Shown piece by piece: positions 1-64,000 of a stretch of 64,000 nt of DNA. Made by a program: the position numbers and the translations under genes. The notes below the pieces were generated by a model. The model saw nothing but the letters and a program-made list of their open reading frames with translations, made no database searches and was not told the origin of the DNA. Each line of letters begins with the position of its first letter. Position 1 is the first letter of the stretch. The stretch comes from an uncultured Alcanivorax sp. Lineage in GTDB: Bacteria; Pseudomonadota; Gammaproteobacteria; Pseudomonadales; Alcanivoracaceae. The stretch lies in NCBI RefSeq assembly GCF_947258575.1, contig NZ_CAMYIV010000003.1:124001-188000 (forward strand), in the 5' to 3' direction.

Positions 1-91
1 CTACGTGGAAAAACGCCTCGAAAACGAGCCGTTTATCGACACCTACGAGCGCATTGGCATGGACCCGTTCAAGGAGCGCATCTATGGGTAA
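1..91 (+). CDS. cysI: Sulfite/nitrite reductase CysI, 3' end only
   Basis: Only the last 29 codons and the TAA stop are inside the window; the gene begins upstream. The tail (YVEKRLENEPFIDTYERIG then MDPFKERIYG) resembles the C-terminus of ferredoxin-type nitrite/sulfite reductases, which reduce sulfite to sulfide in cysteine synthesis. The next gene starts 8 bp before this stop, so the two are translationally coupled. The DUF934 partner, which commonly follows cysI in pseudomonads, supports the call. Too little is visible to check the haem or iron-sulfur ligands. Confidence 0.75.
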   Translation, partial: YVEKRLENEPFIDTYERIGMDPFKERIYG

Positions 92-575
92 GGTAATCAT
101 TGATGGCGCCATCGCGGACAACCAGTGGCAACGACTGGAAAGCGATGCTCTGGAAAGCGGCGTGCCAGCACAAGGCAAAATCATTGTGCCGCTGGCCTAC
201 TGGCAGGAAAACCGCGATACCCTGATCGCCCGTGGCGATGTGGCCGTATGGCTGGCCCCCGGCGAAGAGCCCAAGGACCTGGAAGACGATCTGGACAGCC
301 TGCCTCTGGTAGCAATCCACTTCCCGGCCTTCAAGGATGGTCGCGGCTACTCCTATGCCCGTGAGCTACGTACTCGCTATGGCTTCAAGGGTGAAGTTCG
401 CGCTACCGGTGATGTGCTGCGTGACCAGCTTTTCTATATGACTCGCTGCGGATTCAATGCCTTTGAAGTCCGTGCGGATCGTAATATTGAAGAAGCACTG
501 CAGGGCCTCAAGGATTTCAGCATTACCTACCAGGGCGATGTGAACGACCCCAAACCGATCTACCGCCGGGCCTGA
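84..575 (+). CDS. DUF934 protein, accessory to sulfite reduction
   Basis: A 163-aa protein of the DUF934 family, a small cytoplasmic protein almost always encoded directly after cysI and thought to assist sulfite reduction; no biochemical role is established. The ATG at 84 is preferred because it overlaps the end of cysI by 8 bp and begins MGKVIIDGAI, typical of the family; an upstream in-frame extension lies wholly inside cysI. Conserved family features include the PLAYW segment near residue 45 and the C-terminal FYMTRCGFNAFEVR near 125. No signal peptide or membrane segment. A strong hairpin terminator follows. Confidence 0.85.
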   Translation: MGKVIIDGAIADNQWQRLESDALESGVPAQGKIIVPLAYWQENRDTLIARGDVAVWLAPGEEPKDLEDDLDSLPLVAIHFPAFKDGRGYSYARELRTRYGFKGEVRATGDVLRDQLFYMTRCGFNAFEVRADRNIEEALQGLKDFSITYQGDVNDPKPIYRRA

Positions 576-602
576 ACGACAAGCCCTTCAACGGCAGATC
601 TC

Positions 603-638
603 CGAAAACGCCGCTGGCTACAACCAGCGGCGTTTTCG
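603..638. terminator. Bidirectional intrinsic terminator
   Basis: A perfect 15-bp stem (603-617 with 624-638) with a 6-base loop, flanked by A-rich and T-rich arm bases. It lies between the convergent DUF934 and zntB genes and can serve both strands; the last zntB codons and stop fall in the loop side of the stem. Confidence 0.85.
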
Positions 639-1574
639 CATCCAGATGGCGACGCCAAGGGCAATCACCCCCACGCCGGAACAGAACCACCAGAAAGCAT
701 GCGGATCATCGACGCCCGGCAACCCGCCCACATTGATACCGAACAGACCGGTCAGAAACCCCAGCGGCAGGAACAATGCCGAAATGATCGCCAGCAGATA
801 CATACGATCGTTGATCGCTTCGTTCTGCACCGAAAAGACCTCTTCCTGCAACAAGGTGGCATGCTCCCTTGCTGCATCCAGATCTTCCAGCAGACGTTGC
901 AAACGATCCGTTGCCTCGCGGATCAGCATGGTATCCTCTGCCGCAAACAGCGCTTCATTCTGCAGCTTGATCAATGCTTCACGCTGGGGAGCAAGATACC
1001 GTCGCAGCGTAATCGCTCGCCGGCGTAGCAGGCTCAATTGTGGCGTCAGACTGGATCTGGGGGCTTCTTCCAGCTGCAGCGCACAGCTCTCCACTTCCGA
1101 TTCCAGATTCTCGATCACCTCTTCCATACGCCAGATCAGCTGATCCACCAGTTCGGCCACCAGAGCGCTGATGGATGCCGGACCCTGCTCACTGTCCAGG
1201 GAGCCCTTCACCGCATCAACACTGAGCAAGCTCCGCTTCTGGCTGCTCACCAACCCCCTTGGTCCAACCCACATACGCAGGGCGATCATGTCTTCAGGGC
1301 GTGCACCGGGATTCAGGTTAACGCCGCGCAAATACACCAGTACGCCACCGGCCACTTCCGAGGCACGGGGGCGGGTTTCCGCTGCGGTCAGCGAATCAAT
1401 CACCGCCTGCGGTATCGACTGCCGGCGCAGCCACTGCTCACTTTCTTCGCGTGTATAGTCCAGATGCACCCAGTAAGCGGTCGTTTCCGCCAGAGGCTGC
1501 TCGGCAGCCAATTCAGTTGCGCCACCCCGCCCATTCAGTTGCAATGCAATTTTCAGCCAATTGCTGTCAGTCAT
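618..1574 (-). CDS. zntB: Zinc transporter ZntB (CorA family)
   Basis: A 318-aa CorA-superfamily metal transporter. A long helical cytoplasmic domain, coiled-coil-like between about residues 140 and 250, is followed by two C-terminal membrane helices (about 258-280 and 290-310). The signature GIN motif appears as FGINVGGLPGV just after the first helix; the GINVGG variant is the form seen in ZntB rather than magnesium-type CorA. ZntB mediates zinc transport across the inner membrane. It stands alone, with its own ATG at 1574, and is convergent with the cysI-DUF934 unit. Metal preference is inferred from family resemblance only. Confidence 0.85.
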   Translation of the reverse strand: MTDSNWLKIALQLNGRGGATELAAEQPLAETTAYWVHLDYTREESEQWLRRQSIPQAVIDSLTAAETRPRASEVAGGVLVYLRGVNLNPGARPEDMIALRMWVGPRGLVSSQKRSLLSVDAVKGSLDSEQGPASISALVAELVDQLIWRMEEVIENLESEVESCALQLEEAPRSSLTPQLSLLRRRAITLRRYLAPQREALIKLQNEALFAAEDTMLIREATDRLQRLLEDLDAAREHATLLQEEVFSVQNEAINDRMYLLAIISALFLPLGFLTGLFGINVGGLPGVDDPHAFWWFCSGVGVIALGVAIWMRKRRWL

Positions 1575-1661
1575 TGTGGCTCATGCCCTTGTTGTCCCGC
1601 CTGGATTTCATCGAAATATCGCATGACTATAGAATGCGTGAGTGACTTTCTTCAGACAAAT

Positions 1662-1691
1662 AAAAAAGCGCGGCATAGCCGCGCTTTTTTA
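1662..1691 (-). terminator. Intrinsic terminator after acuI-like gene
   Basis: An inverted repeat of about 12 bp (AAAAAGCGCGGC / GCCGCGCTTTTT) with a short loop and a run of T on either strand. It lies between the acuI-like stop (1714) and the zntB start, so it most likely ends the acuI-like transcript. Confidence 0.8.
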
Positions 1692-1713
1692 TAGAGATTG
1701 AATGCTTCGGGCA

Positions 1714-2703
1714 TCAGGGCAAGCGCACGACCACACGCCCCTGTACGCCACCCTGGAGAATTTTATCTACCCAGGCATTAACACCGTCCAGTTCAACCTC
1801 ATCCGCTTCCAGCAGGGACAGATCCACAGGCATCCACTCGTCCGCAAGCAACTGCCACATCTGCTGTTTGATTTCGCAGGGCAACTCAACACTGTCCACA
1901 CCCAACAGGTTCACACCGCGCAGAATAAAGGGCAATACCGTCATTTCCAGCTTGGGAGATGCCGCCAATCCACAACAGGCGGCACAGCCACCATATTTAA
2001 GGCTCTTCAATGCCGTCGTCAGCATATCACCACCGGCACAATCCACCGCCCCGGCCCATTGCTCCTTGAGCATGGGTTTGCCCGCGTTCTCAAGAAAACT
2101 GTCACGGCTGATCACTTCACTGGCGCCCAGCGACTTGAGCCACGGATGGGATTGCGACTTGCCGCTTACAGCGGTGACAGAAAAGCCCAGCTTGGAGAGA
2201 ATGGTGACGGTGATGCTACCGACTCCACCAGTGGCGCCGGTTACCAACACCGGGCCCTGATCCGGATTAAGACCGGTATCGAGCAGTGACTCTACGCACA
2301 ATGCAGCGGTTAGCCCAGCGGTACCCAGCACCATGGCATCTCGGGGAGCCAGACCATCCGGCAACGGAACCAGCCATTCTGCAGGCACCCGGATGTACTG
2401 ACCGTAGCCACCATCCGTATTCATACCCAGATCATAACCGGTGCAGATCACGGTATCGCCAACACTGAAAGGACCGTCTGTGGTTTCCTCTACCACTCCC
2501 ACCGCATCAATACCTGGCGTATGGGGAAACTGGCGGGTAACACCCTTGTTGCCGCTGGCAGAAAGCGCATCCTTGTAGTTCAGGGATGACCAGTGCACGC
2601 GCACCAATACACCCTCTTCCCCCAGATCGGTCAGCTCACGTTCTTCCAGTGCGGTTTGGTAGCCGTTCTCGGTTTCACGGGTCAACAGGGCTTGGAAACT
2701 CAT
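1714..2703 (-). CDS. acuI: Acrylyl-CoA reductase / YhdH-type quinone oxidoreductase
   Basis: A 329-aa zinc-independent medium-chain dehydrogenase/reductase of the YhdH/YhfP (AcuI) group, which in characterised members reduces acryloyl-CoA with NADPH. The N-terminal GroES-like half (1-120) carries the family motif WSSLNYKDALSASG near residue 40; the Rossmann half carries GATGGVGS near 155 and a basic SGKSQSH loop consistent with NADPH. The chain begins MSFQALLTRETENGY. The start at 2703 has AGGAG 6 bp upstream. The 5' flank holds a pair of inverted 7-bp-period arrays. Other YhdH-type substrates (quinones, alkenals) are possible. Confidence 0.8.
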   Translation of the reverse strand: MSFQALLTRETENGYQTALEERELTDLGEEGVLVRVHWSSLNYKDALSASGNKGVTRQFPHTPGIDAVGVVEETTDGPFSVGDTVICTGYDLGMNTDGGYGQYIRVPAEWLVPLPDGLAPRDAMVLGTAGLTAALCVESLLDTGLNPDQGPVLVTGATGGVGSITVTILSKLGFSVTAVSGKSQSHPWLKSLGASEVISRDSFLENAGKPMLKEQWAGAVDCAGGDMLTTALKSLKYGGCAACCGLAASPKLEMTVLPFILRGVNLLGVDSVELPCEIKQQMWQLLADEWMPVDLSLLEADEVELDGVNAWVDKILQGGVQGRVVVRLP

Positions 2704-2719
2704 GATCGAACTCCTCTAA

Positions 2720-2754
2720 AGCTACGAGCCGCTAGCTGCTAGCTGTGAGACGCG
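2720..2754 (+). repeat. Heptad-period array R1 (AGCTNNN units)
   Basis: Five consecutive 7-bp units: AGCTACG, AGCCGCT, AGCTGCT, AGCTGTG, AGACGCG. The array starts 7 bp upstream of the AGGAG of the acuI-like gene. Its inverted partner is at 2855-2889. Confidence 0.75.
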
Positions 2755-2854
2755 GATAAAGGTCTTCTTAAACAGAAAAACCCTGCCCGCGAAACAATGG
2801 TGTTACAGCCTTGGGCGCGGTGACAATACTCTCTCGAATAGCAGCACGCTTTCC

Positions 2855-2889
2855 CGCGTCTCAAAGCTAGCAGCTCATAGCTCGCAGCT
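2855..2889 (-). repeat. Heptad-period array R2, inverted partner of R1
   Basis: Read on the minus strand, five 7-bp units: AGCTGCG, AGCTATG, AGCTGCT, AGCTTTG, AGACGCG. It ends 3 bp from the sohB stop. With R1 it forms about 35-bp imperfect inverted repeats around a 100-bp core with no gene. Confidence 0.75.
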
Positions 2890-2892
2890 TAT

Positions 2893-3945
2893 TTAATGAA
2901 TCTGTCGCTGGCTACCACGGTGCCAGAATTTTTCTACGGCACGGTGCAGGCTCGTTTCCAGGGAGAACCCCAGCCGTTCGCCCAGCTTACGTTTGGCTTC
3001 CCACTGTACCTGATAGAGTGAATGGGTACCCTGGCGCAGTTGCAACAGTTCGTCACTGGTCATGATCTCGTCAACCAGACCCAATTCCTTGGCCTGGCTG
3101 CCAAACCAGTGCTCGCCAGTGGCGACTTTGTCCAGGTCCAGGCCACGACGATTGTCACGAACAAAGGTTTTGAACAGTTGGTGGGTTTCTTCCAGTTCTT
3201 CCTGGAATTTGGCGCGCCCTTTTTCGGTGTTCTCGCCCAGCATGGTCATGGTGCGTTTGTATTCACCGGCGGTCATCAGCTCCACGTCGATATCGTTCTT
3301 TTTCAGCAGACGATGGAAGTTGGGAATCTGTGCAACCACACCAATGGAGCCAATCACCGCGAAAGGCGCCGCCACAATACGGTCAGCAATGCAGGCCATC
3401 ATGTAACCGCCACTGGCGGCCACTTCGTCCACAGTCACCGTCAACTTGATGCCGCTATTGCGGATACGGCGCAGCTGGGAGGCAGCCAGGCCATAGCTGT
3501 GCACCAAACCACCAGGGCTCTGCAAACGCACCAGCACTTCATCATTCTGGGTAGCCACCTGCAGCACGGCACTGATTTCCCGGCGCAGATGATCCACTGC
3601 GCTGGCCTGCACATCACCATCGAAATCCAGCACGAACAGGCGTGGCTCGACCTTGTCTTCGGTCCCAGCTTTTTTCTTTTGCTTGGCTTCCAGTTTTTCC
3701 TGCTTGCGCTTCGCTTTATGGGCTTTCTTGCGCTGTGCCTCGGGCAGGATTTCCGCCTCCAGAGAGTCCTTGAGGTCATCAAATTCTTCATTGAGGTGGC
3801 GAACTCTCAGTTCTCCGTCCTGGCCCGCCTTGTTACGGCCGCGGGAAGCGGTAGCGGCGATGCCGCCGATCACAAACAAGATTGCTACCACCAGAGTAAC
3901 GACCTTGGCCAGAAACATGCCATATTCGGATAAAAACGCGATCAC
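2893..3945 (-). CDS. sohB: Inner-membrane serine protease SohB (S49 family)
   Basis: A 350-aa signal-peptide-peptidase-like protease of family S49. An N-terminal membrane helix (about 8-30) is followed by a charged, Lys/Glu-rich linker (40-95) and the protease domain. The catalytic serine lies in AASGGYMMACIADRI near residue 180, followed by the family's PFAVIGSIGV; the catalytic lysine is probably in the GEYKRTMTMLGENTEKG segment near 230. Start is GTG at 3945 with a weak AGG upstream. It probably degrades or trims membrane-associated peptides in the periplasm. It is co-directional with the acuI-like gene but separated from it by the inverted heptad cassette. Confidence 0.88.
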   Translation of the reverse strand: MIAFLSEYGMFLAKVVTLVVAILFVIGGIAATASRGRNKAGQDGELRVRHLNEEFDDLKDSLEAEILPEAQRKKAHKAKRKQEKLEAKQKKKAGTEDKVEPRLFVLDFDGDVQASAVDHLRREISAVLQVATQNDEVLVRLQSPGGLVHSYGLAASQLRRIRNSGIKLTVTVDEVAASGGYMMACIADRIVAAPFAVIGSIGVVAQIPNFHRLLKKNDIDVELMTAGEYKRTMTMLGENTEKGRAKFQEELEETHQLFKTFVRDNRRGLDLDKVATGEHWFGSQAKELGLVDEIMTSDELLQLRQGTHSLYQVQWEAKRKLGERLGFSLETSLHRAVEKFWHRGSQRQIH

Positions 3946-4084
3946 TGTTTACCTGCTTGTCCGTAGGATTGGTACCTGCCCGTGGTCGGCAGATGAAAAG
4001 GAGTGAGGGGATTCTACCTAACCGAGCGGCAATGGGGTATGGCGCCCACCACAGTAACACGGTGATGGGCACCTCAAGACGACC

Positions 4085-4732
4085 TCAATCCCAGCCGGAG
4101 ATGGCCTGCTGGGCACTGCCATTCATGGGGCGGGCGACCAGACCGGTAGCACCGGCATTCACCTCAAACAGGGCACCTTCTGCCATTGGCAAATAGGCGG
4201 CACTGCCATAGCTGGCATCCACCAGCAGACTCCAGCCGTCCCGAGCCATCTTCCAGACATCAATACCGACCGGATCACGGTGCAGACTGTAGACAGTGCG
4301 GTCCCGGGATCGCTCATCTTCAAGCGCGTAATAGCGACCGGAGATGCGGTCCAACTGGTAGCCTGGTTGCAGGCCCAGCAGGCTGAAAGGCATTTTCCAT
4401 TTGATAATACGGGCATCCAGCTGCCATTGGTCCCCTTTCAGACGGAAGTCTTCGGTGGTGCCATCGGTGCGGGTGACGGTGGCAATGAAGGATTGGTCAC
4501 CGGACTGACGGAAGCTGACCGTGGCCACGGACACTTCCTGAGCGTATTCACGGTAGCCATAGATATTCAGTGCGAACAGGCTCAGATAGATAGCCAGCCC
4601 TACCATCAGCAGCCCTGCTGTGCCTTTCAGCCATTGCATCAACCATTGCTGGCGCAGCAGCACCCAGGCGCCCAGCAAGACAAAAAGCAGGCTGAAAATA
4701 AAAATCACCAAAGGCGCGAGTGTGTAATTCAT
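4085..4732 (-). CDS. Membrane-anchored protein of unknown function
   Basis: A 215-aa protein with two predicted N-terminal membrane helices (about 5-25 and 36-58) and a soluble remainder of about 155 residues rich in beta-type sequence (VATVSFRQSGDQSFIATVTR). I do not recognise a named family; relatives in pseudomonads are sometimes loosely labelled cation or multidrug efflux proteins, but nothing here looks like a transporter. It begins 12 bp after the nudC stop, so it is probably the last gene of a fimL-nudC-orf operon. The soluble domain most likely lies in the periplasm, though topology is a guess. Confidence 0.7.
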   Translation of the reverse strand: MNYTLAPLVIFIFSLLFVLLGAWVLLRQQWLMQWLKGTAGLLMVGLAIYLSLFALNIYGYREYAQEVSVATVSFRQSGDQSFIATVTRTDGTTEDFRLKGDQWQLDARIIKWKMPFSLLGLQPGYQLDRISGRYYALEDERSRDRTVYSLHRDPVGIDVWKMARDGWSLLVDASYGSAAYLPMAEGALFEVNAGATGLVARPMNGSAQQAISGWD

Positions 4733-4744
4733 TGCTTCTGTCCT

Positions 4745-5551
4745 TTATTGGAAACGCGCTACCCAATGGTCAATCAGGGTTCGGGCGATACTGCCCGGTG
4801 GCGGTATCATGGGCAGCGACCGGTAGTGAAACCAGTCCGCCGCTACTATCTCGTCATCATCAATACAGATATCCCCACCGGCGTAATCTGCGTGGAAGCC
4901 CAGCATCAACGAGTGGGGAAACGGCCATGACTGGCTGGTGAGATATTGAAGATTGGTCACTTCGATGCCACTTTCTTCACGCACTTCACGGGCCAGGGCC
5001 TGCTCCGCCGACTCCCCTGCCTCCATGAAACCCGCCAGACAGGAATACATTCCTTCCGGAAAACGGGTTGAGCGCCCCAGCAGTGCATGCTCGCCGCGGG
5101 TAACCAGAGCAATGATGCAGGGAGTGATTCTCGGGTACTGAAAATAGCCACAGGCCTGACAGGTCATTGCCAGATCCCGATGGTGCGCTTCAGTGGGTGA
5201 GCCACAACGGCTGCAGAAACGATGGTTCTTTTGCCAGCTGAGAAACTGCAAGGCCCGGCTGACCATCGAGAAGCCAGGCTCATCCAGCCCCCCGGAAATC
5301 AATTGCCGCAACGGCACTGGTTGCAAGGAACCATCATCCAGTTCGTGGTTGCTCAGTTCGCAGACGTAACAGGGCTCACCGTTCAACAAGCCCAGGTAAT
5401 GGTAATGCGGGTGCTGGCGAAGCATGTAAGCCGGTAGTACCGGCAACTGCCATCGATCGGCGGCAATCAGGATATTTTGCTCATGGATCACATAGCAACG
5501 GGCGAGTTCAGCGTCCTTGGGTTCGGGGCTGGAGAGATCAATCATGGTCAT
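4745..5551 (-). CDS. nudC: NAD-capped RNA hydrolase / NADH pyrophosphatase NudC
   Basis: A 268-aa Nudix hydrolase that splits NAD(H) and removes NAD caps from RNA. It has a four-cysteine zinc ribbon (CSRCG ... CQACG, about 115-138) and a complete Nudix box GFMEAGESAEQALAREVREE near 175-197, followed by the SQSWPFPHSLMLGF motif that marks the NudC subfamily. The ATG at 5551 shares one base with the fimL stop (TGATG), indicating translational coupling; a TTG one codon upstream and an ATG two codons downstream are alternatives. The fimL-nudC pairing is the same as in P. aeruginosa. Confidence 0.93.
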   Translation of the reverse strand: MTMIDLSSPEPKDAELARCYVIHEQNILIAADRWQLPVLPAYMLRQHPHYHYLGLLNGEPCYVCELSNHELDDGSLQPVPLRQLISGGLDEPGFSMVSRALQFLSWQKNHRFCSRCGSPTEAHHRDLAMTCQACGYFQYPRITPCIIALVTRGEHALLGRSTRFPEGMYSCLAGFMEAGESAEQALAREVREESGIEVTNLQYLTSQSWPFPHSLMLGFHADYAGGDICIDDDEIVAADWFHYRSLPMIPPPGSIARTLIDHWVARFQ

Positions 5552-7230
5552 CAAGCCACTCTGGACACCGGGTAACCCAGCGCTTTCATGCTTTCTTCCG
5601 CCACCTCAAGCACACCGTCACCGATGGGCTTCTGCTCTTCCATGCTTTCCAGGTAGTAATCCACGCCGGTGAGGGCGTCGGCCAGGGTTTCCATATGTTC
5701 CTTGGTGGGAGTCGTAGGAGCCTCGATCAGCTGATGAACGATATATTTGTGACATGACTCAGTTACACCACGGGCCCGCTGCAGCTCCAGGAACATCAAG
5801 CCACCGGCAATGGAGGCAAAGGTTCCGGGCAGGTTGGAAAGGTGCATGGCATCCCAGTTGTTATCCATAAAGGAACTGATAGAGCGCTTGGCCAGAGCCA
5901 ATCCGGCACGGCACTCCCCGACCACGGTCATGCGGGCATCATCCAGCTGGTACAGGGAAATACCACTGTTGTTGCTGCCACGGTGGATGTCGTCTTCAGG
6001 CGCAATGCTGCGCTCCAGATTCGCCGCCACGTTCTCTACCATCAGCAAATCATCCACTAGCGCATGAAATGCCTCGCTTTCCACATTTTGGTCAGCACGC
6101 CACTCGTTTACCTGTGCGGCCCGCTGTTTGATAACCCCGGCCTCATCGTCCTTACCAATCATGGCCAGGGTGCTACCCAGACGATTGAGGCTGGCGGCCA
6201 CGGACTGATAATTCGTGTCGGCCACTCCCTGGGAGGCCATATCCAGGCTTTCTTTCAGCTCACTGATTTCATCTCGCATGGCGCTGGCAACAGAGCGGAT
6301 CACTGAGCCGCTGGCACCGGTCATTAGTGCCAGCTCGCGCTGCAGGATGGCGTCGGACACATCATTGTTCAGAGCAAACGCCTGCTTCACTTCCGCAACC
6401 ACTCCCGTGTCCAGGGAGGACAGGGACACCAGATAGAGACTTTCCTTGATCATCAACAACGGCGCTTCTTCACTGAGCGCCTGATCCCCACCATAGACCA
6501 GCTTTTTCAATTGTCGGTCGTACTGGGACAACAGCGCCTTGCGGGCCGGGGTGATCGCCATGTCATCGGCCACCATGGCCGTGATGACGGCCTGCCCGAT
6601 CCACAGGAAGCGGCTGAGCCCACAGTCACCGGCGGCGCGATCCAGGCGCACCAGGGCCCTCCCCATCAGGCGGAGATTTACCGACGGGTTCAGGTCTCGC
6701 AACACACCCAGCAGGCCGGTCTGATACATGTGACGCAAGCGCCGGGCCAGGGCCGACAACTCTGCGCGTGGCAGCTCACTTTCAGGCGCTGCCGGGTTTC
6801 GGGGCCGGGACAACTCGGCACTGAAAAAATGGCTTTCCTGAATCAGCGCCTTGCCACCGGCACGACGCAGTTCATTAATCCCACCGATCAGCAGGGCCGG
6901 CAGAGTGCGGTTCTTCAGCTGGACATAATCGAAATAGCGGGTGAGCAGCACAATGGCATTGCTCAACGCCTGTACCCGGGCATCGGACTGCTTTTCTCGC
7001 AGCTCCCGGGCGGCAAGTGACATCTCTTCACTCATCAGAGCAGCAGCAGGCAGTTCCACCACCTGGCAGATGCCCCGCAATTGCTGGAAGTCATCGGCAC
7101 AGCGTGCCAGCTCCTCCTGACGGGAGGGATCGTCGGAGAACGCCTCCAGACTGTTTTCCGCTTCCGTCAGGGTGGCGTCAATCGCTTCCTTGAGAAAAGT
7201 CAGGGAGGTGGTATTCGTTATGGCGACCAT
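5551..7230 (-). CDS. fimL: FimL, ChpA-N-terminus-like regulator of twitching and cAMP
   Basis: A 559-aa soluble helical protein matching FimL of pseudomonads in length, start (MVAITNTTSLTFLKEAIDAT) and genomic context (immediately before nudC). FimL resembles the N-terminal part of the chemotaxis kinase ChpA but lacks phosphotransfer histidines; in P. aeruginosa it works with the Pil-Chp system and FimV to control adenylate cyclase, twitching and virulence genes. The ATG at 7230 is chosen because GGAGAG lies 6 bp upstream. FimV, its functional partner, is encoded at 59.3-62.4 kb. Function in this organism is inferred from homology and synteny. Confidence 0.82.
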   Translation of the reverse strand: MVAITNTTSLTFLKEAIDATLTEAENSLEAFSDDPSRQEELARCADDFQQLRGICQVVELPAAALMSEEMSLAARELREKQSDARVQALSNAIVLLTRYFDYVQLKNRTLPALLIGGINELRRAGGKALIQESHFFSAELSRPRNPAAPESELPRAELSALARRLRHMYQTGLLGVLRDLNPSVNLRLMGRALVRLDRAAGDCGLSRFLWIGQAVITAMVADDMAITPARKALLSQYDRQLKKLVYGGDQALSEEAPLLMIKESLYLVSLSSLDTGVVAEVKQAFALNNDVSDAILQRELALMTGASGSVIRSVASAMRDEISELKESLDMASQGVADTNYQSVAASLNRLGSTLAMIGKDDEAGVIKQRAAQVNEWRADQNVESEAFHALVDDLLMVENVAANLERSIAPEDDIHRGSNNSGISLYQLDDARMTVVGECRAGLALAKRSISSFMDNNWDAMHLSNLPGTFASIAGGLMFLELQRARGVTESCHKYIVHQLIEAPTTPTKEHMETLADALTGVDYYLESMEEQKPIGDGVLEVAEESMKALGYPVSRVA

Positions 7231-7745
7231 GGACTCTCCGCAAGCACCCAACTGTTATTATCATCGGTCCGATCCGTAAAGCCGTACAAACCCCCGGATA
7301 CGCCGCAATTCTCATGATAGAAGTGTCGGCAGGCCATCAAAATGCAAGCCGGGCAAACACACCGGGACAGCATTGCTGTCACCTCAAACACGCAGAGCGC
7401 ATGGTTTACTGTATCTACCTTGGCGGCAGCCTGCCGTCCAGGCGGCAAGAAAAGGGCTTTGCTGTCCTTTTAAGCGCCGACCGAGAAAGGCGCATCAACT
7501 TTTGCACGTCATCAAACAATGCGTCAACTTTCATTTGTAAGCAACTGATTTATTGGCCATTTGTTAACCTGGCCACACTCTGACAACGGTGTTTTAAGCA
7601 TCGCCAACCTTAAACCGGTTGCGGGAGTGTCAACCCCTACCATCGTCCGGTCCCGCTACCCGCTATCTGCACTGTACTGGGGCAAGGCAAGGCCGTATGA
7701 TTGCGGCCGCAAAAACCCCGTTCATCCCTCGCGCAGGATTCCGCC
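7231..7745. other. 515-bp intergenic region between fimL and nhaB
   Basis: This divergent spacer must hold promoters for both genes. It contains AT-richer stretches near 7490-7600 and a possible GC-rich inverted segment near 7420-7445. I see no convincing sigma-70 pair, no tRNA or riboswitch, and no ORF with coding character. Confidence 0.5.
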
Positions 7746-9335
7746 ATGTCAGCCACGCCTGGCCGTGCCTTTTTGCACAACTTTCTTGGGCAAGCTCCCG
7801 CCTGGTACAAGTACACCATCATTGCCTTCCTGGCCGTGAACCCGCTGATCCACCTGACTCTGGGTCCGGTCGTCGCTGGGTGGCTGCTGCTGGCCCAGTT
7901 CATCTTTACTCTTGCCATGGCGCTAAAGTGCTATCCGCTCCAGCCGGGTGGCCTGCTCGCCATTGAAGCGGTACTGATCGGGCTAACCTCCGCGGAGACT
8001 GTTCTGCACAAGGTTGAGAGCAATCTGGAGGTGATGCTGCTGCTGATCTTCATGGTGGCGGGGATTTTCTTTCTCAAGGATCTGCTGCTGTTCCTGTTTA
8101 CGCGCATCCTGCTGGGGGTGAAATCCAAGGTACGCCTGAGCTTACTGTTCTGTGTCGCGGCGGCAATTCTCTCTGCGTTTCTGGATGCGCTCACCGTTAC
8201 CGCCGTGGTCATCGCGGTGTGTACCGGCTTCTTCGGCATCTACCACAAGGTGGCCTCCGGCAAGACCTTTCAGCAGAAGCACGATCACGGCGATGACACC
8301 AGCGTTGAAGACCTGCATCGCGAGGACCTGCGCCGCTTCCGCTCCTTCCTGCGTAGCCTGCTCATGCATGCAGCGGTGGGCACTGCCCTGGGCGGGGTCT
8401 GCACGCTAGTGGGCGAGCCTCAGAACCTGCTGATCGCTAACAAGGCGGGCTGGGAATTCGGCGAATTCTTCCTGCGCATGGCGCCGATCACCCTGCCAGT
8501 GCTGGTAATGGGCTTGTTGACCTGCGTATTCCTGGAAATCAGCGGCAGCTTTGGATACGGCGAAGACATTCCGGAAAAGGTCCGTGGCATCATGCGTCAA
8601 TACGCCCTGGAGCAGGACCGCAAGCGGACCATGCAGAACCGGGCCGCCCTGGTAGTACAGGCGCTGACTGCCGTCTGGCTGGTGGTCGGGCTGGCCACCC
8701 ACGCCGCGTCCGTGGGCCTGGTGGGTCTGACGGTGATTATTCTGGCCACCTCTTTTACCGGCATCATCGAGGAACATCGCCTGGGTGCCGCGTTCGAAGA
8801 AGCCTTGCCTTTTACCGCTCTGCTGACAGTATTTTTTGCGGTGGTGGCTGTGATTGCGGACCAGCAACTTTTCGCTCCGATCATTGAATACGTACTGAGC
8901 CTGGAAAAACAGATCCAGGGACCGGCCTTCTATGTGGCCAACGGGGTACTGTCGGCGGTGTCCGATAATGTCTTTGTGGCGACGGTCTATGTGGATGAAG
9001 TCGGGCAGGCGCTACTCAAGGGCGAAATCGACCGGGACACATTCGATTTGCTGGCGGTAGCCATCAACACCGGCACCAATATCCCCTCGGTTGCCACCCC
9101 CAATGGCCAGGCAGCCTTCCTGTTCCTGCTGACCTCGGCGCTGGCACCGCTGGTGCGGTTGTCCTACGGACGCATGGTAGTCATGGCCCTGCCCTATACC
9201 ATCGTCATGTCCATTACCGGCCTGCTCATGTCGATGATGGCATTGGGGCCGGCAACGGAGTATCTCTACGAGAATGGCTGGATCGAACACCACGATGTCA
9301 GTGAGTTCCAGGTATCACCCGAAAAGGGGCACTGA
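7746..9335 (+). CDS. nhaB: Sodium/proton antiporter NhaB
   Basis: A 529-aa polytopic inner-membrane protein with about eleven hydrophobic segments. It matches NhaB through the N-terminal [13 protein letters not shown] segment, [17 protein letters not shown] near 150, [19 protein letters not shown] near 235, the [19 protein letters not shown] segment near 415 and [20 protein letters not shown] near 460. NhaB exports Na+ in exchange for H+. The ATG at 7746 has CAGGA 7 bp upstream; an upstream in-frame extension lacks family similarity. It is followed by a hairpin shared with the convergent dnaQ. Confidence 0.94.
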
Positions 9336-9344
9336 GTATCCTGA

Positions 9345-9373
9345 CGCCCTACGCCCGGCAGGGTCGTAGGGCG
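9345..9373. terminator. Hairpin between convergent nhaB and dnaQ
   Basis: A perfect 9-bp stem CGCCCTACG / CGTAGGGCG with an 11-base loop, 10 bp after the nhaB stop. No T-run follows on either strand, so it could be a REP-like or RNA-stabilising hairpin rather than a true intrinsic terminator. Confidence 0.5.
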
Positions 9374-9417
9374 GAAATGGGCGTCAAACCCATCCCCTTC
9401 TTTGCGTCAGGCGTTCA

Positions 9418-10155
9418 TCAATGCAGCGGGCTGTCTTCTTCCTGGCGATCCCAGAGGGTGGGCTCACCATTACTGTCGGCGATGGCTGACAACTTGTCGC
9501 GGTGGCGCTGCAATTCCTGATCTGAGGCCCGCACCACGGTGAGTCCGGGGCGCTGACCATCCAGCCGGCGAATCGCCTCAGCCGCCATCTCTCCGCCCTG
9601 CTCTGCGCTGTTATTGCCGTCGAGAGACAACCGCGTCTGCCCGCCGGTCATGGCCAGGTAGACGTCGGCAAGGATCTCCGCATCCAGCAAGGCCCCATGC
9701 AGCTCCCGGTGGCCGTTTTCCACCCCATAACGGCGGCACAGTGCATCCAGATTGTTCTTCTGCCCCGGGTGTTTCTGGCGCGCCATTACCAGGGTGTCGA
9801 GCACGCCGCAGCGCTGCTCCATGGTCCCATAACGACTGCCAAGGCGACGTAGCTCATGGTTGAGGAACCCTACATCGAACGGGGCGTTATGGATCACCAG
9901 TTCTGCACCATCCACAAAGGCGAGGAATTCATCCGCCACCTTGTCAAAAGTGGGTTTGTCCGCCAGGAACTCGGTGCTGATGCCGTGTACGGCCAGCGCC
10001 CCTTCATCGATCTCGCGCTGCGGATTGAGATACAAATGCAGGCTGTTTCCGGTGAGCCGCCGGTTAATGACTTCGACACAGCCAATCTCAATCACCCGGT
10101 GGCCATCATTGGGCTCAAGGCCGGTGGTTTCCGTATCCAGTACTACCTGACGCAT
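9418..10155 (-). CDS. dnaQ: DNA polymerase III epsilon subunit (proofreading exonuclease)
   Basis: A 245-aa DEDDh 3'-5' exonuclease. Exo I is VVLDTETTGLEP (residues 4-15), Exo II is LVIHNAPFDVGFLNHEL near 95, and Exo III is HRELHGALLDAEILADVY near 155-170, giving the full Asp/Glu/Asp/His/Asp set. The C-terminal 60 residues would bind the alpha subunit. The ATG at 10155 overlaps the rnhA stop by one base (TAATG), so the exonuclease is translated from an rnhA-dnaQ message. This tandem order differs from the divergent dnaQ/rnhA pair of E. coli. Confidence 0.95.
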   Translation of the reverse strand: MRQVVLDTETTGLEPNDGHRVIEIGCVEVINRRLTGNSLHLYLNPQREIDEGALAVHGISTEFLADKPTFDKVADEFLAFVDGAELVIHNAPFDVGFLNHELRRLGSRYGTMEQRCGVLDTLVMARQKHPGQKNNLDALCRRYGVENGHRELHGALLDAEILADVYLAMTGGQTRLSLDGNNSAEQGGEMAAEAIRRLDGQRPGLTVVRASDQELQRHRDKLSAIADSNGEPTLWDRQEEDSPLH

Positions 10156-10610
10156 TAGCTAGGCATTCCTTTTTTCTGAAGAAGTTCATCAATGCCACGA
10201 TTGGCAAGTGCATCGGCCTTGTCGTTCTCGGGGTGTCCGCTGTGGCCCTTGACCCACTGCCATTCAATAGTGTGTTTCTCGCGGGCGGCATCCAGCCGCC
10301 GCCACAGATCCGCATTCTTCACCGGCTGCTTGGACGCCGTTTTCCAGCCCCGCTTCTTCCAGTTGACCATCCATTTGGTGATGCCATCCATGACATAACG
10401 CGAGTCCGTTGTCAGCACTACCTGACAGGGTGCTGTCAGGGCTTCCAGGGCCATGATCGCGGCCATCAGTTCCATGCGGTTATTGGTGGTGTCAGGTTCG
10501 CCACCGAACAGGGTCTTCTCGGTGGCGCCATAACGCAGTAGCGCTCCCCAGCCACCCGGGCCGGGGTTACCGCGGCAGGCGCCGTCGGTGAAAATAATCA
10601 CTTGCTTCAA
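10155..10610 (-). CDS. rnhA: Ribonuclease HI
   Basis: A 151-aa RNase HI that cleaves RNA in RNA-DNA hybrids. The active-site carboxylates are visible: [20 protein letters not shown] (Asp), [15 protein letters not shown] (Glu), [13 protein letters not shown] (Asp) and [18 protein letters not shown] (Asp). The likely start is TTG at 10610 ([10 protein letters not shown]), with AAGGAG 10 bp upstream overlapping the stop of the preceding methyltransferase gene; a longer reading inside that gene adds 13 residues not seen in the family. It is the middle gene of a methyltransferase-rnhA-dnaQ operon. Confidence 0.93.
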
Positions 10611-10614
10611 TGAA

Positions 10615-11391
10615 TCAGGACTCCTTGTTTTGCTGCCCCCAGCGGGCAACCGGTACGGGTACCACAGTATTGCGCGGCACCTTGTGTTGCCGGCTGGGCA
10701 ACAACTTGGCCATACCGGCCCGTTTGCGAGCTACCAGTAGATAGGCATTGCCGTGGCGGGGCCACAGCAAACTACCCAGCCACTCAAGCAGCCCAAGCCG
10801 TTCCCGGCCACGGTCGGAAAGCGGCATAGTATAGAAGCCACTGGCCATGCCATCGACCTCAAATCCCAATACTTGCAACCAGTCAGTAAGCCGGTTGGGC
10901 CGGTAAAAGCGCCCGGACCAGCCCGGCCGCTTGCGCCAGAAGAACCAGCGAGCCAACCCCATCAGGCTGATCGGGTGGAAGCCGATAATGGCCACCTTGC
11001 CTCCCGGCGCGATACTTCGAGTGGCTTCACGCAACACCTGGTGGGGGTCATGACTGAAGTCCATGACATGGTGAAGCAGGAGAAGATCCACACTGGCCTT
11101 GGCCAGGGGCAACAACTCGAGCCTGGCCCGCACCCGGGTACCGCCGAAGCCTTGGGTAGAGATACTGGTCTGCCAGGGTAGCGGGCTCTCGGCCAGCATA
11201 TCCCGGCCGCTGCCACTATACAGGGCCACCGCACGCTGGCCGGCCTGGCTGCGCAGCCATTCGCCAAGCATTGCTCGCTCTGCGGCCAACAGCGCCTGCC
11301 CTGGCTCGCTGTCCAGCCAGTTATCAAAATTGCGGCCCAGCTCCGGTGAGGAGGCATGATAGGAAATACGGTTGAGCGGAGGCAGTTGCAT
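10615..11391 (-). CDS. Class I SAM-dependent methyltransferase
   Basis: A 258-aa methyltransferase of the Methyltransf_11 type. The SAM-binding region is [17 protein letters not shown] near residues 55-70, with the acidic [20 protein letters not shown] motif near 105 and the post-motif [13 protein letters not shown]. The substrate is unknown. The ATG at 11391 is preferred; a TTG three codons upstream is too close to the only AAGGG. It is divergent from gloB and 4 bp upstream of rnhA, an arrangement shared with pseudomonads, where this gene is also uncharacterised. The C-terminus is basic ([14 protein letters not shown]). Confidence 0.8.
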
Positions 11392-11448
11392 GACGGACAA
11401 TGGCCCTTGATCATAAAAGATTGCCGTTTCTCAGGAGCGTAGCACGAC

Positions 11449-12222
11449 ATGTTGCCAAGCCCCACCGCCATCCCCGCATTTCGCGACAATTACATCTGGG
11501 CCATCCGCCAGGAGGACCGCTGCGTAGTGGTTGACCCAGGCGATGCCGCACCCGTCGAGCAGTTCCTGAAGGAGAACGGGCTGCGACTTACCAGCATTCT
11601 GGTAACTCACCATCATCCGGATCATGTCGGCGGCATTCCCGCTCTGCTACGGGAAAGGGATATTCCCGTTTATGGGCCTGCCAGGGAAACCATCCCCGGG
11701 ATGACGCACCCGCTTGCCGAGGGCGACACCATTCAGCCAGCGGGGGTGGACATGTCCCTGACAGTAATGGAAGTCCCCGGCCATACCCTTGGGCATATCG
11801 CCTTCCACGACGCCAACCACTGCTGGCTGTTCTGCGGTGACACCTTGTTTGCCGGCGGTTGCGGCCGACTGTTCGAGGGTACCCCGGCGCAGATGTTTGA
11901 CTCACTGCAGCGGCTGGCCAGCCTGCCTGCCAAAACGCAGGTATTCTGTACCCATGAATATACCCTGGCCAACCTGACCTTTGCTGCGGCAGTCACCCCG
12001 GATGATGATGCTGTGGCACAACGTCTCAACGCTGTTCGCCAGGCCCGCGAGACGGGCCAGATCACCCTGCCCTCCACACTGGAAGAAGAGACACGCAGCA
12101 ACCCCTTCCTGCGCGCCCATGAGCCGGCGCTCAAGCACGCCTGCGAAGCCCGGGAAGCTGGAACAGCCGGCTCTGATATGCAGTGTTTTGCCGCCTTGCG
12201 TCGCTGGAAAGACAACTTTTAG
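11449..12222 (+). CDS. gloB: Hydroxyacylglutathione hydrolase (glyoxalase II)
   Basis: A 257-aa metallo-beta-lactamase-fold hydrolase that releases D-lactate and glutathione from S-lactoylglutathione in methylglyoxal detoxification. The metal-binding motif THHHPDHVGG is at about 53-62, the second histidine is in VPGHTLGHIAF near 110, the bridging aspartate is in FCGDTLFAGGCGRLFEG near 128, and the C-terminal CTHEYT and NPFLRA segments match GloB. It is divergent from the methyltransferase gene and followed 69 bp later by mltD. Confidence 0.95.
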   Translation: MLPSPTAIPAFRDNYIWAIRQEDRCVVVDPGDAAPVEQFLKENGLRLTSILVTHHHPDHVGGIPALLRERDIPVYGPARETIPGMTHPLAEGDTIQPAGVDMSLTVMEVPGHTLGHIAFHDANHCWLFCGDTLFAGGCGRLFEGTPAQMFDSLQRLASLPAKTQVFCTHEYTLANLTFAAAVTPDDDAVAQRLNAVRQARETGQITLPSTLEEETRSNPFLRAHEPALKHACEAREAGTAGSDMQCFAALRRWKDNF

Positions 12223-12291
12223 CTGACACTGCTTGTGGGGCCCCTTTGCATGCCCCTAAAATGACTGAAATATTTTGCTGTCGTTATTATT

Positions 12292-13893
12292 ATGAAAAAA
12301 ATCACTACTCTCGCCCTGTGTCTGGGCCTGGGAGTCCTGGGAGGCTGTGCCTCGAATCAGTCCCTGGATGAGCTTCCTCCCATGCCCGCCGCCGAACCGT
12401 CGGTAGACGATGTCAATCTCGCCAACGGCATGGACGAGCCGACGCCCCTGGAAAGCAGCCCGGATCAAGAAAAAGAAAACAACGATTTATGGGTAAGGCT
12501 ACGTCAGGGTTATGGCCTTGACCTGACAGTGGAAAATGACCGCATTCGCGTCCAGCGCGACTGGTACGCCCGCCACCCGCAATACTTCACCCGTGTCACC
12601 ACCCGCTCCGAGCGCTACCTTCACTACATCATCGAGCAGGCAGAAGCGCGCAACATGCCATTGGAGCTGGCACTACTGCCCATCGTGGAAAGCGCCTTTG
12701 ACCCCTTCGCCTACTCCCACGGCCGAGCCGCCGGCCCCTGGCAGTTCATTCCCTCTACCGGTGATTACTTCGGCATGGAGCGCACCTGGTGGCAGGATCA
12801 GAGACGGGACATTCTCAAATCCACCAATGCAGCGCTGGATTACCTGCAAAAGCTCTCCAACCGATTTGACGGCGACTGGCTACTGGCGCTGGCTTCCTAC
12901 AATGCCGGCGGCGGCACCGTATCGCGGGCGATCCGCCGCAACGAAGAAGCGGGTAAACCGACAGATTTCTGGAACCTGAATCTACCGCGGGAGACCACCG
13001 CCTACGTTCCCAAGCTGTTGGCCATTGCCCAGATCGTGCAGGAGCCGGAAAACTACGGGGTTACCCTGCACCCGATCCGTAACGAAGCCTATTTCAGCAG
13101 CGTGGACATTGGCGGCCAGATTGACCTGACCCAGGCCGCCCGACTGGCGGATATTTCCGTGGAAGAACTCTATCTGCTGAATCCATCCTTCAACCGCTGG
13201 GCCACCTCACCAGATGGCCCTCACCGCCTTCTGGTTCCGGTTGATCGGGAAGAGCGCTTCCGTAACGGGCTGGCCGAATTGCCCCAGGATCAGCGCATGC
13301 GGTGGGCCCGCTACGAAATCCGCCCCGGCGACAGCCTGGGCGCCATTGCCCGTAAGCATCGCACCACGCCGCAGGTCCTGCGCAGCATCAACAAGCTGAA
13401 CGGCAATACCATCATCGCCGGTCGCACCCTGCTGATTCCGGGGCCATCGTCCGGGAAAGGCGACTACAGCCTGAGCGAAGATTCTCGCCTGGCCGCCAAT
13501 CAGTCCCGGGAGCGCAAAGGCAAGCAACGGGTCAATTACACCGTGCAATCCGGCGACACCCTGTGGGAAATTTCCCGTCGCTACAGTGTGGGCGTGAAGG
13601 AGCTGGCCAAATGGAACAACATGGCGCCCGGCGACAGCCTGAGTATCGGCCAGTCCCTGGCCGTATGGAGTGAATCCGCTCAGACCAGCAGCGCAGTCCC
13701 GCCGGAAAATGACAAGATGGTCCGCAAGCTACGCTATGCCGTACGCAACGGAGACTCCTTGTATGCCATTGCAGACCGCTTTAATGTATCGGTGAACGAC
13801 ATCAAGAGCTGGAACGACCGTGTAGCCAGCAATCGTTACATTAAACCTGGGCAACGGCTGACACTCTACGTTGATATTCGCAAAACGTTCTAG
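12292..13893 (+). CDS. mltD: Membrane-bound lytic murein transglycosylase D
   Basis: A 533-aa lipoprotein: signal peptide with lipobox LGVLGGCAS (Cys about 19), then an SLT domain of about 105-260 with the catalytic glutamate in LLPIVESAFDPFAYSHGRAA and the AAGPWQFIPSTGDYFGM and LASYNAGGGTV motifs. Three LysM repeats follow, near 340-385 (YEIRPGDSLGAIA), 415-460 (YTVQSGDTLWEIS) and 480-530 (YAVRNGDSLYAIA). It cleaves peptidoglycan glycan strands to anhydromuropeptides. The 3' end overlaps the next gene by 23 bp, linking it to the peptide transporter. Confidence 0.95.
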   Translation: MKKITTLALCLGLGVLGGCASNQSLDELPPMPAAEPSVDDVNLANGMDEPTPLESSPDQEKENNDLWVRLRQGYGLDLTVENDRIRVQRDWYARHPQYFTRVTTRSERYLHYIIEQAEARNMPLELALLPIVESAFDPFAYSHGRAAGPWQFIPSTGDYFGMERTWWQDQRRDILKSTNAALDYLQKLSNRFDGDWLLALASYNAGGGTVSRAIRRNEEAGKPTDFWNLNLPRETTAYVPKLLAIAQIVQEPENYGVTLHPIRNEAYFSSVDIGGQIDLTQAARLADISVEELYLLNPSFNRWATSPDGPHRLLVPVDREERFRNGLAELPQDQRMRWARYEIRPGDSLGAIARKHRTTPQVLRSINKLNGNTIIAGRTLLIPGPSSGKGDYSLSEDSRLAANQSRERKGKQRVNYTVQSGDTLWEISRRYSVGVKELAKWNNMAPGDSLSIGQSLAVWSESAQTSSAVPPENDKMVRKLRYAVRNGDSLYAIADRFNVSVNDIKSWNDRVASNRYIKPGQRLTLYVDIRKTF

Positions 13894-15706
13894 ACCCTTT
13901 CTGGCCCTTGCGGCCCTGCTCCTCGGCGTGGCCAGCCACGCCGAGGTAACCCGCAGCCACGGCTATCATCCCTTCGGCAATCTCAAATACTCTGCCGACT
14001 TTCAGCACCTTGATTACGTCAACCCGGACGCCCCCAAAGGCGGCACCCTGCGCCTCTATGGCCAGGGCACCTTCGATAGCCTGAACCCATATATTCTCAA
14101 GGGCATCAGCCCGGCTGATACTCCCGGCATGCAGATGTACGGTGTCACCGAACTGGCCGACAGTTTGCTGATGGGCAACCAGTCCCATAATCGCCTCGGC
14201 GATGAAGCCGGCGCCGCCTATGGCCTGATCGCCGAATGGGTGGAATACCCTGATGACCGCAGCTGGGCCACGTTCCGTATTCGCGAACAGGCCCGCTTCC
14301 ATGACGGCCACCCGATCCGCGCCGAAGACGTAGTGTTCAGCTTTGATGTTCTGCTCAGCAAGGGAAAACCCGAGTATACCTTGCAGCTGGCAGACCTGGC
14401 CGATGTGGAGGCGGTGGACCCGCTCACCGTGAAATTCACCTTCAAGGAAGGCCGCAAGGATTTGCCCCAGGTGGTCGGCTCGATCCCCATCCTGCCCAAA
14501 CATTACTGGCAGGAGCACGATTTCGAGCGAGCCACCCTGACCCCGTCACTGTCCAGTGGCCCTTATCAGGTCAGCTCAGTCAAACCGGGTAAGCAGGTGG
14601 TTTTCCAACGGGTCAAGGACTACTGGGCCGCCGACCTGCCGGTCAACCGTGGCCGTTACAACTTTGATCAGGTTATTTTCGAATTTTTCCGCGATGCTGA
14701 CGTGGGTTTTGAAGCCTTCAAGTCCGGCGATTATGATCTGCATTACGACTACAGTTCCAAGCATTGGGCCACCGCCTACGACTTTGCTGCCGTTGAACAG
14801 GGCCAGATCATCAAACAGGAAATCCCTCACCAGATGCCTCGTCCGGTGCAGGCTTTCTTTTTCAATACCCGCAAGGCCCCCTTTAATGACCTCAACGTGC
14901 GCAAGGCCGCCAGCCTGCTGTTTGACTTTGAATGGTCCAATCGCAATCTGTTCAGTAATGCCTATAGCCGCACTGTCAGCTGGTTTCCCAACAGCCCCTA
15001 CTCTGCCCCGGTTCCTGCAACTGCTGAAGAGCAGGAGCTTCTGAAGGATCAGGCCGGGCACCTGCCGGACAATTTCTTCAACGCTGATATCCACCCTCCA
15101 GTCAATGATGGCAGTGGCCAGATCCGCAATCGCATGCGCGAGGCGCTGTCACTGCTACAGGCCAGCGGTTGGCGCCTGCAGGATCAAAAACTGGTTAACG
15201 AGGAAGGCAAGCCCCTTCGGTTTACCGTTCTCAATTATCACAACCCCGGCATTTACCGCATTCTCGCCCCCTGGTTCCGCAACCTGCAGCGCCTGGGCAT
15301 TGAAGCCGACTACCGGGAAGTAGAGCCCGCTGCCTACAAGGAACGGCTGGACAACTTCGACTATGACGTGGTGCTGTTTGTGCTGCCCGTACGCGACTAT
15401 CCCGGGCCGGAGCTGACCGATTATTTCGCTTCAAGCAGTGCAGATATCCCTGGCAGCAAGAATCTGGCTGGCATCAGCCACCCGGTTGTCGATTTTCTGG
15501 TCCGCACAGCCCTGTCTGCTGAGACAGAAGCCGAGTATGTACTCAGTCTACAAGCGCTGGACCGGATGTTGCGCTACCAGCATTACGGCGTCCTGAATTA
15601 CCATATCCGCCATCACCGGGTTGCCTGGTGGGACAGATTTTCCCGTCCTTCGGAACCGATTCCGTTCGGGTTGGGTCTGGATACCTGGTGGATGAAAAAT
15701 AAATAA
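13871..15706 (+). CDS. Periplasmic peptide-binding protein, first paralogue (YejA/NppA type)
   Basis: A 611-aa family 5 extracellular solute-binding protein with a clear signal peptide (KRSRPFLALAALLLGVASHA, cleavage near 24). YejA-like features include [20 protein letters not shown] near residue 45 and the binding-domain segment VVFSFDVLLSKGK near 155. The start is TTG at 13871, inside the last codons of mltD in another frame; no better in-frame start exists before the signal sequence. It is the first gene of a five-gene transporter. Related systems import microcin C, peptidyl-nucleoside antibiotics or muropeptides. Confidence 0.88.
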   Translation: MIFAKRSRPFLALAALLLGVASHAEVTRSHGYHPFGNLKYSADFQHLDYVNPDAPKGGTLRLYGQGTFDSLNPYILKGISPADTPGMQMYGVTELADSLLMGNQSHNRLGDEAGAAYGLIAEWVEYPDDRSWATFRIREQARFHDGHPIRAEDVVFSFDVLLSKGKPEYTLQLADLADVEAVDPLTVKFTFKEGRKDLPQVVGSIPILPKHYWQEHDFERATLTPSLSSGPYQVSSVKPGKQVVFQRVKDYWAADLPVNRGRYNFDQVIFEFFRDADVGFEAFKSGDYDLHYDYSSKHWATAYDFAAVEQGQIIKQEIPHQMPRPVQAFFFNTRKAPFNDLNVRKAASLLFDFEWSNRNLFSNAYSRTVSWFPNSPYSAPVPATAEEQELLKDQAGHLPDNFFNADIHPPVNDGSGQIRNRMREALSLLQASGWRLQDQKLVNEEGKPLRFTVLNYHNPGIYRILAPWFRNLQRLGIEADYREVEPAAYKERLDNFDYDVVLFVLPVRDYPGPELTDYFASSSADIPGSKNLAGISHPVVDFLVRTALSAETEAEYVLSLQALDRMLRYQHYGVLNYHIRHHRVAWWDRFSRPSEPIPFGLGLDTWWMKNK

Positions 15707-15796
15707 CGCGCGCACGCTCCACGCTGGCATGTAACAAGCCTGGCCACGCTTCGCTTATCCTTGGTGTGCCAGCACCGATTACGCGACGATAACGGG

Positions 15797-15818
15797 AGCA
15801 ACAACAGACGTTGTTGCT
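15797..15818. other. Intercistronic hairpin between the two binding-protein genes
   Basis: A perfect 9-bp stem AGCAACAAC / GTTGTTGCT with a 4-base loop in the 163-bp gap between the paralogues. There is no T-run, so it is more likely an mRNA-processing or stability element than a terminator. Confidence 0.5.
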
Positions 15819-15869
15819 ACAGGCCGTGCATGTTGCCAGTGAGCGTGCCGCATGAAAAAAGGAGTCATT

Positions 15870-17687
15870 ATGGCCATTCACAGCACTGTGCTGCGTGGGC
15901 TGTTTGTTGGGCTGTGTGCGTTCACAGCATTGGCACATGCCGAAATCCACAAGAGCCACGCCATTGCCATGCATGGCGAGCCCATGTATTCCGCTGGCTT
16001 CTCGCACTTTGATTACACCAATCCCGACGCGCCCAAAGGCGGCGAACTACGCCTTCATGTGATTGGCGGCTTCGACTCACTCAACCCCTTTGTCTCCAAG
16101 GGTCGCGCCGCTGCCGGCATGGCGTATCTGGACAACTCCTACCTGTACGATTCACTCACCGTGCGTGGTGAAGACGAACCGTTCACCCAGTACGGATTGC
16201 TGGCGCAAAGCATTGAATGGCCGGATGACCGCAGCTGGGTGCGCTTCCATTTGCGCGAGAAGGCGCGTTTCGCCGATGGCGAACCGGTGCAGGCTGACGA
16301 TGTGGCCTGGACTTTTGACACCCTGATGAAGAAAGGCAAACCCTTCTACAGCTACTACTACGCAGCTGTTGAACGCGTGGAAATCAACGATCCGCGCACC
16401 GTGACCTTTCATTTCAAGGCCAGTGACAACCGGGAATTGCCGCTGATCATCGGCCAGCTCCCCATTTTGCCAAAGCACCACTGGCAAGACCGGGAATTCG
16501 ACAAGGATGGCATGCTGCCTCCCCTAGGGTCAGGCCCTTACACCCTGGCCGAAGCGAAACCCGGCAAGAAAGTGGTTTACCAGCGCCGCAAGGATTACTG
16601 GGCGCAATCGTTACCTGTGATGAAGGGACGAAACAACTTCGATCGCATCATCTATGATTACTATCTTGATGAAACCGCCGCGCTGGAAGCCTTCAAAAGT
16701 GGCCGTTATGACTGGCGCCATGAAAACAATTCCAAGCTCTGGGCCACCGCTTACCGGGGCCCGGCCTTTGAAAACGGCAAGATTGTTACCGATGAAGTCA
16801 GCCATGGAAACCCCTGGGGGGCACAGGCCTTCATCTTCAATCTGCGCAAGGAATTATTCCAGGATGAGACCCTGAGAGAAGCGATTGGATACGCGTTTGA
16901 CTTCCAATGGTCCAATGACAATCTGTTCTACGGACAGTACAAACAGAATCGTAGCTACTTTGATAATTCCGAAATGGCCGCCACTGGCTTACCTTCCAAA
17001 GCGGAGCTGGCATTGCTGGAACCCTACCGGGAGCAACTGCCGGAAGCGGTTTTCAACAAGGAATACCAGCCCCCCAAAACCGATGGCTCCGGTCGACCCC
17101 GTGAGAACCTGCGTAAAGCATCCATCATGCTCAAGGAAGCCGGCTATCAGCTCCGTGACGGCCAGCTTTACACCCCGGACAACAAACCGGTTCGCTTCGA
17201 GTTTCTACTCAGCTCTCCGGCTTTTGAACGCATCGTTCTGCCTTTCTCCCGTAACCTGAAGGCACTGGGCATTGTGGCCAACGTGTCCAAGGTTGATTCG
17301 TCCCTGTGGGTGGAGCGTATCCAGAATTTCGACTTCGACATGATTGTCTATCGCATGGGGCAATCCAGCTCACCGGGTAATGAACAGCAGGAATACTGGT
17401 CTTCCCAGGCTGCCGACCAGCCCGGTAGCCGCAACCTGATCGGCATCAAGAATCCGGTTGTGGATGCGCTGGTGGACAAGATCGTCGCAGCCCAGAGCCG
17501 TGAAGAACTGATCACCCGCTGCCGGGCCCTGGACCGGGTGCTGCAGTGGCAGCATTACAGTGTCTTCAACTGGTATTCGGACCAATACCGCCTCGCCTAC
17601 CAGTCCCGCCTGCGGCACCCGGAACTTGGCAATTACGTTGGCATGGATGCGGCCCTGGATACCTGGTGGGATAGCACAGCGAAATGA
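15870..17687 (+). CDS. Periplasmic peptide-binding protein, second paralogue (YejA/NppA type)
   Basis: A 605-aa family 5 solute-binding protein with a signal peptide ([20 protein letters not shown] then LAHA). It is clearly paralogous to the preceding gene: the same length class and shared segments such as [13 protein letters not shown] and [15 protein letters not shown]. The ATG at 15870 has AAGGAG 5 bp upstream; an ATG six codons earlier lacks a ribosome-binding site. The stop overlaps the yejB start by 4 bp (ATGA). Two dissimilar binding proteins feeding one permease suggest a broadened substrate range. Confidence 0.9.
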
Positions 17688-18763
17688 TGCGCTACTACAT
17701 TGCCAAACGGCTGCTGCTGGTTCTCCCTACCCTGTTCGGCATCCTGCTGCTGAACTTTCTGGTGATACAGGCAGCGCCTGGCGGGCCAGTGGAAAAGACC
17801 CTGGCGGAGCTGCAGGGCATCGGTGGCGGCGGCACCGGCAGCAGTTTTGCCGGCGGCAGTGCGGACACCGTCAGTGGCGGTGAATACCGTGGCTCCCGGG
17901 GCCTGCCCCCGGAGCTGGTGGAGCGCATCGAAAAGATGTACGGCTTCGACAAGCCCGCCCACGAACGTTTCTGGCTGATGATCAAAAACTATTTCAGCTT
18001 TGATTTCGGTGAATCCTATTACCGGGACCGCTCCGTCACCGAACTGATTGTAGAGCGCCTGCCGGTGTCCATCTCTCTGGGCCTGTGGAGCACCCTGATC
18101 GCCTACATGATTTCCATTCCTCTGGGCATTCACAAGGCAGTGAGAGATGGCTCGCGTTTCGATGTCTGGTCGAGCACCGCCATCATTATCGGTTTTGCCA
18201 TTCCCAGCTTTCTGCTGGGCATACTGTTGATCGTACTCTTTGCCGGGGGCTCCTATTTCGAGTGGTTCCCGCTTCGCGGCCTCACCTCGGACAATTTTGA
18301 TGAACTGACCCTGTTCGGCAAGATTATCGATTACGCTTGGCATATTACCCTGCCCACCATCGCCATCGTGGTCGGCAACTTCGCCACCTTGTCCATGCTG
18401 ACCAAAAACTCCTTCATGGACGAAATTCGCAAGCAGTATGTGCAAACCGCCCGGGCCAAGGGGCTGAGTGAGAAACAGGTGCTCTACGGCCATGTGTTCC
18501 GCAACGCCATGCTGATCATCATCGCCGGCTTTCCCGCCGCCTTTATCAGTATGTTCTTTACCGGTGTACTGCTGATTGAATTCATCTTTTCCCTGGATGG
18601 CCTCGGGCTGCTGGGCTTTGAATCAGTGATCAATCGTGACTACCCGGTGGTGTTCGGCACCCTGTTCATCTTCACCCTGATCGGCCTGCTGCTGAAACTG
18701 GTCAGTGATCTGACTTATATGTGGGTGGACCCGCGTATCGACTTTGAGCGGAGGGACAACTAA
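17684..18763 (+). CDS. yejB: Peptide ABC transporter permease YejB/NppB
   Basis: A 359-aa inner-membrane permease of the BPD_transp_1 (OppB/DppB) type with six hydrophobic segments. The first helix ([20 protein letters not shown]) is followed by a periplasmic loop of about 100 residues containing a Gly/Ser-rich run ([14 protein letters not shown]). The EAA loop is [20 protein letters not shown] near 265. It overlaps both neighbours (ATGA with the binding protein, TAATG with yejE), so the permease subunits are made in a fixed ratio. Homologues form the Yej/Npp peptide importer. Confidence 0.92.
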
Positions 18764-19806
18764 TGGCTTTATCCTCCCTGCGTTTCAGCAATCCGGTCTC
18801 GGCCCGCCAGTGGCAGGCTTTTCGCAGCAACCGGCGGGGCTACTGGTCGTTATGGATTTTCCTGGTGCTGTTTATCCTCAGCCTGGGTGCGGAATTCATC
18901 GCCAACGACAAGCCCCTGCTGGTCCACTATGACGGCGACCTCTACACCCCGGTATTCAATGCCTATCCGGAAACCACCTTTGGCGGTTTTTTCGAGTCAG
19001 AAGCCAATTACCGTGACCCCGTGGTAAAAGACCTGATCGAAGACAAAGGCTGGATTCTCTGGCCACCGATTCGCTACAGCTTCAACACTATCAACTACGA
19101 CCTGAGTGAGCCTGCACCAGCGCCGCCCTCCTCGGATAACTGGTTAGGCACCGATGATCAGGGCCGCGATGTAGCGGCGGGCTTGATATATGGCTTTCGG
19201 ATTTCCGTGCTGTTCGGGCTGATGTTGACGCTGTTTTCGAGCATCGTCGGCATTATTATTGGTGCCATTCAGGGCTACTACGGTGGCTGGCTGGATCTGG
19301 CCGGACAACGCTTTCTGGAAATCTGGTCCAGCATGCCGATCCTGTTCCTGATCATCATTATTTCCAGCTTCGTGGTACCCAGTTTCTGGACCCTGCTGAT
19401 CATCATGCTGCTGTTTTCCTGGATGACACTGGTGGATCTGGTGCGAGCCGAATTTCTCCGTTGTCGCAATATGGATTATGTGCGCGCTGCCCACGCCATG
19501 GGCGTGCGCACACCGGTGATCATGTTCCGCCATATGCTGCCCAATGCCATGGTTGCCACCATCACCTTCCTGCCTTTCATTCTCAACGGTGCCGTGGTGA
19601 CGCTCACCTCCCTGGACTTTATTGGTTTCGGTCTACCGCCGGATGCGCCATCCCTGGGCCGCCTGGTGGGTCAAGGGAAGGCCAATCTGCACGCTCCCTG
19701 GCTGGGAATCAGCGTCTTTGCCACGCTCACGGTCATGCTGACCCTGCTGGTGTTTATCGGCGAAGCCGTCCGTGATGCCTTCGACACGAGGAAGTTTCTG
19801 CAATGA
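18763..19806 (+). CDS. yejE: Peptide ABC transporter permease YejE/NppC
   Basis: A 347-aa permease of the OppC/DppC type. An N-terminal OppC_N segment (RQWQAFRSNRRGYWSLWIFL) is followed by the long periplasmic insertion typical of YejE (DGDLYTPVFNAYPETTFGGF), LGTDDQGRDVAAGLIYGFR near 128, and the EAA loop VRAAHAMGVRTPVIMFRHML near 245. It partners YejB in the membrane. Start and stop both overlap the adjacent genes. Confidence 0.93.
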   Translation: MALSSLRFSNPVSARQWQAFRSNRRGYWSLWIFLVLFILSLGAEFIANDKPLLVHYDGDLYTPVFNAYPETTFGGFFESEANYRDPVVKDLIEDKGWILWPPIRYSFNTINYDLSEPAPAPPSSDNWLGTDDQGRDVAAGLIYGFRISVLFGLMLTLFSSIVGIIIGAIQGYYGGWLDLAGQRFLEIWSSMPILFLIIIISSFVVPSFWTLLIIMLLFSWMTLVDLVRAEFLRCRNMDYVRAAHAMGVRTPVIMFRHMLPNAMVATITFLPFILNGAVVTLTSLDFIGFGLPPDAPSLGRLVGQGKANLHAPWLGISVFATLTVMLTLLVFIGEAVRDAFDTRKFLQ

Positions 19807-21377
19807 GCCTCCTATCCCTGCGTGGTCTGACCATTCGATTAGGCCAGGATGTGGCCGTAGATAACCTGTCCCTGGATCTGGAACCCGGCCACATGCTGGC
19901 GCTGGTCGGTGAGTCCGGCTCCGGCAAGTCTCTGACCGCCCTGTCGATGCTTGATCTGTTGCCGGATAGTGCCAGCTGGCACGCTGACACCCTGACCCTG
20001 GATGGTGAAAACCTGCTCGGGCTCACGGAAAACCGCAAGCGCGCCCTGCGCGGCGGCCGTATCGGCACCATTTTCCAGGAGCCGCTGACGGCCCTGAATC
20101 CTCTGCATACGGTGGAAAAACAGATCAGCGAAAGCCTGTTTGTTCATCAGGGTATGAGCCGAGCAAAGGCCCGTGCGCGCTGCCTGGAGTTACTCGGCCA
20201 GGTGGAACTGCCTGCCACCAAGGAAATGCTGGGGCGCTATCCACACCAGCTCAGTGGCGGCCAGCGCCAGCGGGTAATGATTGCCATGGCCCTGGCCAAC
20301 GATCCGCAGATCCTGATCGCCGACGAGCCCACCACCGCTCTCGACGTGACCGTTCAGGAGACCATTCTCACACTGATCAAGCGATTGCAGAACGAACTGA
20401 ACCTGTCGATCCTGCTGATCAGCCATGATCTGGCGGTGGTCAGCCGCTTTGCCGATGACATCCTGGTCATGCACCACGGCAAGAAGGTGGAAGCCGGCCC
20501 CACCGCACAGGTGCTGGCAGAGCCCAAGGAAGCCTACACCCGCCACCTGATCGGTTCGGAGCCCCGTGGCCAGATGCCACCACTGGCGGAGAATGCACCG
20601 CTGCTGCTGGAAGCCAACGCCATGGCAGTGACCTTCAAGGAAAAGCGTCAGAGCCTGTTCTCCCCTGCCCCCTTGATGCGCGCCGTGGATGAGATTGATC
20701 TATGCGTCAGGCGCGGCGAGACCCTGGGCATTGTCGGCGAATCCGGATCGGGGAAATCCACCCTGGCGCTGGCATTGTTACGCCTGGTAAAAAGCCAGGG
20801 CCAGATCCTCATGGATGGCACCGATCTGCGACAACTGAACCACCGGCAGCTGCGTGGCTGGCGTAGCCGACTGCAGGTGGTCTTCCAGGACCCGTTCGGC
20901 AGTCTCAATCCGCGCATGACCGTGGGCCAGATCGTGGCGGAAGGTCTCGCCGTGCATGCGGGCAGTCTGACTCCACAGGAAAGGGATGCCAAAGTTACCC
21001 AGATGCTCGAAGAAGTCGACCTGCCAGCGGAAGCACGACATCGTTACCCCCATGAGTTTTCCGGCGGTCAGCGACAGCGTATCGCCATTGCTCGTGCCCT
21101 GATCATGGAACCTGAGCTGCTTATCCTGGACGAGCCCACTTCAGCCCTGGACCGCAGTGTGCAATACCAGATTCTGGAACTGCTGAAATCCCTGCAAAAG
21201 AAACATGATCTCAGCTATCTGTTTATCAGCCATGATCTGAAAGTCATACGATCCATCTGTCACCGGGTGATGGTCATGAAGGATGGCAAGGTGGTTGAGC
21301 AAGGCGATACAGGCGCTATTTTCGACCAGCCACAACACAGCTACACGCATAAGCTGATGTCTGCCGCCTTTGCCTGA
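19803..21377 (+). CDS. yejF: Fused double ATPase of peptide ABC transporter (YejF/NppD)
   Basis: A 524-aa protein with two complete ABC ATPase domains. The first has Walker [13 protein letters not shown] near 36, signature [13 protein letters not shown] near 155 and Walker [13 protein letters not shown]. The second has Walker [13 protein letters not shown] near 310, signature [13 protein letters not shown] near 420 and Walker [13 protein letters not shown]. It energises the YejB/YejE channel from the cytoplasm. It overlaps yejE by 4 bp and closes the operon; the 135-bp gap to fabI probably holds the fabI promoter. Confidence 0.94.
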
Positions 21378-21431
21378 ACAGAAGCCGCAGGGAAACACAC
21401 CGTTGCATTTGTCAGTCTGTGAAAAGGCGTC

Positions 21432-21456
21432 AAACCCGGTTTATTTGCCTATACTT
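21432..21456 (+). promoter_or_regulatory. Possible fabI promoter (-10 only convincing)
   Basis: TATACT at 21450-21455 is a good -10 hexamer 57 bp upstream of the fabI start. The matching -35 is poor (GTCAAA with a 15-bp spacer), so this is a weak assignment. Confidence 0.3.
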
Positions 21457-21512
21457 AGCCCAGTCGTTATGTTGGCCACCAATCGGAATAACCAGAACCA
21501 CGAGGGATGACC

Positions 21513-22313
21513 ATGGGATTTCTAGCAGGCAAACGCTACCTGATTGTCGGCGTCGCCAGTGACCGCTCCATTGCTACCGGTATTGCCGAAGCCATGCACC
21601 GTGAAGGCGCCGAGCTGGCCTTTACCTATCAGAACGAAAAACTGAAAAGCCGTGTCGTGAAAGCGGCGGAACGCTATGGCAGCAACGAAACACTGTGCTA
21701 CCCCTGCGATGTCGTCAGTGATGAAGAGATCGAGGCAGTATTTACAGCGCTGGGCGATCAATGGGACGGACTCGATGGGATTATCCACGCTGTGGGGTTT
21801 GCTCCCGGCAATGAACTGGATGGCAGCTTTGCGGAAGTGGCAACACGCGAAGGCTTCCGCATCGCCCATGACATTTCCAGCTACAGCTTCGTTGCCCTGG
21901 CCAAGGCCGGGCGTCAGATGATGGCCAACCGCAATGGCTCTCTGTTGACACTCACATACCATGCCGCGCGTCAGACCGTGCCCAACTACAACGTAATGGG
22001 CCTGGCCAAGGCCAGCCTGGAAGCCTCTGTCCGTTATCTGGCTTCCAGCATGGGGCCTGACGGCATTCGTGTGAACGGGATTTCCGCCGGGCCCATCCGC
22101 ACCCTGGCGGCATCCGGCATCAAGAAATTCCGCAGCATGCTTGACTACAACGCCGCCAAGGCACCGTTACGCCGGAATGTGACCATTGAGGAAGTGGGGA
22201 ATGTTGCTGCTTTCCTGTGCTCTGACCTGGCATCCGGTATCACCGGCGAAATCACCTATGTGGATGCCGGTGCCAGCACGGTATCCATGCCCTTTGAGCT
22301 TGAAAACGAGTAA
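21513..22313 (+). CDS. fabI: Enoyl-ACP reductase FabI
   Basis: A 266-aa NADH-dependent enoyl-ACP reductase, the last step of the fatty acid elongation cycle. The cofactor motif [13 protein letters not shown] lies at 13-25. The catalytic tyrosines and lysine fall in [16 protein letters not shown] and [11 protein letters not shown], corresponding to E. coli Tyr146, Tyr156 and Lys163; [12 protein letters not shown] follows near 190. The ATG at 21513 ([10 protein letters not shown]) has GAGG 7 bp upstream and aligns with known FabI N-termini, whereas the ATG two codons earlier is too close. YHAARQ in place of the usual YLGAER-like stretch is a mild divergence. Confidence 0.95.
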
Positions 22314-22347
22314 AACCAGAAGACGATCCCGCAACCGGAATTGCGGC

Positions 22348-22384
22348 AAAAAAAAAGCTCACCAGCAATGGTGAGCTTTTTTTG
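22348..22384. terminator. Bidirectional terminator between fabI and ppiD
   Basis: An 11-bp stem (AAAGCTCACCA / TGGTGAGCTTT) with long A and T flanks, placed between convergent genes. Confidence 0.9.
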
Positions 22385-22397
22385 TTTCTGCCGCTGA

Positions 22398-24329
22398 TTA
22401 CTGATCGGCAGAACTGCTACTCAGGCGTTCCGGATTGAGATCCACATCGCCTTCGTCACGCAACAAGGCAACCACCTGACGGAAGTTACGTTGCCCTTCG
22501 ATATTTCCCAGCTCCAGGAGCGCGGCTTGTTGCTGCGCATCGGAAAGGGGTTCGGCATTACCGTCTTCCACACGGGTTACCTGATAGGCAACCAGGGAAC
22601 CGTCACCCACTCGAGTCAGCTCAATGGCAGAGCTTTCCCCTTCCGCCGTCTTCGGCAGTGCAAAGGCGCCGTTGACCACTTCCATGGACGGCTCAGCCCC
22701 GCCACGCTGAAGACCTTCCTGCTCTTCAATCCCGGCCTCAAACAAGGCGGCGATCTCATCCAGGGTTGCGCCCTGCTGCAATTTCTCTTCGGCCTGCGCA
22801 GACAGTTCCTGCACCTTGTCAGCAGCTCGCTCGCCCTTCAGGCGTTCGCGAATTGCGAAGGAGACATCTTCCAGCGGTAACGGCTCCGCCGGTTTGTCAT
22901 CGAGGATACTGACGGCCAGGTACTCACCAGGAGCCGTCTCGATCAGATCGCTGTTGTGGCGATCCTTGCGAACCTGGTCACTGTTGAGCGCTTGCTGCAC
23001 CTGACGCGCAGACAGTGGCTGAGGCAGCGACGCCAGGGAGACCCAGTCGGTGGTGACTACATCGATGCCAACCTGCTCGGCGGGAACAGTCATGTCACTG
23101 TGTTCGTAGAGAAGCTCTTCCAGACGTGCCACATCTTCATTTAGCAGCGTTTCCGCGCGGCCCTGCTTGAGATCTGCACGAATCTGCTCGGCCAGTTCCT
23201 CCAGTGTTGGCAAATCCTGCTCACGGACAACATCAGATACCTTGATCAGATGCACACCGGCATCGGTCACAACCGGATCGGAAACCATACCGGGCTCCAG
23301 GCTGGCAATCGCCTCTTCCATCTCTTCAGGCAATGCGCCCTTGGATACCACACCAAGATCGCCACCGGCACCGGCTGAGCCAGGGTCGTCGGAATACTGC
23401 TCAGCCACCTCGGCAAAGGACTCACCGGCGGCAATTGCCTGTGCGGCTTCAGTAGCTCGGGTCTGAGCCTGTTCAAGATCTCTGTCGCCATTGATCTCGA
23501 CGAGAATATGGGCCACTTTGCGCGCCGTAGTAGCACCCGATTCTTCCATGATGGAGCGGCGCACTTCGTACTCCGCAGCCACGTCGTCCTCGCTCACGGA
23601 TACCTGGTCGGTGTAGTCCTGCGCTGTCAGCTTCACATAGGCGACCCGGAATTCTTCCGGACGCATGAACTCCGCCTGGTTTTCATCGTAGTAAGCCTTG
23701 ATGTCTTCATCACTGACGACAAAATCGCTACGCAGACCGTTCAGGTCCAGCGTCACATAGCGAATGTCACGAACCTGTTCACCCAGCCGACGCTGCTCTT
23801 GCAGTTCCGCCGGCAACGCAAAATTGGTTGCCATGAAACCGGAGCGATACTGCTCTTTGAGCATGTCCTGACGCAGGCCCTGGATATAACCCTGTGGCGT
23901 CAAGCCGCGGCTACGCAGCTCCCGTTCGAACCGGGTCTCGGAAAATTTGCCATCCTCCTGGAAAAGGGGGACCTGATAAATATCGCGGGCGGCCTGCTTT
24001 TCGCTGAATGCCAGTTTGGCATTCTGCGCTGCAGCAAGAATCAGCTGCTCGTTAATCAGTCCTTCCAGCACCATTTCGGGGCGAACAAAGGAATCCAGCA
24101 TGGACGGGTCCATATTCGGACTCTGCTGGCGCAGCATGTCACGAACGCGCTCCACGCGCTGATTGACCACACTGCGGGTGATTTTGTTGCCTTCTACTTC
24201 GGCAACCACATCCCCGCTTCCACCACCGGTGAAATAGCCATAGAAACCGGAAATGACAAAAGGAAGGATAATCGCGGCAAGCAGGACCTTGCCCACGGGA
24301 CCGCGGACAAACCGTCTGAACTCCTGCAT
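22398..24329 (-). CDS. ppiD: Periplasmic folding factor PpiD
   Basis: A 643-aa SurA/PpiD-family protein anchored by one N-terminal helix (KVLLAAIILPFVISGFYGYF, about 14-34). The SurA_N-type domain (40-200) is followed by one parvulin domain (about 265-365: KVAHILVEINGD, YSDDPGSAGAGGDLGVVSKG, DAGVHLIKVSDV) and a C-terminal chaperone region. It helps newly exported envelope proteins fold at the Sec translocon. The ATG at 24329 has GGAG upstream. It is a separate unit, following the hupB-tRNA-Asp terminator. Confidence 0.92.
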   Translation of the reverse strand: MQEFRRFVRGPVGKVLLAAIILPFVISGFYGYFTGGGSGDVVAEVEGNKITRSVVNQRVERVRDMLRQQSPNMDPSMLDSFVRPEMVLEGLINEQLILAAAQNAKLAFSEKQAARDIYQVPLFQEDGKFSETRFERELRSRGLTPQGYIQGLRQDMLKEQYRSGFMATNFALPAELQEQRRLGEQVRDIRYVTLDLNGLRSDFVVSDEDIKAYYDENQAEFMRPEEFRVAYVKLTAQDYTDQVSVSEDDVAAEYEVRRSIMEESGATTARKVAHILVEINGDRDLEQAQTRATEAAQAIAAGESFAEVAEQYSDDPGSAGAGGDLGVVSKGALPEEMEEAIASLEPGMVSDPVVTDAGVHLIKVSDVVREQDLPTLEELAEQIRADLKQGRAETLLNEDVARLEELLYEHSDMTVPAEQVGIDVVTTDWVSLASLPQPLSARQVQQALNSDQVRKDRHNSDLIETAPGEYLAVSILDDKPAEPLPLEDVSFAIRERLKGERAADKVQELSAQAEEKLQQGATLDEIAALFEAGIEEQEGLQRGGAEPSMEVVNGAFALPKTAEGESSAIELTRVGDGSLVAYQVTRVEDGNAEPLSDAQQQAALLELGNIEGQRNFRQVVALLRDEGDVDLNPERLSSSSADQ

Positions 24330-24457
24330 GAAAATACTCCGTAGGGACTCTTATTAAAACCTGGAACCGTGACTTCAGCATGGCTTCAGGTGAAAACTGT
24401 CGAATTCGATATTGTTATGTGAGAACCGCAATTTTTACCACAGGTTCCCCTAAACGG

Positions 24458-24490
24458 AAAAAAGCGCACCCGCTTACGGCTGCGCTTCCT
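24458..24490 (-). terminator. Terminator after tRNA-Asp
   Basis: On the minus strand an imperfect 10-bp stem (AGCGCAGCCG / CGGGTGCGCT) is followed by six T. It ends the hupB-tRNA-Asp transcript. Confidence 0.75.
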
Positions 24491-24495
24491 CAAAC

Positions 24496-24572
24496 TGGCG
24501 GAGCGGACGGGACTCGAACCCGCGACCCCCGGCGTGACAGGCCGGTATTCTAACCAGCTGAACTACCGCTCC
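24496..24572 (-). tRNA. tRNA-Asp (GTC)
   Basis: A 77-nt cloverleaf on the minus strand from GGAGCGGTAGTTCAGCTGGT to an encoded CCA. The anticodon loop CTGTCAC gives GTC for aspartate, and the T arm is GGGTTCGAGTCCC. It lies only 10 bp after the hupB stop with no room for a separate promoter, so it is probably processed from the hupB transcript. Confidence 0.96.
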
Positions 24573-24582
24573 AGCAAACAGT

Positions 24583-24855
24583 TTAGTTCACCGCGTCTTT
24601 CAGTGCCTTACCGGCTTTGAAGCCCGGTACTTTGGCAGCGGCGATCTGAATGGTCTGGCCAGTTTGCGGGTTGCGGCCTTCGCGAGCAGCGCGCTCTTTC
24701 ACAGCAAAAGTACCAAAACCTACCAGAGAAACGCTGTCACCTTTTTTCAGGGCGCCAGTAACCGCTTCCAAAGTAGCATCCAGTGCACGACCTGCGTCGG
24801 CTTTGGAAATATCCGCGCTAGCGGCAATCGCATCAATCAACTCTGACTTATTCAC
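24583..24855 (-). CDS. hupB: DNA-binding protein HU-beta
   Basis: A 90-aa HU-family nucleoid protein that bends DNA non-specifically. It shows the N-terminal [20 protein letters not shown], the core [20 protein letters not shown] and the beta-arm [14 protein letters not shown], with a [12 protein letters not shown]-terminus. The start is GTG at 24855 with GGGGAA upstream. A near-consensus sigma-70 promoter with a palindrome across its spacer lies 70-100 bp upstream. The tRNA-Asp gene follows directly, an unusual partner. Confidence 0.96.
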
Positions 24856-24926
24856 AAAGTTCCCCTTTCTGTTTTTCCCGGTTTTATGGTCGAGGCGTGA
24901 TGTACTCTCCTCCTGAGCAAGCCGCC

Positions 24927-24955
24927 TTTATACCAACGGGTATAAGGAGCGTCAA
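24927..24955 (-). promoter_or_regulatory. hupB sigma-70 promoter with overlapping palindrome
   Basis: The -35 TTGACG (24955-24950) and -10 TATAAA (24932-24927) are separated by 17 bp. The perfect palindrome TATACC-AACG-GGTATA (24929-24944) covers the spacer and part of the -10, a position suited to a repressor or autoregulatory site. Confidence 0.75.
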
Positions 24956-25040
24956 GAAAGGAAAGGTATCATCGCACCCAAGTTAAAAAAAATGAAAAAC
25001 CATATAGATCAATAATTTAAAAAGCTTCAATTCCGGCTCA

Positions 25041-27437
25041 TTAGTGTGTACTGGGCCGCTTTGCGCCTTCCTGGTTTTTCTCTTCTGCGAGCGCCAAATC
25101 CTCTTCCAGTTCCGCTTCACTCAGCGGGCTGGGTTGATGAGTCAGCGCCACATCAAGCACCTGGTCAATCCATTTAACAGGACGGATATCCAGGGACGAC
25201 TTGATATTGTCCGGGATCTCTTTGAGATCCCGCTCGTTTTCTTCCGGTATCAATACCGTCTTGATGCCACCACGGTGAGCAGCCAGTAATTTCTCTTTCA
25301 GCCCACCAATGGGCAGAACCTGGCCACGCAGGGTAATTTCACCGGTCATGGCCACATCGGCACGCACCGGGATACCTGTGAGTACCGACACCATGGCAGT
25401 GCACATGCCAATGCCCGCACTGGGGCCGTCTTTTGGCGTGGCGCCTTCCGGCACATGCATGTGCAGGTCGTTACGGTCCAGGGTGCGGCGACGGATACCA
25501 AGAGTGCCAGCACGGCTTTTCACAACCGTCCAGGCCGCCTGAATGGATTCCTGCATCACATCGCCCAGGGAGCCGGTAGAGATTACGCGGCCTTTGCCCG
25601 GAGTGGAAACACTTTCGATAGTCAGCAACTCACCACCAACGGAGGTCCACGCCAGTCCGGTAACCTGCCCGACCTGATCCTTTTCTTCCGCACGGCCGAA
25701 GCTGAACTTGCGCACACCCAGGTATTGTTCCACCAGGTCCTCGGTCAGCACGACACTGGTGCTCTCTCCGGCCAACAGGTGTTCCTTGACTACCTTGCGA
25801 CAAATCTTGCTGACTTCACGCTCAAGTCCACGGACCCCCGCTTCACGGGTGTAGTGCCGGACCACGTAACGTAGCACGGTTTCGTCGAAAACCACTTCAT
25901 CCTTTTTCAGACCGTTATTCTTGATCTGCTTGGGAACCAGATACTGGAGGGCGATGTTGACCTTCTCGTCCTCGGTGTAGCCTGGCAGACGAATGACTTC
26001 CATACGGTCCAGCAAGGGTGCCGGAATATTCATGGAGTTGGAGGTACAGATAAACAGCGTCTCGGACAGGTTGTAGTCCACCTCCAGATAATGATCACTG
26101 AACGTGTCATTCTGTTCCGGGTCCAGCACCTCCAACAGGGCGGACGCCGGATCACCACGGTTATCCATACCCATCTTGTCCACTTCGTCGAACAGGAACA
26201 GTGGGTTGCGGACACCAACCTTGGACAGCTTCTGGATTACCTTGCCCGGCAAAGAACCGATATAGGTGCGACGGTGGCCACGAATTTCGGCTTCGTCTCT
26301 CACACCACCCAGTGCCATGCGGACAAACTTTCGATTGGTGGCATGGGCGATGGATTGGCCCAGGGACGTTTTCCCCACGCCCGGAGGCCCCACCAGACAT
26401 AACACCGGGCCCTTGACCTTGCCCACGCGGCTTTGTACGGCCAGGAATTCAAGGATACGGTCCTTTACTTCTTCCAGACCATAATGATCCTGATCCAGTA
26501 CTTCCTTGGCATGGGCCAGATCATGACGTACTCGGCTGCGTTTCTTCCATGGCACCGATGTCATCCAGTCCAGATAGCTACGCACTACCGTCGCCTCTGC
26601 GGACATGGGAGACATCATTTTGAGCTTGTTCAGCTCGTTCATGGACTTTTCGCGGGCTTCCTTGGGCATACCCACGCCGTCGATTTTCTTTTCCAGATCT
26701 TCCAGGTCGTTACCACTGTCGTCCAGATCACCCAATTCTTTCTGGATGGCTTTCATCTGTTCGTTCAGGTAGTACTCGCGCTGGCTTTTCTCCATCTGCT
26801 TTTTGACGCGCCCACGAATGCGTTTTTCCACCTTGAGCACATCAATGTCGGATTCCATCAGCGCAATCAGGTGTTCAACCCGCTCACGCACGTCCACCAT
26901 TTCCAGCACGTCCTGCTTTTCTTCCAGTTTCAACTGCAGGTGGGCGGCAATGGTGTCGGCCAGGCGGCTGACTTCATCGATGGAGGAAACAGAGCCGGTG
27001 ACTTCCGGCGCCACTTTCTTGGAGAGTTTGACGTAATCCTCGAACTGGGACTGCAGCGAGCGGGACAGAGCCTCCTGCTCCCCTTCATCGGGCAGCCCCT
27101 CTTCCAACTCACGCACATCAGCGATACCACCCTGGTCGCCGAACTCGGCCTTGACCACGTGGGCCCGCTGACCGCCTTCAACCAGCACCTTGACGGTGCC
27201 ATCGGGCAGTTTGAGCAACTGAAGAATGGTTGAAACGGTGCCGACCCGGTAAATGTCATCCGCACCCGGGTCATCGTCAGAGGCATTGCGCTGGGCGACC
27301 AGCATGATCTGTTTGTCGTCCGCCATGGCGGTTTCAAGCGCAGCAATGGACTTTTCCCGGCCAACAAACAGCGGGATCACCATATGGGGATACACCACTA
27401 CGTCACGCAGTGGTAAAAGCGGGATATCTTTCAGCAC
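25041..27437 (-). CDS. lon: ATP-dependent protease Lon
   Basis: A 798-aa Lon protease. The N-terminal LonB-type substrate domain (1-200, LPLLPLRDVVVYPHMVIPLF-like start) and helical linker lead to the AAA+ module with Walker A GPPGVGKTSLGQSIA near 355 and Walker B LFLFDEVDKMG near 420. The C-terminal Ser-Lys protease domain has the catalytic serine in PKDGPSAGIGMC near 678 and the lysine in GGLKEKLLAAHRGG near 720. The start is GTG at 27437 with AGAGG 7 bp upstream. It lies 28 bp after clpX, separated by a hairpin that contains the clpX stop. Confidence 0.97.
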   Translation of the reverse strand: MLKDIPLLPLRDVVVYPHMVIPLFVGREKSIAALETAMADDKQIMLVAQRNASDDDPGADDIYRVGTVSTILQLLKLPDGTVKVLVEGGQRAHVVKAEFGDQGGIADVRELEEGLPDEGEQEALSRSLQSQFEDYVKLSKKVAPEVTGSVSSIDEVSRLADTIAAHLQLKLEEKQDVLEMVDVRERVEHLIALMESDIDVLKVEKRIRGRVKKQMEKSQREYYLNEQMKAIQKELGDLDDSGNDLEDLEKKIDGVGMPKEAREKSMNELNKLKMMSPMSAEATVVRSYLDWMTSVPWKKRSRVRHDLAHAKEVLDQDHYGLEEVKDRILEFLAVQSRVGKVKGPVLCLVGPPGVGKTSLGQSIAHATNRKFVRMALGGVRDEAEIRGHRRTYIGSLPGKVIQKLSKVGVRNPLFLFDEVDKMGMDNRGDPASALLEVLDPEQNDTFSDHYLEVDYNLSETLFICTSNSMNIPAPLLDRMEVIRLPGYTEDEKVNIALQYLVPKQIKNNGLKKDEVVFDETVLRYVVRHYTREAGVRGLEREVSKICRKVVKEHLLAGESTSVVLTEDLVEQYLGVRKFSFGRAEEKDQVGQVTGLAWTSVGGELLTIESVSTPGKGRVISTGSLGDVMQESIQAAWTVVKSRAGTLGIRRRTLDRNDLHMHVPEGATPKDGPSAGIGMCTAMVSVLTGIPVRADVAMTGEITLRGQVLPIGGLKEKLLAAHRGGIKTVLIPEENERDLKEIPDNIKSSLDIRPVKWIDQVLDVALTHQPSPLSEAELEEDLALAEEKNQEGAKRPSTH

Positions 27438-27456
27438 GTATTGCCTCTATTGCCGT

Positions 27457-27481
27457 GGTGGCACCTTAATCCGGTGCCACC
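27457..27481 (-). other. Hairpin at the clpX-lon junction
   Basis: A perfect 9-bp stem GGTGGCACC / GGTGCCACC with a 7-base loop. One arm encodes the last ClpX codons and the loop carries its TAA stop (27468-27466). There is no T-run; it lies about 20 nt upstream of the lon start codon. Confidence 0.7.
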
Positions 27482-28746
27482 TTGGAAGACTGCTCGTTGT
27501 TCTCGTAAATCAACAACGGATCGGATTCGCCCTTGATAGTGGGACTGTCGATAACCACCTTGGCAACAGAGTCCATGGAAGGAACCTGGTACATGGTATC
27601 GAGCAGCACACTTTCCAGAATGGAGCGCAGACCGCGGGCCCCTGTCTTTCTTTCCATGGCTTTGTGGGCCACGGCGCGAAGGGCATCATCGCGGAAATCC
27701 AGCTCCACGCCTTCCATCTCGAACAGGCGGGCGTACTGTTTGGTCAGGGCATTGCGTGGCTCAGTGAGAATCTGAACCAGCGCCTCTTCACTGAGCTCTT
27801 CAAGGGTCGCGATCACCGGCAGACGACCGATAAACTCGGGGATCAGGCCATACTTGACCAGGTCTTCCGGTTCCACATCTACCAGCAATTCACCCAGGTT
27901 ACGGGCATCATCCTTGCTCTTCACTTCTGCCGAGAAGCCGATACCGCCCTTCTCGGAACGCTCGCGAATCACCTTGTCCAGGCCGGCAAAGGCACCACCA
28001 CAGATAAACAGCATGTTGGAGGTGTCCACCTGCAGGAATTCCTGCTGGGGATGCTTGCGCCCTCCCTGAGGAGGGACAGAGGCCACGGTGCCTTCAATCA
28101 GCTTGAGCAGGGCCTGCTGCACGCCCTCCCCGCTCACATCACGGGTAATGGAGGGGTTGTCGGACTTGCGGGAAATCTTGTCGATTTCATCGATATAGAC
28201 AATACCGCGCTGGGCCTTGTCCACATCGTAATCGCACTTCTGCAGCAGTTTCTGGATGATGTTTTCCACATCCTCACCCACATAACCGGCTTCGGTGAGG
28301 GTGGTGGCATCCGCGATGGTGAAGGGCACATTGAGCAACCGCGCCAGGGTCTCGGCCAGCAGCGTCTTACCACTACCGGTGGGACCAATAAGCAAAATAT
28401 TGCTCTTACCCAGTTCCACCTCATCACGGCCCTTGCTACTGCTGCGCAGGCGCTTGTAGTGGTTGTATACCGCCACGGCGAGGACGCGTTTGGCTCGCTC
28501 CTGCCCAATCACGTACTCATCAAGGGTTTCCTTGATTTCATTGGGCTTGGGCAGGGCTTCTCCGCCGGTGTCCCCGGTGTCTTCCTGCACTTCCTCGCGG
28601 ATGATGTCGTTACACAGATCCACGCATTCGTCGCAGATAAAGACCGAGGGCCCCGCAATCAGCTTGCGGACCTCATGCTGGCTTTTGCCACAAAAAGAGC
28701 AGTACAGCAGCTTGCCGTCGTCGCCCTTGCCAGTGGAGTCGGTCAT
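27466..28746 (-). CDS. clpX: ClpX, ATPase subunit of Clp protease
   Basis: A 426-aa AAA+ unfoldase. It has an N-terminal four-cysteine zinc-binding domain ([11 protein letters not shown] ... CDECVDLC, 16-43), Walker [16 protein letters not shown] near 120, Walker [11 protein letters not shown] near 185, the IGF-type loop for ClpP docking (GGIGFSAEV near 270) and the sensor 2 motif [12 protein letters not shown] near 370. It delivers unfolded substrates to ClpP. The gene lies 131 bp after clpP and directly before lon. The start has GAGG upstream. Confidence 0.97.
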
Positions 28747-28877
28747 TGAATCGCCTCTAAACCTGTGTATTTGAGTATTTGCGTCTCTTTCAAAATGCAG
28801 GGAGACGGGGGCTTTTTCAAGCCCGCCGGGCCTCTCAGGCCTTCCGTTAGGACACTTTTTGTACGAAGGTTACCGAA

Positions 28878-29534
28878 TTACACCGGACGCTGACGCAACA
28901 CCGCGTCAACGATGCCATATTCCTGTGCCTGCTCCGCGCCCATGAAGTTGTCGCGGTCGGTATCTTTCTCCAGCCTTTCCAGCGGTTGGCCGGTGTGGTG
29001 GGCCAACAGGCTGTTGAGCTGTCCCTTGATCTTGAGAATTTCCTTGGCATGGATCTCGATATCCGAGGCCTGGCCTTGGAAACCGCCCAGCGGCTGGTGA
29101 ATCATGATCCGCGCATTGGGCAGCGCATAGCGCTTGCCTGCCGCACCTGCGGCCAACAGGAAGGCGCCCATGCTGGCGGCCTGCCCCACGCACATGGTGG
29201 ACACATCCGGCTTGACGAACTGCATGGTGTCATAAATGGACATGCCTGCCGTTACCGAGCCACCCGGGCTGTTGATGTAGAGATGAATGTCCTTGTCCGG
29301 GTTTTCCGACTCCAGGAACAACATCTGGGCCACGATCAGGTTGGCCATGTGGTCTTCCACTTGGCCGATCATGAAAATCACCCGCTCTTTGAGCAGGCGG
29401 GAGTAGATGTCAAAAGAACGTTCGCCACGGGCGGTCTGCTCGATCACCACCGGCACCAGACCCAGATTGGTCGGGTCGTTGCTCAGTTGCTGCATTTCCG
29501 GGGTCATGGAGTTGATACGGCTCAAGTCGATCAT
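28878..29534 (-). CDS. clpP: ClpP, proteolytic subunit
   Basis: A 218-aa serine peptidase that forms the double-ring chamber of ClpXP. The catalytic serine is in [14 protein letters not shown] near 121, the histidine in [14 protein letters not shown] near 146, and the aspartate in the [10 protein letters not shown] segment near 195. The 15 or so N-terminal residues probably include a propeptide (Met-Ile-Asp-Leu-Ser start, then the [10 protein letters not shown] mature-type segment). A sigma-32-like promoter lies 85-115 bp upstream. Confidence 0.97.
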
Positions 29535-29619
29535 GTAGCGCTTTCCTTCTCGTCGATCGTCCGGGGACGTTCTTGCGATTTATTGGTATCGGCGGTGGCC
29601 GACCTCATCCTGAATGCTG

Positions 29620-29648
29620 CAATGGGGGCTAACATAGCCAAAAACAAG
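29620..29648 (-). promoter_or_regulatory. Sigma-32-like (heat-shock) promoter for clpP
   Basis: On the minus strand CTTGTTT (29648-29642) and CCCCATTG (29627-29620) are separated by 14 bp, close to the heat-shock consensus CTTGAAA-N11-16-CCCCATNT. It lies in the 280-bp gap between tig and clpP, downstream of the tig terminator. Confidence 0.6.
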
Positions 29649-29765
29649 GCAGGCCGGACGAACAGGTCTTCCAGCATCTTATGACGGTGTATGGGGGGCG
29701 TCTATAAAAGTGGGCGTTGGCGGGGTCTGAATGCGCAAAACTTGCGCAAATTGTGCATAAATAAC

Positions 29766-29795
29766 GCAAAACGGGGCCAGAAGGCCCCGTTTTGC
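29766..29795. terminator. Terminator after tig
   Basis: A perfect 13-bp stem GCAAAACGGGGCC / GGCCCCGTTTTGC with a 4-base loop, 20 bp after the tig stop. Confidence 0.88.
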
Positions 29796-29814
29796 TGTCA
29801 AAAAGCGGAAAGAA

Positions 29815-31128
29815 TCAGCCTTCTGCTTGCTCGCGTGGCTTCACCGCGTCCTGGTAGGACATGGCTTTCTCTTCCACCTTGGCGCTATCCAGAACCAGGT
29901 CGACCACCTGCTCTTCCAGTACAGCGCCTTCAATCTGCTGCAGCTGCTGCGGATTGCTGTAAACCCAGCTCACCACTTCTTCCGGCTTCTCGTACTGCTC
30001 GGCGATTTCTTCTACACGAGCTTTCACCTTGTCGGCATCGGCCTTGATCTCGTGCTTGTCGAGGATAGCGCGAACCACCAGGCCCAGACGCACGGAACGC
30101 TCAGCCTGTTCCTTGAACAGATCATCCGGCAGGATGGAGGCATCAAACTGCTGACCACCACCGAACTGCTGCATCATCTGCTGACGCATACGCTGGATTT
30201 CCTGGGTGACCAGGGCGCCCGGCAAATCAAACTCGTGCAGGTTGACCAGGCCGTCCATCGCCTGCTCTTTCACCTTGCCAGTTACCGCATTCTTCAGCTC
30301 GCGCTCCATGTTCTTGCGCACTTCAGCCTTGAATTTGGCTTCGTCGCCATCCTCAACGCCGAAGGCTTTCATGAACTCGGCATCCACTTCCGGCAGCGCC
30401 TTGCCTTCAACCTTGTTGACCTTGATCTGGAACACCACAGCCTGACCTTTCAGTTCTTCGGACTGGTAGTCTTCCGGGAAGGTCACGTCGATATCTTTCT
30501 CGTCACCGGCTTTCAGGCCAACGATGCCATCTTCAAAACCCGGGATCATCTGACCGGAGCCCAGCTCCAGGTTCTGCCCTTCGGCGCTACCGCCTTCGAA
30601 GGCTTCACCATCTTTCAGACCTTTGAAATCAATGTTGACGCGGTCACCGGTTTCGGCGGCACGGTCCACATCGGCAAACTCGGCGCGCTGCTGACGCAGG
30701 GTTTCGATCATGGTGTCCACGTCGGCGTCGGAGACTTCAGCCTGGGGCTTTTCCACTTCGATGGAATCAAAAGCCGCCAGCTCGACATCCGGGTACACCT
30801 CGAAGGTGGCCACGAATTCCAGATCCTTGCCTGCTTCATTGGTCTTGGCTTCAAAGCCCGGCATACCCGCTGGCTGCAGCTTTTCCTGCTCCACCGCTTC
30901 GATGAAGGCTTCACGCATGACGTCAGCCAGCACTTCGTTACGCACGGCCCCGCCAAAGCGACGCTTTACTTCACGCATGGGCACTTTACCCGGGCGGAAA
31001 CCGTCCAGACGGATCGTTTTCTGGGCTTCCTGCAGCTTGCCTTCTACTGCTACGTCCACTTTTTCCGCGGGTACACCCACCGTCACACGGCGCTCAAGAC
31101 CTGAAGTCGTTTCAACAGAAACCTGCAT
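29815..31128 (-). CDS. tig: Trigger factor, ribosome-associated chaperone
   Basis: A 437-aa trigger factor. The N-terminal ribosome-binding domain has the signature GFRPGKVPMREVKRRFG near 44-60. The FKBP-type peptidyl-prolyl isomerase domain is at about 155-240 (GDRVNIDFKGLKDGEAFEGG ... GFEDGIVGLKAGDEKDIDV), followed by the helical chaperone C-terminus. It protects nascent chains at the ribosome exit tunnel. The ATG at 31128 has AGAGGA 5 bp upstream. It heads the block tig-clpP-clpX-lon but has its own terminator. Confidence 0.97.
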   Translation of the reverse strand: MQVSVETTSGLERRVTVGVPAEKVDVAVEGKLQEAQKTIRLDGFRPGKVPMREVKRRFGGAVRNEVLADVMREAFIEAVEQEKLQPAGMPGFEAKTNEAGKDLEFVATFEVYPDVELAAFDSIEVEKPQAEVSDADVDTMIETLRQQRAEFADVDRAAETGDRVNIDFKGLKDGEAFEGGSAEGQNLELGSGQMIPGFEDGIVGLKAGDEKDIDVTFPEDYQSEELKGQAVVFQIKVNKVEGKALPEVDAEFMKAFGVEDGDEAKFKAEVRKNMERELKNAVTGKVKEQAMDGLVNLHEFDLPGALVTQEIQRMRQQMMQQFGGGQQFDASILPDDLFKEQAERSVRLGLVVRAILDKHEIKADADKVKARVEEIAEQYEKPEEVVSWVYSNPQQLQQIEGAVLEEQVVDLVLDSAKVEEKAMSYQDAVKPREQAEG

Positions 31129-31268
31129 AACATCCTCTTTAAAAAAGACTTTTATCTCTGCCCGCCGCCGAAATAACGCGAAGACGGCCTAATGAAGGGC
31201 GGAGATTATAATCAAAGGGGGCTTCGCTGCCTACAGCCTGGCTGTTCAGCAGTACCTGAAGCCCATAC

Positions 31269-31304
31269 GAAAAAGCCTCCGGGGATCTATCCCGGAGGCT
31301 TTTA
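31269..31304 (-). terminator. Terminator of the tRNA-Pro-Arg-His operon
   Basis: A 12-bp stem (AAAGCCTCCGGG / CCCGGAGGCTTT) with an 8-base loop, followed on the minus strand by T residues, just after tRNA-His. Confidence 0.85.
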
Positions 31305-31307
31305 ATA

Positions 31308-31384
31308 TGGGGTGACTGATGGGGCTCGAACCCACGACCGCCGGAATCACAATCCGGAGCTCTACCAACTGAGCTACAATCACC
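31308..31384 (-). tRNA. tRNA-His (GTG)
   Basis: A 77-nt tRNA gene with the extra 5' G opposite C73 that marks tRNA-His. The anticodon loop is TTGTGAT, the T arm is GGGTTCGAGCCCC and CCA is encoded. It is the last gene of a three-tRNA operon. Confidence 0.96.
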
Positions 31385-31411
31385 ATAAAACTGTCTGCTT
31401 TCTTTCCTGCC

Positions 31412-31488
31412 TGGCGCACCTGGCAGGACTTGAACCTGCAACCTACGGCTTAGAAGGCCGTTGCTCTATCCAGTTGAGCTACAGGCGC
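31412..31488 (-). tRNA. tRNA-Arg (TCT)
   Basis: A 77-nt cloverleaf GCGCCTGTAGCTCAACTGG ... CCA. The anticodon loop CTTCTAA reads TCT, decoding AGA/AGG. It is the middle gene of the operon, 27 bp from tRNA-His. Confidence 0.95.
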
Positions 31489-31514
31489 TTGCAGATTTCC
31501 GCCATCAAGCCAAC

Positions 31515-31591
31515 TGGTCGGGGTGGAGGGATTCGAACCCCCGACATCCTGCTCCCAAAGCAGGCGCGCTACCAGGCTGCGCTACACCCCG
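31515..31591 (-). tRNA. tRNA-Pro (TGG)
   Basis: A 77-nt cloverleaf starting CGGGGTGTAGCGCAGCCTGG, anticodon loop TTTGGGA (TGG), T arm GGGTTCGAATCCC, CCA encoded. It is the first gene of the operon, 45 bp downstream of its promoter. Confidence 0.96.
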
Positions 31592-31636
31592 TTTTGTAAA
31601 GCTGCGTCAGTGACTAAGCTCGAAAGCGAGGCGCGC

Positions 31637-31665
31637 ATAATACTCGGCACCCCCATGAGCGTCAA
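31637..31665 (-). promoter_or_regulatory. Promoter of the tRNA operon
   Basis: The -35 TTGACG (31665-31660) and -10 TATTAT (31642-31637) are 17 bp apart. A GC-rich GCGCGCC stretch, like the discriminator of stringently controlled stable-RNA promoters, follows the -10. Confidence 0.8.
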
Positions 31666-31834
31666 CGGGGTTCGACGCAAAAAAATGTCTAACGTTCAGA
31701 TTTTAGTCAACTTTTGCGCGCTGTGCCTGCGCGTGCGAGAATCGCGCCGTTCACGGCTACCCCCGGCAGGCTGCAATTACCGCAACCGCGCCAAGCCGCC
31801 CTCTATTGTAGTCAATTTCAGAGAGACCGCCCAC

Positions 31835-32680
31835 ATGACCGCCCAGATTCTTGATGGCAAAACCCTGGCCCAGCAGTTTGAACAGGAGATGCGCCTGCGC
31901 GTCGACGCCCTGAAAGCCAAGGCCGACGGCCGCACGCCGATTCTTGCCACCATTCTGGTGGGTGCCGACCCGGCATCTGCCACCTATGTAAAGATGAAAG
32001 GCAACGCCTGCCAGCGTGTCGGAATGGAATCTGTCGCCATTGAGCTGGGCGACGACACCAGCACCGAACAATTGCTGGCAAAAATTGACGAACTCAACAA
32101 CAACCCGGATGTACACGGCATTCTGCTGCAACATCCGGTGCCGGCACAGATTGATGAACGCGCCTGTTTCGACGCCATCAGCCTTGAAAAGGATGTGGAC
32201 GGCGTCACCTGCCTGGGCTTTGGCCGCATGAGCATGGGCGAGGCCGCCTACGGCTGCGCCACCCCCAAGGGCATCATGCGGTTGCTGGAGCATTACCAGG
32301 TGGAGCTGGAGGGCAAGCACGCCGTTGTGGTGGGCCGCAGCGCCATTCTCGGCAAACCCATGGCCATGATGCTGCTGGAGGCCAATGCCACGGTCACCAT
32401 CTGCCACAGCCGCACCCAGGATCTGCCAGCCCTGGTCAAACAGGCTGACATCGTTGTCGGCGCCGTGGGCAAGCCGGAGTTCATCAAGGCAGACTGGATC
32501 AAGGATGGCGCTGTGGTCGTCGATGCCGGCTTCCACCCGGAAAAATGTGGTGACATCGAACTGGCCCCGCTGGTGGACAGGGTGAGCGCCTATACCCCGG
32601 TGCCCGGTGGCGTCGGCCCCATGACCATCAACACCCTGATTTTCCAGACCCTGCAGTCCGGCGAAAAAGCACTGGGCTAA
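31835..32680 (+). CDS. folD: FolD methylenetetrahydrofolate dehydrogenase/cyclohydrolase
   Basis: A 281-aa bifunctional enzyme that interconverts 5,10-methylene- and 10-formyl-tetrahydrofolate using NADP. The substrate-site [13 protein letters not shown] with the catalytic lysine lies near 55, the [14 protein letters not shown] motif near 100, [13 protein letters not shown] near 125, and the NADP loop [16 protein letters not shown] near 165. [12 protein letters not shown] ends the protein. The ATG at 31835 is the canonical start ([13 protein letters not shown]); the in-frame upstream extension runs over the tRNA-Pro gene and is not real. It is convergent with glnS, and no cysS lies between them. 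Confidence 0.97.
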
Positions 32681-32692
32681 CCAACCAAGCCG

Positions 32693-32723
32693 AAAGCCGC
32701 GTTCATTATGGTCGCGGCTTTTG
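32693..32723 (+). terminator. Terminator after folD
   Basis: A 9-bp stem AAAGCCGCG / CGCGGCTTT with an 11-base loop, 13 bp after the folD stop. Confidence 0.8.
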
Positions 32724-32828
32724 GGTCGCCACTACTGCCTAATTCGCGCCTCTAACGGTTCCGCCACTACAACACTAACAGGCGCCCGGCCCTACTGGCG
32801 ATCGCGTTCCGCAAATGTAATCTCCCAC

Positions 32829-32860
32829 AAAAAAGCCGCACCCAAACCTTAGGCGCGGCC
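32829..32860 (-). terminator. Terminator after glnS
   Basis: On the minus strand the stem GCCGC-G-CC / GG-GT-GCGGC is followed by six T. It lies about 60 bp after the glnS stop, beyond the heptad array. Confidence 0.7.
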
Positions 32861-32886
32861 TCTTTGCTTTCTGTCAACAACACGCG

Positions 32887-32928
32887 ACATCTCGCAGCTA
32901 TTAACTCTTCACTGTTAATTATTAACTC
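32887..32928 (-). repeat. Heptad-period array R3 at the glnS stop
   Basis: Read on the minus strand, six 7-bp units: GAGTTAA, TAATTAA, CAGTGAA, GAGTTAA, TAGCTGC, GAGATGT. The first unit supplies the glnS stop codon. Units 2-5 closely match arrays R4, R5 and R7. Confidence 0.8.
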
Positions 32929-34604
32929 TCTTTGGGCCAGGACTCACGCAGACCGACGGTCTGATTGAACACCAGCTTGTCAGCGCTGCTGCTCTGATCC
33001 ACGCAGAAGTAGCCCTCACGCTCGAACTGGTAGCGGGTTTCGGCCAGAACCCCACGCAGACCCGGCTCTACCCAGCAACCATCCAGTACACTCAAGGAAT
33101 CCGGATTGATGTGAGACAGGAATGTCTGCCCTTCTTCTGTCTTGTTGGGGTTCGCGGCGGTGAACAGGCGGTCGTACAGGCGTACCTCGCAGGGCTCGCC
33201 TTTGCTGGCGCTGACCCAGTGAATCACCCCACGCAGTTTGCCCTGGTCATCCGCATTTTCCGGGTTCTTGCCCAGGGTGTCCGGGTCATAGGTACAGCGC
33301 ACTTCCACAATCTCGCCACTGTCATCACGCACCACATCGGTGGCACGGACCACATAGCCATAGCGCAGGCGAACCCGATCACCCAGCACCAGGCGCTTGA
33401 ACTTCTTGTTGGCCTCTTCGCGAAAATCTTCCCGGTCAATATAGATCTCCCGGGTCATGGGTACCTGGCGGGTTCCCATGGTCTCGTTCTGTGGATGCAC
33501 CGGGGCGGTCAGGGATTCCTCCTTGCCCTCTTCCCAGTTTTCGATGACGACTTTTAAGGGATTCAGCACACACATGGCGCGGGGGGCATGCTGATTCAGA
33601 TCATCGCGGATGGCGGCTTCCAGCATCCCCATATCCACCACGGAATCCGCCCGGCTGACGCCCACGGATTCACAGAAAGTCCGCAATGAGGCCGGTGTAT
33701 AGCCACGGCGGCGCAGGCCACAGATGGTCGGCATACGCGGGTCGTTCCAGCCTTCCACATGCCCCTCATCCACCAGCTGCTTGAGCTTGCGCTTGCTGGT
33801 CACCGTGTAATTCAGGTTGAGGCGAGCAAACTCATACTGTCGCGGGCTCGCCGGCACGGAGGTGTGCTCGATGACCCAGTCATAGAAGGGCCGGTGCTCT
33901 TCGAACTCCAGGGTACAGAGGCTGTGAGTGATCCCTTCAATGGCATCGGACAACGGATGGGTAAAATCGTACATGGGGTAGATCACCCACTTGTCACCGG
34001 TCTGATGATGCACTTTCTTGCGAATCCGATAGAGAATCGGGTCGCGCAACGTCAGGTTGGCGCTCTGCATGTCGATTTTGGCACGCAGTACCGCCGCCCC
34101 CTCGTCCAGCTCACCGCTGCGCATCTGCTCGAACAGGGCCAGATTCTCTTCCACGCTGCGCTCGCGATAGGGGCTTGGCTTGCCTGGCGTGGTGAAATTA
34201 CCGCGGTACTCCGCGATCTGCTCCGGACTCAGGCTATCCACGTAGGCCACCCCCTTGTGGATCAGCTCCACAGCCAGCTCATAAAGCCGGTCGAAATAGT
34301 CGCTGGCAAACTTCTCCTGACCATTCCAGGTGAACCCAAGCCACTGCACATCCTGCTTGATCGACTGGATGTACTCATCCTCTTCCTTCTCGGGATTGGT
34401 ATCATCGAAGCGCAGATTGCAACTGCCGTTATAGCTTTCGGCAATCCCGAAGTTCAGGCAGATAGACTTGGCATGACCAATATGCAGGTACCCATTGGGT
34501 TCCGGTGGAAAACGGGTCACCACCTGGCCGTCGTTTTTACCTTCTGCGAGGTCACGGTCGATGATCTGTCTGATAAAATTGCTGGGCGCTTTCGTTTCGC
34601 TCAT
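32922..34604 (-). CDS. glnS: Glutaminyl-tRNA synthetase
   Basis: A 560-aa class I synthetase. The HIGH motif is in [20 protein letters not shown] near 37, and the KMSKS-type loop appears as [10 protein letters not shown] near 273, where many GlnRS have VMSKRKL. Anticodon-binding beta-barrels follow ([19 protein letters not shown] near 395). It charges tRNA-Gln. The 5' flank has a good sigma-70 promoter and a 9-bp leader hairpin. The last codon and stop lie within a 7-bp-period array. Confidence 0.97.
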
Positions 34605-34628
34605 GGGTCTTGGCCAGTCCGGAAGGCA

Positions 34629-34654
34629 GAGAGCCTGAATATGGGCAGGCTCTC
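34629..34654 (-). promoter_or_regulatory. glnS leader hairpin
   Basis: A perfect 9-bp stem GAGAGCCTG / CAGGCTCTC with an 8-base loop, located between the glnS promoter and start codon, 24 nt before the ATG. It could control translation or mRNA stability. Confidence 0.55.
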
Positions 34655-34676
34655 ACGGTGAAAATGAAGGTGCGCT

Positions 34677-34704
34677 AGTGTACTGTACGCCCCCCAACAG
34701 TCAA
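34677..34704 (-). promoter_or_regulatory. glnS sigma-70 promoter
   Basis: The -35 TTGACT (34704-34699) and -10 TACACT (34682-34677) are 16 bp apart, giving a leader of roughly 65 nt that contains the hairpin at 34629-34654. Confidence 0.65.
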
Positions 34705-34765
34705 AGACTCAGGGCCAGCCCGGGAACAAAAACCCCAACCAGGCCCATCTTGCGGAGAAAACCTG

Positions 34766-35263
34766 ATGAAAGTGGTGCTGACAACAACCTACGGCAAAAT
34801 CACCCTGCAACTGGACGCAGAGAAAGCGCCGATTACGACCGAGAACTTTGCTCAATACGTCAAGGATGGCCACTTCGACGGCACCATCTTCCACCGTGTT
34901 ATCAGCAACTTCATGATCCAGGGCGGCGGCTTCAACGAAGATATGCAACAGAAGCCCACCCGTGACACCATCCAGAACGAGGCCGGCAATGGCCTGTCCA
35001 ACAAGGCCGGCACCATCGCCATGGCGCGTACCCCGGACCCCCATTCCGCTTCCGCCCAGTTCTTCATCAACGTGGCCGACAACCACTTCCTGGACAAGGA
35101 ACGCAGCCAGGACGGCTGGGGTTATGCGGTCTTTGGTGCGGTCAGTGACGGCATGGACGTGGTGGAAAAAATCCGCAATGTAGCCACCGGTAACAGCGGC
35201 GGCCACCAGGATGTGCCGGTGGAGCCGGTACTGATCGAATCCGCTGAACTGATCGAGGACTGA
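34766..35263 (+). CDS. ppiB: Cytoplasmic cyclophilin PpiB
   Basis: A 165-aa peptidyl-prolyl cis-trans isomerase without a signal peptide. The active-site set is visible: [15 protein letters not shown] (Arg, Phe, Gln), [17 protein letters not shown] and DGWGYAVFG. The start has GGAG 6 bp upstream. It is divergent from glnS and 4 bp before a second, exported cyclophilin. Confidence 0.95.
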
Positions 35264-35267
35264 GCCC

Positions 35268-35864
35268 ATGCGCGTTCTGGTCACTGCCCTGCTCGCCCTG
35301 TTACCGACCCTGCTGTTCGCCAACCCGCAGGTTCGTCTGGAAACCTCTGCCGGCCCGGTCACCGTGGAACTCTACGAAGACAAGGCCCCGCAGACCGTCG
35401 CCAACTTCCTCAAGTATGTGGATGACGGCTTCTACGACGGCACCCAGTTCCACCGGGTGATTCGCGGTTTCATGATCCAGGGCGGCGGCTTTGACCAGAG
35501 CGGGCAGCGCAAGGCCACCCGCTCACCGATCCAGAATGAAGCGGACAACGGTCTGAGCAATGAGCGTGGCACCCTGGCCATGGCCCGCACCGGCAACCCG
35601 CACTCGGCCACCGCCCAGTTCTTCATCAATCTGGTCGACAATGACAACCTGGACTTTTCAGGCAAGAATGCCCGTGGCTGGGGATATGCCGTCTTTGGCA
35701 AGGTCACAGACGGCATGGCGGTGGTGGACAACATTGCCCGTGAACGCACTACCAGCCAGCGCCTCAACGGCATGTTGGCGCGGGACGTGCCGCAAGTGCC
35801 CATTCTGATTACCCGAGCCTACCGCCTGGATTCAGCCGGCGAAGAAGAAAAAGGCGCACAGTGA
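35268..35864 (+). CDS. Periplasmic cyclophilin (PpiA-like)
   Basis: A 198-aa cyclophilin with an N-terminal signal peptide ([18 protein letters not shown], cleavage near 18). The catalytic core is [32 protein letters not shown] and [11 protein letters not shown]. It probably assists folding of exported proteins. It shares much of its sequence with the preceding ppiB, suggesting local duplication followed by gain of a signal sequence. Its stop overlaps the lpxH start region (GTGA). Confidence 0.9.
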
Positions 35865-36598
35865 CCATGAGCTACACCCTGTTTATTTCCGACCTGCATC
35901 TGGACCCGGCCCGACCGGAACATCTCCAAGCCCTGGGCAAGCTGCTCGAAGCCCACGCCGGTAAGGCAGAGGCGCTCTACGTACTGGGCGACTTGTTCGA
36001 AGCCTGGATCGGCGACGACGATGACACCCCGTTCAATCAGGAGGCGATCAGCGCCTTCCGCAGCTTCAGCGACAACGGCAGCCAGCTCTACTTCATGCAC
36101 GGCAACCGGGACTTCATGCTCGGTGACGATTTCGCTGCCGCCTGTGGCGGTACTTTACTTGACGAAGGTACCGTGGTGGATCTGTATGGCACCCACGCCC
36201 TGCTGATGCACGGCGACAGCCTTTGCACCCTGGACACGGCCTACCAGCAGTTTCGCACCATGGCCCGTAACCCCCAGTGGCAACAGGGGATGCTCGCCAA
36301 GCCCCTGGAGGAACGCCGCATGATCGCCCAGGGCATGCGCATGCAAAGCCAGGGCAACAACGCCAACAAGGCGGAAAACATCATGGACGTGACCCCGGAT
36401 GAAGTAGTCCGAGTCATGGAAGACGCCGGCGTCAAACACTTGATCCACGGCCATACCCACCGCCCCAACGTCCACGACGTGGAGCTGGCCGACGGCCAGG
36501 GTAAACGCTGGGTGTTGGGTGATTGGGGCAAGCTGGGGTGGCAGATTGTGGCGGACAGTGAGAAGGGCTTAAGACTGGAAAGCTTTGAAATCAGTTAA
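35861..36598 (+). CDS. lpxH: UDP-2,3-diacylglucosamine hydrolase LpxH
   Basis: A 245-aa calcineurin-like phosphoesterase making lipid X in lipid A synthesis. All five metal motifs are visible: FISDLHLD (8-15), [12 protein letters not shown] near 45, MHGNRDFM near 85, LMHGDSLC near 116 and IHGHTHRP near 198. The start is GTG at 35861, overlapping the previous stop, with AAGG 6 bp upstream; the ATG two codons later ([11 protein letters not shown]) is an equally plausible start and resembles other LpxH. The TAA stop lies inside a heptad array. Confidence 0.95.
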
Positions 36599-36626
36599 CA
36601 GTGAACAGCGCGCGTTAAGCGTGCTT
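36592..36626 (+). repeat. Heptad-period array R4 at the lpxH stop
   Basis: Five 7-bp units: CAGTTAA, CAGTGAA, CAGCGCG, CGTTAAG, CGTGCTT. The first unit contains the lpxH stop codon. The inverted partner is R5. Confidence 0.8.
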
Positions 36627-36644
36627 CTGATTTTCAAAGGCATC

Positions 36645-36673
36645 AGGCCGCGCCCATAAGATGAGCGCGGCCT
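36645..36673. terminator. Terminator between lpxH and miaE
   Basis: A perfect 9-bp stem AGGCCGCGC / GCGCGGCCT with an 11-base loop at the centre of the convergent gap, between arrays R4 and R5. The T-run is poor. Confidence 0.6.
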
Positions 36674-36706
36674 CGTTGTTTAAGGGTACAGACAATCTCT
36701 GCTCGC

Positions 36707-36741
36707 GCAGCTGTTAACTATTAACGATTCACTGTTAACTG
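36707..36741 (-). repeat. Heptad-period array R5 at the miaE stop
   Basis: Read on the minus strand: CAGTTAA, CAGTGAA, TCGTTAA, TAGTTAA, CAGCTGC. The first three units are translated as the end of MiaE and supply its stop. The first two units are identical to those of R4. Confidence 0.8.
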
Positions 36742-37341
36742 CTGTGGTACTCCCGAATGAAACCGAAACTCCGAATCCGGCGACTCCACCAGCTCCCGTT
36801 CCACTTCCTTGAAGAAATCCACCCGCTCCCCGATCGGCTCGCCGGCATATTGTTCGGCCAGGGTCAGGTAATCCTCGAAGTGCCGTGATTCGCTTTTCAG
36901 CAGGTAGCGGTAGTAGCGGCCCAGTTCCTCATCTACGTGGGGAGCCAGCGCAGCAAAGCGCTCGCAGCTTCTCGCTTCAATCAGGGCACCGACAATCAGG
37001 GTGTCGATGAGCCGCCCGGGTTCGCTGGTGCGCACATGCTGGCGCAGGCCCTTGGCATAGCGGGCCGGCGTCATGTGGTCATAGGTGACGCCGCGCTGGC
37101 GCATGATCTGCAGCACTTGCTCAAAATGCAGCAACTCCTCACGAGCAAGCTGGCTCAGGGCGTCCAGCAATTCCGGTCGGTCCACATAGCGGAACATGAG
37201 ATTCAGGGCTGTGCTCGCGGCCTTCTTCTCGCAATGGGCATGGTCAATCAGCAAGGTGTCCGGGTGCTGCAGCGCCCAGTCGATCCAGGCTGGCGGAGTG
37301 GCGCAGGGCAGAAATGCTTGGATGTGGGAAATATCGTGCAT
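36721..37341 (-). CDS. miaE: tRNA-(ms2io6A37) hydroxylase MiaE
   Basis: A 206-aa ferritin-like diiron monooxygenase that hydroxylates the isopentenyl group of ms2i6A37 in tRNA. Iron-ligand motifs are REELLHFEQVLQIM near 85, EARSCERFAALAPH near 138 and KSESRHFEDYLTLAEQY near 165. The ATG at 37341 (MHDISHIQAFLP) has GAGG 5 bp upstream; a longer reading from 37365 has no ribosome site. The last residues (QQLTVNR) are encoded by a heptad array, so the C-terminal tail may have been acquired from the repeat. Confidence 0.92.
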   Translation of the reverse strand: MHDISHIQAFLPCATPPAWIDWALQHPDTLLIDHAHCEKKAASTALNLMFRYVDRPELLDALSQLAREELLHFEQVLQIMRQRGVTYDHMTPARYAKGLRQHVRTSEPGRLIDTLIVGALIEARSCERFAALAPHVDEELGRYYRYLLKSESRHFEDYLTLAEQYAGEPIGERVDFFKEVERELVESPDSEFRFHSGVPQQLTVNR

Positions 37342-37420
37342 GGCGTCCTCAGGGTCGGCGCGCATTATAGCGGTACATAATCACTCCGGACACCGACTGG
37401 TATCGTCTGTTTTGACTTTT

Positions 37421-37455
37421 AAGCCTCAAGCGTCTGGCATCCAGCGTCCAGCGTC
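37421..37455 (+). repeat. Heptad-period array R6 upstream of the lpxL-like gene
   Basis: Five exact 7-bp units: AAGCCTC, AAGCGTC, TGGCATC, CAGCGTC, CAGCGTC. It ends 15 bp before the acyltransferase start codon. Confidence 0.8.
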
Positions 37456-37470
37456 CTATACTCTCCCGCC

Positions 37471-38379
37471 ATGGGCCGACGAACCAATCCGACAATTCAA
37501 CGCATCAAAGGTGTAGCCGCAGTCACCACGCTGCGACTGATCGCCTGTCTTCCATATGCTGTGAACCGCTGCATAGCCAGCCTGTTCGGAGCACTGCTGG
37601 CGCGACTCCCCAGCGAGGCCCAGCGCGTGTCCCGAATCAATTTGGCCCTGTGCTACCCCCATCTGGATGAAACACAACGACACCATCTGGCCCGTCAGTC
37701 CCTTCTTGAAAGCGCCCGCAACACCTTCGAGATTGCTCTTTTCTGGCGACACCCTGAGCAAGGACTGAAACGGATCGTGGCAGTGGATGGCGACGCCCCC
37801 CTCCGCCAGGCTGTCATGGAGGGTAAACCAGTGATGATTCTGGCTCCCCATCTGGGGTGCTGGGAGGTACTCAATTTCTGGTTGGCCACCGAATTCGGGC
37901 TGCATGCCATGTTTGCCCCCTCGGGACTGCCGGAAGTGGATGATCTGATACGTTCCGGCCGCGAACACTTTGGGTCCACCATGTACCCGACTACTGCACG
38001 AGGGGTGGCCGGTCTGGTGCGCGCCATGAAGAAAGGTGCGCTTACTGCCATCCTGCCCGATCAGGTGCCGGATCGCCGCAGTGGCCGGCACGCTCCCTTT
38101 TATGGCCAGCCCACGTACACGGGCACACTGGCCTGCAAGCTGATCCGTCAGACCGGCGCGGTGACCTTCATGGCCTGGGCTCGCCGACTCCCTGAGGGTC
38201 ATGGTTTCGAAATTCGCGTGCGCCAGGCGGACCCTCAAGTCGCCGATGAAGATCTGGATACCGCCCTCCAGGCCATGAACCGCTCCATCGCAGGACTGAT
38301 CGACGAAGAGCCCGCCCAGTACCTGTGGAGCTACAAACGCTTCAGACGACCGCCCGCTGGCCACAAAGCCCCCTACTGA
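37471..38379 (+). CDS. Lipid A late acyltransferase (LpxL/HtrB family)
   Basis: A 302-aa acyltransferase that transfers a secondary acyl chain from acyl-ACP to the lipid A precursor at the inner membrane. An N-terminal hydrophobic stretch (about 20-42) is followed by the catalytic HX4E motif in ILAPHLGCWEVLNFW near 130, DQVPDRRSGRHAPFYGQP near 190 and YLWSYKRFRRPP at the C-terminus. LpxL or LpxM specificity cannot be told from sequence. It is divergent from miaE and near lpxH. The start at 37471 follows a heptad array and lacks a strong ribosome site. Confidence 0.88.
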   Translation: MGRRTNPTIQRIKGVAAVTTLRLIACLPYAVNRCIASLFGALLARLPSEAQRVSRINLALCYPHLDETQRHHLARQSLLESARNTFEIALFWRHPEQGLKRIVAVDGDAPLRQAVMEGKPVMILAPHLGCWEVLNFWLATEFGLHAMFAPSGLPEVDDLIRSGREHFGSTMYPTTARGVAGLVRAMKKGALTAILPDQVPDRRSGRHAPFYGQPTYTGTLACKLIRQTGAVTFMAWARRLPEGHGFEIRVRQADPQVADEDLDTALQAMNRSIAGLIDEEPAQYLWSYKRFRRPPAGHKAPY

Positions 38380-38437
38380 CCACGCCTTCAGTGATTGCGA
38401 GTATTCATCACATGAATGGCTGTAACCACGGTTTGGC

Positions 38438-38466
38438 TTAACAGTTGATGGCATTTCGGCTATACT
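38438..38466 (+). promoter_or_regulatory. acnB sigma-70 promoter
   Basis: The -35 TTAACA (38438-38443) and -10 TATACT (38461-38466) are separated by exactly 17 bp, about 85 bp upstream of the acnB start. Confidence 0.75.
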
Positions 38467-38551
38467 CCGCGCGCAATTCCAACCCCCAGTAACACCCTAA
38501 AAGACTGATTTCCAAAAGAAATCAGCCAATTCGAGTAAAGAGGGAAACGCT

Positions 38552-41152
38552 GTGCTAGAAGCCTATCGCAAACATGTTGAAGAGCGCGCCGCTGACGGTG
38601 TGCCGCCCAAGCCGTTGAACGAGCAGCAAGTTGCCGAGCTGGTCGAACTACTGAAAACCCCGCCGGCCGGCGAAGAAGAATTCATTCAGGACCTGTTCGT
38701 TAACCGCGTACCGCCGGGCGTGGACCAGGCCGCCTACGTGAAGGCCGCCTTCCTGACCGCGATTGTTAACGGTGAAGCCAGCTCTCCCCTGATCGACCGT
38801 AAACGTGCCGTACAGCTGCTGGGCACCATGCAGGGTGGCTATAATGTGGCCACGCTGGTTTCAGCGCTGGATGATGCCGAACTGGCAGAAATCGCTGCTG
38901 ACGAACTCAAGCACACCCTGCTTGTCTTCGATGCTTTCCACGATGTGGAAGACAAGATGAAAGCCGGCAACGCCAAGGCCAAGGAAGTCATTGAGTCCTG
39001 GGCTGAAGGCGAGTGGTTCACCAATCGCGCAGACCTGGCAGAGAAAATGTCTCTGACCGTCTTCAAGGTAACCGGCGAAACCAACACCGATGACCTGTCC
39101 CCGGCCCAGGACGCCTGGAGCCGCCCGGATATCCCGCTGCACGGCAACGCCATGCTGAAGAATGCCCGTGAAGGCATTCACCCGGAAAAAGACGGCGAAA
39201 TCGGCCCGCTCAAGCAAATGGAAGAACTGAAGGCCAAAGGCCTCCCCGTTGCCTACGTGGGCGACGTTGTGGGTACCGGTTCCTCCCGTAAGTCCGCCAC
39301 CAACTCCGTGCTGTGGCACTTTGGTGACGACATTCCGTTCGTACCGAACAAGCGCGCCGGCGGCGTCTGCATCGGTGGCAAGATCGCGCCCATCTTCTTC
39401 AACACCATGGAAGACTCCGGCGCCCTGCCCTTCGAGTGCGATGTTTCCAAAATGGAAACCGGTGACCAGATCGACGTTTACCCGTTCGCTGGCAAGGTAG
39501 AAAAGAACGGCGAAGTGATTGCCGAATTCGACCTACGCTCCCAGGTACTGCTGGACGAAGTTCGCGCTGGCGGCCGTATCAACCTGATCATCGGCCGCGG
39601 CCTGACCACAAAGGCTCGCGAAGCCCTGGGTCTGGCACCTTCCGAACTGTTCCGCAAGCCGGAACAACCGGGCGACTCCAACAAGGGCTTCACCCTGGCA
39701 CAGAAGATGGTCGGCAAGGCCTGCGGCCTGGACGGCGTTCGCCCCGGCATGTACTGCGAGCCGAAGATGACCACCGTGGGTTCCCAGGACACCACTGGCC
39801 CGATGACCCGTGATGAACTGAAAGATCTCGCTTGCCTGGGTTTCCAGGCAGACCTGGTGATGCAGTCTTTCTGTCACACCGCTGCTTACCCCAAGCCGGT
39901 TGACGTGGAAACCCAGCACACCCTGCCCGACTTCATCATGAACCGTGGCGGTGTCTCCCTGCGTCCGGGCGACGGCATCATCCACTCCTGGCTGAACCGC
40001 ATGCTGCTGCCAGACACTGTCGGCACCGGTGGTGACTCCCATACCCGTTTCCCCATGGGCATCTCCTTCCCCGCGGGCTCTGGCCTGGTAGCCTTTGCTG
40101 CCGCTACCGGCGTTATGCCGCTGGACATGCCGGAATCGGTTCTGGTTCGCTTCAAGGGCAAACGCCAGCCGGGCATCACCCTGCGTGACCTGGTACACGC
40201 GATTCCACTGCAGGCCATCAAAGACGGCCACCTGACCGTTGCCAAAGCCGGCAAGGTCAACGTGTTCTCCGGTCGCGTCCTGGAAATCGAAGGTCTCGAC
40301 GACCTGACCGTCGAGCAGGCATTCGAGCTGTCCGATGCATCCGCCGAGCGTTCCGCTGCCGGCTGTACCATCACCCTGTCGGAAGACAGCGTGACCGAGT
40401 ACCTGAAGTCCAACATCACCATGCTCAAGTGGATGATCTCCAATGGCTACGGCGATGCCCGCACCATTGAGCGTCGTATCCAGGGCATGGAAGAGTGGCT
40501 GGCCAACCCGAGCCTGATGCGTGCCGACGCCGATGCCGAGTACCACACCGTCATCGAAATCGACATGGACCAGATCAACGAACCGGTACTGTGCTGCCCG
40601 AACGACCCGGACGATGCCAAGACCCTGTCCGACGTGGCTGGCGCCAAGATCGACGAAGTGTTCATCGGTTCCTGCATGACCAACATCGGTCACTTCCGTG
40701 CCGCCGGTAAACTGCTGCAGAAAGTGGAAAGCGGCACCATGCCGACCCGTCTGTGGATCGCTCCGCCGACCAAGATGGATCAACACCAGCTCACCGAAGA
40801 AGGCTACTACAACATCTTCGGCAGTGCCGGTGCGCGCACCGAGATGCCGGGCTGCTCCCTGTGCATGGGGAACCAGGCTCGCATCGCGCCGAAGTCCACT
40901 GCGGTATCCACCTCCACCCGTAACTTCCCGAACCGTCTGGGTCAGGGTGCGGATGTGTACCTGGCATCGGCTGAGCTGGCGTCTGTGGCGTCTATCCTCG
41001 GCAAGCTGCCCACCACCGAAGAGTATATGGAATACGCGAACACCATCGATTCCATGTCCTCCGAGATCTACCGCTACCTGAACTTCGACCAGATGGCGGA
41101 GTACCAGGACGTGGCAGATACCGTGAAGATCCCGGTTGCTCAATCTGTTTAA
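38552..41152 (+). CDS. acnB: Aconitate hydratase B
   Basis: An 866-aa AcnB-type aconitase (also methylisocitrate dehydratase) of the citric acid cycle. The N-terminal HEAT-like domain ([20 protein letters not shown]) and swivel domain precede the catalytic domains, the arrangement specific to AcnB. The three [4Fe-4S] cysteines are in [15 protein letters not shown] near 709 and [12 protein letters not shown] near 769-772. The GTG start at 38552 has AGAGGG upstream and gives the family's N-terminus exactly. Monocistronic, ended by a strong bidirectional terminator. Confidence 0.97.
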
Positions 41153-41174
41153 GATTGACTGATCGCTTCACGAA

Positions 41175-41208
41175 CCAAAAACGCCCGGCTCATGCCGGGC
41201 GTTTTTGG
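41175..41208. terminator. Bidirectional terminator between acnB and hrpB
   Basis: A perfect 15-bp stem CCAAAAACGCCCGGC / GCCGGGCGTTTTTGG with a 4-base loop between convergent genes. Confidence 0.93.
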
Positions 41209-41241
41209 TTGTGGCGGAAGCGTTAACGATACTCAAGCTCG

Positions 41242-43728
41242 TTACTGGCCAGCATTGAGGCGGCGCTTGGTTAGCACCGTAGCCTCTGCCGCAAGAGGGT
41301 CTTCTGGCCAGGGATGTTTGGGGTACCGGCCACGCAAGTCCTTGCGAACCGCCTGGTAGTTTTCTCGCCAGAACCGTTCCAGGTTATCGGTAATCGCTGC
41401 CGGCCGTCCTGCCGGGGTCAACAGATGGGCACTGATAGCCAGCCTGCCCTCAGCAATGACCGGTAGTTGGGAGAGCCCGAACAGCTCCTGAAGCTTGGCG
41501 GCCAGCACCACCGTATCCCCCGTGTAATCGAGTTGCACCCGCCGCCCGGTGGGAATGGCGACAGTCTCAGGCATACAGCGTTGCAGACGCTTGTGCTGGT
41601 CTGCCGTCAGCAACACATTGAGGGCGTCACGCACTGCTACCTTCTGCAGGTCCTGCAACGTGCGCATGCCGACCAGAAACGGCGCCAGCCAGCTTTCCAG
41701 ATTTTCAAGCAAGGCCGCATCACTGACATCCGGCCAGCCGTCTTCGTCCACAGCCGCCAGTTTTTTCACCCTCGCCTGCCACTGCCGCCTGCCCTCAGAC
41801 AAAGGCAACAGCTTCAAACCCTCCGCACGCAACCCCTCCAGCAGACCCTCAATCTGTTGATCCGCGCTCAACGATTCCATGGGCTGGCTCTGCAGGACAA
41901 TGGCGCCCAGGCTATGTTGGCGCCAACCGGTTACCCGCTGGCGCTCTCTATCCCAGCCAATCTTCTCATGCCACTGTCCCTGCTGTGCCATGACTGCTTG
42001 CAGATCTGCCTCTTCCAGCGGCATGGCGAGTCGGATGCGGGCATCCCGGGGCTGGCCATCCGTGTCCAGAATCAACAGCCATTGTGTGCCAGCCAGACTG
42101 TCTCCCGGTGGCAGCTGTACACCGGGGCCATCCATCATCTGGTATCGATTGCCCTGCGCCTGACGCAGGCGAGCCACCTGTCGTGGGTAGACCCGGGCCA
42201 GCAGTTCACCCAGACCATTCCGCCAGTCAGTGCTATCGCGCGGTTTGCCTGGCACTAGTCGCTGCGCTTCAGCCAGTAGCAGTCTGTGACGGTCAGGGTT
42301 GGTTTCCAGTGCCCGCAGGCGACGACGTAAATCCACGCCCTGACCATTGAGGATGCCCCGCTCGGACAACAAGGCAGCGACTCGCGCGGCGGCCACCGGC
42401 AGACCCTGCTCTCTGCCTGCCAGTATCAGCATGGCCAGTGCCGGCTCGATTCCCAGGCGGGCGATGGCTGCACCATGCTCTGTCAGTCCGCCATGCACAT
42501 CCAGCGCCCCACCATCGCGAAGCCTGGCCACCGCGCTCTGCCAGGCCGGCGCTGGCGGTTGGTCCAGCCAGTGCATCTGCTGCGGCTCTCGGCATCCCCA
42601 GCGGGCCAGATCGAGCACCAGCTGATCCAGCGCTACTCGGGCTATTTCCGGCTTCTGATGACTGGCCATGACCTCGGACTCGGACCATAACCGCAGACAG
42701 CAACCGGGCCCTAATCGCCCCGCCCGCCCGCTGCGCTGGCGGGCGCTGGCCTCACTGATCCGACGCGTTACCAACCGGCTACGGTGGCGGGCCGGATCAT
42801 AGGCCGGTTCCCGGGCCAGGCCACTATCAATCACGTGGGTGACCCCCTCGATGGTGAGACTGGTTTCCGCCACATTGGTGGTCAGCACAATCAGGGCATC
42901 GCCGTTTCTGGCTGACTCCAGCACCTGCTGTTGCTGGGCCAGCGGCAGACCTCCATGCAACTCGGCAATCGGCAAGCTGAGTCCGGATTCAGACAGACCC
43001 CGAGCCACCCGCTGGATATCCCCTCGGCCGGGCAGAAACACCAGTACCACCTGGGCATCACCGACCACAGAGCGAATTTGCTGGACGCAGTGATCACGCC
43101 AATCCTGACGGGGGGCCGGCGGTCGATAGATCACATCGACCGGAAAACTGCGCCCTTCACTGCGAATCACCGGAGCATCCAGCAGGGTCACCAGCGGTCC
43201 GCAATCAAGGGTGGCGGACATTACCAGCAGCCCCAGATCAGGCCGGAATGCCTCGCGGATTTCCCTGACCAGCGCCAATCCCAGATCCGCATTCAGGGAG
43301 CGTTCATGGAACTCATCAAAGATTACCAGTGTGATGCCCTGCAACTCCGGATCACTCAATGCCATGCGTGTTAGCACCCCTTCAGTGACCACTTCCAACC
43401 GGGTAGCGGCACTAACACGGGTATCCGTGCGAGTCCGGTAACCAACGGTTTGCCCGACTGGCTCGCCAAGCTGGGAGGCCATAAAGCTGGCCACGGAACG
43501 GGCCGCCACCCTACGTGGCTCCAACATCAGAATACGGCCCTGGCCAGAGCCGAAACTGTCCAGCAGCCGTAGCGGCACCCGGGTGGATTTTCCGGCGCCG
43601 GGCGGCGCTTCCAGAATCGCACAGCCCACATCCAGCAAGGCGTCACGCAATGGCACGACAACATCATCAACGGGAAATTCTTTCTGCATTTGTTCTGTCC
43701 ATTGCTCCGGCAGAGTGACGGTAGTCAC
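41242..43728 (-). CDS. hrpB: ATP-dependent RNA helicase HrpB
   Basis: An 828-aa DEAH-type helicase: Walker A EAPPGAGKSTRVPLRLL near 40, DEFH box VIFDEFHERSLNADLGL near 135, SAT motif MSATLD, then the helicase C domain with TNVAETSLTIEGVTHVIDSG and RQRSGRAGRLGPG near 330, and the HrpB C-terminal domain. The RNA substrate is unknown. The reading shown begins at GTG 43728; ATG 43689 (MQKEFPVDDVVVPL) fits other HrpB N-termini as well, and neither has a strong ribosome site. It is a single-gene unit. Confidence 0.93.
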   Translation of the reverse strand: MTTVTLPEQWTEQMQKEFPVDDVVVPLRDALLDVGCAILEAPPGAGKSTRVPLRLLDSFGSGQGRILMLEPRRVAARSVASFMASQLGEPVGQTVGYRTRTDTRVSAATRLEVVTEGVLTRMALSDPELQGITLVIFDEFHERSLNADLGLALVREIREAFRPDLGLLVMSATLDCGPLVTLLDAPVIRSEGRSFPVDVIYRPPAPRQDWRDHCVQQIRSVVGDAQVVLVFLPGRGDIQRVARGLSESGLSLPIAELHGGLPLAQQQQVLESARNGDALIVLTTNVAETSLTIEGVTHVIDSGLAREPAYDPARHRSRLVTRRISEASARQRSGRAGRLGPGCCLRLWSESEVMASHQKPEIARVALDQLVLDLARWGCREPQQMHWLDQPPAPAWQSAVARLRDGGALDVHGGLTEHGAAIARLGIEPALAMLILAGREQGLPVAAARVAALLSERGILNGQGVDLRRRLRALETNPDRHRLLLAEAQRLVPGKPRDSTDWRNGLGELLARVYPRQVARLRQAQGNRYQMMDGPGVQLPPGDSLAGTQWLLILDTDGQPRDARIRLAMPLEEADLQAVMAQQGQWHEKIGWDRERQRVTGWRQHSLGAIVLQSQPMESLSADQQIEGLLEGLRAEGLKLLPLSEGRRQWQARVKKLAAVDEDGWPDVSDAALLENLESWLAPFLVGMRTLQDLQKVAVRDALNVLLTADQHKRLQRCMPETVAIPTGRRVQLDYTGDTVVLAAKLQELFGLSQLPVIAEGRLAISAHLLTPAGRPAAITDNLERFWRENYQAVRKDLRGRYPKHPWPEDPLAAEATVLTKRRLNAGQ

Positions 43729-43832
43729 TCTTGGTCATGCTGATCTGGCAATACCGCTGGTGATAGAGGGTACCTATGCTATATTCTGAACATCACCAAC
43801 TAAGAATTAATAACTACTCGATATAGTGATTT

Positions 43833-44399
43833 ATGATGAACGACTTGGGGATTCCTGAGCACCTCATCTGGAAACTGAATGACTTTGACAACCACCAACG
43901 GGCAGTCAATTTTATCAAACAGTTCCAAGATACGCTGTGCGTCTACAGTGCGCCGGTGGAACAGCTCTATACAAACTACGATATTTCCATACCGCCGGAC
44001 GATGATCGCTCGCTGGTGATTCTGCCCAACCCTTATGCCTACCACGATACGTTTAACAATATCGGGGAACATAGCGTACACCCCACCGGCATGCATATTT
44101 TGCCCGGCGAGTTTTTCAACAAAGAGGGGCTTTTTCTGACCCTTCGACTGCTCAAGGGCAATGAAAAGGTCATCAAGCCGGTGCCTCTGAAAGTGGGTTT
44201 ATGGGCGCTGATGAAAAAGGAAACCGAGGAGGTACCGTTTCTCCCCGTCATCACCAAAGGAGACCTGCGGGCCTTCCGTAAGGACTCTCCCTCGCTTCAC
44301 TTGCACAGGATCCAGCCATCCAAGCTGTCAGACCGCTCACCCATGGAGGTCAAGGCAATCCAGCGGGTCATTCGCGAAAAGCTGAAGGTGTATATGTAG
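43833..44399 (+). CDS. Hypothetical protein, unrecognised family
   Basis: A 188-aa soluble protein (MMNDLGIPEHLIWKLNDFDN) that I cannot place in a family. It has no signal peptide or membrane helix. Visible features are an acidic, aromatic N-terminal half (YTNYDISIPPDDDRS), a central SVHPTGMHILPGEFFNKEG segment, and a basic C-terminus (KAIQRVIREKLKVYM). Base composition is visibly richer in A+T than in the flanking hrpB and tgpA genes, and the 104 bp upstream is AT-rich, so it may be a recent acquisition. It stands alone, and a heptad array begins 3 bp after its stop. Confidence 0.7.
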   Translation: MMNDLGIPEHLIWKLNDFDNHQRAVNFIKQFQDTLCVYSAPVEQLYTNYDISIPPDDDRSLVILPNPYAYHDTFNNIGEHSVHPTGMHILPGEFFNKEGLFLTLRLLKGNEKVIKPVPLKVGLWALMKKETEEVPFLPVITKGDLRAFRKDSPSLHLHRIQPSKLSDRSPMEVKAIQRVIREKLKVYM

Positions 44400-44402
44400 A
44401 GG

Positions 44403-44430
44403 CAGTGAATAATTAATAGTGAATAGTTTA
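44403..44430 (+). repeat. Heptad-period array R7 after the orphan gene
   Basis: Four 7-bp units: CAGTGAA, TAATTAA, TAGTGAA, TAGTTTA. They match the units of R3-R5 and begin 3 bp after a stop codon. Confidence 0.75.
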
Positions 44431-44496
44431 CAACCGGGAAGAGCCACCAAGGCCAAACAGGCTGTTTCCCCGGCTTTGTAGGCGTGAGCCGTCGCC

Positions 44497-45231
44497 TCAG
44501 TCCGACGCTGAGTAACAGTGGTCCAATGCCAAAATGTAGTATTCGAGCCCTTTGGCCGCTGCTTTGAAAGCCCTCTCTCGGCTTGCTTCATCAGCACAGG
44601 TGAGCTTGATCAACTCCATGGCCTCATGGGGATGCGCATCATCGTAGGAGGCGTGGGCCCGCAACCAGGCCATGGAATGGCGGTTGATGGTGGCCACTCC
44701 ATTTTCCTGGTAGGCCTGCATGCCCTTGACCACACTCTGGCTCCATTCCCCGGTGGCCCATTCAATGGCCAGATTGGTAGCGGCCAATCCCTCCTCCAGG
44801 CTGGCCTGTCGGCCCATATGCCAGAGGTAATGATTGACCGCGTCCATGGCTGCCGGCGGTGCGACGAACTCAAGCTCTTGCAGGGTGATGCCAAAGCCCA
44901 TGGCCCAGTCCTGGTACCAGTAGGCATGACGCTGTTCGACCTTGATATTGCTGATCAACCAATTCTTGCTTTCTTCGTGCCCCGGGTAACGGCCCGGCTG
45001 GGTCTTGGCCAGATTCAGGCCCATGTATTTGGGGAAATTCTCAACCAACGGGTAGAAATTCAGCAAGGCACTGCGAAAACGAGGCAGGCTGAGTGTCCCG
45101 GCCCCCATTTCCACAAACACCGGATGCTCTACCACCCGGTTTTTCAACGGTACCAGATCGTCCCAGAAGGCCTGTGCCCAGGGGCTGTGGTCAGTGAGTT
45201 CGAGCCCTTTCTTGTAATTTGCGGCGCGCAT
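44497..45231 (-). CDS. HDO-fold diiron oxidase resembling UndA (TenA-like)
   Basis: A 244-aa protein of the haem-oxygenase-like (TenA/THI-4, PqqC) fold. Residues E64, E99, H102, E157, H193, D197 and H200 form the diiron ligand pattern of haem-oxygenase-like oxidases; these positions and the surrounding motifs (LVENFPKYMGLNLAKT, NIKVEQRHAYW, AIEWATGEW, AHASYDDAHP) are, from memory, very close to Pseudomonas UndA, which converts medium-chain fatty acids to terminal alkenes. No thiaminase-type cysteine motif is evident. The ATG at 45231 has GGAG 8 bp upstream. The actual substrate is unknown. It follows tgpA by about 70 bp in the same direction. Confidence 0.75.
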   Translation of the reverse strand: MRAANYKKGLELTDHSPWAQAFWDDLVPLKNRVVEHPVFVEMGAGTLSLPRFRSALLNFYPLVENFPKYMGLNLAKTQPGRYPGHEESKNWLISNIKVEQRHAYWYQDWAMGFGITLQELEFVAPPAAMDAVNHYLWHMGRQASLEEGLAATNLAIEWATGEWSQSVVKGMQAYQENGVATINRHSMAWLRAHASYDDAHPHEAMELIKLTCADEASRERAFKAAAKGLEYYILALDHCYSASD

Positions 45232-45299
45232 TTGTCGTTCTCCATAACAACCGGTTATCGCAGCTCGTGGCCGGTGGGCCATGATCTAGTGATAGCACA

Positions 45300-47342
45300 C
45301 TAGTCCAATAATTTGTATAAGCGATTTCTCAGGCTGCGTAAATGGCGCTTTTGCTGTTTATCCGGCGGTGAAAGCGGATCATAGTGGAGCTTCTGATAGT
45401 ATTTAGCCCAGTTCTCGGCAGCAACCGCCGCCTGGGGCCACTGTTCACTGATCGCCTGACACAGTTGCATGGGAGTAAGACCCGCCACCAGAGGCCGCCC
45501 CCGTTCACTGGCACGCTGATGCAGCCGCCAGTATTCCCGTTCCATCAGGGTCAGCTTTTCATTCCCGGTCTGCCACAATAGAAAAAAAGCATAGAACCCC
45601 ATCAAAATGGCAACGGCGATGATAAGGGCAATGGCAATGCGCGCTGGCGTAACGGCTCCGAGCAGGCTTTCTAGAAAATCGGACTGAAAGGCTCTATCGT
45701 AGCCCAGCACCCAGGTCTGCCAGCGGAAATCAACGTAGTCGATCCATTGGCTTACTTTCGCGAATAACCCGCCATCCGAGAAGCGCCGCAAGCCCAAATC
45801 AGCCAGCAAATCTCTGCCGTCTTCGCTGTTCTCAAGGGCTTCTCTGAGTCCAAGCTCAATACGATCAGGAGCAACCGCGCCGGTGGGATCAACACGGGTC
45901 CATCCCTCCCCTTCCAGCCAGATTTCACTCCAAGCATGGGCATCATACTGGCGCACTAAAAAATGAGTACCCATATCATTCTGCTCACCACCCTGATACC
46001 CCACCACAACCCTGGCCGGCACACCGGCCGCACGCATCAGGAAGGTAAAGCTAGAAGCATAGTGCTCGCAGAAACCCCGCCGGGTCCGAAACAGAAAGTC
46101 ATCCACCGGATCCGCTGTGAGCCGGGGCGGGCGCAAGGTGTAATGAAAGGGCTGATCGCGAAAATATCGTAACGCCCGTTGGGAAATATCGCGGGCTGAA
46201 CTGCTTTCCTTACGCCATTGGTGCGCCAAACCACGGGCTTTTTTCCCCGCGTTTTGCGGTAATGACAGCATTAATTGCCGTTCTTGCGGCGTCAGACCGA
46301 TAACTTCATTGATAGCTGGAACACTTTCCACCCGATAGGCCAAGCGCTGGGATACTGGTTGATTGGCCACCAAACGCATATCCTTGGCCAGTGCCATATC
46401 ACCATCCAGCGGGAAGGGAACAGCCAGACTGAACAGCCATCGTCGCTGAGAGGGTTCGGCAATTACCTCGTAAAGATAACGTTCTTGCTCGTAAGAGCGG
46501 CGACTCTCAAGCTTTCGGTACCAGTCCGGTTTTTCGGTTCCTCGTCGGTACAGATATTCCGATTCCAACTGCCCCTTAGGTACTGCCTGCTGCCAGGTAC
46601 GCCCGTCATAGTGGCTCAGTGTCAGCCCCCGCCAATAGCGCTGGGCCCGAGGCGGCACATCACCCTGAAAGTCCACCCGAAAAGCTAGCTCTGCGGATTC
46701 TGACAACTCGCTAATCTGGCCCGGCGACATACTGTCGCTCATGCCAGTCCTTGCCTTGTCCCCCCCTACCTGCATATTCCACAGCGGCGCCACACGAGGC
46801 ACCAACAGGAACAACACCATCATCAGGGGGATGCTCTGCAAGGTAATCACCAACGCTCGCTTGCCATGCAGAAAGCCACTGGCACGGGTATCACTGTGAT
46901 TAATCCCCACCAGACAGGAAGTAAGGACCGTCATGCAAAGGACCACATAGAGAAACATTCCTGGTGTCTGGGAAAACAGCAGCGCCGTTCCACAAACGAA
47001 ATACCCCAGAACAATCACTACATAGGCATCGCGTTGCTGCACCACTTCCAGATACTTGAGCGCAAACAGGCTGACGAGCAAGGCAACGCCTGCTTCAGGG
47101 CCGTACAATCTACCAAAGCTATAAAAGGTCAGCGCAACAGCGCCAATCAACAGCAACGAACGAACCATGCGACCCGGCAACGTCAGACGCTGCTGCTCCA
47201 CCAACCAGCGAATCAGAATCACCAGCACCAATAACCCGGCCTGCCAGAGAGGTCCTTTGACCAGTTGCGGTATGGAGCACAGCAAGACCGCCAGAGCGAG
47301 CCAGAGTCGGGTATGGGACGGAACCTGATAAATGCGCGCCAT
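45300..47342 (-). CDS. tgpA: TgpA-type membrane transglutaminase-like protein
   Basis: A 680-aa protein with an N-terminal DUF3488 membrane region (about six helices in 1-190), a periplasmic transglutaminase core and a C-terminal helix (about 555-580) followed by a DUF4129-like tail. The Cys-His-Asp triad is visible: RRGFCEHYASSF near 422, DAHAWSEIW near 467 and RVDPTGAV near 483. TgpA is essential in P. aeruginosa; its natural substrate is not settled. The ATG at 47342 has GAGG 6 bp upstream and lies 8 bp after the DUF58 stop, giving the order moxR-DUF58-tgpA. Confidence 0.9.
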   Translation of the reverse strand: MARIYQVPSHTRLWLALAVLLCSIPQLVKGPLWQAGLLVLVILIRWLVEQQRLTLPGRMVRSLLLIGAVALTFYSFGRLYGPEAGVALLVSLFALKYLEVVQQRDAYVVIVLGYFVCGTALLFSQTPGMFLYVVLCMTVLTSCLVGINHSDTRASGFLHGKRALVITLQSIPLMMVLFLLVPRVAPLWNMQVGGDKARTGMSDSMSPGQISELSESAELAFRVDFQGDVPPRAQRYWRGLTLSHYDGRTWQQAVPKGQLESEYLYRRGTEKPDWYRKLESRRSYEQERYLYEVIAEPSQRRWLFSLAVPFPLDGDMALAKDMRLVANQPVSQRLAYRVESVPAINEVIGLTPQERQLMLSLPQNAGKKARGLAHQWRKESSSARDISQRALRYFRDQPFHYTLRPPRLTADPVDDFLFRTRRGFCEHYASSFTFLMRAAGVPARVVVGYQGGEQNDMGTHFLVRQYDAHAWSEIWLEGEGWTRVDPTGAVAPDRIELGLREALENSEDGRDLLADLGLRRFSDGGLFAKVSQWIDYVDFRWQTWVLGYDRAFQSDFLESLLGAVTPARIAIALIIAVAILMGFYAFFLLWQTGNEKLTLMEREYWRLHQRASERGRPLVAGLTPMQLCQAISEQWPQAAVAAENWAKYYQKLHYDPLSPPDKQQKRHLRSLRNRLYKLLD

Positions 47343-47350
47343 GAAGAACC

Positions 47351-48307
47351 TCAAAAATCCGGATAACTGGCCAGGGCGTCCAGCAGCCGCCAGCGATGCA
47401 CGTCACCGGTATCCGGCGCAAGTGTCAGGCCCGGCAACTTCAAACCATAGGGTTGACGCTGTGGATCCAGTTGCAAAATCCAGTAGCTCAGCACTGACAG
47501 ACGCTGCTCCTCGCCAAGCCCCTGCAAACGATCCCAACGCAACCAAAGGCGGCCACCCACCGGCTCTTCGAACTGCTTGGTATTCAGCCCGCGGCCCCGT
47601 GCATAACCTTTCCAGTCTACCCGGCGAAGGGAGTCCCCGGGGATGTAGCTGCGCAGTCCCTGAAATTCGTCATTCCCTGACTGGCCACTACTGAACGCCT
47701 GCTGATTTTCCTTACCGCCATCTGCCGGGCAATCCAGGCTTTCCTCAGGTCGCGGCCAGGCTAGGCAATAATGATCCAGCGATACATAGGACCAGGTACG
47801 CAGCAGCCCGAGCGGAAAACGGCTTTCCACCTTGAGACGTGGCGCCATCACCCTGCCCCGCTTTGCCAGAGGCAGGTTCAGCCACAAACTTTCTTCTTCG
47901 CCTCGGCGGATGCTGATCTGCTGATCGTCCTGGCCACGCCAGCGTAGCCAGACGCAATGATGCTCTCGTCGCTGGGCAAACAATACGATTTCCAGCGCCC
48001 CTTCTTCTCCGGCAAAACCGGATTCGCTGCCACCGTTACGTATACCCAGAGCAGACAGATTCCGGAAGGTATGCAGAATTGCCACCATAAACAGGCTGGC
48101 GAGCAGGAAGGACAAGGCCAGGATCAGGTTATTTTCATAATTGATGCCACCGATGAACAACAACGCCGCGACCAGCAGATAAAAGAAACCGTAACCGGTG
48201 GGGAAGATAAAGATGCGTCGTTGATCCAGCACGATCTGTCTGGCCGGCGGCAAACGCCGGGCCAGCCAGCGTTCGTAAAGGTTTCGTATCGGCGCCGGCA
48301 GCTGCAT
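47351..48307 (-). CDS. DUF58 domain protein
   Basis: A 318-aa membrane-anchored protein with two adjacent N-terminal helices (YGFFYLLVAALLFIGGINYE and LILALSFLLASLFMVAIL, about 38-80). A beta-rich region follows, then the DUF58 signature SYIPGDSLRRVDWKGYARGRG near 235, which belongs to a von Willebrand A-like fold. It starts 3 bp after moxR ends and is followed by tgpA, the classical MoxR-DUF58-transglutaminase module. Its exact role is unknown; MoxR partners often carry VWA-like domains. Confidence 0.87.
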   Translation of the reverse strand: MQLPAPIRNLYERWLARRLPPARQIVLDQRRIFIFPTGYGFFYLLVAALLFIGGINYENNLILALSFLLASLFMVAILHTFRNLSALGIRNGGSESGFAGEEGALEIVLFAQRREHHCVWLRWRGQDDQQISIRRGEEESLWLNLPLAKRGRVMAPRLKVESRFPLGLLRTWSYVSLDHYCLAWPRPEESLDCPADGGKENQQAFSSGQSGNDEFQGLRSYIPGDSLRRVDWKGYARGRGLNTKQFEEPVGGRLWLRWDRLQGLGEEQRLSVLSYWILQLDPQRQPYGLKLPGLTLAPDTGDVHRWRLLDALASYPDF

Positions 48308-48310
48308 GGG

Positions 48311-49222
48311 CTAGCGGCGGATGACGGGTACGGACTGCAGCAGGGACTGGGTAATGGCCGCCACACTCCCCCCCTGACGAGCACTGAGACGGTGCTCCGC
48401 CACGGATGGCCATACCGCTTGCACATCTTCCGGCAGCACATAATCCCGGCCACTGACCAGGGCCCATGCCCGGGCTGCCTTTAGCAAACCCAGCCCGGCA
48501 CGGGGAGAGAGGCCAGCAACGAAACGATCATCAGAACGAGTGGCATCCAGCAAACGCTGTACATAGTCCAGCAGCTCATGGCTGGCGCGGACCTTGCCCA
48601 CTACCCGTGACAATTTGATCAGTCCTTCACTGTTAATCACAGCCTGCAGTTCGCGAACCTGCTCGCGCAGGTCGCCACCGGCCAGCAACTGCAACTCCAC
48701 TTCCGGAGCTGGGTAACCCAGAGAAATCCGCATCAGAAAACGGTCAAGCTGGGATTCAGGCAACACAAACGTGCCCGCCTGGTCCACCGGGTTCTGGGTG
48801 GCGACAACAAAGAACGGTTGAGGCAAGGGACGGGTTACCCCATCCAGGGTCACCTGTCGCTCTTCCATGGCTTCCAGCAAAGCGCTCTGGGTTTTCGGTG
48901 TGGCCCGGTTGATCTCATCGGCCAGCAGCAACTGGGTGAACACCGGCCCTTCGCGAAGGGAGAATTGCTGGGTGTTGGGGTCGAATACGGAGACGCCGAG
49001 AATATCCGCCGGCAACATGTCACTGGTGAATTGCACTCGCCGGTACTCAAGCTTGAACACCCTGGCCAGGGCATGAGCAAGGGTGGTTTTGCCCATGCCG
49101 GGCAGGTCTTCGATAAGCAGATGGCCATTGGCCAGCATGCAGGTAAGCGCGAGCTTCAGTTGTTCTTCTTTGCCCAGTACCACACGGCCCACCTGGGCCA
49201 GGGCTTTATCCAGTGCCTGCAT
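48311..49222 (-). CDS. MoxR-family AAA+ ATPase
   Basis: A 303-aa MoxR ATPase with Walker A EDLPGMGKTTLAHALA near 45, Walker B LLADEINRATPKTQSALLEA near 107, sensor 1 FVVATQNPVDQAGTF and sensor 2 in GLSPRAGLGLLKAARAWA near 255. MoxR proteins act as chaperones for partners with VWA-type domains; here the DUF58 and TgpA proteins are the obvious candidates. The ATG at 49222 is preceded by AAAGGGG 5 bp away; a longer in-frame start has no ribosome site. Confidence 0.92.
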   Translation of the reverse strand: MQALDKALAQVGRVVLGKEEQLKLALTCMLANGHLLIEDLPGMGKTTLAHALARVFKLEYRRVQFTSDMLPADILGVSVFDPNTQQFSLREGPVFTQLLLADEINRATPKTQSALLEAMEERQVTLDGVTRPLPQPFFVVATQNPVDQAGTFVLPESQLDRFLMRISLGYPAPEVELQLLAGGDLREQVRELQAVINSEGLIKLSRVVGKVRASHELLDYVQRLLDATRSDDRFVAGLSPRAGLGLLKAARAWALVSGRDYVLPEDVQAVWPSVAEHRLSARQGGSVAAITQSLLQSVPVIRR

Positions 49223-49233
49223 GGTTCCCCTTT

Positions 49234-49268
49234 CAAACGCAACAGGCTGCACGCTTCACGCGGCATGC
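49234..49268 (-). repeat. Heptad-period array R8 upstream of moxR
   Basis: On the plus strand, five 7-bp units: CAAACGC, AACAGGC, TGCACGC, TTCACGC, GGCATGC (minus-strand phase includes AAGCGTG, CAGCCTG). It begins about 5 bp upstream of the moxR ribosome-binding site. Confidence 0.6.
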
Positions 49269-49314
49269 CAAAGCGTTTTCTGTTCACAGGTTGCTATGTA
49301 TGCAACGTCTCGTT

Positions 49315-50526
49315 TTATGCGCTACCGAGCGCCTGTAACCCGCGGCTCAAATCTGCCTTGAGATCCTTGACCGATTCCAGGCCAATGGCCAGACGGATAA
49401 GGTTTTCGGTAACCCCGGCCCGTTGTTTTTCTTCCTCTTTCACGCGCCCATGGGTGGTTGACGCCGGATGCGTAATCGTCGTTTTAACATCCCCCAGGTT
49501 TGCGGTAATGGAAATCAGTCGGGTGGCATCAATAAAGCGCCAGGCTGCCTGTCTATCCCGGTTACCCGCGGCATCTTCTACTTCAATGGACATGACCGCA
49601 CCGTAACCGGACTGCTGCTTACCGGCCAGTGCATGCTGGGGATGATTCTTAAGACCCGCATAGTGCACCCGCACGATGCCCGGCTGGCTTTCCAGCCACT
49701 CGGCCAACGCCTGAGTGCGCGCACTCTGTGCTTCCATTCGCAACGACAGTGTTTCCAACCCCTTCAGGAATACCCAGGCGTTGAATGGGCTCATGCAGGC
49801 ACCCGCGGAGCGGACAAAACCCAGCACTTCTTCCATTTCCGTTTTACGCCCGACCACCGCGCCACCAAGACAGCGACCCTGACCATCCAGGTATTTGGTG
49901 GCACTGTGAATAATGATATCCGCGCCCAGCTCCAGCGGTTTCTGCAAGGCCGGTGTGCAGAAACAGTTATCCACCACCAGCAAGGCACCGTTGTCATGGG
50001 CCAGTTTGGCCAAGGCACGTATATCACCAATTTCCGATAGCGGATTGGACGGCGTTTCCAGATACAAGATACGGGTTTCCGGGCGGATTGCCGCTTCCCA
50101 GTCCTTCAGGTCGCTAAGGTCCACCAGCGACGTCTCGATGCCGAATTTGGACAGATATTTGTCAAATACCACATTGGTGGTACCGAACACACTGCGGGAG
50201 CTGACGATATGATCGCCTGGTGCCAACAAGGAAAAGAAAGTGCCACTGATGGCGGCCATACCGGAGGCAAAGGCCACACAGGCCTCCCCTCCTTCCAGCG
50301 CAGCCAGGCGCTGTTCAAAAGCACGTACGGTCGGGTTGGTGAAACGGGAATAGATATTGCCCGGTTCCTGCCCGCCAAATCGCGCTGCCGCCTGGGCGGC
50401 GCTTTCATAGACAAAACTGGAGGTCAGGAAAATCGGATCCGAGTGCGCCATCTCGTCCGTACGCAACTGTGCAGTGCGGATTGCCAGCGTTTCCACATCG
50501 AGTTGTGTCGGATCAAGATCGTTCAT
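49315..50526 (-). CDS. metZ: O-succinylhomoserine sulfhydrylase
   Basis: A 403-aa PLP enzyme of the Cys/Met metabolism family, forming homocysteine directly from O-succinylhomoserine and sulfide. The PLP lysine lies in DIIIHSATKYLDGQGR near 205; YSRFTNPTVRAFEQRLAALE near 60 and VFLKGLETLSLRMEAQ near 255 match MetZ. The ATG at 50526 has GAGG 6 bp upstream. It follows purF by 30 bp, as in pseudomonads. Confidence 0.93.
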   Translation of the reverse strand: MNDLDPTQLDVETLAIRTAQLRTDEMAHSDPIFLTSSFVYESAAQAAARFGGQEPGNIYSRFTNPTVRAFEQRLAALEGGEACVAFASGMAAISGTFFSLLAPGDHIVSSRSVFGTTNVVFDKYLSKFGIETSLVDLSDLKDWEAAIRPETRILYLETPSNPLSEIGDIRALAKLAHDNGALLVVDNCFCTPALQKPLELGADIIIHSATKYLDGQGRCLGGAVVGRKTEMEEVLGFVRSAGACMSPFNAWVFLKGLETLSLRMEAQSARTQALAEWLESQPGIVRVHYAGLKNHPQHALAGKQQSGYGAVMSIEVEDAAGNRDRQAAWRFIDATRLISITANLGDVKTTITHPASTTHGRVKEEEKQRAGVTENLIRLAIGLESVKDLKADLSRGLQALGSA

Positions 50527-50556
50527 TGATAGCCTCAATTTTCCCTTGGGTCTTAC

Positions 50557-52080
50557 TCAGTTTGTGTTGTGCAGGTCGATAATCTCGTTATCCGCCAGTG
50601 CCTGGGTTTTTTCATTACTGCCTTTGGCCATATCATTGCGCCGTGCTTCCAGGCTGGCCAGGTATTCCGGTGTGATGTTTCCTGCCAGATAGATTCCATT
50701 GAACACGGAACAGTCAAAGGACTCCACTCCGGGATTGCCTTCCTTGCACGTTTCCACCAGATCTTCCAGATCTTGATAGATCAATTTGTCCGCACCAATC
50801 AGTTTGCCGATTTCCTCGGTGGTACGACCGTGGGCAATCAGCTCCTGGGCAGCCGGCATATCGATGCCATAGACATTGGGGAACTGTACTGCTGGCGCCG
50901 CGGAGGCAAAATACACCTTCTTGGCGCCGGCTTCGCGCGCCATCTGGATGATCTCGTTACAGGTGGTGCCGCGCACAATGGAATCATCCACCAGCAGCAC
51001 ATTTTTGCCCTTGAATTCCAGCTCGATGGCATTGAGTTTCTGGCGTACCGACTTCTTGCGCTGCTGTTGGCCGGGCATGATGAAGGTGCGGCCAATATAA
51101 CGGTTCTTGATAAAACCTTCGCGGTATTTGACGCCAAGGTGATTGGCCATCTGCAGGGCCGAAGTACGGCTGGTATCCGGAATTGGAATCACCACGTCAA
51201 TATCGTGATCCGGCCACTCTCGCTCCACTTTCTCCGCCAGTTTCTCACCCATGCGCAAACGCGCCTTGTACACCGAGATACCGTCGATGATCGAGTCAGG
51301 ACGAGCCAGGTAAACCTGTTCGAAAATGCATGGGTGAAGGCTGGGTTTATCGGCACATTGACGGGTGTGCATTTCCCCTTCGGCAGTAATATAAATGGCT
51401 TCACCCGGCTCCAGGTCTCGTTCGATATGAAAGCCCAGGGAAGACAAAGCCACAGACTCGGAAGCCACCATGTACTCGGGGCCGCTGGGCGTATCCTTGC
51501 GCCCAAAGCAGACCGGACGAATACCGTGGGGGTCGCGGAATGCCAGAATGCCGTAACCGGTGATCATGGCCACCACTGCATAGGCGCCTTCGACCCGCTT
51601 GTGAACCGCGGCCACGGCATCAAAAATATCGTTTGGTTCTGGCTGCAGCTTGCCAATGCTCTGCAATTCGTGAGCGAACACATTCAACAGCACCTCGGAA
51701 TCGGAGGTGGTATTGATATGGCGCAGATCAGCCCGGAAAATGTGCTCCGCCAGTGCCTCAGCGTTAGTGAGGTTGCCGTTGTGAGCCAGGGTGATGCCGT
51801 AGGGCGAATTCACATAGAACGGCTGGGCTTCGGCCGAACTGGAGCTGCCGGCTGTGGGATAGCGCACATGGCCAATGCCCATGTTCCCCACCAGACGGCG
51901 CATATGGCGGGTGCGAAACACGTCGCGCACCATGCCATTGTCCTTGCGCAGATAGAGACGATCCCCGTCACAGGTAACGATACCGGCTGCATCCTGCCCC
52001 CGATGCTGAAGGACTGTCAGCGCATCATAGATGCCCTGGTTCACATAGCGATGGCCGACAATGCCCACAATGCCGCACAT
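50557..52080 (-). CDS. purF: Amidophosphoribosyltransferase
   Basis: A 507-aa enzyme for the first committed step of purine synthesis. The N-terminal cysteine nucleophile follows Met directly ([10 protein letters not shown]), and the glutaminase domain shows [20 protein letters not shown] near 75. The PRPP-binding motif is [14 protein letters not shown] near 365. It lies 68 bp after cvpA, the usual partner. The start has GAGG upstream. Confidence 0.97.
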
Positions 52081-52148
52081 GGTACTTTCCTCTCGTTAGG
52101 GCCTGCTAACACCATCGATATCAATGATGTCATACACACCCTCGTTGC

Positions 52149-52634
52149 TTATACGTTCATGACCAGGGCGAGCAGCTTCTCACCCATGTCCCGAGTCCAC
52201 GCTTCCATCATGACCAGATGCGGAACCAGAGTGGATTCTTGCCACCACGGGTCAGCGCCAAACATATGCCGACCCAAGGCTACCAGCACGACCATCAGCA
52301 GCACTCCTCGCAAGGCGCCGAAGACCATCCCCAGTAAGCGATCAGTGCTGCTCAGCCCGGTAACACGGATCAATTCACCGAGCAGATGGTTAATCAGGGC
52401 GCCCACCACCAGCGTCAGCACAAACAGCAAACCGAAAGCAACGGCGGCTCGCAGGCTGGGGGTGGCAATCTGATCTTGAATAAGGAGATCCAGGGCCGGG
52501 CTGAACAGGCGCGCGATGATAAAGGCAGCCACCCAGGTGAGCAATGAAAAGGCTTCGCGGGTGAAGCCACGGCGCACGCTCAGCAAAGCGGAAATTGCGA
52601 TGACGATCAGAATGATGGCGTCTGCCAGATTCAT
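52149..52634 (-). CDS. cvpA: CvpA family membrane protein
   Basis: A 161-aa inner-membrane protein with four hydrophobic segments (MNLADAIILIVIAISALLSV; LLTWVAAFIIARLFS; AAVAFGLLFVLTLVVGALI; ALRGVLLMVVLVALG). CvpA is linked to colicin V production and to envelope stress, and is classically located before purF, as here. The ATG at 52634 gives the usual family N-terminus; the longer open reading adds 19 unlikely residues. Confidence 0.9.
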   Translation of the reverse strand: MNLADAIILIVIAISALLSVRRGFTREAFSLLTWVAAFIIARLFSPALDLLIQDQIATPSLRAAVAFGLLFVLTLVVGALINHLLGELIRVTGLSSTDRLLGMVFGALRGVLLMVVLVALGRHMFGADPWWQESTLVPHLVMMEAWTRDMGEKLLALVMNV

Positions 52635-52774
52635 GTAAAGCGTGCTCTCACCGGCTTGATTCCTGAGGCAACCCGGCGCGCTTGTCCGCACCCGGCTGCC
52701 CGGAAAATTCAGAGGGCGAAGTTTAACAGAGGCAGGAGCACTTGCCCATGGATACGCCCGATGGGCGCTGGCAA

Positions 52775-53389
52775 TCAGGGTGCATAAATCCGCACCAGCC
52801 CCTTGAAGCCAAAACGACTGTCATCCGCCAGCTGCTGGCGGGTTCGCTCGGCATCCTTCTTGTGGATTTCCGGGCCCACCATGACGCGATGAACGACCTT
52901 GCCCTGGTGGCTGTCGGTTTCGCTATAGGCCCGGTAGCCAGCGGCTTTCAGCTTGTCCACCACACCTGCAGCATTATCAGCACTGGAATAACTGCCCACC
53001 TGGACCACGAAACCGGCCAGAACCGGGCTATCATCCGGTTTGACCGGCGGTGGCACGGGCGCGTCGTCGATAATCGGCGCTGCCTGGCTGTCTTCACGGG
53101 CATCAGCAGGAGATTCATCGGCGCTGTCCGTCTCGGCCCGCAACTGCTCTTGGGCCGCCTCTTTGACAGCGTCACGCTCGGACTGGATACGCTCCGCTGC
53201 AGCGCTTTCCATCTCTTCTGAGACCACCGGCTCCACATTCACCGCGGTCATCTCTGGCTGATCCGGAATTTGCATATCCAGCGCATTGCGAATCTGCTCC
53301 GGAGACCGGAACACAAAGGGCGCCAGGACAGCCGCCAGAACCAACAACAGGACAATGCCGATAATGCGCTGGCGGGTTCGTTTATCCAC
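52775..53389 (-). CDS. SPOR domain membrane protein (DedD-like)
   Basis: A 204-aa single-pass protein: a short basic cytoplasmic N-terminus ([11 protein letters not shown]), one helix (about 11-30), an acidic and proline-containing linker (about 60-120), and a C-terminal SPOR domain (FVVQVGSYSSADNAAGVVDK ... YRAYSETDSHQG ... VMVGPEIHKKDAERTRQQL). SPOR domains bind denuded peptidoglycan at the septum, so a role in cell division is likely. The start is GTG at 53389 with GGAG upstream, overlapping the folC stop by 8 bp. Confidence 0.87.
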   Translation of the reverse strand: MDKRTRQRIIGIVLLLVLAAVLAPFVFRSPEQIRNALDMQIPDQPEMTAVNVEPVVSEEMESAAAERIQSERDAVKEAAQEQLRAETDSADESPADAREDSQAAPIIDDAPVPPPVKPDDSPVLAGFVVQVGSYSSADNAAGVVDKLKAAGYRAYSETDSHQGKVVHRVMVGPEIHKKDAERTRQQLADDSRFGFKGLVRIYAP

Positions 53390-54617
53390 CTTGCTCTCCC
53401 CTCGCTTCCGCAACGGTATAGAAAGACCCAAAGATTAGCACCTGATCGCTGCTCTGTGCAGCGCCCAGGGCTCCCCTCAGTGCCTCGGAGATACTCTCAT
53501 ACTGACTGGATGGCGCCTGCGCCGGCAACGCAGCTGCCAGCCTGGATGGCGATGCTGCCCGAGCCATGGCCGGGGCAGCGAGGTGCCAGCTCACCGGCTG
53601 GTCGGCGAATAACGCCACCACATCCTCAATGGGCTTGTCCGCCATCATTCCGAACACCAGATGCCGCCGACCTTCGCAGGGTGGCAACAGTTGCAGGAAG
53701 CGGGTCACCGCCGCCAGATTATGCCCCACATCAAACCAGCAGGGGTGTCCCTGCAACTGGCGAAATTCACAACGCCCGAACAGCGGCACATCGGCCACCG
53801 CCATGCAGTCCTGTGTAGTAACCGGGACCCCAGCCAGAACAAGCGCCTGACACGCGGTCGCCAGGTTATCCCGACCCAGGGTCACCCTGCCGGGAAAGCC
53901 CAACTCACCACCATCACCGAGCGTGACTCCCTGCTCATTGAGGCGAAACTCCCGCCCGGCGAACACCGGCTCAACCCCATAGCGCTCTGCCAGGGCCGAC
54001 AGATTGTTCGGCCAGTCTGCCTCACCGAAAACCAGCGGTCTGCCGGAACGAGCAATGCCGCATTTTTCCCCGGCAATGGCCTCGCGGGTGTCACCCAGCC
54101 AGTCCTGGTGATCCAGTCCTACAGAGGTGACCACCGCCACATTCGGGTCGACGATATTCACCGCATCAAGCCGGCCACCCAGACCGACTTCCAGTAGCAC
54201 CAGATCCGCCTCGCTGCGCCGGAAGAGCCACAGTGCCGCCAGGGTACTGAACTCGAAATAGGTCAGCGAGATACCCTGACGAGCCTGTTCCACCTGCGAA
54301 AACGCCTCACAGAGCTGCTGATCCGAGGCTAAACCGTCGGGCAGACACACACGCTCATTGAAACGATGCAGATGAGGAGAGGTGTAGAGACAGACTCGAC
54401 GGCCATGGCGCTCAGCCAGAACCTGCATCAGGCGCAGGGTGGAGCCTTTTCCATTGGTACCAGCCACGGTGATCACCGGCACCGGCATGGAATCCACCCC
54501 AAGACGACGTGCCACTTGGCGGATGCGCTCCAGACCCAGTTCGATTTCGGTGGGATGCATGGCCTCGATCCGCTCCAGCCAGGCGGCCAGAACGGAAGCG
54601 GCAGAGTCTTCAGTCAT
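53382..54617 (-). CDS. folC: Dihydrofolate/folylpolyglutamate synthase
   Basis: A 411-aa Mur-ligase-fold enzyme adding glutamate to dihydropteroate and to folates. The P-loop [14 protein letters not shown] lies near 50, HLHRFNERV near 83, [12 protein letters not shown] near 120 and [15 protein letters not shown] near 145. The ATG at 54617 overlaps the accD stop by 8 bp, and its own stop overlaps the SPOR gene, so the three are coupled. Confidence 0.95.
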
Positions 54618-55491
54618 CAACAGTCTGGAGGGGCCAGCCCATCATGTTCGCCAGCAGGCGATGGAGGGTATCGCGCATATCGTGGCGAGACACGATCATG
54701 TCGATGGCACCGTGATCAACCAGGAATTCACTGCGCTGGAACCCCTCGGGTAATTTCTGTCGCACGGTCTGTTCAATCACCCGGGGTCCGGCAAAGCCGA
54801 TCAGGGCATTGGGCTCAGCCACATTCACATCACCCAGCATGGCCAGGGACGCAGACACACCGCCATACACTGGATCGGTCAGCACAGAGATGAACGGCAA
54901 CCCCGCCTGGCGCATCTTTTCCAGCGCCGCGCTGGTCTTGGCCATCTGCATGAGGGAGAAAAGCGCCTCCTGCATGCGCGCGCCGCCACTTGCCGAGAAA
55001 CACACCAGCGGAAGCTTCTGCTCCAGGCACACATCCACCGCGCGAACAAAACGCTCGCCGACCACCGAGCCCATGGAACCACCCATGAAGTTGAACTCGA
55101 AGGCACAGGCCACTAGGGGCTCACCGTGCAGGGCGCCTTTCAGGACAATCAGGGCATCGTTCTCTTCGGTGGCTTTCTGGGCAGCCACCAGTCTGTCCTT
55201 GTACTTTTTGGAGTCCTTGAACTTGAGACGGTCTACTGGCGCCAGTTCGGCACCGATTTCCGTCTGCGGCCCCTCGTCCAGAAACAGCTTGAGCCGCCGC
55301 CGGGCATTGATTCGCAGGTGATGCTCACACTTCGGGCAAACATCCATGTTGCGGTCCAGTTCGGGCCGGTACACCACCCCGTCGCAGCGCGGGCATTTAC
55401 GCCACAGCCCCTCGGGAATGTTGTTGCGCCGGTTTTCCTGGGGGCGACGTACTGCAGGCAGGATTTTCTCCAGCCAGTTGCTGTTGCTCAT
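54610..55491 (-). CDS. accD: Acetyl-CoA carboxylase carboxyltransferase beta subunit
   Basis: A 293-aa subunit that with AccA makes malonyl-CoA. It has a four-cysteine zinc finger (CPRCDGVVY ... CPKCEHHLR, 33-58) and the carboxyltransferase core ([20 protein letters not shown] near 130, [20 protein letters not shown] near 160, [17 protein letters not shown] near 200). It is 12 bp after trpA and overlaps folC. Confidence 0.97.
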
Positions 55492-55503
55492 GCAAAGGTC
55501 CCG

Positions 55504-56307
55504 TTACTGATCCATAGCGTTGCGCATGGCGGCCAGGATGTCACTGATGGCCTTGTTGATCGCCTCCGGGTTATCCGGATTGGCAGCAATCTGGTTCACC
55601 AGAGCACTACCAACGACCACACCATCGGACACCCGGCTCACCGCCTGTGCAGATTCAGCGTCTTTGATACCAAAGCCGACACCAATGGGCAATTGAGCAA
55701 GGTTGCGAATTGTTTCAACCCGTCCGGCTACCTCGTCCACATTCAGTGATGCGGAGCCGGTCACGCCCTTCAAGGAAACGTAATACAAGTAGCCGGAGCC
55801 GGCCTTGCCAATCAGCTTGATACGGGCATCCGACGTAGTGGGCGCCACCAGGAAAATCATGTCCAGCTCGTGGGCATCCATCACCGGCTTGATTTCCAGG
55901 GCTTCTTCCGGCGGCAGGTCCACCAGCAAGATGCCATCCACGCCGGCTTGCGAGGCGGCCTTGGCAAAATTTTCGTAGCCAAGCGCCTCCACCGGGTTCA
56001 GATAGCCCATCAGTACGACCGGGGTCTGGGTATCGCGCTCGCGGAACTCCTTGACCATGGCCAGCACATCATGGGTGGAGGTACCATGGGCCAGGGCCCG
56101 CTCACAGGCCTTCTGGATCACCGGGCCATCGGCCATGGGGTCCGAGAAAGGCACGCCCAGCTCAATGATGTCGGCACCCGCTTCCACCATGGCGTGCATC
56201 AACGGCACTGTCACTTCCTTACTGGAATCACCGGCGGTCACAAAGGGAATCAAGGCCTTGCGCTTCTGCTCGGCCAACCGCTGAAAACAGCTTTCAATAC
56301 GACGCAT
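55504..56307 (-). CDS. trpA: Tryptophan synthase alpha subunit
   Basis: A 267-aa TIM barrel that cleaves indole-3-glycerol phosphate. The catalytic glutamate and aspartate are in [20 protein letters not shown] near 47-65, with the phosphate site [12 protein letters not shown] near 212. The start has AAGGAG 6 bp upstream. It lies 9 bp after trpB. Confidence 0.97.
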
Positions 56308-56316
56308 TACTGCTCC

Positions 56317-57528
56317 TTAAAATTCAATGCCATCGATGGCGGCGACAGTCAGAATATCCTTGTCTCCACGACCGGACAGGTTGATAACGATGTCCTGATC
56401 CGGAGACATGGTCGGAGCCAGTTTGCGAGCATAGGCCAGCGCATGAGCCGATTCCAGAGCCGGCATGATGCCCTCTACCTGGGTCAGCTCACGGAACGCC
56501 GAGAGGGCTTCCTTGTCATCCGCCGACACATAATTTACCCGACCCAGGTCCTTCAGCCAGGAATGCTCGGGGCCCACACCGGGATAATCCAGGCCAGCAG
56601 ACACGGAATGGGTTTCGATGATCTGGCCGTTATCATCTTCCATCAGGTAGGTACGGTTACCGTGCAATACACCCGGACGACCGGCACTCAACGGCGCTGC
56701 ATGGCGGCCGGTTTCGATACCGTCACCCGCAGCTTCCACGCCATACATGGCCACACCATCATCATTGAGGAAAGGATGGAACAGGCCAATGGCATTGGAA
56801 CCACCTCCGACACATGCCACCAGCGCATCAGGCAACTTGCCCGCCTGCTTGAGGCTCTGCTCGCGGGCTTCACGACCGATCACGCACTGGAAGTCACGCA
56901 CCAGAAGCGGATACGGATGCGGGCCGGCCACGGTACCGATGATGTAGAAGGTATCATCTACGTTGGTTACCCAGTCACGCATTGCCTCGTTCATGGCGTC
57001 TTTGAGGGTTTTTGAACCGGACGTCACCGGAATCACCTCAGCGCCCAGCAGCTTCATACGGTAGACGTTGAGCTTTTGCCGCTCCACGTCTTCAGCGCCC
57101 ATATACACCTGACACTTGAGACCCAGCCGAGCCGCCACAGTGGCCGTTGCCACACCGTGCTGCCCTGCCCCGGTTTCCGCAATCACCCGCGGCTTGCCCA
57201 TATGTTTGGCCAACAGCGCCTGGCCAATGGTGTTGTTCACCTTGTGGGCACCGGTATGGTTCAGGTCTTCACGCTTGAGCCAGATCTTTGCACCGCCGAG
57301 CTGCTTCGACCATCGCTCCGCCAGGTACAGCGGGGACGGACGGCCAACATAGTGGGCCAGGTCATAGTCGAAATCCGCACGGAACTGCGGATCATCCTTG
57401 AGACGCTCATACATAGCGGCCAGATCGTCCAGAGCCCCCATCAGGGTCTCGGAAACAAAACAGCCGCCAAACTGGCCGAAATGGCCTCGGGCGTCAGGAA
57501 AAGCAGAAAAATCAGGGCGTTCAGACAC
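56317..57528 (-). CDS. trpB: Tryptophan synthase beta subunit
   Basis: A 403-aa PLP enzyme joining indole and serine. The PLP lysine is in [18 protein letters not shown] near 95, the substrate loop is [15 protein letters not shown] near 118, and the phosphate site is [12 protein letters not shown] near 240. The start is GTG at 57528 with AGGAG 6 bp upstream; it overlaps the trpF stop by 8 bp. Confidence 0.97.
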
Positions 57529-58177
57529 CAGCTACTCCTCGTATTTTCGCACTTTTGATAAAGGCGCGGATGGCGGATGGGTCCTTGACCCCTCCACTGC
57601 GGCCGCCCTGAACAGTCTTCTGCTCAACGCCGCCACTGACATCCACCGCCCAAGGCCGCACCTGTGCTACGGCATCGGCCACATTGCCCGGATGCAGGCC
57701 ACCGGCCAGCACCACGGGAAGGGGCAGATCCTTGGGTAATCTGCCCCAGTTAAACGTCTCACCGGTACCACCAGGGACACCGGGCACATAGCTATCCACC
57801 AAAAGCCCAGCCGCTTCCCGATATTCCATCGCGTAACGATACAGATCCACATCATCTTTCATTCGCACCGCCTTGATCCAGGGACGCGAAAAACGGGAGC
57901 AGAACTGCGCGGGCTCATCACCATGAAATTGCAGCAGATCCAGCGGCACCTGAGCCAACACATGGTCAATGGCGGCTTGCGACGCATTCACGAACAAACC
58001 AACCGTGGTCACAAACGGTGGCAAACTGGCACATATTGCCGCCGCCCTGGCGACCGTCACGTAACGGGGGCTGGGCTCGTAAAACACCAGACCAATGGCA
58101 TCGGCACCGGCGTTTGCCGCCGCCAGTCCATCTTCGATGCGGGTGATGCCACAGATTTTGACCCGGGGTATGGTCAT
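57521..58177 (-). CDS. trpF: Phosphoribosylanthranilate isomerase
   Basis: A 218-aa TIM barrel for the third step of tryptophan synthesis. The catalytic cysteine is in [12 protein letters not shown] (5-16), and the aspartate is in the FEVDV-like [12 protein letters not shown] segment near 177. The start has GGAG upstream. It opens the run trpF-trpB-trpA-accD-folC after an 86-bp gap behind truA. Confidence 0.96.
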
Positions 58178-58263
58178 GGGTTCTCCAGTGTATCAAAAGC
58201 CCGGCGGATTAGGGATGTTTCGGGGCATTAGCCATAAATCATTCACCACTGCCCCGTTGCTCA

Positions 58264-59067
58264 TTATGCCTCAAGAGAATGCGGCAACCACAGGGGGCCA
58301 AGCGGCTCTCTGGGTAAATCGAAATGGTCCGGGTATTCGATGTCCACGAGGTACAAGCCAAAGGGTGGTGCTGTTGCTGCCCCCTTGCGACGATCCCCGG
58401 ATTCCAGCACCTCACGAGCCCAATGGGCTGGTCGCTTGCCCGCACCGATCGTCATCAGCACACCTGCCATATTACGCACCATATGCATCAAGAAGGCGTT
58501 AGCATGAGCTTCCAGCACGATCACCTTGCCAATTTCATGCAGTTTCAGACTGTGCAGGGTCTTGTGCGGTGACTTCGCCTGACAGTGCACACTGCGGTAA
58601 GCGGTAAAATCGTGGCTGCCAACCAGGTGGCCAGCCGCTTCACGCATGGCGTTGAGATCGAGCGGCCGATAATTCCAAGTCACCTGATTGCGATACAAGG
58701 CCGGTGGGCGTGAGTGGTTGTAGATCACGTAACGATAGCGGCGACTGACAGCAGAAAACCGCGCGTGGAAATCTTCGCTTACCGGGGTGGCCCAGCGCAC
58801 AGTCACATCCCGAGGCAGGTTGGTATTGCCTCCCATGATCCAGCTTTTCATTTCCCGGGGGGCATTGGAGTCAAAATGCACCACCTGGCCGGTGCCATGC
58901 ACGCCCGCATCGGTGCGACCGGCACAGACCACAGAGACAGGATGGTCCGCTACTTTCGATAGCGCTTTCTCAAGGCATTCCTGCACGGTTCTTACACCGG
59001 CTTGCTGGGTCTGCCAGCCACGAAAGTCGGTACCGTCGTATTCAATTCCAAGGGCGATCCGGGCCAT
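58264..59067 (-). CDS. truA: tRNA pseudouridine(38-40) synthase TruA
   Basis: A 267-aa pseudouridine synthase acting on positions 38-40 of the anticodon stem. The catalytic aspartate is in VCAGRTDAGVHGTGQVVHF near 55; RRYRYVIYNHSRPPALY near 110 and FLMHMVRNMAGVLMTIGAG near 200 match TruA. The ATG at 59067 has GAGG 5 bp upstream, immediately next to heptad array R9. It lies between fimV and trpF, as in P. aeruginosa. Confidence 0.96.
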   Translation of the reverse strand: MARIALGIEYDGTDFRGWQTQQAGVRTVQECLEKALSKVADHPVSVVCAGRTDAGVHGTGQVVHFDSNAPREMKSWIMGGNTNLPRDVTVRWATPVSEDFHARFSAVSRRYRYVIYNHSRPPALYRNQVTWNYRPLDLNAMREAAGHLVGSHDFTAYRSVHCQAKSPHKTLHSLKLHEIGKVIVLEAHANAFLMHMVRNMAGVLMTIGAGKRPAHWAREVLESGDRRKGAATAPPFGLYLVDIEYPDHFDLPREPLGPLWLPHSLEA

Positions 59068-59076
59068 GACAACCTC

Positions 59077-59111
59077 AGTTGAAAGGTCAAAGCTGAAAGT
59101 TAAATCGCGAA
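59077..59111 (+). repeat. Heptad-period array R9 upstream of truA
   Basis: Five 7-bp units: AGTTGAA, AGGTCAA, AGCTGAA, AGTTAAA, TCGCGAA. It begins directly upstream of the truA ribosome-binding site. Confidence 0.78.
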
Positions 59112-59172
59112 CCGAAGTGCTAACCAGCCGACAAGATAAACCCGCATGTGGAGGCCTGCTTCACGGGCAGGG

Positions 59173-59240
59173 CGATCAACGTTCAACGCCCCACCACCAC
59201 ACGCTGTTTCAACGCCGAACGTTCAACTCGCAACTAAAAC
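59173..59240 (-). repeat. Heptad-period arrays R10 before the fimV terminator
   Basis: On the plus strand a two-unit block (CGATCAA, CGTTCAA at 59173-59186) is followed by a five-unit block (GTTTCAA, CGCCGAA, CGTTCAA, CTCGCAA, CTAAAAC at 59206-59240). The orientation is inverted relative to R9, so the truA-fimV gap is framed by an inward-facing pair. Confidence 0.75.
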
Positions 59241-59279
59241 AAAAAGGGGGCGATACCTTAAGGCATCGCCCCCTTTTTT
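59241..59279 (-). terminator. Terminator after fimV
   Basis: A 14-bp stem (AAAAAGGGGGCGAT / ATCGCCCCCTTTTT) with a small loop and T-run on either strand, 15 bp after the fimV stop. Confidence 0.88.
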
Positions 59280-59294
59280 CCTAGCGGCAGAGGA

Positions 59295-62200
59295 TTAACC
59301 AACCTGCCCCATCAGCTCACGGGCTTCCGCCTGTTGCTGATCGCTACCTTCAGAGATCACCTCGTTGAGGATATCACGGGCACCTTCGCTATCACCCATG
59401 TCGATATAGGCCTTGGCCAGATCCAGCTTGGTAGCGTTTTCGTCGGTCTCACCGAGGAAGTCGAAATCGTCCTCGTCACCCAGCACATCGCCGGAGGCCT
59501 GGGGTGCAACAGACGGCTCAATGTCGTCTTCCGGCTCAGCGGCAGCAACCGGGGCTTGCGGCTCAGGCTGTGACTCTTCCTCAACTGGCTCCTCATCCAG
59601 AGACAGGCTGTCGTCCTGGTCGTCCAGCTGCAGATCATCGTCGCCCAGCAAGTCTTCGAGGGATGCGGCCTGATCCGGCGACGGGGTCGGCTCGTCAGCT
59701 GGCATCTCCAGATCCAGATCGGCGAGATCATCCTTGTCGTCACTGTCCGCAGAACCGGCCAGGGATTTCTCCGCCGCGTCCAGTTCCAGGTCCAGATCCG
59801 TCAGGGTGTCATCGGCACGTTCACCAGAGTCGCCATCCAGGTCCAGGTCATCCAGGGAAAGATCCAGCTCTTCCTTACTGTCTTCACTGTCACCGGACTC
59901 ATCGAACTCAAGGCTCATATCGTCCAGATTCAGATCCCCGTACTCGGCATCACCGTCGCCCATCGACGAACTGCTGACATCGTCCAGCTCCAGAACAGGG
60001 CTGGCACCCAGGGACTGCTTGTCGGCATCGGAAAGCGGCGCTTCCTGCTCAGCTTCCGTCTTGCTGTCGTCTTCAAAATCCAGACTGAAATCATCATCCA
60101 GAGAGGCCGTATCCTCGGAAGGATCCAGCATCAGGGTGTGATCTTCACTGTCGCTGTCCTCATCTGCATCCAGCTCGAAATCAAAATCAGCCAGCTCATC
60201 GCCCTGATCCCCTTTCGCCAGGTCACCAGAGGTGGCAGCAGACGATTCCGGCTCATCGGCCTGCATGGTGGGAACATCGTCATCCAGACCCGAGGACAGA
60301 CCCATTTCCAGATCATCCAGGGACAGCGCGTCGTCATCACTGTCTGCTGTCTGGGATGGGCCGCTCCCCCCCAGACGGGCAATGGCTTCATCAACCTCGG
60401 GGGACGTGCCGGCAAAAATGCTGGTCTGCTGCTGGAAGGCAGCCTCGTCATTCATTTCCTTGAGCAGTTCCAACAAGCGAACTTTCAGGTCCGCCCGCTG
60501 AGGATGCTTGTTGATTTCGTTGCGCAGGAAATCCACCGCCTGCGGGTAGCGGCCGTAGGCCACATAGACTTCCACGTCTTCCAGCGGATCCTGGCTGCTA
60601 GTCTGCTGCGGAACCTCGGCATCTTCATCGTGGTCAGCGACAGCACCTGTGGCGACATTGTCATCGTCCAGGTTGAGGCCGAATTCGTCCTGGCCTTCAT
60701 CATCCAGGTCTTCAAACAGCGCGCCATCGGACTCTTCATCGCCGCCATCCTTCTTCTTGCCGCGCAGCAGCAGGAAGACCAACAGCAGGATGGCAACCAG
60801 CCCCAGGCCGATATACATCAGGTTATCGAGTAACAAAGCGACAATACCGCCCTGCTCCTGGACTGGAGGCTGCGCAGGTGCCACCGGCTTTGGCTTGGCC
60901 ACTTCTGGCGCTTTTTCCACTGCAGGCTCAGCCGCAGTAACGGCTGCATCAGTATTTTCCGGCGCTTCAGCGTCAACACCGTCGCCATCGCCAGCCGCTG
61001 CAGTGCCATCCTCGGTGACGCCGGAATCGGTTTGCGCAACAGCAGTGCTGTCAGCGTCGTCGCCAGCAGTCGGCCCGGAGGCGTCATCAGCGCTTGCCGC
61101 TAATCCATCGTCGCCGCTGGCGGTGACATCCGTTTCATCATCCGCAGCCACCACTGGTTCAGCCGGCTCTTCCATTAGCGGATCATCGCCTTCCACGGCG
61201 ACACCCTGCTCTTCCCGCAACTTGCGGAGTTCGTCCTGCAATTGCGCAATCTGGTCGTTACGCAGCTTCAGCAATTGCTCGCTGGTGCGGGTTTGGCTCT
61301 CAAGATCATCCAGGCGTGATTTGAGCTCGGAATTTTCCCGGTCAAGACGGTCCAGATTCTCGTCACGAATTGCCAGCTCATTCTCAAGCACGGCGGTATT
61401 GGCGCTGCCATCACGGGCCGAGCCGGTGCTATCGCCATCATCCACACCAGCGGTGGATTCCGGAGAAACCAGCTTCACCTGCCCGGTGGTCGGACCCTGC
61501 TCATCGTCATCACTGCCGGCAACCTGGCGGCTACCATCAAGCTGGGCACGCTGCTGAGGAGCCGCAATGCCACGGGCCTCCAGCATCTCGCGCCATTTAC
61601 GATTCTGGTCAGCGACTTCCACGATGGCGTTACGGGTAGAGATATTGCGCACTTCCTGTTCGTTAGGAATGCGTAGCACCGTGCCTTCCCGAACCAGGTT
61701 GACGTTATTGTTGATAAAGGCGTCAGAATTCATGGTCTGGATAGCAACCAGCATCTGCTGCACAGAAACGCTTTCTGCAGGACGGTTGTCCAGAGCGATA
61801 CGCCACATGGTATCGGAGGCTTTTACCGTGTAGGTGTTGCGCTGGCCGCTATCCGCCACAGGCTGGCTGGCAGCGGGAGCCGAGCTTACAGATTCTGACG
61901 GGGATGACAGGGCGGCCGGACGACTCGGTGCAGCCTGCGGCTCAAATTCCGGCTCACTGCGGGTTACCGGCTGTGGTGCCCGGCTGATGGTGGGTGCAGC
62001 TGTAGAAACACTGTCGGCATAGCTGGGCGGGTCCAGCAGCACCGTGTACTCACGCATCAGACGACCGGTGGGCCAGAGAAACTCCACCAGAAAATTCAGA
62101 TAAGGTTCGCGAACCGGTTGATCCGTGGTGATATGCAGCAGCGCCTTGTCACCGGCCTGCAGCTCAACCGCAAAATCCATACGGTTGAGGAAATAGGCAC

Positions 62201-62414
62201 GATCCACCCCAGCTGCGTCGAATTCGGCCTGCGACGCCAGGTTTACGAGGATTTCCTCTGCGGTCAGATCCCCAACCTCATGCAGGGAAATTTCCATATC
62301 CAGGGGTTGATTCAGGTAGGAATTCAGCTCGTATTCCCCAACCCCTAAAGCCGCCGCAACGCCTGGTGACATGATTACCAGTGCGGTTAAGCCAAACCCA
62401 AGTTTTCGAAGCAT
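59295..62414 (-). CDS. fimV: FimV, peptidoglycan-binding hub protein of polar/type IV pili systems
   Basis: A 1039-aa inner-membrane protein. A signal segment (1-24) leads to the FimV N-terminal domain (LGVGEYELNSYLNQPLDMEI near 25), a periplasmic LysM domain (TYTVKASDTMWRIALDNR near 205), a coiled coil (about 345-405), one membrane helix (LMYIGLGLVAILLLVFLLLR near 535) and a long, strongly acidic cytoplasmic region with DSDD/DLDLD repeats. A final TPR-like helix pair (ATKLDLAKAYIDMGDSEGAR near 995) is the FimV C-terminal motif. In Pseudomonas it localises type IV pili components and, with FimL, activates adenylate cyclase. The N-terminal signal supports the ATG at 62414. Confidence 0.94.
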   Translation of the reverse strand: MLRKLGFGLTALVIMSPGVAAALGVGEYELNSYLNQPLDMEISLHEVGDLTAEEILVNLASQAEFDAAGVDRAYFLNRMDFAVELQAGDKALLHITTDQPVREPYLNFLVEFLWPTGRLMREYTVLLDPPSYADSVSTAAPTISRAPQPVTRSEPEFEPQAAPSRPAALSSPSESVSSAPAASQPVADSGQRNTYTVKASDTMWRIALDNRPAESVSVQQMLVAIQTMNSDAFINNNVNLVREGTVLRIPNEQEVRNISTRNAIVEVADQNRKWREMLEARGIAAPQQRAQLDGSRQVAGSDDDEQGPTTGQVKLVSPESTAGVDDGDSTGSARDGSANTAVLENELAIRDENLDRLDRENSELKSRLDDLESQTRTSEQLLKLRNDQIAQLQDELRKLREEQGVAVEGDDPLMEEPAEPVVAADDETDVTASGDDGLAASADDASGPTAGDDADSTAVAQTDSGVTEDGTAAAGDGDGVDAEAPENTDAAVTAAEPAVEKAPEVAKPKPVAPAQPPVQEQGGIVALLLDNLMYIGLGLVAILLLVFLLLRGKKKDGGDEESDGALFEDLDDEGQDEFGLNLDDDNVATGAVADHDEDAEVPQQTSSQDPLEDVEVYVAYGRYPQAVDFLRNEINKHPQRADLKVRLLELLKEMNDEAAFQQQTSIFAGTSPEVDEAIARLGGSGPSQTADSDDDALSLDDLEMGLSSGLDDDVPTMQADEPESSAATSGDLAKGDQGDELADFDFELDADEDSDSEDHTLMLDPSEDTASLDDDFSLDFEDDSKTEAEQEAPLSDADKQSLGASPVLELDDVSSSSMGDGDAEYGDLNLDDMSLEFDESGDSEDSKEELDLSLDDLDLDGDSGERADDTLTDLDLELDAAEKSLAGSADSDDKDDLADLDLEMPADEPTPSPDQAASLEDLLGDDDLQLDDQDDSLSLDEEPVEEESQPEPQAPVAAAEPEDDIEPSVAPQASGDVLGDEDDFDFLGETDENATKLDLAKAYIDMGDSEGARDILNEVISEGSDQQQAEARELMGQVG

Positions 62415-62578
62415 GGTCGAACCCTTTATTTATTATGTTTCCCGCGCTCAGCCCGATCCCGCGGGCGCTACCGGACGAACCCGAGGCGGCAAGCAGTCCT
62501 ATGACGCTGATCACACATTCTGCCCCAGGCTGGAGTCAAAACCTAGAAACCGCGTCACATAATGTCAGTAAGTATCCA

Positions 62579-63592
62579 TTACAGATAGTCTTTTAGCAAC
62601 TTCTCGACCACCTTCACCGCGTTAAGAGCGGCCCCCCAACGGACATTGTCGGCGACGCTAAAATAGCTCAAACCGCCGCTGCCTTCCATGTCTTCCCGGG
62701 TTCGGGAAATCCGCAGGCGCGGCTCCCCTTCCACCGATGCCACCGGGGACATTGCCTGGGGGTCGTCATTTTCCAGTACATCCAGATCATTCTGCCCCTC
62801 CCAGACCGACAGCGCCTGCGCCATTGCCAGGGGCTGAATGCTACGAACCGACACACTCTGGCCGTGGCCGTAGAACACCGGCACCCGCACCGTGGTGACC
62901 TGGACCGACAGGGGTTGGTCGGCCAGCACTCTGCGGGTTTCCAGCATCAGCTTGAGCTCTTCGCTGGTAAAACCGTTTTCCTGAGCTTGTCCGCTGACCG
63001 GCAGTACATTAAAGGCAATCTGGGCCTGGGCCGCCTCACTGGGCGACAAGCCATTGAGCAAGCGCACGCTCTGCTGGGCCAGTTGATCTACCCCGCTCCT
63101 GCCTGTTGCAGACACCGCCTGAAACTGTGTCACCACCACTTCCTGCAGCGGGGCCATATCAGCAAGAGGCTTGAGCGCCCGCACCAGCTGCACGGTGGCG
63201 GCATCCGCGCAGGCCACCAGATTGTTTTCCCGGGCCTGACCAAGCAGCTCATCATTAACATCGGCCACCAGCAGCGGCACACCAGAGTCGTAACGAAACG
63301 CCGGTGACAAATCCACCGCCACTGCACCTGCCTCGGCGGCACGGGGCGCCAATTGCTGACTCACAGTGGCACCGGCAGCAAACAACGCCACCTCCACTTG
63401 CGAAAAGTCGAAGTCCTCAGCTTTCTTGACGGTCAACGATTTGCCGCCGAAGGACACCTTGCCCCCGGCGCCGTTTTCAGATGCCAACACAAAAAGCTCG
63501 CCGACCGGGAATTGCCGATCTGCCAGCAGCTTGATAATAGCCTCGCCGACCAGTCCGGTTGCACCGACAATGGCAAGATTGATTGAACGCAT
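62579..63592 (-). CDS. Aspartate-semialdehyde dehydrogenase paralogue (USG-1 type), probably inactive
   Basis: A 337-aa homologue of Asd with an N-terminal NADP loop (AIVGATGLVGEAIIKLLADR) and the C-terminal RVPVFYGHGQSVSVRS carrying the catalytic histidine. At the place of the catalytic cysteine (usual ANPNCSTIQ) this protein reads ACADAATVQ, so the nucleophile is alanine. It therefore should not act as a dehydrogenase and may be a structural or regulatory relative. The ATG at 63592 has GAGG upstream. The true asd lies just upstream on the same strand, and fimV follows. Confidence 0.85.
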   Translation of the reverse strand: MRSINLAIVGATGLVGEAIIKLLADRQFPVGELFVLASENGAGGKVSFGGKSLTVKKAEDFDFSQVEVALFAAGATVSQQLAPRAAEAGAVAVDLSPAFRYDSGVPLLVADVNDELLGQARENNLVACADAATVQLVRALKPLADMAPLQEVVVTQFQAVSATGRSGVDQLAQQSVRLLNGLSPSEAAQAQIAFNVLPVSGQAQENGFTSEELKLMLETRRVLADQPLSVQVTTVRVPVFYGHGQSVSVRSIQPLAMAQALSVWEGQNDLDVLENDDPQAMSPVASVEGEPRLRISRTREDMEGSGGLSYFSVADNVRWGAALNAVKVVEKLLKDYL

Positions 63593-63648
63593 AGAAACCT
63601 CGCTACAACGATGCGGCGGGAGCACGGATCACGCCCCCACAAATACGA

Positions 63649-63690
63649 ACGCGGGCACGGCCTTGATATCCCTCGGCCCTGCCCGCGTTT
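63649..63690. terminator. Hairpin between asd and its paralogue
   Basis: A stem of about 14 bp with one mismatch (AACGCGGGCA-GGCC / GGCC-TGCCCGCGTT) around a 12-base loop. The T-run is on the plus strand, so termination of the leftward asd transcript is uncertain; it may instead dampen read-through. Confidence 0.5.
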
Positions 63691-63718
63691 TTTACACTTC
63701 CCAACTGTTAGCGGCTTA

Positions 63719-64000
63719 TCAGCGCTCCATAAGGATACGCAGCATGCGACGCAGCGGCTCCGCCGCGCCCCACAACAGCTGGTCGCCCACGGTAAAGGCG
63801 TTCAGGTACTCGCCGCCCATGTTGAGCTTGCGCAAGCGACCGACCGGGACACTCAGGGTGCCGGTCACCGCCGTGGGGGTCAGATCCCGCAGGGTGGCCT
63901 CTTTCTCGTTGGGCACCACTTTCACCCAGTCATTGGCCTTGCCGATGATGTCGTAGATTTCATCCAGCGGCACATCGCGGGTGAGCTTCACAGTCAGCGC
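63719..64000 (-). CDS. asd: Aspartate-semialdehyde dehydrogenase, 3' part
   Basis: The last 93 codons of a gene that begins beyond the window. The sequence [20 protein letters not shown] ... [20 protein letters not shown] ... [20 protein letters not shown] matches the C-terminus of Asd of the E. coli type (substrate arginine in VGRLRKL). Asd makes aspartate semialdehyde for lysine, diaminopimelate, methionine and threonine. The active-site cysteine lies outside the window. Confidence 0.9.

Follow-up and report, generated by a model that had tools for sequence, protein, structure and literature searches.

Inverted heptad arrays as ends of small intergenic elements and their association with S23/IVP genes in Alcanivorax

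Introduction

In cyanobacteria, the STRR sequences are tandem heptanucleotide repeats of intergenic DNA and are known as direct repeats. Heptamer repeats of the unit TAACTGA occur in the Beggiatoaceae, Cyanobacteria and Bacteroidetes, according to the available part of PMC4679880. Heptamers are also described in the intervening sequences (IVS) of 23S rRNA, from which the S23/IVP protein family (PF05635) is known; in the Coxiella IVS, two to three tandem heptamers stand ahead of the S23 gene, in a number that depends on the strain (PMC4990558). The S23/IVP protein folds as a four-helix bundle and forms a pentamer in one solved case, and the accessible sections of that source state that the function and the way of moving of the family and of the 23S IVS are not known (PMC4990558).

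The window considered here is a stretch of 64,000 nucleotides from an Alcanivorax sp., an oil-degrading marine bacterium. A sequence-only reading of it had listed ten intergenic arrays of heptads. The open-licence literature, in searches that included S23, yielded nothing on Alcanivorax heptads, and an Rfam scan of the window returned tRNAs only.

Materials and methods

Genes were called with a home-made scorer of open reading frames and codons. Periodicity was measured in 464 kb, made up of the window and 20 stretches of 20 kb picked regardless of motif. The G000 sample amounted to 749 kb, of which 285 kb had been chosen partly for motif matches there, and some G005 stretches were likewise picked partly for such matches.

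Results

Four-letter words recurred 637 times at lag 7 in the intergenic DNA of the 464 kb, where 20 dinucleotide shuffles gave 283.2 +/- 16.9 (z 20.9). Echoes stood at lag 14 (z 11.9) and lag 21 (z 9.7), and lag 28 gave z 1.2; the genes of the same sample gave no peak at lag 7. The intergenic 7-bp period proposed by the sequence-only reading is thus real and exceeds what shuffled intergenic DNA produces. Arrays with a score of at least 9 numbered 33 at period 7 and two to eight at each of the periods 4-6 and 8-12. Runaway arrays, ~23 and ~33 units long, occur at loci L111 and L112. The 11-mer TTAACAGTGAA has 97 copies in the 3.5-Mb genome, against 2 for a reversed control; said to occur three times in the window, it is indeed repeated there, in four copies (32908, 36595, 36728 and 48626), the last of which falls inside a called gene. 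Four AAGCTNC units were present in 1 of 274 class genomes, namely the source genome itself, and four GACGCY units in 4 of 274. The similar heptads that the sequence-only reading mentioned for pseudomonads found no support in 26 kb of Pseudomonas intergenic DNA from 11 loci, where the lag-7 ratio was 0.77.

Table 1. Elements, arrays and neighbouring genes in the window
Feature	Positions	Strand	Context and remarks
TAGCT-word element	2720-2889		between acuI-like gene and sohB; paired arrays; occurs in G005 too
acuI-like gene	1714-2703	-	neighbour of TAGCT-word element
sohB	2893-3945	-	neighbour of TAGCT-word element
Left heptad arm of TAGCT-word element, AGCTNCN units	2720-2754	+	
Right heptad arm of TAGCT-word element, inverted	2855-2889	-	
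Degraded YAGTKAA element	32794-32928		3' end of glnS; covariance-model match E 2.1e-8
YAGTKAA element	36583-36741		between convergent lpxH (35867-36598) and miaE (36721-37365)
Left arm of lpxH/miaE element, CAGTTAA CAGTGAA CAG	36592-36608	+	holds lpxH stop codon
Central GC hairpin of lpxH/miaE element	36644-36680		ends approximate
Right arm of lpxH/miaE element, inverted	36711-36741	-	overlaps miaE 3' end
Single CAGCGTC-type heptad array	37410-37456		between divergent genes; score 16; TRF 37429-37456
Single YAGTKAA-type arm	44400-44430	+	immediately after stop codon
Marginal heptad array	49234-49268		score 9
Decayed AAGTT element, probable	59077-59240		left arm 59077-59111 (score 9); right arm within 59173-59240

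The ten arrays are not ten separate sites (Table 1). Those beginning at 2720 and 2855, and at 36592 and 36707, are the arms of two elements and not four sites; 32887-32928 is the right arm of the degraded element at the glnS end, surviving with the central hairpin; 37421-37455 and 44403-44430 are single arms, the latter matched by an arm related to it at the corresponding site of A. jadensis (L021, 18573); and the marginal array may be a chance product. The last two arrays are probably the decayed arms of one AAGTT element, the right arm being assigned by reading of the sequence. Nor are the 4-6 units of each array always uninterrupted, several arrays being interrupted or shorter; the segment 36592-36626, for example, holds 17 bp of heptads and then a CGCG core. 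The proposed pattern of any base followed by AG-pyrimidine describes the main words read inwards and misses the TTGATAA, GGTCTGA, GACGC and GCGTG words. The TAGCT-word element is bounded by a 37-nt inverted repeat (2719-2755/2854-2890), 84% complementary. The lpxH/miaE element matches the covariance model at E 7.6e-21, yet is itself part of the model's own alignment, and its G005 ortholog has arms that differ by 14 and 7 bp. PF05635 has no match on contig 3, the source of the window, and the window elements are of the gene-less form.

Most of the 7-bp arrays are not free satellites; in inverted pairs, they form the two ends of compact ~160-bp elements. Between the heptad ends, gene-less elements contain a CGCG core and, at the centre, a hairpin that covaries. 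Among array pairs 91-110 bp apart, in a count that includes the motif-chosen G000 and G005 stretches, 42 were inverted and none direct; YAGTKAA pairs faced inward in 46 cases and outward in none, direct pairs of this word being counted on the plus strand alone. The 464 kb held 13 YAGTKAA elements, eight of which belong to the covariance model's alignment. The central hairpin is common to dispersed copies, pairs at 83.7% against 35-47% when slid, and shows covariation, so that the earlier statement that no hairpin constraint applies was wrong, given a conserved hairpin and arms in inverted repeat. Divergence between orthologs, taken from 9 of 26 aligned elements, was 0.064-0.068 in the arms, 0.056 in the stem and 0.130 in the spacer; the spacers thus change faster. 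Like MITEs, the elements are short, carry terminal inverted repeats, are without a transposase gene and occur in many dispersed copies. The earlier suggestion of a mobile satellite fits best in the word mobile; the unit is an element with array ends, of which an S23/IVP-bearing form exists, and not a satellite.

Arm gaps between two species, sorted by hand, were of 7 or 14 bp in 7 of 9 cases. Slippage does therefore occur and changes unit number at orthologous sites, and these gaps, with the runaway arrays, favour an origin of the arrays as slippage relics or minisatellites of local origin. Such an origin is nevertheless highly improbable: slippage cannot make inverted pairs at a set spacing, the period is 7 only, and the hairpin is shared among dispersed copies. 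Pairing between the two arms of an element, if it kept their units alike, would give covariation; none was found in unit states at five registers, and the idea was rejected.

Unit changes between the two species concentrate on position 5 (T/G, 11 of 11) and position 1 (C/T, 8 of 8), which is compatible with the earlier idea of binding sites, one per 7 bp, although the 7-bp reader itself remains putative. The same changes, the exact period and the ~4 units per arm recall the ParB/Omega protein of plasmid pSM19035, whose site needs four or more heptads (PMC9499535, in the part available), and by analogy the arrays might serve a nucleoid or partition-like protein binding one dimer per heptad. The many words per genome and the inverted geometry make this very unlikely, and it leaves the S23/IVP genes between arms unexplained. 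Stops in all frames were present in 86 of 111 YAGTKAA arms, and 51 of the 111 contained the stop codon of a gene, as would suit translational stop cassettes whose heptads supply stops in all three frames. This idea fails for the AAGCT and GACGC words, which have no stop codon, and A at unit position 5, which would retain the stop, is found in only 3 of 489 units; as a general explanation it is scarcely credible.

Gene-less elements sit at gene 3' ends, at stop codons, and divergent gaps account for 5 of 73 contexts, again with the motif-chosen stretches included. Of 17 genomes, 14 have an element at the lpxH/miaE site, including one degraded copy. This persistence, the placement, the covarying hairpin and the lower divergence of arms and stem relative to the spacer are what host gene-end modules would show, that is, two-way terminators or mRNA 3'-end stabilisers under selection and now immobile. 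However, occupation of orthologous sites differs between species: the sohB/acuI site has only a short gap in 10 of 17 genus genomes, as read at gap level with approximate junctions. Copies of the 11-mer vary from 1 to 117 within the genus, and elements are found nested inside one another. Host modules are accordingly an improbable alternative, and a host gene-end function may be an additional role and not a competing explanation. A check for target-site duplications gave one 6-bp repeat in 12 gap regions, which deletion would explain equally. The YAGTKAA element L123:1902-2062, used as a query, had no match in plasmid or phage DNA.

In G005, an inward arm pair (L116, 3002-3453) encloses a single gene, which matches PF05635 (E 2e-25). 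PF05635 is present in 29 of the 46 genomes that represent the bacterial family (16/17 Alcanivorax, 12/13 g3 and 1/16 others) and in 0 of 14 control genomes. All 65 matches were examined, with flanks of 300 nt in the first set and of 260 nt in the later sets and the control; arrays stood upstream of 62, downstream of 55, and on both sides with an inverted match at 53, leaving 12 loci without a scored array pair. At periods 4, 5, 6, 8, 9 and 10, the same 65 loci gave no both-sided match, and only 3 of 921 called genes in the control had inverted arrays on both sides, one of them the L116 S23/IVP gene itself. These counts show that S23/IVP genes are associated with ends of the same type as the window arrays. 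By reading, the S23/IVP loci of the bacterial family lie between protein genes and not in 23S rRNA. Their flanking words (YAGTKAA, TTGATAA, TTAATAA, AAGTTGA, AAGCTAC, GAGCTAC, CGAGTTT, GACGTC and ACACGC) recur in gene-less elements, and this sharing of end type suggests that gene-less elements and S23 genes belong to one kind of selfish element. The glyA/nrdR S23 gene and the lpxH/miaE element carry the same word in 6 of 13 genomes and different words in 7, so that cognate pairs are not simply a matter of one word per genome, an idea that was dropped. Viral contigs searched with one S23/IVP protein contained no relative.

The ends also occur beyond the bacterial family. At 16 plasmid S23 genes from other phyla (of 22 records, with the gene ends of the unannotated L405 and L409 guessed), period-7 arrays were found upstream of 13, downstream of 10 and inverted on both sides of 8, against 0 of 114 control genes. 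Some plasmid loci have 8-bp repeats, with both-sided arrays at period 8 in 4 of the 16. The L405 locus, on a plasmid of Azospirillum, presumably sits in a 23S gene.

An alternative is that the elements are ordinary MITE-like sequences moved by a transposase of another kind, with S23/IVP genes as captured passengers. To our knowledge, the S23/IVP family has no recognised catalytic motif, and G004 and G015-like genomes, which have few S23 genes or none, contain many gene-less copies. With at most 51 candidates scored per genome, G015 (covered by the gene calls to 56% only) had at least 31 model matches with degraded ends and no PF05635 match, G020 had at least two model matches without an S23 gene, and G028 had an S23 gene and no model match among the candidates scored. 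Set against this, 53 of 65 S23 genes have the ends, the plasmid genes of other phyla show them too, and a scan of 15 proteins encoded between inward YAGTKAA arms found no transposase. Capture as passengers is thus unlikely, if worth keeping in mind.

Movement by RAYT (Y1_Tnp) proteins, in the manner of REPINs, is hardly plausible. Y1_Tnp genes occur in 16 of 17 genus genomes and are missing from G015, where arrays are few. However, among 19 RAYT-like genes examined of 60 matches, ~14 adjoin GTAGGAGC-like palindromes, by eye, and none has heptad arms on both sides, and the link was rejected. A short array stands on one side of the RAYT-like genes L325, L329 and L331, and a CGAG element lies near L321.

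Discussion

The arrays probably serve as terminal inverted repeats for one family of selfish elements, which has two forms, one bearing an S23/IVP gene and one gene-less. On the best reading, the window arrays delimit miniature, gene-less derivatives of S23/IVP elements, which are related to the 23S IVS. The gene-bearing form, of ~450 bp, would consist of an inverted heptad array, one S23/IVP gene and a second inverted array, and would be the same kind of element as the 23S IVS, placed between protein genes. The gene-less form, of ~160 bp and far more numerous, would keep the ends around the CGCG core and central hairpin. Both would move, with the S23/IVP protein or a partner reading the ends in 7-bp steps and carrying the gene-less copies as well. 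Insertion behind stop codons may be tolerated, since reading frames end within YAGTKAA arrays and the hairpin could end transcripts both ways.

A broader proposal is put forward tentatively: S23/IVP proteins may belong to a widespread class of mobile elements in which an inverted 7-bp period, and not a sequence, marks the ends, the word being free to vary by lineage, with the 23S IVS as its rRNA-sited members and the heptad-ended gene-less elements as hangers-on. Consistent ends around S23/IVP genes in Alcanivorax, its relatives and plasmids of other phyla give a handle on function and movement: the ends delimit the element, the 7-bp step predicts the protein's manner of reading, and hundreds of gene-less copies serve as natural controls. 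This reading could also explain where puzzling intergenic heptad repeats come from and why some proteins share one terminal tail (VNSE).

Comparison with known systems

The elements resemble prokaryotic MITEs and small palindromic elements (Correia, ERIC, SPRITE, RPE) in being short and non-coding with terminal inverted repeats, in their many dispersed copies and mutual insertion, and, for some, in their position at gene 3' ends; unlike those elements as treated in the available part of PMC10969869, they end in tandem arrays of 7-bp units that use several words, and their gene-bearing relative carries S23/IVP instead of a known transposase. BrickBuilt of Porphyromonas gingivalis likewise joins a MITE with tandem repeats, but its 23-bp repeat is internal and its ends are not repeats (PMC4596501, in part). 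REPIN/RAYT systems, which Alcanivorax has too, are also dispersed palindromic intergenic elements (PMC3116915 and PMC2817692); RAYT genes here are, in the 19 examined, not flanked by heptad pairs.

The TAACTGA repeats share with the present arrays their intergenic setting, direct units of exactly 7 bp and indels of 7, and their unit, read on the other strand as CAGTTAT, is one base off CAGTTAA. They differ in having a single invariant word, in standing mostly right ahead of start codons and in forming no inverted pairs, and the available part of PMC4679880 draws no link to S23 genes. Searched in every phase, the G000 and G005 stretches contained no TAACTGA doublet, whereas the CAGTTAA class gave 21. 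The parS of pSM19035 resembles the arrays in its contiguous 7-bp units, at least four of which are needed, each bound by one dimer; it is a single word, WATCACW, in a plasmid centromere (PMC9499535, in part). The protein that binds sites of this type is a ParB of the RHH kind, which has a ParA as its partner.

As a class, the 23S IVS are cut from the transcript by RNase III. They are likewise S23/IVP genes between inverted repeats, ~430 nt long, sporadic and called selfish (PMC4990558, in the sections available). The elements described here instead lie between protein genes at 3' ends, both of their ends are heptad arrays in several words, and gene-less copies are numerous.

The heptad period in intergenic DNA

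The window (contig 3, positions 124001-188000, of a 3.5-Mb genome) holds genes that include glnS, lpxH, miaE, acnB and sohB. The gene content and an LpxH protein search, with identities of 95% to A. jadensis, 84-90% to other named Alcanivorax and 77-81% to Alloalcanivorax, assign it to Alcanivorax. The intergenic 7-bp periodicity that the sequence-only reading had claimed, and had proposed to compare with shuffled DNA, is real. In 464 kb picked without regard to motif, with 274 intergenic stretches totalling 65.8 kb, intergenic 4-mers recurred at lag 7 637 times versus 283.2 ± 16.9 in shuffles (z 20.9), with echoes at lags 14 (z 11.9) and 21 (z 9.7) and a z of 1.2 at lag 28, while genes of the same sample gave the triplet period only. 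Arrays scoring at least 9 numbered 33 at period 7 and 2-8 at each other period from 4 to 12. At a score of 12, a larger, partly motif-chosen set of 749 kb held 77 arrays of period 7 and 0-5 of other periods except the multiple 14 (46), and the relative G005 held 46, with 24 at period 14 and 0-2 at the others.

Arrays as inverted ends of elements

The arrays are the ends of elements. Among 78 array pairs sharing one gap, the inverted match exceeded the direct one in 73, which were retained, and five were discarded; 72 arrays lacked a partner. The retained pairs comprised the words YAGTKAA (50), AAGCT (6), AAGTT (6), TAGCT (5), CGAG (3), GACGC (1) and others (2). Arms were spaced 91-110 bp apart in 40/50 YAGTKAA, 4/6 AAGCT, 3/6 AAGTT, 0/5 TAGCT and 2/2 other pairs, and 11-20 bp apart in CGAG and GACGC pairs. 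Across 2.05 Mb, pairs spaced 91-110 bp were inverted in 42 cases and direct in none, and those spaced 111-200 bp in 10 and three, respectively. The 113 YAGTKAA arms formed 46 inward pairs, no outward pairs and, as counted on the plus strand, no direct pairs.

An alignment of 26 YAGTKAA elements gives the order heptads-CAG, CGCG, a poorly conserved first spacer, a 21-pair hairpin, a spacer, CGCG and mirrored heptads. Standard pairs occupy 83.7% of hairpin cells (35-47% when slid) and the covariation score is 0.216 (at most 0.093 slid, 0.118 ± 0.015 shuffled); ten pairs changed on both sides, a count equalled or exceeded in 42 of 500 shuffles. Of 489 units, 477 have C or T at position 1 and 486 have T or G at position 5, and the remaining positions hold a single base in 92-99%. 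No covariation was found between the Y/K states of the two arms.

Divergence, taken from the nine of 26 elements with a clean G005 ortholog, was 0.222 in the loop, 0.130 in the spacer, 0.088 in the flank, 0.068 and 0.064 in the arms, 0.056 in the stem and 0.028 in CGCG, with arms (p 0.0013) and stem (p 0.0008) slower than the spacer. Arm changes concentrate at unit positions 1 and 5 (19/143 versus 12/356 elsewhere, p 1e-4), all C/T at the former (8/8) and T/G at the latter (11/11); position 3 changes too (7/73). Whole-unit exchange between arms could mimic the picture expected from selection.

Placement relative to genes

Gaps holding an element (73) were convergent in 38 cases, codirectional in 30 and divergent in five, compared with 156, 389 and 157 of all 702 gaps. 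In codirectional gaps the median distance between the stop codon of the preceding gene and the beginning of the arm is 2.5 nt. Stop codons of same-strand genes lie inside 51/111 YAGTKAA arms, 32 start 0-30 nt past one, and 28 have none within reach. The elements may play a terminator role. Array-encoded protein tails recur among the 51 genes ending inside an arm (VNSE 11 times, VNS eight times). Several neighbouring elements are ~3.6 kb apart (3552-3700 bp; L010, L024-L026, L109, L111, L132, L134), which may be chance because these loci are partly orthologs.

S23/IVP genes between heptad arms

Inward YAGTKAA arm pairs enclosing genes were listed, and 15 enclosed proteins were scanned: channels, transporters, enzymes and similar proteins, plus one S23/IVP protein (PF05635, E 2e-25), encoded in G005 (L116) by a single 118-residue gene, with 382 bp from arm to arm. 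PF05635 occurs in 29/46 family genomes, namely 16/17 of Alcanivorax (not G015), 12/13 of a second genus and 1/16 of the others, and in 0/14 control genomes. The second genus is probably Alloalcanivorax.

All 65 PF05635 hits, weak ones included (28 + 37), were read under uniform scoring. Period-7 arrays lie upstream of 62/65 and downstream of 55/65, and at 53/65 the arrays of the two flanks match each other inverted; both-sided matches at periods 4, 5, 6, 8, 9 and 10 were found around none. Among 921 called genes in stretches of G005 and the window's own genome (G000), three had both-sided matches, one being the L116 gene. Among S23-type chains of known structure, the Alcanivorax proteins match 2rld (E 7.2e-35) and 2gsc (E 7.4e-15). 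By similarity the hits form clusters of 24 and 39, plus two fragments. The 24 all lie, as far as read, between glyA- and nrdR-like sequence and all have AT-rich words (YAGTKAA, YAGTKGA, TTAATAA, TTGATAA); words of the 39 include AAGTT, AAGCT, GAGCT, CGAGTTT, GACGTC and ACACGC. Since locus and word both vary with protein type, position confounds the link between word and protein.

The window contains gene-less elements only, and its arrays are judged to terminate gene-less derivatives of the S23/IVP elements. The elements' form, dispersal, differing sites, placement and constraint were observed, as was the location of S23/IVP genes between ends of this kind; the elements presumably move, and the S23/IVP protein or a partner would read their ends in 7-bp steps. 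Against the S23/IVP reading count that no target duplication was established at the elements, that words are mixed within genomes, the S23-gene word agreeing with the element word in 6/13, that some S23 genes elsewhere have 8-bp arrays, and that we know of no activity for S23.

Distribution and change between species

Covariance-model hits to the gene-less form occurred in 17/17 Alcanivorax, 5/5 second-genus genomes, 1/14 other genomes within the family and, weakly, 1/21 from other families. Gene-less and gene-bearing forms share the same two genera, with exceptions in G015, G020 and G028; G015 has degraded gene-less elements without an S23 gene. The 11-mer named in the sequence-only reading has 1 to 117 copies per genome across the genus. 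The pseudomonad heptads mentioned in the sequence-only reading were not borne out, the Pseudomonas loci tested giving no lag-7 excess; lags 7 and 14 reached 1.3x and 1.6 in Marinobacter and 1.2x and 1.8 in Halomonadaceae loci.

Occupation of orthologous sites differs among 17 genomes. The lpxH/miaE site holds YAGTKAA in eight, TTGATAA in three, TTAATAA-type words in two, a degraded element in one, another palindrome without heptads in one (G002) and contig breaks in two; the sohB/acuI site holds TAGCT in two, AAGTT in one, a CGAG type (by eye) in one, and a degraded element, another palindrome and an ambiguous case in one each, with a short gap in ten. Two further sites (readable in 8 and 16 of 17) hold AAGTT, AAGCT, CGAG or other palindromes, differing by species. 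At one of these, relatives without the AAGCT element keep its first heptads, and decay and replacement are therefore mixed with insertion.

A dispersed composite in G018, of which several copies were read, has AAGCT arms enclosing AAGTT arms enclosing an AAGCT arm; matches numbered 93 in G018 (including parts and second-strand readings), 65 in G034, 23 in G032, one in G029 and none in G025. The apparent inversion in G034 of the gene between two nested elements of G018 looks as if it arose by recombination between elements. Recent exchange between G000 and G002 is likely, because the identical stretch contrasts with 88% likeness at another locus.

Individual features of arrays and elements
Feature	Genome	Locus	Coordinates
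Runaway exact GAGCTAC array, ~23 units	G005	L111	about 4987-5147
Runaway exact GAGCTAC array, ~33 units	G005	L112	2032-2265
Runaway exact AAGCTAC array, ~13 units; upstream arm of an S23/IVP gene	G000	L353	C1:2595-2689
Gene between two nested elements; appears inverted in G034 (see also L286)	G018	L163	7470-8616
Tandem duplication of gene fragment and AAGCT element; both absent there in G000	G005	L102	14642-15670
100% identity over 1301 bp	G000	L131	16600-17900
Counterpart of the preceding	G002		C4:156270-157570
Palindrome with CACAGAGGGCACAGAG-like arms		L102	12285

A second dispersed class, REP-like GTAGGAGC...GCTCCTAC palindromes, lies in some of the same gaps (L021, L029, L214, L258, L317-L333) and adjoins many Y1_Tnp (RAYT-like) genes, which occur in 16/17 genus genomes (none in G015). 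The CACAGAGGGCACAGAG-like palindrome occupies gaps of several species (also L185, L031).

S23 genes beyond the family

A plasmid protein search returned 22 records with S23 relatives, most of them from cyanobacteria, and 16 of these were read for arrays. Period 7 was found upstream of 13 of these 16 genes, downstream of 10 and on both sides, inverted, at eight; the corresponding counts were 4, 6 and 4 for period 8 and 1, 3 and 1 for period 6. None of the 114 genes called in four of these plasmids, across four stretches of 40 kb, had both-sided matches at 6, 7 or 8. In three cyanobacterial plasmids (L407, L413, L416) the S23 gene lies between CRISPR-associated genes, cas6/cas4 twice and cas10/Cmr3 once.

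Among open-licence papers, neither the IVS literature, including passages of PMC4990558, nor the papers from other searches describe S23 elements as generally ending in heptad arrays. In those passages, the Coxiella 23S IVS has a terminal stem of 28 bp and two or three GACAGAT heptamers, their number strain-dependent, directly before its S23 gene (PMC4990558).
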